NCBI GenBank assembly: GCA_027603945.1
Contig: JADIIU010000152.1
Coordinates: forward strand, 1-28,165
DNA from: Terramyces sp. JEL0728
Lineage: Eukaryota > Chytridiomycota > Chytridiomycetes > Rhizophydiales > Terramycetaceae
Direction of reading: 5' to 3'
DNA: 28,165 nucleotides
Part shown: positions 1-28,165 of the stretch, one piece after another
How positions within the stretch are numbered: position 1 is the first letter of the stretch
How the letters are laid out: the number at the start of each line of letters is the position of its first letter
Program-made: the position numbers and the translations under genes
The notes under the pieces: model-generated
Database searches by the model: none
The model's input: the letters and a program-made list of their open reading frames with translations, nothing else
Told to the model about the DNA's origin: nothing

Positions 1-935
1 GAACAGTAATGGTTGGAAATTTTAAAGGAACAGGACATGTACAACCATCTACTAATTCTGCACAAAATGCCCAGCTAGTAACACTAATGGAAACGCCACC
101 ATCATGGTCTAAACTCTCGTTTTCGTTTTGCAGACCAACTGCAATAACCTCAAATGGAAATTCTATCACTTCAAGTCAGAGTTACATTTATGCATCATCT
201 CCAGAGCAAGCATCTGGGACTTCTGCTAGTAATTTACGGTTTGAACAACACGCTGGAACTTATGGTAGTTTTACCACAGATTTTACCAGCACTGCCAATA
301 CGACTACCACTGGAACGGCAAACGGTCCGTTCCTTTTGCCAAGTGGGTCTATTACCTATCAAAATATTGTTGCTCTCCATGGAGTATTGATGTTTATTGC
401 ATGGGCTGTATCTCCGTTCTTTGGAATCTATGTCGCAAGATTCATGAAGGATAAGCTTGGTCATAATTGGTACAGACTGCATGTCTTCTTCATGGGATTT
501 GCGTGCGGGTTAATTACCATCGTATCTTTTATTTTGATTGTGCTTTACATTCACCCTCCGCATTTCAGCGAACTCCACCACATCTTTGGGTTGATTGTGT
601 TCCTCGGCGTACTGATTCAGATTTCGTTGGGGTATATCAGTAACGCAAAATGGAGTCCAGAAAGAACTTTTATTCCGTGGTGGGATAAAGCACATTGGTG
701 GGTTGGAAGAGGGCTGTTTCTTCTTGCCCTGATCAACGTTTTCCTTGGGATTTCCTTGTACAAGGAAGACTATGAGATAGCTAAGTGGGTAGCACCTCTG
801 TTCTGGATCGTGGTTGCCGCTGGGATCGCATTGTTGATATACGGTCAAGTTACCGTTGGGCAAATCCACCACACGAAAAAGGAAGAACAGGAGATGATGA
901 TGGTTGGGCTCGAAGATTCTAATACATCCCTATGA
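1..935 (+). CDS. DOMON-cytochrome b561 protein, copy 1 (5' end outside window)
   Basis: Partial gene; its start lies left of the window and the first complete codon is at base 3. The first ~100 visible residues are the end of a DOMON domain (extracellular haem or sugar-binding beta sandwich) and a Ser/Thr-rich linker. Five hydrophobic helices follow with the b561 histidines in place: HGVLMFIAW, RLHVFFMG, HHIFGLIV and HWWVGRG. Proteins of this family pass electrons across a membrane, usually from ascorbate or another cytosolic donor to an outside acceptor. It ends in a charged tail and a TGA stop. It is the first of three tandem copies. The ATG at base 9 is internal, because copies 2 and 3 continue upstream of the matching residue. 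Bases 1-139 are almost identical to copy 2 at 1290-1428, whereas the rest is clearly diverged. Family assignment is firm; substrate unknown. Confidence 0.9.
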   Translation, partial: TVMVGNFKGTGHVQPSTNSAQNAQLVTLMETPPSWSKLSFSFCRPTAITSNGNSITSSQSYIYASSPEQASGTSASNLRFEQHAGTYGSFTTDFTSTANTTTTGTANGPFLLPSGSITYQNIVALHGVLMFIAWAVSPFFGIYVARFMKDKLGHNWYRLHVFFMGFACGLITIVSFILIVLYIHPPHFSELHHIFGLIVFLGVLIQISLGYISNAKWSPERTFIPWWDKAHWWVGRGLFLLALINVFLGISLYKEDYEIAKWVAPLFWIVVAAGIALLIYGQVTVGQIHHTKKEEQEMMMVGLEDSNTSL

Positions 936-1070
936 TTCCTGTGCCATTGCAATTTGGGTTTTTCGTTCTTTTGAGTCTTCTGGTTTCCAACAATGAAATC
1001 GAGCCAGGCTTCTTTTGGCCGGCGCCTCGATTGAATATCCATGCAAACAACAGAGATTTTTAACAATTCT

Positions 1071-2179
1071 ATGCTCGCGAGCGTATTATTTCAGCTAGTT
1101 AGCTCAGCAACTTTTAGCGCCGACGGTCAGTTTAGCGTGACAGGAGCACCAGCATCAAACGGGAAAACTTGTTTTACTATCCACAGTGCAGAGTCTGGGT
1201 AAATCAAATTAATTGTAGCTGGGCAGCAATTGGTGTTGGCAGTACGGCAATGTCTGGTGCAGATATTTATCTAGGATGGAAGAATCAGGGAACAGTAATG
1301 GTTGGAAATTTTAAAGGAACAGGGCATGTACAACCATCTACTAACTCTGCACAAAATGCTCAGCTAGTAACACTAATGGAAACGCCTCCATCATGGTCTA
1401 AACTCTCGTTTTCGTTTTGCAGACCAACAGCCATCACTGCCAGTGGAAAATCAATTACCTCTGGACAAAATTATATTTACGCATCATCTCCTGATAGCGC
1501 ATCAGGAAGCTCTGCTAGTAATTTGGCATTCAGTCAACACGCAAATAACTATGGTACTTTTAATGAAGATTTTACAACTTCCACCAACACAACTACTACT
1601 GGTAACGCTAATCAGCCGTTTCTTAAGCCAGGTGATGGTTTCACGTACCAGCAAATTGTAGCGCTGCACGGCATCTTGATGTTTATTGCGTGGGCCGTTG
1701 CACCATTCCTCGGCATATTCTGCGCAAGATATTTAAAAGATGTCCTTGGGCACAATTGGTACAGACTCCACGTATTCTTCATGGGGTTCGCCTGCGGATT
1801 AGTTACAATCGCATCCTTTGCATTGATAGTTCTGTATGTCCGTCCTCCGCATTTCAATGAAAACCACAAGATCCTTGGTTTGATTATCGTTATTTCCTTG
1901 CTCGTTCAAATTACCTTGGGATATATTAGCAACGCAATGTGGACGCCAAATCGCAAGTCAATTCCAGTTTGGGACAAAGCACATTGGTGGTTTGGACGGA
2001 CATTGTTTTTATTGGCGCTTGTCAATGTATATCTGGGCATTGATTTGTATGGAGATAATTATGGCACCAGCACTTTTGCATTTGTCGTATTCTTTGTTGT
2101 TTTAGGATTAGGAATTATCATGATGGGGGTTGGCCAATGGAAGTATGGGCAAGTGCATCATGTTGATTCTGATGTATAA
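1071..2179 (+). CDS. DOMON-cytochrome b561 protein, copy 2
   Basis: Two exons, 1071-1198 and 1219-2179, joined across a 20-nt intron, give 362 residues. The start MLASVLFQLVSSATFSA is a short signal peptide. The DOMON domain follows (residues ~25-150; ESGWAAIGVGSTAMSGADIY spans the splice), then a Thr/Asn-rich linker. The cytochrome b561 part begins at ~185, with haem-ligand candidates His193, His227, His259 and His298. Expected role: transmembrane electron transfer between cytosol and the cell exterior or secretory lumen. The intron is required: reading through meets TAA at once, while splicing restores a sequence that matches copy 3 across its own intron at the same place. The TAA stop is fused to a poly(A) signal (TAATAAA). 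Copy 2 lacks the two N-terminal cysteines seen in copy 3. Confidence 0.93.
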
Positions 2180-2327
2180 TAAATGATGTGCTTTAATAAT
2201 TCCAGAGATATTTTAAAAGTAGAAATTCCGCACTAACCAACTCATAGATCAGCAATGAGCACATAATGCAAGCTGAGTCTAGCACTAATGTTGACGTGAT
2301 TAACACCGTGTAATTTTCCGTTTTTTC

Positions 2328-3443
2328 ATGCTGGTATTCATTTTCCTGGTGGAATTAATTAGCGCTGCAACCTATTGTCCAATCGAAAACCAATTTTGTA
2401 TAACCGCAGTACCGTCAAATACGACCGGCCAGTCTTGCTTTACTATTCACAGCGCCGAATCTGGGTAAATCCGACTTGATCATAGTTGGGCAGCAATGGG
2501 AGTTGGAAGTAGTATGATGGCTGGAGCAGATATATACCTGGGGTGGAAGAATCAAGGCACTTTAAGAATTGGAAACTTGAAAGGAACTGGACATGTCCAA
2601 CCGTCGGTAAATTCAGTCCAGAACGCTCACATTGCTACGTTAGTCGACTCTTCTCCTTCATGGTCCCAGCTATCATTTTCCTTCTGTAGACCTACTACTC
2701 TTTCGGCAAATGGGAATTCCATTGCCCCTACACAAAACTATATCTTTGCATCCTGTCCAGATCAAGCATCAGGAACTAACGCTTCGAACTTGAACTTCAA
2801 CCAGCACGTGAGCAACTACGGATCCTTCTCGTTTGATTTCACTACTAGTACAAATACCACTACTACTGGCAACACCCAGCCGTTTCTTACTCCAAGTGGT
2901 GGATATACATATCAACAAGTTGTAGGTATCCACGGAGTGTTTATGTTCATCGCATGGGCCGTATCTCCGTTCTTTGGTATCTTTTGTGCCCGCTATTTGA
3001 AGAATGCCCTTGGACAAAACTGGTACAGATTGCATGTATTATTCATGGGAGTTACTTGCGGCATAGCCACCATAGTTTCCTTTATCTTAATTGTACTATT
3101 CATCCAGCCACCACACTTTGACGAAAAGCACAAAGTGATTGGGTTGGTTATTGTAATAGTTTTGATTGGGCAAGTCATTTTAGGCTATGTTAGTAATGCT
3201 AAATGGGACGAAAATAGAAAAGATATTCCTTGGTGGGATAAATTACACTGGTGGGTTGGCAGAGCTGTGTTTTTACTTGCTGTGGTTAATGTATACCTTG
3301 GGATCGACTTGTACGAAGACAACTTTGGCGACGCGCCTGCTTTCACTGCCTTCTTCTGGATCTGTATTATCTTGGGCGCTATATTGATGCTGTATGGGCA
3401 ATGGAAATATGGCCAAGTTCACCATGGCTACAAAAACGTTTGA
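2328..3443 (+). CDS. DOMON-cytochrome b561 protein, copy 3
   Basis: Exons 2328-2464 and 2486-3443, separated by a 21-nt intron, give 364 residues. The N-terminus MLVFIFLVELISAA is a signal peptide, followed by a segment with two cysteines (YCPIENQFC) absent from copy 2. The DOMON domain spans about residues 30-155. The b561 membrane part starts near residue 187, with conserved histidines beginning at His195 (HGVFMFIAW), then RLHVLFMG, EKHKVIG and LHWWVGRA. The intron position is the same as in copy 2, so the duplication followed intron gain. Predicted role as for the other copies: a membrane-bound haem electron-transfer protein. The TGA stop lies 43 nt before the next gene. Family call is secure; which donor and acceptor it uses cannot be told from sequence. 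Confidence 0.93.
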
Positions 3444-3486
3444 CATTGACAGTTTCAATAAAATTAAAAAATTCCAACTGAAAATT

Positions 3487-3775
3487 ATGTTTAAAAGCCA
3501 TCATAATATAAATATTGAACTAAGCGGATTGCAGTATCTGCTTGCTTTCGCCATCGCCGTATTCCTCCTAACACTCTGGGAAAAGCCTGGAAAGATCTTC
3601 ATAGTCAAATCAAACCACAGGAAAATAACTCAAGTACAAAAAAGGTTATGGAAGCAACAAAGAATTGAAAAAGGTAAACTTGCCTGACATAGATTTGCGA
3701 TTAAAAGTAGCAGCCCTGACCCAAGTGATTGACATGAAGCTATCAAGGATAAGCCAGGAAACATTGTGCGGCTAG
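3487..3775 (+). CDS. small single-pass membrane protein, function unknown
   Basis: Exons 3487-3673 and 3693-3775, joined across a 19-nt intron (gtaaacttgcctgacatag), give 89 residues. The N-terminal 15 residues are polar. One membrane helix (LQYLLAFAIAVFLLTLW, about residues 16-33) follows, then a basic stretch rich in Lys, Arg and Gln and a short helical tail ending ETLCG. The intron has the same size and branch motif as those in neighbouring genes, and splicing extends the frame, which supports a real gene. The frame is open upstream into the end of copy 3, but that part overlaps a known coding sequence, so I start at the ATG at 3487. I do not recognise the family. The layout would suit a small subunit or assembly factor of an organelle or ER membrane complex, but that is a guess. 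Confidence 0.6.
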
Positions 3776-3910
3776 AAAATGCTGATGGCTGATTTAAAAT
3801 AAATAGTAATTCTAGTCGAGTTTTACTATTTGTCAGTTTTGCTAAATTGCAATGCGATACCATGCATTACACAGTTATCTATAAACCGCAGATAGCTACA
3901 TTGGCTTTGA

Positions 3911-3934
3911 AAGCATCCGATTTCAAGGATGCTT
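3911..3934. repeat. perfect 8-bp inverted repeat upstream of the AIP-like gene
   Basis: AAGCATCC and its exact complement GGATGCTT are separated by 8 bases. The repeat lies 36 bases before the ATG at 3971, so it is either in the core promoter or in the 5' leader. It could form a leader hairpin or bind a dimeric factor. It may also be chance in a 195-base intergenic gap. Confidence 0.4.
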
Positions 3935-3970
3935 AAATTCTGGATTTGAGAGCTTAATTTTTTTCGCGAA

Positions 3971-5339
3971 ATGATTCAAACTGAAAACCAAAATGTTACG
4001 GCAGATGGAGGAATAATTAAAATCCCAATCGTTTCTCAGCCGGAACGCAAGGAAATTAAATGGGAACGAGGAATAAATGCCAAATTGCATTACAAGGCGT
4101 TTGCTTACCTCGTTCCTGGACAAAAGGAAGAATGTAAACACGATACCGACTGTGTTCATAAATCACATTCATTTTGTGGATCGGATTGTAAAGGAGAAAA
4201 GGATGCGGACCGTATGAAGAACAAGGTAGAATTGATGCAGAAACTATTGGATTCTTCCAAAATAACAAAGGATGAGAAAAAGGTTTGTTGAGACTAATCA
4301 AGGAAACAAAAATCGAACTGGATCCCAACTTGAAGCCAGTTAGACAGCAAGTATCAAATTCCAGGGATTTACAGCCATTTCCATTTGAGCTGCGTATTGG
4401 ATATTCGTTTTCAGTGAAAGCAATCGAGTTGTGTATCAAGACTATGAAAATTGGAGAAAGAGCAAGGTTTTTGTGTATGCCAGAATACTGCGATGTAGCT
4501 TTTTCCATAACATAGGGATTTTCTCAATTGGAAAGCGTTATGAGACAGGAAAAGATGAATAGAGAACTAAAGGAACAAGGAAAGCCGCCAATCAATTTTG
4601 GGGGATGTTGCGCTCATGCAACACCTGAGACGATGGAGATTAACAAGGGTTTAGAGGATTTGATCCAAGTTCCTCTGGTAATTCTCATTCATTTTAGGAA
4701 TTTGAATTTGAACTGATTGAAGTCCAATATCCAGAATCGTTTGAAAAGGAGCCTTGGGAAATGACTCCATTTGAAAAATATAAAGAAATTCCAAAAATTA
4801 AGGATCTAGGGAATGATTTTTTCAAGAAAGGTGACTATGAAAACGCAGACAAGAAATATGAAAGATGTCTAGTACTCGTTGAATCTCTGGCTACCACTGG
4901 GATTGTGCTTGATTTAAAAAAGGAAAAGACTGAAGACGAAAAGAGAATCAAACGCGGTCTCGAGCCAGAAGAATCTATTATACCCAAAGACAACAAGATT
5001 GAATTAGAAAAGGTAGAGTCGATGATTCAATCTGCGAGATTGAACTATGCTATCTGTAAAATGAAGCTGAAAGATTACCAATCAGCAATTCAACAATGCG
5101 CAAAAGTTCTCCAGGATGACCAAAAGTGTGTCAAGGCATTGTTTAGAAGAGGGCAGTGCTATTTGGAGATTGGTAGAGATTTGGATTTGGCACAAAAGGA
5201 TTTTGAGGCTCTGAAAAGCTTGATGGTGAAAGGATCTCCAGAATACCACCAACTTGCTCAGCTGGAAACTCTTTTGCAAAGGAAATTAAAGCTGCACGCT
5301 CAAAAAGAGAGGCAAATGTTTGCTGGCAAGTTATTTTAA
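3971..5339 (+). CDS. AIP-like immunophilin: FKBP-type domain plus TPR repeats
   Basis: Four exons, 3971-4282, 4303-4494, 4516-4677 and 4698-5339, with introns of 20, 21 and 20 nt, give 435 residues. Residues ~25-245 form an FKBP-like fold of the AIP (aryl-hydrocarbon-receptor interacting protein) type. The segment EFEFELIEVQYP, then DPW-like EKEPWEMTPFEKYKEIP, leads into three TPR motifs (~255-420) ending in a basic helix. AIP-family proteins bind the C-terminal tails of Hsp90/Hsp70 through the TPR and help client folding or mitochondrial import. Animal AIP has about 330 residues. The extra length here comes from an insertion near residues 52-104 with four cysteines (C55, C61, C69, C73) and from long TPR linkers. 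The FKBP active-site aromatics are not obviously kept, so prolyl isomerase activity is doubtful. An AATAAA signal follows at 5354. Confidence 0.85.
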
Positions 5340-5478
5340 AGCGATAAATTATTAATAAATATGACAGGTTTGACAGCCGCTTGATCCCTTCTCTAAATCC
5401 GCCAGTTTGCTTTTTCCAAATTATTTATTTTGTGTCTATGAAGAACACCATGTACTTTTACCAATACGTCACAAGTAA

Positions 5479-7246
5479 ATGGATTTAACACTGACAATAC
5501 TGACAAGTTTCTTTTCAATTGTTATACTTGTCCGCTTGCTGGTATTATCTTGGAAAGTACTAAAAGAAAATTCAAAGAGTCAAACGTGCTACCTTGTCCT
5601 GCATTTGCTTCATTTTGGAACGCTTGTAATGATGGTATTTTTTCAATACTGGTTTGTATTTGGTGTATGGCTGTCCGCAATTACGTTGGATTTGATAATG
5701 ATTGATTTCCTAAAGCCATTTCTTCATGTATTGGGATATAAAAAGACATTTGTGTTTCTTGTCCTGGCGACTATGATTTACGCGACTTTGACATTCCCGC
5801 TCTTTACGAGGTAATTTATATTGATGCAGTGAATTCGTCCATAATCCAGGTCTAGATGAGGTAACTTGCGAGTAATCTAGTATTATTTTGTTGGAACAGG
5901 GGCAGCGTATGTCTTGTCTTCAATATTTCAATCATGCAGTCCATTTTACATGGCATTCAGTATTACAAAAGGAGTGAAAACGAAACCAAAAGACTATGAT
6001 CAAAATTGGAAAGCGGTCAAGATATATCTGATTATTTTATCAATCTGCAGTTTCCTTTCATCCTGCAACTGGATACTATTTACAATTTTACGGAACCTAA
6101 CGTTCATCAAACTAGGATTTTACTTTCAGTCCTGTTGGTGCGCTATATTTCCGTTCTGCTTTGACAAGATCAAACGGCTGAGGTAATTGGAATTGAACAA
6201 GATTTACATTGGACCAATTGAGGCAGGCAAAACTGAAAAACCAGAGAGAGACAGTGATTGTTCTTCGAGAGTCAATTGCCAAGCTGCCAGGCATTGCGAA
6301 ATCTGCCGCTTTTGGATCGATTCAATCTTTGACCGGGATAATGGAAGGTTCGATAAAGAAATCGACTTCAATGTCATTCAATGACCCTAACGTTAAAAAA
6401 TCAAATTCTATGCTCAATGATTCTAATGTTAGAAAATCCAACTCGATGTTATCCAACGAGCAGGCAAAGCATCAGGGAATCGCCAGATCTGCAGCATACG
6501 GATCGGCACAGTCCTTGACAGGAAAATTGGAAAACATAAAGAAATCAAATTCCATGTCTTTTACGGAAAATCCAGATGAAATTCATATTGTGCAGCCAAA
6601 AGATACTTACTGCCATATTCCCAGACTGGAGATGGTTCAAGAGCTTCGAGGGCAAAGCGCTATTTCGTTCAACAAATATGATTTGAATCAAGCTGGTATT
6701 AGAGACTCTTTCGTAAAGGAGGACTTGAAAAATGATGGCAACCAAAGTAAAAAGCACTTTGAAACGTTGGTCTTAATACAATCAATTGAAAAAGAGCTTG
6801 ATGGTCCAGCAACTAATAACGGGGAGCAAGTATTACCAAAGGAAAAGTTCAACACGTCAAGCGGTTCGAAGCTTGAAAACTACGAGAAACAACTGGATAT
6901 GGATGTTGATCGGATGGAAAATGTACACGATCAAGATAGCCATGCATCTCAATCCATAGTGAATTCTGTCGAAAAAAAGAAAAGCTTGCTCGTTGAATCG
7001 GAAAGAGGAGCCAATAGTATATCCAATCGTTTGAAAGATAAAGCAATAGACAGTATTTATGGTGTACCTTCCAGATATACTGATGAAGGAGGAAATTCGA
7101 TTTCAAGCTCACAACGAGATAATAGTAACCCCGACGACAGCTCTAAACCCGCACCTTCTATAGCTAGTAACCTCGAAGCGCCAAAAGTTTCAAATCAAAG
7201 TCAGACAACTTCCAGCGGCATTGCTACATCCAGTCATCGAAAGTAA
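5479..7246 (+). CDS. seven-helix membrane protein with long repetitive Ser-rich cytosolic tail
   Basis: Four exons, 5479-5810, 5830-5860, 5881-6182 and 6202-7246, with introns of 19, 20 and 19 nt, give 569 residues. The second exon is only 31 nt. Hydrophobic segments at about 3-25, 37-58, 60-80, 89-108, 121-147, 169-190 and 195-215 make a seven-helix N-terminal half. From ~225 on the protein is hydrophilic. It contains two copies of a GIA(K/R)SAA(F/Y)GS.QSLTG unit, each followed by repeated KKSNSM-type motifs. These are basic-directed Ser sites of the kind AGC kinases phosphorylate. The shape recalls a G-protein-coupled receptor or a TOM1/THH1-like membrane protein, but I see no signature that decides between them. 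It is possibly a lineage-specific receptor. Splicing is supported by continuous hydrophobic helices across the joins. Confidence 0.75.
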
Positions 7247-7349
7247 GAATGATTCTGCCGCCAATTACCATATTCATTAATAAAACAGTTATAAAATGGC
7301 TTTCTAGTTGAAAAGTCGTTTCGAAAAAAGTTGATCTCAAATCTCTGGA

Positions 7350-7782
7350 ATGAAGTTACTCGACGAAGGACAACAAAACGATCAACCAGTAACATGGGAA
7401 GATCAAGAGAATATCGTAATCAAATATTAATCGCAGAACAAATTTAGCAAGCACAATATCAAATTAGATGCTCTTGAGGACAAATTCAAAAAATATGCTA
7501 CAGAAAAAGAATACTTGGATGACTTGAAAATGGAATTAGAATTGGCAGATGAAGACGAATTAATAAAGTACAGTATTATTAACCAGGTATCGTATTGGGG
7601 ATTGCTTCATCTCCTTGCCTGCTGAAGAATGCAACAATAGGATCGACCAGCAACATGAACGGTTGAATGAAACTATTGAAAGAACCGAAGGGCAAATCAA
7701 TGGAATTAAAAAAGAAATGGCAAAGTTGAAAGCGTTGTTGTACGCCAAGTTTGGCAATAATATTAATTTGGAAAAGGATTAA
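7350..7782 (+). CDS. PFDN4: prefoldin subunit 4
   Basis: Exons 7350-7415, 7437-7567 and 7587-7782, with introns of 21 and 19 nt, give 130 residues, against about 134 in the human protein. Recognised by VTWEDQENINKFSKHN near the start, LADEDELIKYRIGDCFISLP in the middle (created only by removing the 19-nt intron gtacagtattattaaccag), and KALLYAKFGNNINLEKD at the end. It is a beta-type subunit of the hexameric prefoldin co-chaperone, which hands unfolded actin and tubulin to the CCT chaperonin in the cytosol. Two long helices flank the central beta hairpins. The raw frame runs past the second donor into a stop, so the spliced model is needed. Start chosen at the ATG giving the usual short N-terminus. 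Very sure of the family. Confidence 0.93.
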
Positions 7783-7870
7783 GTAATAAATTAGTTGAGC
7801 TTATCCATGAATTGCTAGCGATGATTTAAAAGGAAATATTTGAGCACCAAAATCGTTTGTCGCGTTCGTG

Positions 7871-8341
7871 ATGGAAATTGAAGACTTGATCAAAGAGATA
7901 GAATCGACAAGTACAGACAATACAAAAATAGACGCAAAGAAACCGCGAACAAGAACTGAGATTGAATTGGATGCATTGCTGGATGAAATTAATTTTGGTC
8001 CCGTCAAAGCACCTGAAAAAGACACCAAGATTTATCCAATAATCGAACCAACAGAAGAAATCAAGGATAGAAAAAAGAAATGTTTCAATACAAATATTCC
8101 CGGATGTTCCGCCCTCAAATGCCTCAGATGCGACTTTAAAGTGCTGGAATTGGACGGAGAATTCAAAGGCGTTGATTACTTGTTTTTCAGAAACAATTAC
8201 CCAAATACTAATCAGCTGAAAACTAGAATCAGTCAAAGGAAAGATTTCAAGTGCTTTTGCTGCCAATGCTCTTGGGCTTCGGTGCAGAAACCGTCAGACA
8301 TCAAACAACTGAGTCTGAAATGGGTCTGCAGTGGCCATTAG
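7871..8341 (+). CDS. CFAP418: CFAP418 (C8orf37) homologue, ciliary protein
   Basis: Intronless, 156 residues, starting at ATG 7871 and ending in TAG. The C-terminal half is diagnostic: LKCLRCDFKVLELDG, DYLFFRNNYPN, then CFCCQCSW and LKWVCSGH at the very end, matching the human order of Cys motifs, the DYLFFRNN.P block and a terminal WVCGKH. The N-terminus has the acidic DLIKEIES and LDALLDEINF helices, also seen in the family. Human CFAP418 has 207 residues and is a ciliary/photoreceptor protein whose loss causes retinal dystrophy. The family follows the presence of cilia. The paired cysteines may bind metal. It suggests that this organism builds a flagellated stage. It converges with TIM21 on the other strand, leaving 19 bases between the stops. 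Confidence 0.9.
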   Translation: MEIEDLIKEIESTSTDNTKIDAKKPRTRTEIELDALLDEINFGPVKAPEKDTKIYPIIEPTEEIKDRKKKCFNTNIPGCSALKCLRCDFKVLELDGEFKGVDYLFFRNNYPNTNQLKTRISQRKDFKCFCCQCSWASVQKPSDIKQLSLKWVCSGH

Positions 8342-8347
8342 TATGTA

Positions 8348-8362
8348 AATAAACTTTTTATT
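8348..8362. terminator. back-to-back poly(A) signals between convergent CFAP418 and TIM21
   Basis: The 19-base gap between two convergent stop codons holds AATAAA on the + strand (8348-8353). It also holds AATAAA on the - strand (8357-8362), which overlaps the TIM21 stop codon itself (TAATAAA). Cleavage downstream of either signal must fall inside the other gene, so the mRNAs overlap antisense. Confidence 0.6.
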
Positions 8363-8961
8363 ACCATAGCCTTTGACCAAAATTGAACCAGCCAGCCTTG
8401 ACGTTTCTTTCATTGAAAATCATTACTTGTCGAGTTCCAACTTGCGCATATACATACTCCAGCTTGAATTTACTATTGTATTTGTAACCCTGACATACAA
8501 TCTCGCAAGACTTTCCATTTGCGTGGTTGAATGCGAAATATTGGATCTGCATTCTCTTGCGTCCATTCTCGCTAAACTCTGACGAACTAGTTAGTGTATG
8601 GTTACCTTAATCGGTACCTGCTCGTGTTAGGAGGTCCATATGAACAATGGATTGGGTAGCCCAGTATTCTGGTTAGCTCTGAACTGCTCATTACCAGTTG
8701 CGACGATTCATCAAACAACTCTTCGGCATAATTACGTCCAAATAGTGTTTCTCCTAGCGAATAAAATATAGCCCCAGTAAGAACTAATCCACCAGCTACT
8801 ACTATGAAATATCCTGTTTGTTCAGCATAAAAATATGCCTTTTTTTTGAATGAGGTTTGTACGGTCTTTGGCTGCTGTTTTACCGGTTGAATTCTTCCCA
8901 GCGGTTGAGAAGATTTGTATCTAGTCTGTGTGAATATCCTTTTGAACATTTTGGAAAACAA
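8361..8961 (-). CDS. TIM21: TIM21-like mitochondrial inner membrane import subunit
   Basis: Exons 8961-8606 and 8586-8361, joined across a 19-nt intron (gtaaccatacactaactag), give 193 residues. The N-terminus is basic and lacks acids (MFSKMFKRIFTQTRYKSS), a mitochondrial presequence. A single membrane helix (GYFIVVAGGLVLTGAIFYSL, ~residues 51-70) leads to the intermembrane-space domain with LGYPIHCSYG and, after the splice, KRMQIQYFAFNHANGKS. This is the order of Tim21, which tethers the TIM23 complex to TOM and to respiratory complexes. Intron removal is needed because the raw frame stops 15 nt past the donor, while the rest of the domain lies in another frame. The stop TAA is fused to a poly(A) signal. 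Family call is good; the length is close to that of yeast Tim21. Confidence 0.85.
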
Positions 8962-9022
8962 ATTTTTGCGTTTTTCAACAGCACTCTCAAATCAATAAAC
9001 GAATGCGAATGCAATAATATCT

Positions 9023-11127
9023 TTATATAATTGGTTTTTTGGAATTCAGCTTGTTGATCCTTTGAGAATCGTCAAACATGTTCATATTGAGTTCTTGTAA
9101 CTGCTTGAGCTTCAGCTCTATCTCTGGATTAGGCTTTTTATCTTCAAGTTTTGGCGATTCGGATGGATCTGGATCAAGTGGTTGATTGATGGACTTTTTT
9201 CTTTCTAAAGGGAATGCAGTTGGTGATGCAAGTGGACTTGAAATATCAGGCAGTAGTATTTTTTCAGTTGTTGGTGTTTTTTGTTGGTCTAAATCAAGGT
9301 TAAATGAGAGCGACTGCAAGGTTGGAGTTATAGCATCAATGGATGGCGGGGGTATTGAAGTGGAGAGTGGAATAGTAAGTGGTAGTGGTGTCACAGTTGG
9401 AGTTTGGGGAGAGGAATTGATTGATGGATCAGGGGTCTGGTATTGGCCAGAATACTGTTCTTGATTATACAGCTTTTCGGTTGCAATGACGATCGAAGGC
9501 TCTTGAAGAGTCAGTTCGTTCCGATCTTCATCTGAGCATCTGCTGCCGCTATCAGACTCGGTTTTGGTATCTGAATTTTTATCTGATGTTTTACTTCCAT
9601 TGTCAGATTCATATTTTGCATTTTCAATGTCCGATCCCTTGTCTGATATTGGCACTGATGGATCGTCCCTCTTTCTCATTAGCACGGATCGGATGGTTTC
9701 TTCGATACGCCTTCTGGTTAATTGTTTATCCTTTGCCAGAATGAGCTTTTCCTTCACCAATTCAGACACTACATCTGTTGCAGTGTCTTCCGCAAGGTTG
9801 AACGGGAATTTGACTTCCAGTGATGATTTTCCAGACATATAAGTCATTTTCAGCATCACTTCATCCCCAATAAATTCAATTACTTTTACATCGCAAGTCG
9901 TCTTTTCTTTCAACGGAGTGGAATGTCTTGAAATATGAAACATTGACCCTATTACAGCCTGATTCACAGAATGCTCTGAATTGTCTGAATCGCTATTTTC
10001 ATATTCTTCATCGATTTTGGTGGACAGTGAGTCCAAAGAGAAAAGCGGTGGTGTTTGTTCGACAGGTATATTTGCAGATGTTTGATCTGGAGATGCTTTG
10101 ACAGAATTCAAGCCAGTATTCAAGCCAGTATTCAAGCCAGTATTCAGAGTATTAAAGATATCAGCATTGCTTGATACACTGTGCAGTTGACTGATGAATG
10201 GATGGGATAAAAGGTCGGTAGCTGACGGCCGTTTTTCCACATTGTGTTCTATACACAGCTCTATGAATGCTCTGGTCTCTGGATCCTCCACCTTTTGCAG
10301 TGCAGCCGGTTTCACCCCAGCCATAACTTTCTTGTAAATCTGGGCTTGGTTGGTACATTCACTGTATGGATACTCTTTGGTTGCAATTTCCAGAACCACT
10401 AAACCAAAAGCGTAAATATCAACTTTTTCATCATATTTTTCATCATACAATTCAGGAGCCATAAATTCAGGGGTTCTAAATTAGTTCAAAAGTACCCCAA
10501 TACAGACGACAAGTGCTGAGAAGCTTTGATTGCAGCCAGCCCTAGATCACCAATCTTTGCTTGTCCGTTGTTTCCATTGATAAAGATGTTTTCACATTTC
10601 AAGTCTCTGTGAATGATTGGAGGGTCTCTGGTATGCAAATAATGCAGCCCGTTCAGTATCTGTCTGCACCAATTCTTAATAATTTTTGGTTTTATCGGTC
10701 CTTTGGCTTTTCGAATATACGACTTTAGTGTGCCTGAAGTCATTAGCTCTGTAATAAAATAAATATCGTCTTTTCCTGCAACAGCACTTGCGGCTCTCCA
10801 AGAGTATAATAAGTTCTAAATTAGTTTCAAATTACAATAATATTATCGTTCCTAAGTGATTGGAGTATTTCGATTTCATGTTGAATCCTGTTTGCATCCA
10901 GCGGAGAAGTAAATGAGTTCATCCTGATCTGATTCCAAGCGACTTCAACCCCTTCTTCGTCGTCGTATGATTTAAAAACTTCCTTGTGTGCTCCTCTTCC
11001 TAAACTATGTCTGTACCGCTGGAATCTCCCAGTTGGATCAGTCTCATAATTAAAATTTGGATACCTCTATCACATCGTCTTCTTCGATGCTGTGCCTTCC
11101 AATTGTTGTTGATCCCATTTCGTTCAT
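9023..11127 (-). CDS. WNK (with-no-lysine) protein kinase
   Basis: Exons 11127-11065, 11042-10836, 10815-10496 and 10475-9023, with introns of 22, 20 and 20 nt, give 680 residues. The kinase domain (~30-295) starts [20 protein letters not shown]. The usual strand-3 lysine is replaced (VEVAWNQ, Asn58) and Lys41 in the glycine loop takes its place, the defining WNK change. [10 protein letters not shown] (Asp161) and the WNK-type GDLGLA (Asp180) are present, so it should be active. A region at ~388-460 resembles the PF2/OSR1_C-like regulatory domain; the rest is Ser/Pro-rich. In animals WNKs sense chloride and crowding and control ion transport. A LNTG repeat sits at 306-319. The 5' end is uncertain. 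The same frame continues upstream to an ATG at 11343, broken by a single TGA that a 27-nt GT..AG segment (11278-11252 region) would remove. Confidence 0.9.
10107..10142. repeat. three perfect 12-bp tandem repeats inside the WNK gene
   Basis: The unit ttcaagccagta occurs three times head to tail and is followed by a decayed fourth copy. On the coding (-) strand it encodes the LNTG repeat between the kinase and the regulatory region. Being 12 bp, copy changes keep the frame, so the linker length may vary between strains. Confidence 0.8.
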
Positions 11128-11604
11128 TTGAGAAGGAATTAAATTTTTTTGAGCTTGCTCAACAAAAACGGCCAGTAAGGGAAGCCAAACCCCCCTGCAC
11201 ATGTCACAAAATAAGGATTCCAAGGTTTGGAGATCTTGTCAAAGCGCCAGAAAATCCGGACTTGGATCATCTAGAGCCATTTCAGACTCATTGGGTCTGT
11301 CTGCTGTCCTAGTTTTGTGGTGAACTTTGTTGAAGCTGTTCATGTTTCAAAAATTGAAGGGGATTTCTGTAACCATAGAAATTGCACAATAAAGCAGGCG
11401 CAATCATTCTCGGCAGGTTGAAAATTTACTCTATAATAAAGAGCCTTGACAAAGCAGAACCAGGTACTGCATGTGAATTATGCATTCGAAATCATGCAAT
11501 CGCCAACTTATATTCTGCTTGCTCGATTTATTCAATTCTCAACCCTTTCATATCTCTGATGCCAATAACTTTTTCACAGCAGAAATCTTTTTCAAAATCA
11601 CAAA
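11128..11604. promoter_or_regulatory. divergent upstream region of WNK and SNF5 genes
   Basis: Space of 477 bases between the chosen WNK start (- strand) and the SNF5 start (+ strand). The part nearest WNK (to 11343) is open in the WNK frame apart from one TGA, so it may hold a 5' exon. The remaining ~260 bases are AT-rich and show no gene that I can support. The + strand open frames here have no recognisable product. No clear TATA box is seen near either start. Confidence 0.4.
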
Positions 11605-12982
11605 ATGGAAAACGTAAAGGAGGAAGTAAAGGAGGAGATAAAGGAAGAAAAGCTGTCTGAAGCCGAGCTCAAGGCTTTAATTCACAGAGAAGAAGCCTAC
11701 GATAATCACCTTCAATACCAAACTGCAAGATTTCAGAATCTCCAGAACATAAAGATGCACGAAAGACAGGATATCTTGCGTCAATACCAGTCCCTGCTCT
11801 CCCATCCGCAACGATTACCACCAGCTAAAGATCCAAAGCTCAATTTGTATATCCCATGCTAACCTAGTACTGAAAAAGAGCTTTTGGATATTTCTCAAAA
11901 AAACTGCAGGCTAGTCCCTATTAGAATTGATATCGAAATGGATGGATTTAAACTGAGAGATACTTTTACATGGAATCTATACGAGAATTTGGTTACACCA
12001 GAAATGTTTGCAAAAGTTATATGTGATGATTGTAATATCGACCAGAAAATAGCCCCTGTCATTGCAAGAGCGATTAGAGAGCAAGTAGAAGACTACTTTC
12101 AACACGCACCTGCAAATTTGGAATATGACGAATCTTTGACCCAAGGAAACAATGGAGTTGATCCAGAAAATAGGGATTTGCCCGAGCTTCGAATGATTAT
12201 AAAGGTATTTGAAAATTGATCCAAGTTGGATATCACGATTGATCATCAATGTATAGTGGATCAGTTTGAATGGGATCTTGCTTGTAGAAGGAATAATCCA
12301 GAAACTTTCGCAGAGAAGCTTGTTAAAGAACTGGGGCTAGTTCCAGAATTCATGTAATAGCCAGCTAATTTAGAACATGCATTGCACACTCCATCAGAGA
12401 ACAGGTACATGCTGCCGCACGTTCTCTACTGATTGCAAATCATGATTTTCTAACTCCGGGAATCACTGATGAGCAATTAGCTACCACATTCTTGCCGCCT
12501 TTGCAGTCCGTAAAAAGAACCCTGAAAGAGTACAACGAATTTGGCCCATACGTCACAAAACCATCCGCTCAAGAAATTGAAAAGATGGAAAAAGATTTAG
12601 AAAGAGAAAACAGGTTTGTCCCATTAACAACAGGCGCAAAAGGAGACAAACCCAGAGAAGCAGGAGAATGGTCATTCTTACGGAAAAGGAATCCTCAAAG
12701 ACCAACAGAACTCCTTTGCCTGTTCCTGTCAAACTGTTGCCGGCAAAGACAGAAATAGAACGGGAAGAAAATGACGACGAGCAGATCGTTACAAAAACTA
12801 TTTATCATCCAATACCACTTGTAGATTACAAGACATGGCGATGTAATAATTGCCAAAATGATATAAAACACACAACTACGTTAAGGACTGGTCCTAGTGG
12901 AGCACAGGTAGTTTATTAGTTAAATTAGACATTATGCGATCCTTGTGGAATACATTGGATTACTACTGGTGCGCTGCCTTAA
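11605..12982 (+). CDS. SNF5/SMARCB1-family chromatin remodeller subunit with GATA-type zinc finger
   Basis: Six exons, 11605-11846, 11868-12204, 12226-12353, 12374-12613, 12634-12907 and 12929-12982, with introns of 21, 21, 20, 20 and 21 nt, give 424 residues. An acidic/helical N-terminus leads to the SNF5 domain (~96-300) with its two imperfect repeats: LVPIRIDIEMDGFKLRDTFT...IAPVIARAIREQVEDYF, and LDITIDHQCIVDQFEWDL...ITCIAHSIREQVHAAA. A basic linker (RRKRRQTQRSRR) follows, then a zinc finger WRCNNC...LCDPCGIHW at ~384-416, whose second cysteine pair is encoded by the last, 54-nt exon. The protein is a core subunit of SWI/SNF- or RSC-type ATP-dependent remodellers in the nucleus. The finger has 20 residues between cysteine pairs, more than the usual 17-18 of GATA factors. 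SNF5 plus GATA finger is known from fungi, not from animals. It ends 16 nt from the convergent AAA ATPase. Confidence 0.9.
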
Positions 12983-12998
12983 ATAATATTGTATTTGT

Positions 12999-15077
12999 CT
13001 AATAAAGAGATTTCAATTCGCCTCCAAATTGTTCCTGGTATTTTTCATACTGCTGAATCATTTCTTGCGAAAGAGACGGCGATATTGATTTTAAAGCATT
13101 CAGGAAATCACTAGTCCCCAATTTGTCTTCTTTTTCCGCTCGTAATTGGCAGAGTGCAGTTTCTCTACATAGAGATTTTAAGTCTGCACCAGAGTAATAA
13201 TCTGTGTTGGACGCAATCAAATCATAGTCTAAAGTGTCAATTGGCATGTTTTTTGTGAATACTTGTAATATTTCCTTTCTTGCTTTGTGGTCTGGAGCTG
13301 GAACAAGAACGACTTTGTCAAATCTACCAGGTCTTAGCAGTGCTGCGTCCACCATATCAGGCCGGTTTGTTGCTCCGACCACTAGAACATCCTTTGCCAG
13401 TTCAATTCCATCCATCTCGTTCAACAAAGTGGAAAGTATTCTTTCTTGGACTGAATCCCCAGATTTGCCAGAAGTAAACCCACGTTTTCCTACAAGAGCA
13501 TCTACCTCATCCAAAAATATAATAGAGGGGGCTGCAGCTCTAGCGTTACTGAAAAGCTGGCGAATTTGAGCTTCAGACTCACCAAGTGCACTTGAATACA
13601 TTGAAGCGCCGGATACAGCGAGAAAGGCTGAACCTAAACGGCAGGCAAGGATTTTGACAAGGGTCGTTTTTGCATTCCCAGGAGGCCCGTACAACAATAT
13701 TCCTCTTGGTGGTTTGAGTCCAAGCGATTTATACTTTTCCTTGTGCATGATGGGCCACTCAACTGCCTGTTGTAACGCTTTTTTAATACTCGATACTCCT
13801 CCAACATCATCCCAATCCAATTTTTCGAGTGAAAGTTGATTAGATCGCAATATTGATGGACTTGTCTTTTTTAACCCATCAAGGAAATCTTGGAAACAGA
13901 CATGCTCTCGTTTTTCGGAGGCAGCAAACAACGTAGCTTCTCGAACCAAAGAAACGAGGTCTGCCATTACAAATCCATTGGTATTTTCCGCAAGCATTTC
14001 AAAATTGACGTCTTTAGAAACTCCAACATTCTCAACAAGTTGCTGCAAGGCTTCAAGGCGATCCTCCCTCGAAGGTACTTTGATTTCCAATTCACGATCA
14101 AACCTATTTTAGATCAAATATACCTTCCTGGTCTGCGCAAAGCGGGATCGAGACTGTTTGGTCGGTTGGTAGCGCCAACAACTACAAGTTTCCCTCTGGA
14201 TTCTATACCATCCATCAAGGTCAGCAACTGCGCTACCATTGACGAACTTTCTGGATTGTGTTGGCGGGATGGCGCAATAGAGTCAATTTCGTCAATAAAG
14301 ATGATAACTACGGAATCATTTTGAACAGAGTAATCATGTGCTTCCTTGAAAGCCAGTCGAAGCTCTCTTTCGCCATCTCCTGTCCCTCCTTTCAAAATGT
14401 CCACCCCACTGACAACGATCATCTTGATATCAAATGCTCTGGCAATTCTAACTACCGCCGATGTTTTCCCTGCAGCTTAGAGATAGGTTACCAACACCGG
14501 GATTTCCATAGAGCAGAATTCCTTTGGGCAACTCAATTCCGAGTTTCTCCACCGCTTTGTGGTATTTAATGGAATATAAAAGCAAATCCGATAGCTGTGT
14601 GTTAATCTTTGATAATTCCAAAGTGTCGGGTTCCTTTGATATCTTTTCCTTTTGTTTCTTTATGATTTTGGTAGATTTGGTGATTATGCAGTCCTGTCCT
14701 TTTCCTTCCGATGTGACAGATATTATTTCAATTCCATAGCAGTTGATTGTGCATCCTTGGCGTACGAGTAATCCATCAAGCAACAGCTTTGCTCTGGCTG
14801 CTGACATTTCCGCTGATAATGTGACTGAGACTGCGTTTGTAAATTTCGCAGGAAATCCTCGAATCGCTGCAGGCTCTCCAATCATCAAATCCAATTTCAA
14901 GTTGCATTCCTTTTCTGTTTTTGCTCTTTCAATATTCCTGGCAAAAAAAGGCTTTTTGGATTTGAAATATTTGCAGTAGTACGTCTATGATAAGCCTCTA
15001 GTAACCTTATTTGCAGTTATTAATTGAACCCAATTGCCATTTTCAAATTGCTCGCTTGTGTGGTGAGCTGCAAACAT
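12999..15077 (-). CDS. AFG2B: AFG2B (SPATA5L1)-like tandem AAA ATPase
   Basis: Exons 15077-15006, 14984-14492, 14469-14124 and 14103-12999, with introns of 21, 22 and 20 nt, give 671 residues. The N-domain is followed by two AAA modules. D1 has Walker A GNPGVGKTS (its lysine appears only after splicing), Walker B IIFIDEIDS and GATNRPNSLDPALRRPGRFD. D2 has GPPGNAKTT, IIFLDEVDA and ALLRPGRFDK. D2 features (VSGASMYSS, VQERILSTLLNEMDG, TKNMPID, SGADLKSLCRE) fit the SPATA5L1/AFG2B branch better than AFG2A/Drg1 or Cdc48. In animals AFG2B pairs with AFG2A in a complex that recycles pre-60S ribosome factors and acts at replication forks. It is shorter than human AFG2B (about 750). The first exon is only 72 nt. 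All catalytic motifs look intact. The AFG2A-versus-AFG2B split needs a tree. Confidence 0.85.
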
Positions 15078-15282
15078 GCAAAAAAATCAAACTCCAATTT
15101 GGTGCGCAACGAATCGCATTCATCTGAAGCGCTATCTGGGAAGCTGCTATAGGCATGTGATCCAGTATAAGGAATAAATAGATTAAATCCATGTCCTTAT
15201 TTTTTAATATGAAGATCGTCTTTTGGGCATTGACATTTAATATCCGGTGTATATATAATCTATCCCATATACAAGAGAATCA
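15078..15282. promoter_or_regulatory. bidirectional promoter region, AFG2B-like gene and peroxidase
   Basis: A 205-base gap between divergent starts. On the peroxidase side a TATA-like run (tatatataa, 15250-15258) sits 25-33 bases before the ATG at 15283. A TATA box placed there would start transcription almost at the ATG. No matching TATA is obvious on the ATPase side. Confidence 0.5.
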
Positions 15283-16888
15283 ATGAAATTATCGCTGCTG
15301 CTAGGTATTGTTGGGGCAGATTACGTCAGAGTTCCAGTTGAGCGTCGGGCACTATCTCCTACATCAAACACGTTCACAAGGTTGTTTCCAAATCTTGAAA
15401 GGTACACGCTGATTAACCTTTTGATTTGCCGCATCTATTAATGATGTCACTTTAAGGGCAAAGGTCATTTCAATTGGGGTAGCTGGAGGCATCATGGATG
15501 CAGGGGATAGCGGGCTACATCCCAGCTTTGGAAACGCAGAGAATCCCACTATGACGGCAGGATTTACTACTTTCGGGCAGTTCCTAGATCATGACATTAC
15601 CTTTGATGCCCGATCTGTGATCAATGCAGACGCGGACCCTTTCAATACATTGAATTTTAGAACTGCTGCTTTCGATTTGGATTCAGTCTACGGTTCCGGG
15701 CCAGTAAATTCACCGCAGTTTTATACTAATTCGTCAAAATACATTAAATTCATTGTACCCCAAATGAAGGGTTCTGCAGCAGTGTCGAGACACGGGTTTC
15801 AAAGATATGATGTTCCAAGAACCAGTGCATACCGGGCTATCATTGCTGACCCAAGGAATGACGAGCATATCACTCTCAATCAATTACATGTCGCCTTTCT
15901 AAAATTCCACAATGCTGTTACCGACATTATTGTTGCTGATCCTTCTTACAAATCTATCCTCTCTGACCCTTACAAAGTATTTTATTACGCAAAGCAGACA
16001 GTAACTTGGCACTATCAATACATCATCATTCACGAATTCTTGCCAATAACTGTGGGCCAGAGTGTGGTAACCGACATTATGAAGAATGGGCTTAAATATT
16101 ACGATCCTCGCACCAACCCTTCCTTTAGGAAGGATATCGGAAATGGCAAAATGATAGCTTCTCTCCCAATTGAATTTTCCTCTGCTGCTTACCGATTTGG
16201 ACATTCCCAAGTTCGGCCATCATACACAGTCAATTTTGGTGCTGTCAATGAACTAGACTTGATTTTGTTTGACGATACTATACCACTCTCAACAATGAAT
16301 CCCAACGACATGCGCGGAGGCACTATAGGTGCAAGGAGATTTATTGATTGGCAAACATTCTTTACTTTCCCCACTGCTCTTCAAAGTGGTATAGTTGCGA
16401 CAAACAACATGGCGATAAATACAGTAATTTCAACACCGCTGTTCCATCTTCCAAAATCGGCACCAGCAGCAGGCAATTGTAATGGGCCGCAAATACCTCC
16501 TGGCTTACCCTGCGACGGTGTTCAATCTCTGGCTTCCCGCAATCTCGCAAGACAAGTAAACTATGCTATACCTAGTGGACAAGATATCGCAGCCGCGATG
16601 GGTCTTGCTGGCATTACAGTTACTCCTCTCAAATCCCTTGGATTGGATAAGTCCTCTCCGCTTTGGTTCTATTGCCTATACGAAGCTCAAACTTTAAAAT
16701 CTGGGCAACAGCTTGGACCTGTCTGCGGTCGTATTATCGCAGAAGTATTTTTTGGCTTGCTTTACTTTGATCAGAGTTCGTACTTGGTCAAGAATCCTAA
16801 TTTTGTCCCAAACTTGAAAAGCATAATAGCCGGGACATTTACTATTCCTGATTTGTTGATACTTGCAAATGTAGTTACTCCATTATAA
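15283..16888 (+). CDS. secreted animal-type (peroxinectin-like) haem peroxidase
   Basis: Two exons, 15283-15401 and 15424-16888, give 527 residues. MKLSLLLGIVGA is a short signal peptide. The chain carries the marks of the cyclooxygenase/peroxinectin superfamily: TFGQFLDHDITFD (distal His96), NFRTAAFDLDSVYGSGP, DPRNDEHITLNQLHVAFLKFHN, WHYQYIIIHEFLP (proximal His243) and a C-terminal GRIIAEVFFGLL. It should oxidise substrates with hydrogen peroxide outside the cell or in the secretory pathway. The join needs care: to keep the family-conserved stretch (LFPNLERFAASINDVT...GGIMDA) in frame, the 22-nt segment 15402-15423 must be removed. This segment begins GTA and has a GATTAAC branch motif but ends TTG instead of an AG. 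The only canonical alternative is a 55-nt intron that deletes conserved residues. If neither is spliced, the gene is broken. Confidence 0.85.
15402..15423 (+). other. 22-nt intron with apparent GT..TG ends
   Basis: The segment runs gtacacgctgattaac then cttttg. Size, donor and branch motif agree with the 52 other introns in the window, but the acceptor reads TG. Removing it joins AG to A, giving Arg followed by Phe-Ala-Ala-Ser, in frame with the family consensus. No AG occurs between the donor and base 15452. Confidence 0.6.
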
Positions 16889-17199
16889 CTTTTGAATATA
16901 AATCCTTTTAGTTTGCTATTTTTAGATCCCAAATCAGTTCGGGCCCACCTTATCGAAAATTGAAATATCAGCGACTTTTCGCAGTAGCAAGCTACGGGAC
17001 ACCGACAAGCCGGAAACTGTAGGGGAAATATTCCCTTTGGTTCGATGAAATAGCGGTAATACACTCGAATAGCTGCCATTATCTCAAGTTCCCATGCAGA
17101 TGTGTTTCAAGTGAAAAATGCTAAATCGAGAAAGTGATACAAATCAGACGTGTGCGTTTTGGGTATAAATATCGCCTAAAGTCACTTGAGTTGCGTATA
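16889..17199. other. 311-base intergenic region between peroxidase and lipocalin genes
   Basis: No gene recognised. It holds the peroxidase 3' region and the lipocalin promoter. Small hairpin-capable motifs occur (gtagc-aa-gctac near 16985-16996; gggaa-ata-ttccc at 17023-17035), too weak to call an RNA gene. TATAAATA at 17164 belongs to the next gene. Confidence 0.5.
17164..17171 (+). promoter_or_regulatory. TATA box of the lipocalin gene
   Basis: TATAAATA in a GC-flanked setting (gggTATAAATAtcgcc), 29-36 bases before the ATG at 17200. At normal TATA spacing the mRNA leader would be only a few bases long. Confidence 0.6.
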
Positions 17200-17925
17200 A
17201 TGTTCAAAACCTTTGCTTTGGCTGCAACCGTGCTTTCCGCTCCATCGCTCCCGCCGCTTACACAGTGTCCACCTTATCAATCAATCTATGATGCAGCTTC
17301 TCTTGAAGGATTTCAGCAAATTTCTTACCAAGGAGAATGGTATGTAATTGCTCACAACGAACCAACTGAACCAAGATTCTGCGAATGCGACAGAATGACT
17401 TGGATAATTGATGCTACTGGGGCTAAATTCAATGAAAATATTCGTGCTGAATGCAAAGCTGGTCTAGCTAATATCCCACTTAGCCTGCCACTCTCTGGTA
17501 CCACCGCGACAAACTCATCTCTTCAAGGATATAGAACTGAAGGCTCCCCTCCTTTAGCTGGGTACATTCCAAACATGGTTTTGTACGCTGAACAGGATCC
17601 TGCAGCCCAAGCAACCACAGGCTACCAATACACTTCTGCTATAGTGTACTCTTGCCAAGAACACTACCTGTTCCAAAATGTGTTTGCATCTCTCCAAATC
17701 TTTTCCAGAGACCCAAATCCAGGGCAAGACAAAATTAACTCTCTGATTCAAAAAGCCGTCGACCTCGGAGTAAACTTTGACCCTACCAAGATGAAGATTC
17801 CAAGACAAACTGGATGCAACCGACCAGAATCTACAACCTGCCCCAAAGATTTTTGTGCATCGGGTAAAAAATGTGCTGGTGGTATGGTAAATGTGCCTGG
17901 AGTTCCAGCAGCCTCGTGCATCTAG
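17200..17925 (+). CDS. secreted lipocalin-like protein
   Basis: Intronless, 241 residues. MFKTFALAATVLSAPSLPPL is a signal peptide. The lipocalin signature GEWYVIAHNEP (Gly45-X-Trp47-Tyr48) is followed by beta-rich sequence with many cysteines (CECDRMTW, ECKAG). There is then a C-terminal segment of ApoD/VDE-lipocalin character: LQIFSRDPNPGQDKINSLIQ, then KAVDLGVNFDPTKMKIPRQTGC, the usual last helix ending in a conserved Cys. A short Cys-rich tail follows. Lipocalins bind small hydrophobic ligands in a beta barrel; which ligand cannot be told. The start at 17200 is chosen because upstream codons lie over the TATA box. The TAG stop is followed after one base by AATAAA. The neighbouring secreted peroxidase also has a TATA promoter, so co-expression at the cell surface is possible. 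Confidence 0.8.
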   Translation: MFKTFALAATVLSAPSLPPLTQCPPYQSIYDAASLEGFQQISYQGEWYVIAHNEPTEPRFCECDRMTWIIDATGAKFNENIRAECKAGLANIPLSLPLSGTTATNSSLQGYRTEGSPPLAGYIPNMVLYAEQDPAAQATTGYQYTSAIVYSCQEHYLFQNVFASLQIFSRDPNPGQDKINSLIQKAVDLGVNFDPTKMKIPRQTGCNRPESTTCPKDFCASGKKCAGGMVNVPGVPAASCI

Positions 17926-18034
17926 AAATAAACAGACTTCATATTGAATTTATTCACTGATTGGCAAATATAAACTTATTTTCTGTGAATCATTTCCTCT
18001 CTTCTAGGACCTACACCAATCCATTCAACTATCA

Positions 18035-19351
18035 TTAGCAATAAATCGTACTCTTGACTCCCAATATTTCTTCAATTCTTAACACGTACTTTTTGCAGTT
18101 GTCTGGCAACTCTTCAAAAGTTTTGCACTTGGAAATGCTTGATTTCCATCCTGGCAAAGTTTCATAGACAACTTCAACAGAAGAGAGAACGTCCAAGTCG
18201 GCTGGGAAGCTATCTAGCGCTTTTCCGTTGTATTTGTACGAAACACCGATCTTGATTTCTTCAAATTGGTCCAGAACGTCCAGTTTAGTTAGATTGAGGC
18301 TGATTAGTTAAATAGTACCTGCTGTAGCCATTGATTCTGGTTGAATACTTCATCACCACCAAATCTAACCATCCGCATCGTCTTCGTCTGCCTGTTGTAG
18401 TTCCCCATTCAGCCCCTACATTTTGCAAGGTTTCGCCGATAGTCTTGGATTAATACAAAAATACATTTAATTGTTCAGTTGGGAATGGACCAGCACCAAC
18501 ACGGGTAGTGTAGGCCTTTACTACCCCATAAACATGTCCAATTTTGTGCGGTGGAATGCCCAATCCGGTGCATACACCGCCGATTCCAGTATTCGACGAA
18601 GTGACATACGGATATGTGCCGAAATCAAGATCCAGCATCAAAGCGTTGGCTCCTTCAACTAAGATTCTCTTGTTTGAATCAATTGCGTCGTGGACATAGT
18701 TGATCGTGTCAATGACATATGGCTTTAACTTTTCGGCAATCATCTACTATTAAGACAATAATACTTTGTAATTTGCAAGTTCGCCTTCGATGTCATATTC
18801 AAAGTTTCCAAATCTCTTTTTCTTGTTGGCGATAATTTTACGGACTCTCTCTTCAAATTCTGGAAAGTTGTAGAGGTTGTGGACTCTCAAACCGCTGCGA
18901 GAGGCTTTTGAAGAATATGTTGGACCAATTCCTCTTCTGGTAGTTCCAAGGTCTTGCCCCACAACCGCCAATTCGCCTTCTTTCAACCCATCAATAAGCT
19001 GATGAACGTCGAGCACAATATGAGCTCTTGAAGAGACGAATAATCTTCCGGTAACGTCTATTCCCTTGTCCACTGTTGCTTGAACTTCCTTGAAGAACGA
19101 TGGTAAGTGGACTACAACACCGTTTCCAATCACTGAAACGCAATTTGGGTTGATTAATCCAGAAGGCAGGAGATGGAAGTCAAACTTTACTCCATTTACA
19201 ATGATTGTATGTCCGGCGTTATTTCCTCCCTTGAATTAAAACCAATTACTTGGCATCTGCAACAGACGTCGATATTTTCAGATAATACGTCCACTAGCTT
19301 TCCCTTCCCTTCGTCACCCCATTGCGCACCCAATACTACTGAGACTGGCAT
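18035..19351 (-). CDS. adenylosuccinate synthetase
   Basis: Five exons, 19351-19250, 19229-18765, 18743-18465, 18443-18319 and 18299-18035, with introns of 20, 21, 21 and 19 nt, give 411 residues. It catalyses GTP-dependent joining of IMP and aspartate to adenylosuccinate, the committed step to AMP in the cytosol. Seen in the sequence: [12 protein letters not shown] (GTP/Mg loop and catalytic Asp), [31 protein letters not shown] (IMP binding), [39 protein letters not shown] and [10 protein letters not shown] (base specificity). All expected motifs are intact and the length is normal. A TAA lies directly before the ATG, fixing the start. The second intron ends in a doubled acceptor (TAGTAG), and only the outer AG keeps the frame. 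Very sure of the function. Confidence 0.96.
18744..18764 (-). other. 21-nt intron with tandem acceptor TAGTAG
   Basis: Second intron of the adenylosuccinate synthetase gene. Using the last AG gives ..[12 protein letters not shown], the family sequence. Using the AG three bases earlier would make an 18-nt intron and put an in-frame TAG at the start of the next exon. Confidence 0.7.
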
Positions 19352-19640
19352 TTAGTTTTTTGAACAGATGAAAAAAATCAAGAGATGAAAAGAAAATTCC
19401 TTTAAATGGTATATTGCCATCACAAGGAACAAAGAGATGAAACAGTGAGTCAGCATCAGGTAGATAATTAGATATCACCGAGACCATTTTCAGAAATCTT
19501 GGTAGCTGCCTCCCATTTCGCTTCATGGAGATGGGTTTATCAGGTCTGCTCGGCAAAACTGAGGTGAATTACACAGGCACTATATAATGCTTGGATGTTG
19601 GTTCTAGTGGTTTTTAAATTCAGCAATATTTCTGTAGAAA
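19352..19640. promoter_or_regulatory. divergent promoter region, adenylosuccinate synthetase and WD40 gene
   Basis: A 289-base gap between divergent starts. TATATAA at 19581-19587 lies 54-60 bases before the WD40 ATG and could serve as its TATA box. The - strand side has no clear TATA box. An open frame on the - strand here overlaps the synthetase start in another frame and is not believed. Confidence 0.4.
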
Positions 19641-21474
19641 ATGACAAAAACCGAATCTGAGGAGCTGTTAAAAATTGCAAACAGCAACGTTAAACAAGTC
19701 TGGGATCTCAATAACATTACGCAGCCAAGCCAGGAATTATTCAACGCACAGGATGGGAGAATCAAACAAGATATCCTGCGATTAATTATCGTAAAATATT
19801 ACTCACCCAGCAATATTTGCAAGATGAAGGCTACTATGCTTGTACAATGACAATTATGGATGAAGCGAATCTTAAACAAGCGGAAAGATTAGAGCAGCAG
19901 TCAGAAATCAAGAGAATGAAAAAAGCTATCCTAGATGGGGATTGGGCTGAAGTAAATTTCCCTAATGCAGGTTGATAAACTATGTGCCAGACCGTTCATG
20001 AGGAATCACAAGTCTTTCTTATACGCAGCTTACGAGCAACAGTTTCTGGAGTATATCGATCACCATGAAATTCAAAAAGCTTTTACTCATTTAAACAAGC
20101 GGCTGAAGCCATTAGAGCATTTGCAGCGGACTCCAAATGAATTTCGAGACTTGTGCTATTTATTAACCTCGAAATCTGTTCAGGATGTGCACTCGTACAA
20201 AAACTGGGAAGGGATTGCATCATCAAGAGAAAAGTTGGCCGAGATGTTTCAAAATATGATAGATTACGATGTTGCTGAGAGAGAAGGATCGGCTCATGTT
20301 CCTCAGAAACGACTATTGACCTTGCTGCAACAAGCAGTCGCTTATCAAGTCGAATACGCCAGATACCACCCCAATGTTACCCCGAAAATCACTTCCTTGC
20401 TGCAAGATTTCAATTCACTAATTATTCCCAATGCAGTAAAAAGCACTTTTCTGGGGCATACGGCAAATGTGAAATGTGCAGAGTTTCTCGGAGAAGACGG
20501 ATCTAAAATTATTTCTGGTTCAAGGTATACAGCTTTAATATATAGCGACAATACCTGTCGTATTTGGGATACCGAAACGGCCGAGTGTCTTGGGGTACTT
20601 GAAGGTGATCTATCGATTAATTGCAGGACATACTTCCCGAATTTGGGACATTTCCTGCCGTCCAGATGGAAAATTCGTCGCTAGTGGTTCAGGAGATTCT
20701 ACTATCAAATTGTGGGATGTGAAGAATATCGGAGCACCGTGTGTTTCTACACTGCTTGGCCATAGTGGGGATGTATACACAGTGCAGTACCATCCTATCG
20801 GGGTGATTTTTACTTACACTAGGATTATCTGGCTACTGGTGGCTATGATAAGATTGTTAGATTATATGACGTGGAAAGAGAAACCATTACAAAGGCATTT
20901 TCTGGTCACACTCTGTCGGTTTCGAGAAACATCTTTACCCCACTGGGAAATTTAATAATCTCTGGATCGTAAGCGATATTAATGTAGAAAAGATAATTCA
21001 ATCAAGTTCTGGGATATCGTCTCTGGGTTATGTATAAAGACCATTTCGGCACATCTTGGAGAAGTCACGAGTGTCGAAATGAGTTCTGATGGCTATTACT
21101 TGCTCAGCAGCTCCAAAGATAATTCTAACAGACTATGGGATATCCGAATGGTAAGCTTTTATTCACCACAGTTGCGAGCGATTAGAAAGTTCAAAGGGCA
21201 TCAAAACACTTCAAAGAATTTTATTCGTGCGTCATTTGCAGGAGAATCCTTGATAGTGGGTGGTTCGGAAGTACACATATTTAATCAATAGGACGGAATC
21301 ATCTATGTTTGGGATAGAGAAAACGGTAAAGTGCTACAACGACTGAGACATCACGGTGGATTAGTCTACAATATGATGTGGAACAACAAGCAATCGCTCT
21401 TCCTCAGCTGTTCTGAAGATCAGACAATGTGTACGTGGTGGTTTGATGAATCAAAACCAATTTCATTAAAATAA
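19641..21474 (+). CDS. LisH/CTLH-WD40 repeat protein
   Basis: Nine exons, 19641-19790, 19811-19951, 19971-20524, 20546-20604, 20627-20802, 20823-20968, 20988-21150, 21172-21270 and 21292-21474, separated by eight introns of 19-22 nt, give 556 residues. The N-terminus has a LisH-like helix pair (QDILRLIIQYLQDEGYYACT), then a CTLH region (AILDGDWAEVDKLC...YEQQFLEYIDHHEIQKAFTH). At least six WD40 repeats run from ~225 to the end, such as LGHTANVKCAEF...CRIWDT and GHTSRIWDISCRP...IKLWDV. Such proteins are scaffolds, often in ubiquitin-ligase or nuclear complexes; the exact orthologue is not certain, and it is not SMU1. Two introns (20525-20545 and 21151-21171) are 21 nt and contain no stop, so unspliced RNA would still encode a protein with seven extra residues in a WD repeat. 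Confidence 0.85.
20525..20545 (+). other. stop-free 21-nt intron (first of two in the WD40 gene)
   Basis: Donor GTATAC, acceptor TATAG, phase 2. Removing it restores SGS-SDNTCRIWD, a normal WD repeat. If kept, it adds seven residues (reading SGSRYTALIYSDN) and no frameshift or stop. Confidence 0.75.
21151..21171 (+). other. stop-free 21-nt intron (second of two in the WD40 gene)
   Basis: Donor GTAAGC, acceptor CACAG, phase 0. Removing it gives RLWDIRM-LRAIRKFKGH, the normal step between WD repeats. If kept, it adds VSFYSPQ in frame. Confidence 0.75.
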
Positions 21475-21522
21475 GATTTTATTTCATCAAACTCAAAGCT
21501 GGTCCACTTTTGCGGCGGGTGT

Positions 21523-23506
21523 CTACCATGAATTTACTATTACCTTTTCATTCTTTTTGCGCATTATCTTTCTCATTTTCTCAGTCATCATATATGGGCG
21601 GTTTGAAGATCCGTCGTTGATTTCCAAATCTTCAAGTACAGATAGGAATATTGTATCAATAGCCAAATGGTAATTACCAAAGAATATTGCAGAGATCAGA
21701 TAGGTTTCCAGACCAACGAATACAACGGTTATTGCAGGAAAGTTAATTGGGTTCTTGAACGCGTCTGGCTTGCATACGATGAAAAAGTAAGCACCAAAGC
21801 AGTTTGTACCTACTACTATTAACTTGGCCAAAAAGAGTGTAGCGTCGGCGACATAGTTTACTGCTATCGTTTTTGCGGCATTTCTGAGCAATAAAGCCGT
21901 TGCAGCACCAGCAGATTTAAAGAATGCTTTTCCTGTGATTGCTATAAAAACATACGCATTCTTGTTTACAAATTTTACAATCTTTTCGACAATGGTCATG
22001 CAACACTGCGCACATGCCACCACGTACTTTAGAGCCTTAACTTTGCTCTTGCTAACCTTCTTTTGGATGTGGAAGAGGAATATTCTGATTAATTCCACGA
22101 TGGTAATAATAGCTGCTCCAAGAACCATTGATCCAAGGTGGTAGCGAAATACCCTACCCAATGATCTGATTACAGGCAGATGCATCTTTCGGGTCTTGTC
22201 TGGCAACCAATACCATTCAGCAACAGCACCAGCAGCTGTTGTTTCGGAAATCGCAAAGATTGTAAAGTACGTCCAGATGAATCCAGCGACATGATAATAA
22301 ATCATATTCTTTGCGTTTGCAGGGGAAATAGTGCCGACAAAAGGAACGGTAATATCTTTAGTTATCGTTGTCAAGTACAACAGAACAACCAAAAAGTAGG
22401 CCATTAATATCAGAATAGCCAAGGACAAGAATATTGGAGCAATGGCTAATGTTAGAATCTATCTACTCAATCCTGGAAGTCTTCTGAATGCCGCTGAGGC
22501 TTCATTTATTATTTCAATTGCCATTGTAATGCGTTTTATCATTACAATTGTGATCAGCAGTATTAAGCCGGCAACTACTACTGCTGTAATGAAGAAAGCA
22601 AGGGATGCTGTCACCTCGTTTTGCTGTATAGGCGTTGCAGAATTGAAGAATGAAATATTTGCAATAACTTGATGTCCAATGTCGATCACACCATTTGCAC
22701 TGCTATTTGTTTCGTAAGCGACCTTCCTGGATTGCCAATAGAAATATAATGCCACGGCACTAGCGATTCCTATGCAGTTTACCAATAGCAGTGTCAGCCA
22801 AACAAAAACTCCAACAATGTACTGCGCGATGAATAGCCAAATAAATGAAAAGATTATTGCTGTGCCAGCGCAAACTACTAGTAGCGGCCAGGTATTTTGT
22901 AAATCCGCCAAGATCATATAGCTGTACTTTGATCCTGAAGTAATAATTGTTTGCAAGTTGATGGTTGTATTTCCAGCTTGAATACTCGTCCCATTCAACA
23001 TACTTACTGGGATTGGTTCTGTCGGTACACATCGGAATAATACTGGGGTAGATGCATACGTAAATCCAGCACATTGTCCAGAATAGATATACGAAGCAAG
23101 GTTTGAATTGGTTGGTGTGATCCCATATTGACAAAGAGCTTCTGCTGGCGATGAAATCACTGCAGTTGCATTTGGGCAAGACGGAAGACAGATGTAGGTA
23201 GCGTTGGATAAATCAGCTAATTGAGTAGGGTTTATAAAATACAAAACTGGGTTCTTGCTTTGGTCAGTAAAGGAATTATTCAGTCCCGCATTATTTACTC
23301 CACAAAAATTGCCCAAGTAGTCCTTTGGTATCCTAATTCTTAGGTTTGCGTTACTCTAATTCTTTCAAATCTCCATTAGCGACTGCAATTTCACAAACAA
23401 AAAACATTCCAACCCAAAAGACTATGAATAAAAGTAAACACCAAATATCCCGGCACTTCCTTGTTCTAGACACTCCAGCTGCAAGTTTGGCTGGATCTTC
23501 TCCCAT
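21523..23506 (-). CDS. choline transporter-like protein (SLC44/CTL family)
   Basis: Exons 23506-23355, 23332-22467 and 22445-21523, with introns of 22 and 21 nt, give 646 residues. The first exon has the family start: a charged RTRKCRDIWCLLLFIVFWVG with membrane helix 1, then LEIPKDYLGNFCGVNN. A large cysteine-containing outer loop with N-glycosylation sites follows (NNSFTD, SNATYICLPSCPNAT), and then about nine more helices. The diagnostic SLC44 block is near the C-terminus: LPVIRSLGRVFRYHLGSMVL, followed by a cytosolic helix with paired Lys. SLC44 proteins move choline or ethanolamine-type substrates across plasma and organelle membranes for phospholipid synthesis; yeast Pns1 belongs here, with its function unresolved. 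Convergent with the WD40 gene, 48 bases apart. Confidence 0.9.
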
Positions 23507-23576
23507 TGATTAAAGTTCAACTGTTTACGCGAAATAGAGATGATGTCACCAGAAAATAATTACAACAGTCAATATA

Positions 23577-25271
23577 TTATAGTAATCCTAACTCTTTCAT
23601 TCTCCTTCTGGTATTTGCCATTCTCTTATCAACCTCATCCAGCAAAGATTCCAAATCGCTTTGCTTTTGTCGTGATTTGGCACCTGTCGAAGGGATCCTA
23701 CTTAATTCCGCAATCAACTAATGTTACATTGGGGTACCTTTGACTTTTCTTCAGATAGGTTCTTTAAATCCATTTCAAGCTCTTCCTTTTGTTCATAATA
23801 ATAGTTGTGAGGAGAAGGTTCGTGTGTAATGGGCGAGATCGCCGGGTTCTGTTTTGCAGCTTTAAAATTTGGGGTAGAAATAGCCGAACGCAACTTTCTG
23901 TCCACTCCAGGATATGGTGATTTTACATTTTCAGGATAAGGCGATTTTCTTTGGACAAATGATGGTAGACCAAGCTCTGAGGCATCAGAATGAATTTTTT
24001 CAGATTGAGGTCTTTGAAAAGCCCCCTTAGAAGGGCTGCCATACGAATCTTCGTGTTTGTTGCGCAATTCATCATTTTCTTGTTTCAAATCCTGGACTAG
24101 AACCTTGGATCAGAAATGTGCTACCATTAGAGATTCAACATTGTATTTTGCTTGGTTCAATTGCTCCAATAATTTTGCTTCGCTATTTTTGGTGGAAAGC
24201 GGGTTAAATTGCAGTTTCCTCAATGAACTATGTAAACTCTCATTTTCCGATTGCAAATCCCTAGAAATTAAAGCCAGCTACTCTATGATAAATTGCTGGG
24301 ATTGGATTTTTCTTGAAAACAATTCAAAATCTGCTTCCTTTTTCACGCTGATTTTCTAATATCAAATCAATTTACTCTGCTGTGCTCAAATCTATTGTTC
24401 AACAGCTCGTAGTCCATTGAAATGGCTTCAAGATTGTTTTTCATTTGTACATTTTCCTCTGACAATTCTTTCGTTACAAGCATTTTACCTTTGTTTCGCT
24501 CTTGCATATCCAAATAAGCACCTTGCAGCTCTTGAATATCATAAATCAATTCATTGATTTTAAGGTTGGCTTCATCTTCCAGCGAGTGACTGTTTTGGAG
24601 TAGTGCATGAATATTTTGATTCTCATTGTCCAATTCGATCGTCATTTTTTGAGCCATATCCAGCTATGTAAAATCCAAAGTACCTGCACTTTTAATTCTG
24701 CGACCCTTTTTTCTAATTGCTGCTTTGAATTATCAATTATATTTTCCTTATCGAGAACGTCTGGATTTATTGTATGAGGGATTTCATCGGCAGGTTCTAG
24801 CATTGCACTGAGCTTGAATTCCAGCATATTGGCTGCTACATTTTGCATTATATCTTGATCCACCACGCTACCGATTTCTTTAGCCTCATCTTCCAAGTTA
24901 ACTGTGGATTCTGCAGCAGGAATATTTTGCACATCTGTCCTAGTATTTTCAGGAGTTCGTAATACTTGAGGAGGCGAAATTACCTTTGTTTCAGAATCCA
25001 AAATATCACCTTCTGTGAGCGTAGTACTTTGAAATATTGTTTCGGAAGAGATTAGGGGAGATTGATTTGGGGTTTCGGCAAGCTCATTCCCGACTGTTGA
25101 AAGCGATTGAGAATCCACTGAGATATCAGTTCTGCTTTTGTGAACTTGAAAATCCGTTTCCAAATCATCCTCACTGTCCGATAGAATTGCTTTTGATTTT
25201 TTAGACCTTAGCAATGACAACCCCCAGGATTTTCTGTTTGGTTTACTTTTTGAATTTTTTAATTTGAACAT
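23577..25271 (-). CDS. coiled-coil protein, function unknown
   Basis: Six exons, 25271-24684, 24663-24376, 24355-24282, 24260-24125, 24103-23738 and 23717-23577, with introns of 20, 20, 21, 21 and 20 nt, give 530 residues. Residues 1-30 are very basic (MFKLKNSKSKPNRKSWG), 30-180 are acidic and Ser/Thr-rich with possible Pro-directed phosphorylation sites, and ~180-345 form a heptad-rich coiled coil. A Pro/Ser-rich stretch with KSPYP repeats follows, and a second coiled coil ends with LIAELSRIPSTGAKSRQKQS then DLESLLDEVDKRM. That last block looks like a conserved module of a centrosome/cytoskeleton protein, but I cannot name the family. GTG at 25295 is in frame; ATG 25271 is the sensible start. 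The joins are supported because each restores a continuous helical heptad pattern. Confidence 0.75.
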
Positions 25272-25385
25272 GTTGAGGAAAAAAGTCTGAAACACTGGAC
25301 TAAAAAAAGGATTCCAACCAAGATAGATTGCCCTCGAGAGAGCCGCTTTACAAGTGCAAGCAGAACATAGATTTTATTAAAAATC

Positions 25386-28009
25386 CTAGTAAACCATAGA
25401 TTCTTCTTCGTCATCCATAGGATGGGTTTTTTGCTTCTTTGCAGCCGCAGATTGCTATCATTAATGAATAATACCTTCTTTTTGCCTTGCTTCTTTCCTT
25501 CAGTCGGTTCTTCTGGATCGACTTTAAAGTATCTTGCAAATAATCTGTTGGAAGCGTATATAAGTGCAGGGATGGAAAGCGCAGCAACTACACCTAACAA
25601 GGCATACGAGAGCCAAAGAGAATCAAGTCCTCCACTATGGTTAATAAATTTTACAGTAATTGGCCACAGATGGCATCTTGAATTCCATCAATATTTTTAG
25701 CCAAATCGTAACACTCCAAAGAGTTGTACAGGGTGGTTTGAATTGAGCTCAAGCTGGTGATAATATTTGCTTTAACATAGGTAACTACATTTGTCAACTA
25801 GAATTAATTCAAATTACATTCGCGGATGCATTTCCTGCAAAGTAACCAATACCGGTAATAGATAGGTTGTAATAGTTGGGGATTGTTTGCGCGGTTACCT
25901 GCAGTTAAATCAAAAGTACTTGTAAGGTATTGACATTGGTCTTTAAAGTGGTAATTTGACTTCCCATGGTGTTGGTTGAAGAAATGAGTATATCAATAAG
26001 ACCGCCAGAATTTGCTAATTGTCCAATTAAAGTCTGGGCATTTGCAACTTGCGAATTAAATTGAGTGATAGATTTAGATACATCACTGACGCTTGGACTT
26101 CCAGATTGATAGTCAAACAGCCCCTGGTTTACAGAGCTTCCTGTTGGGAAACTGTTGTTCAAATTGATCAAGTTGGTTTTCATGTTTGGTAACGTAGTAT
26201 TCGCCAAAGTGTTCAAAGCAGTCAAGTTTAACGAAGATAAGTCCAAGCTAGTAAGTGTAGAAAGTTGGCTGGTTGGGCTGTTTGATAGTGACAATACGCT
26301 GTTCAAGTTCCATCCGTCAGACAGCGAGGAAAAGTTCAAAGCATTGATTTGAGTGCTGGCTTGAGAAGTAATATTGACTTGACTGGCATTAAGCACACCG
26401 ATTTCAATTGCAATTGTAATCAAAGATTCATTTTGCGCACACTGTGTCCTCGCAGTGGAGAAATAATTAACATACTGCTGTATACTGCCATTAAATGCCG
26501 GTGCAATGGCTGGCGGACTAGTTTCGAATACAAGATAGCACACTACATGAGTAATAAATACCGTCGCCGAGCACGAGTGCCAAAAGGAACATAATAATTG
26601 CAAACAGCTGAATAAGTAAATAAAATGGCGTAATACATAGATTGCATCTGGATTAGTTTTGTGTTACCCTTTCACAGCATGTGCTCGCTTCAAAGCAAAA
26701 CCAAATGAAAATACAACCAAAATAAACAAGATTAAACTGCTAAGCGCAATCATCCCATCGGCTCTGTAAGATTCGTAGCTCTTGACTTGATTAAAATTTT
26801 GATCGACAGTGTTAATTCCGCCAGAAATACTTGTGTCCAAACTGCTTTGCATAGAAGTGATGGACGAAGATATTTGATTTTGCGCGCTCTTTAAGGATGG
26901 ACCCACAGTTCCTTTGAATGCTGTCGTTAATCAACAGTTACAATCGCCGGCTGAAGTGATTTGTTGCTTAACATTTACAGTCAAAGTTGTTACTATTCCT
27001 TCAATCTGGACGGCAAAATCTGTCAAGTTTGGCATGTTATTCAACCCGCTCATAGTACTTGCGCCGTCAGGGGACTGGTTTATTTGAGTTTGAGCGTTAT
27101 TTGCCAGAGAAACAATATTTCCTGAACTGATTGGAGTATGGAGCTTGAACGAATCGCTTCCGCCTACAATTTGCTGATAACTAGCCCATACAGTAATGAT
27201 GGCGCTGATATTATTAATTGCTATATTAGAGCATTCTTACTGCTGGCCAAGCTGTCGACATCTGTAACCAACGTTCCTTTGGTTGCTGAAATGCTATTAC
27301 CATTTGTTTTAAGGACTCCGACTTGAATCTGGGTGCTGTTCATTGCATCTGCCAGACTGTTCATATTTGGAACTACATTCAGAGTGGTTAAAGCACTAAA
27401 ATCAATCGCTGAAGTGGTGGTGTCGATAGAGTTATTGATGAGTACGGCAATAGAGTTGAAGGCAGTGTTAATTGCAGGGTTAATGGCGTCAACAATTGCC
27501 CCCGCACTGGTTAAAGTTCCGTCAATGCTGACTTGTAAGCTCTTTACAGTTGTATCCAATGAATTGCCTCCAGTAAAGCTGGACACTGCGCAAACACTAA
27601 AATCAAGTTCAGATTACATGTAAACCACATAAATAATCAAAATCCAGAATATTGCGATAGCTTTTTGGGCTGCGTTTGCACTGTTTTTACGATAGTGCTT
27701 CTTTCTAATACTTTTCATGCAGCAACATAGAGCGCAACACTGACAGAGACACGCGAATAATGTCCAAAGCATAGCAATTATTAAGATGGCGACCAATATA
27801 CCAGCTCCCTTATGTTAAATCGATATTACCAAGTAATAACTCGTTGCTTTAGATGTATTGACATAGGAAGAGCCAGTTGCGGTTGCGTTGGCAACTGGAA
27901 AGGTATTCCCACCGCGTGTGGCTACTCTAATAGCCTTTGCTAGACTAACCCAATAACCTAAACCTGCGCCTAAAGTGGAGTAAACATAATCTGTGGTAGT
28001 CGATGCCAT
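25386..28009 (-). CDS. prominin-family five-helix membrane glycoprotein
   Basis: Eleven exons: 28009-27830, 27808-27618, 27596-27241, 27220-26942, 26920-26668, 26647-26562, 26542-25920, 25898-25818, 25797-25655, 25634-25475 and 25454-25386. The ten introns are 19-21 nt and the product has 806 residues. Five membrane helices lie at ~62-82, 108-127, 386-408, 426-450 and 735-757. A cysteine cluster (ACLCQCCALCCC) directly follows helix 1. Outer loops of ~260 and ~285 residues lie between helices 2-3 and 4-5, rich in Asn-X-Ser/Thr sites and helical heptads. The cytosolic tail is charged (MDDEEESMVY). This is exactly the prominin (CD133) plan; those proteins mark plasma-membrane protrusions and cilia and bind cholesterol. 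No signal peptide is evident before helix 1, so a missed 5' exon is possible. Fungal Prm1 is a distant alternative but has a different layout. Confidence 0.8.
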
Positions 28010-28165
28010 GCTTGTGTGGAAATAAAAAGATTGGATTCTCTCTTGCAGTTCTAGTATTCTCTGACGTCATGGACGTGTCATTGTTTAGAAATTCAATTAG
28101 CATTGTACTGCCAGGCCACTAGCAAGTAATCTCTAGTCTCCTGCGATATATTACATTTCTTTGGA

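Follow-up and report, generated by a model that had tools for sequence, protein, structure and literature searches.

Ultrashort GT-AG introns are confirmed, at the level of sequence, as real across the Terramyces window (the whole stretch of 28,165 nt analyzed here, which is contig 152 of the 15.0 Mb assembly of Terramyces sp. JEL0728) and across 20 other sampled contigs. They are probably ordinary U2-type introns, reduced throughout the genome to roughly the smallest size that accommodates donor, branch, and acceptor and forming one compact signal that would be recognized by hand-over with the help of a bridge-like U2AF65. Their GT...AG ends, a branch motif suited to pairing with the GUAGUA of U2, and the presence of genes for U2, SF1, and U2AF65 point to the major (U2-type) class. 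Terramyces sp. JEL0728 belongs to the Rhizophydiales within the Chytridiomycota (NCBI taxonomy) and the standard code reads the genes of the window, as expected from the first-pass annotation, which had proposed a conventional nuclear genome with fungal-like genes. Intron density is ~1.5 per kb coding sequence.

Length of the introns

When open frames were joined across any segment of 12–60 nt without length preference, GT-AG segments numbered 24, 43, 22, and 10 at 19, 20, 21, and 22 nt, versus means of 8.5, 10.5, 4.6, and 9.4 for the other 255 dinucleotide pairs. The GT-AG excess is thus clear at 19–21 nt; there is none at 22 nt and nothing comparable across 23–60 nt. A gene finder with a single flat penalty for introns of 12–60 nt placed 110 of its 178 GT-AG introns at 19–22 nt (five decoy pairs: 11–17 of 116–153), and at 24–60 nt it made 57 GT-AG calls versus 79–117 for the decoy pairs. 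A sample of 228 kb of the 15.0 Mb (the window plus 10 kb from each of contigs 1–20) was analyzed with a trained gene model, whose counts are descriptive because it carries a length and signal prior: 279 of 295 introns are 19–22 nt and 290 are 18–24 nt long. The other five measure 44–102 nt, and the branch motif YTNAY occurs in 19 of 59 flat-penalty calls of 23–60 nt; genuine introns of greater length may therefore exist. The ab initio gene finders took introns up to 120 nt; longer ones were tested by homology in three genes, where alignments allowing up to 1500 nt gave no long intron on which homologs agreed. One of five SMU1 homologs yielded a 113-nt segment, which is not GT-AG.

Spliced protein alignment, in which introns of 10–1500 nt were allowed, placed introns of 19, 20, 21, 21, and 23 nt in the gene for adenylosuccinate synthetase (ADSS) with all four homologs used. 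In SMU1 it placed eight introns of 19–22 nt with three of five homologs and seven of the eight with the remaining two. All 13 have GT-AG ends, and when decoy dinucleotides were preferred over GT-AG (one homolog per gene), 12/13 and 13/13 of the lengths were recovered. Domain matches (DOMON, kinase, Snf5) run across joined exons elsewhere in the window.

In total, the window holds 49 introns (Table 1), 47 of them in 13 of 18 modelled genes and two added in SMU1 by homology; 8 are of 19 nt, 20 of 20 nt, 16 of 21 nt, 4 of 22 nt, and 1 of 23 nt. The first-pass annotation had counted 53 introns in 16 of 19 genes, a number that did not hold although the ultrashort class did; it should be noted that exact counts depend on the method, since reading frame gives little indication of a 21-nt intron that lacks a stop. 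Its statement that introns are ultrashort throughout agrees with the excess at 19–21 nt, the homology placements, and the sample, and its example from the WNK-like kinase was correct (10816–10835). That none is longer than 22 nt fails by one base in the last ADSS intron.

Table 1. Introns of the window with position, strand, and the evidence that placed them.
Feature	Position	Strand	Evidence
20 nt, DOMON-cyt b561 gene	1199..1218	+	trained model; within DOMON match
21 nt, candidate, third DOMON-cyt b561 copy, outside the 49	2465..2485	+	by eye: GTAAATCCGACTTGATCATAG, site equivalent to 1199–1218
20 nt, TPR protein gene	4283..4302	+	trained model
21 nt, TPR protein gene	4495..4515	+	trained model
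20 nt, TPR protein gene	4678..4697	+	trained model
19 nt	5811..5829	+	trained model
20 nt	5861..5880	+	trained model
19 nt	6183..6201	+	trained model
21 nt	7416..7436	+	trained model
19 nt	7568..7586	+	trained model
19 nt	8587..8605	-	trained model
22 nt, WNK-like kinase, upstream of kinase domain	11043..11064	-	trained model
20 nt, WNK-like kinase (first-pass example)	10816..10835	-	trained model; within kinase match
20 nt, WNK-like kinase	10476..10495	-	trained model; within kinase match
21 nt, SNF5	11847..11867	+	trained model; within Snf5 alignment
21 nt, SNF5	12205..12225	+	trained model; within Snf5 alignment
20 nt, SNF5	12354..12373	+	trained model; within Snf5 alignment
20 nt, SNF5	12614..12633	+	trained model; within Snf5 alignment
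21 nt, AFG2-like AAA ATPase	14985..15005	-	trained model
22 nt, AFG2-like AAA ATPase; join gives Walker A GNPGVGKT	14470..14491	-	trained model; motif by eye
20 nt, AFG2-like AAA ATPase	14104..14123	-	trained model; within protein alignment
20 nt, ADSS	19230..19249	-	4/4 homologs
21 nt, ADSS	18744..18764	-	4/4 homologs
21 nt, ADSS	18444..18464	-	4/4 homologs
19 nt, ADSS	18300..18318	-	4/4 homologs
23 nt, ADSS, longest in window	18029..18051	-	4/4 homologs
SMU1 gene, eight introns	19641..21474	+	residues 1–260 100% identical with HDV01_001874 of Terramyces sp. JEL0728; name SMU1 given to several relatives
20 nt, SMU1	19791..19810	+	5/5 homologs
19 nt, SMU1	19952..19970	+	5/5 homologs
21 nt, SMU1, no in-frame stop	20525..20545	+	5/5 homologs; missed by trained model
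22 nt, SMU1	20605..20626	+	5/5 homologs
20 nt, SMU1	20803..20822	+	4/5 homologs
19 nt, SMU1	20969..20987	+	5/5 homologs
21 nt, SMU1, no in-frame stop	21151..21171	+	5/5 homologs; missed by trained model
21 nt, SMU1	21271..21291	+	4/5 homologs; fifth protein stops short of site
22 nt	23333..23354	-	trained model
21 nt	22446..22466	-	trained model
20 nt	24664..24683	-	trained model
20 nt	24356..24375	-	trained model
21 nt	24261..24281	-	trained model
21 nt	24104..24124	-	trained model
20 nt	23718..23737	-	trained model
21 nt, multi-span membrane protein	27597..27617	-	trained model
20 nt, multi-span membrane protein	27221..27240	-	trained model
21 nt, multi-span membrane protein	26921..26941	-	trained model
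20 nt, multi-span membrane protein	26648..26667	-	trained model
19 nt, multi-span membrane protein	26543..26561	-	trained model
21 nt, multi-span membrane protein	25899..25919	-	trained model
20 nt, multi-span membrane protein	25798..25817	-	trained model
20 nt, multi-span membrane protein	25635..25654	-	trained model
20 nt, multi-span membrane protein	25455..25474	-	trained model

Signals within the introns and their proposed recognition

The introns follow the consensus AAG/GTAATTT...YTNAY-YAG/ (slashes at the exon borders). The branch A is base 14–15 of the intron and is followed by 5–6 nt, so that donor, branch, and acceptor are indeed as crowded as had been claimed; this is far below the ~50 nt between 5′ splice site and branch that are needed in human extracts (PMC6692369, excerpt). 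A gene finder that ignores branch motifs called 254 introns of 19–22 nt, and YTNAY with 5–6 nt past the A is present in 178 of these versus 221 of 5,163 uncalled GT-AG segments of equal lengths; it is also present in 86 of the 110 introns of the flat-penalty model. The acceptor is the first AG past the branch in 242 of 249 introns, and the donor retains the exonic A-2 G-1 plus GTA.

In the reading that we favor, the whole intron would act as a single compact signal, U2 would pair with the branch motif, and the first AG past it would serve as acceptor. U1, SF1/U2, and U2AF probably cannot fit together on 20 nt and would therefore have to hand over to each other rather than occupy the intron at the same time. 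U2AF65, with tryptophan box, UHM, and RRM2 retained, would be mainly a protein bridge and hardly a polypyrimidine reader, because a tract is missing and its RRM1 is without the RNP1 aromatics. SMU1 would aid activation across the short distance from donor to branch, as in human extracts, where SMU1 together with RED is needed for such introns (PMC6692369, excerpt). SMU1 is found in many fungi and is therefore no specific evidence; RED was not found in the search of the assembly, which does not imply its absence. A more far-reaching version, which we put forward tentatively, is that Terramyces and Boothiomyces gave up reading the polypyrimidine tract in favor of a 20-nt composite signal, a bridge U2AF65 with a disarmed RRM1, and hand-over assembly, in which U1 might play a minor part or none. 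If this were true, a minimal intron and a matching change of the machinery would have co-evolved recently and would be traceable inside one order.

U2AF65 and the other splicing factors

The first-pass annotation had suggested a look at U2AF, SF1, and the snRNAs, and a change was found in U2AF65 RRM1 whereas U2 and SF1 look normal. The exon pieces of the Terramyces U2AF65 gene score 251.7 bits, below the curated cut-off of 310.3. The protein obtained by joining the exons nevertheless matches human U2AF65 and keeps the RRM1-RRM2-UHM layout and the U2AF35-binding tryptophan box; by its predicted architecture it is still a U2AF65. Both RNP1 aromatics of RRM1 are replaced by H in Terramyces and in Boothiomyces. 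Among the 120 orthologs listed, 118 have F or Y at both positions, the two that have lost both being Boothiomyces (H/H) and the sequence P0243 (S, I). Aromatics at both positions are a common feature of U2AF65, not a strictly defining one.

It is somewhat unlikely, but deserves mention, that the two peculiarities are unrelated, RRM1 having been relaxed in these chytrids for other reasons and the introns having shrunk by deletion bias in a compact genome. Compared with a mammal, RRM1 has an identity of 0.31–0.48 in Terramyces and six relatives, including Batrachochytrium, Kappamyces, and Globomyces (two other chytrids: 0.67–0.69). Since these three genera have a diverged RRM1 and yet keep the aromatics, the drift extends beyond the loss of aromatics and does not have to be linked with the length of introns. 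Against this stand the rarity of the double loss among the orthologs listed and the fold of Boothiomyces RRM1, which is predicted with high confidence, so that the domain is not simply decaying.

Quite unlikely is a pyrimidine tract that has moved between donor and branch, where U2AF65 would bind a T-rich stretch in the conventional manner. The T content of 0.45 in the intron interior (0.275 in coding sequence) and the intact RRM2, UHM, and U2AF35 box would fit; however, the longest pyrimidine run per intron has a median of 3 nt, whereas human U2AF65 grips nine nucleotides (PMC4786784, excerpt), RRM1 is without its aromatics, and U2AF65 bound there would mask donor or branch.

Recognition of the donor without U1, the snRNP being lost or dispensable and U6/U5 reading the donor directly, would remove the worst of the crowding, but we consider it very unlikely. 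In the 15 Mb assembly, the U1 family (RF00003), a U1 5′-end/stem-loop pattern, and the N-terminal domain of U1-70K were unmatched, and at donor position +5 G is not preferred (53 of the 254 introns of the signal-blind model). These searches do not show absence: U6, which is necessary for splicing, was also missed in the assembly (two sub-cut-off matches lie within a protein gene), so that the searches for U1, U1-70K, U6, and RED are weak here, and those for U1 and U6 gave none in 14 control genomes either. Moreover, A-2 G-1 and GTA, which U1 would read, are kept. The U2 snRNA gene is present (140 bits, over the cut-off, GUAGUA intact), and so is SF1, with two exon pieces over the cut-off and a normal appearance.

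Haplotypes and the sister genus

The presumed removal of the 19–23 nt segments from RNA finds indirect support in the homologs and in two haplotypes of the genome. The haplotypes differ by 10 indels: none in 6,129 nt of coding sequence, two of 1 nt in 226 nt of intron (in two separate introns), and eight in 4,401 nt of other sequence. In Boothiomyces, the public SMU1 protein decodes as a read-through of exactly 20 nt, 33 of 33 codons fitting at this length and a fraction of at most 0.37 at 29 other lengths tested, and it loses frame exactly at this unremoved segment. We infer that Boothiomyces probably has a 20-nt intron at the site of the Terramyces SMU1 intron 21151..21171 and that the shrunken introns extend to this sister genus. 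That the segments are coding inserts, sequencing errors, or subject to DNA-level elimination has next to no probability: some 21-nt segments without a stop could be translated (20525–20545, 21151–21171), but homologs skip the segments at the 13 sites that the alignments covered in ADSS and SMU1, and the GT-AG ends with a branch signal, the haplotype indels, and the frame of the Boothiomyces protein all speak against it.

Comparison with other short introns

In size, the Terramyces introns appear to come close to the lower limit known for any organism. They pose a testable question, namely what minimum of sequence the splicing machine needs. No fungus with uniform introns of ~20 nt was among the results listed by the literature searches. 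Closest in size are the many introns of 18–21 nt in chlorarachniophyte nucleomorphs (PMC10245619, excerpt), a range almost identical to that of Terramyces; the nucleomorph, however, is a relic endosymbiont nucleus with ~300 genes. That the window itself is of nucleomorph origin is excluded by the 15.0 Mb of the fungal assembly and the SMU1 identity (Table 1). Mikrocytids (Mikrocytos, Paramikrocytos) likewise have uniform, near-minimal introns, of 16–17 nt (224 in M. mackini), but these obligate parasites have a spliceosome of 17–19 identified proteins (PMC10245619, excerpt), in contrast to the intron density of Terramyces and its U2AF65, SF1, and SMU1.

Among ciliates, Paramecium and Nyctotherus have introns of ~25 nt (PMC5014332, excerpt), and the heterotrich Stentor has introns of 15–16 nt in 18% of its genes. 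These are AU-rich, begin with GUA, and have the branch A 5 nt before the end, and most snRNP components were found (PMC9505925, excerpt). The AU-rich composition, the GUA start, and the position of the branch A are shared with Terramyces, but Stentor is without a strong branch consensus, whereas YTNAY is frequent in Terramyces. The excerpts of these two papers do not mention a change of U2AF65 RRM1 in ciliates. A ciliate origin of the window is rejected, its source being a chytrid fungus.

Introns of another fungus, Cryptococcus neoformans, have also been called ultra-short (<60 nt), but their mean length is 56 nt, only a minor fraction being <40 nt (PMC11913375, excerpt). This mean is more than twice the Terramyces length, with a wide spread and no uniform class of 19–22 nt. 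Human introns that depend on SMU1/RED or SPF45 share with those of Terramyces the problem of a short donor-branch distance or a short pyrimidine tract.

Intron Lengths

In the free-living fungus Terramyces sp. JEL0728, predicted introns of 19–21 nt stand out even when no length is favoured beforehand. The assembly has 231 contigs totalling 15,016,339 bases, and the window, 28,165 bases long, spans contig 152 from end to end. The evidence comes from 228,165 bases, made up of the window and a 10-kb piece of every contig from 1 to 20. When open reading frames of at least 70 codons on each side were bridged over any segment of 12–60 nt, joins at GT-AG numbered 24, 43, 22, and 10 at 19, 20, 21, and 22 nt, respectively, against means of 8.5, 10.5, 4.6, and 9.4 for the other 255 dinucleotide pairs. 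The excess is thus clear for 19–21 nt and absent at 22 nt, and no comparable GT-AG excess was found at 23–60 nt in this join test. A gene finder that penalized all lengths of 12–60 nt equally placed 110 of 178 GT-AG introns at 19–22 nt, but only 11–17 of 116–153 calls when five decoy dinucleotide pairs were used instead. At 24–60 nt there were 57 calls for GT-AG versus 79–117 for the decoy pairs, and a large concealed class of introns of 24–60 nt is therefore unlikely. The first-pass annotation had described 53 introns of 19–22 nt in the window; the length class holds without a prior, and homology gives a last intron of 23 nt in the adenylosuccinate synthetase (ADSS) gene.

Across the 228 kb, a gene finder trained on the splice signals modelled 153 genes and predicted 295 introns in them. 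Of these introns, 279 measure 19–22 nt and 290 fall at 18–24 nt; because this model carries length and signal priors, its counts are a description rather than a test. Introns were present in 104 genes, with 1.54 per kb of coding sequence, and extrapolation gives about 19,000 in the whole assembly, haplotype copies counted in. Five modelled introns of 44–102 nt (see table) are either errors or rare longer introns. Some of the five have a plausible branch motif close to the acceptor.

Introns Placed by Homology

When proteins were aligned to the DNA with splicing allowed and an equal penalty for every intron length from 10 to 1500 nt, four of four homologs agreed on ADSS introns of 20, 21, 21, 19, and 23 nt. 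In the gene for SMU1, all eight introns (19–22 nt) were obtained with three of five homologs and seven of the eight with the remaining two, one of which is shorter while the other puts a 113-nt non-GT-AG segment in place of one intron. With decoy dinucleotides favoured instead, and one homolog per gene, 12 of the 13 lengths of ADSS and SMU1 taken together were recovered in one case and 13 of 13 in the other. For U2AF65, six of six homologs agreed on introns of 20, 19, and 19 nt, and five of the six also called for additional segments (15, 24, or 30 nt, all in frame), which are read as probable differences in protein length. One identical 24-nt GT-AG segment recurred with three of the six; it was rejected as an intron and is read as coding, its encoded residues being present in the Globomyces and Kappamyces proteins.

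In the DOMON gene, ADSS, SNF5, and the WNK-like kinase (at two of its three introns), domain matches span the intron joins. Except for the SNF5 alignment, these matches, like the protein comparisons that identified the source (SMU1, ADSS), were made with proteins from early gene models. The early models needed correction in several places. The last ADSS intron, first modelled as 20 nt, was replaced by that of 23 nt from homology and was also mended by the trained model, as was an AFG2-like AAA ATPase gene without its Walker A motif; the stop-free 21-nt introns of SMU1 were absent and were recovered by homology alone. The WD40 gene of the window was at one time taken for TAF5, which protein comparison rejected in favour of SMU1.

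Relatives and Public Gene Models

Terramyces belongs to the Rhizophydiales within the Chytridiomycota (NCBI taxonomy). An orthonectid animal and a ciliate, both considered as the source, were set aside when the ADSS comparison pointed to chytrids. Over residues 1–260, SMU1 has 100% identity with HDV01_001874 from Terramyces sp. JEL0728, followed by Boothiomyces (98%) and Globomyces pollinis-pini (75%); ADSS is 93% identical to that of Boothiomyces. The deposited Terramyces SMU1 matches six of the eight introns, the other two being mis-modelled, so that the ultrashort introns are already partly implicit in the public annotation. The deposited Boothiomyces SMU1 reads through one intron and loses the frame past one junction. 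Among lengths of 10–39 nt, 20 nt makes its out-of-frame tail match the Terramyces exon at 33 of 33 codons, while no other length does so for more than 0.37 of the codons, which points to a 20-nt intron in Boothiomyces where Terramyces has one of 21 nt. The deposited models of both fungi (public proteins P0001, P0121, and P0122) omit or misplace some ultrashort introns. By eye, SMU1 from Kappamyces sp. JEL0680 (P0199) has a 9-residue insertion not found in the Globomyces protein. It could be a retained 27-nt intron with a GTAY start and an AG end, and as such a hint of short introns in another genus.

Splice Signals

The donor consensus is A-3 A-2 G-1 followed by G T A (0.90) A (0.55) n T (0.59) T T, without preference for G at position +5. 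A YTNAY branch motif occurs in 250 of 290 introns of the trained set. Of these 250, 218 have the branch A at intron base 14 or 15, and 222 have 5 or 6 nt after it. The first AG past the branch is the acceptor in 242 of 249, and there is no pyrimidine tract, the median longest pyrimidine run being 3. YTNAY with 5–6 nt after the A was also found in 178 of 254 introns called by a model blind to the branch motif, compared with 221 of 5,163 uncalled GT-AG segments of equal lengths. Among the flat-length calls the same arrangement is present in 86 of 110 at 19–22 nt and in 19 of 59 at 23–60 nt; because of the latter, some longer introns may exist.

Variation between Haplotypes

Contigs C199 and C111 (pieces L023/L024 and L033–L036) are two haplotypes of one region with 98.5% identity. 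They differ by 10 indels in 10.76 kb aligned. The coding sequence (6,129 bases) is free of them, whereas the introns (226 bases) contain two and the other sequence (4,401 bases) eight. Gene boundaries for this count were set by hand. Six of eight genes modelled on C199 were included; left out were a gene at 7155–7664 (low score, differing models), which was treated as intergenic and has no indel, and one beyond the aligned part, and an intron at 5487–5507, missed by the model, was added by hand. Both intron indels are 1 nt long (21 versus 20 nt). Since they sit in short homopolymers, assembly error is a possible cause, but it would have to have struck introns twice.

Splicing Machinery and a Possible Mechanism

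The first-pass annotation had pointed to U2AF, SF1, U1-70K, and the snRNAs as places to look for losses or changes. U2 snRNA is present (140 bits, GUAGUA intact), as is SF1, which has both the helix-hairpin and the KH region as well as an RKTRW similar to its U2AF-binding motif. The change concerns U2AF65, whose exon pieces score 251.7 bits (curated cut-off 310.3) and whose spliced protein (introns of 20, 20, 19, and 19 nt) matches human U2AF65: both RNP1 aromatics of RRM1 are gone, likewise in Boothiomyces, and RRM2 is intact. Family and pattern searches of the whole assembly gave no match to U1, U6, or the N-terminal domains of RED and U1-70K. U6 must exist and yet escaped detection, and these blanks are therefore probably a limit of weak searches and are not read as absence. 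Two sub-threshold U6 matches (L023 and L024) were rejected because both fall within a protein-coding gene that occurs in two haplotypes.

Table. Positions of the genes and introns discussed (L, pieces; C, contigs of the Terramyces assembly)
Feature	Position	Basis or remark
U2AF65	L025:1454-2854 (C2:44938-46152 match)	RRM1 RNP1 HCH
SMU1	window 19641-21474	eight ultrashort introns of its own
SMU1 introns mis-modelled in deposited protein	window 20525-20626	two introns
Five modelled introns, 44–102 nt	L005, L006, L016, L020	trained model; GT-AG ends
DOMON-cytochrome b561 kind gene	window 9-935	visible similarity
DOMON-cytochrome b561 kind gene	window 1071-2179	Pfam domains
DOMON-cytochrome b561 kind gene	window 2496-3443	visible similarity
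Animal haem peroxidase family gene (PF03098)	window 15494-16888	domain match

In human extracts about 50 nt are needed from donor to branch, and SMU1/RED become essential once this distance is short, as stated in the accessible parts of PMC6692369. The Terramyces window encodes SMU1. The human geometry cannot hold with the branch at base 14–15, from which we infer sequential occupancy: the recognition factors would occupy the intron one after the other with a hand-over, U2 would sit on the branch, U2AF65 could act as a protein bridge, and SMU1 may have a role in the splicing of these short introns.

Precedents and Significance

Uniform ultrashort introns are already known as a kind; accessible parts of the literature describe uniform minimal introns from nucleomorphs, mikrocytid parasites, and ciliates. 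What appears to be new is a fungus with such an architecture, together with the change in U2AF65. In the accessible parts of PMC9505925, PMC10245619, PMC12316389, PMC8476143, PMC12862383, PMC6692369, PMC8363638, PMC4786784, PMC7408900, PMC13391722, and PMC11913375 the shortest fungal introns are those of Cryptococcus (mean 56–63 nt, with a small population below 40 nt), which in the last of these is the richest in introns below 100 nt among the fungi compared and whose introns (below 60 nt) are termed ultra-short. Among the papers listed by our literature search, which covered few subscription papers, the one on Cryptococcus is the only fungal one to use the term ultra-short introns, and none describes a fungus whose introns are uniformly close to 20 nt. 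A fungus with such introns, a conventional genome, and sequenced relatives makes it testable what determines the lower limit of intron size and which recognition steps are dispensable, and the altered RRM1 of U2AF65 provides a concrete molecular hypothesis. A practical consequence is that public gene models near these introns are partly wrong.

Other Genes of the Window

The three DOMON-cytochrome b561 kind genes are arranged in tandem. The haem peroxidase family gene, here in a fungus, is without an intron in its modelled part, which excludes the 5′ end of the gene.
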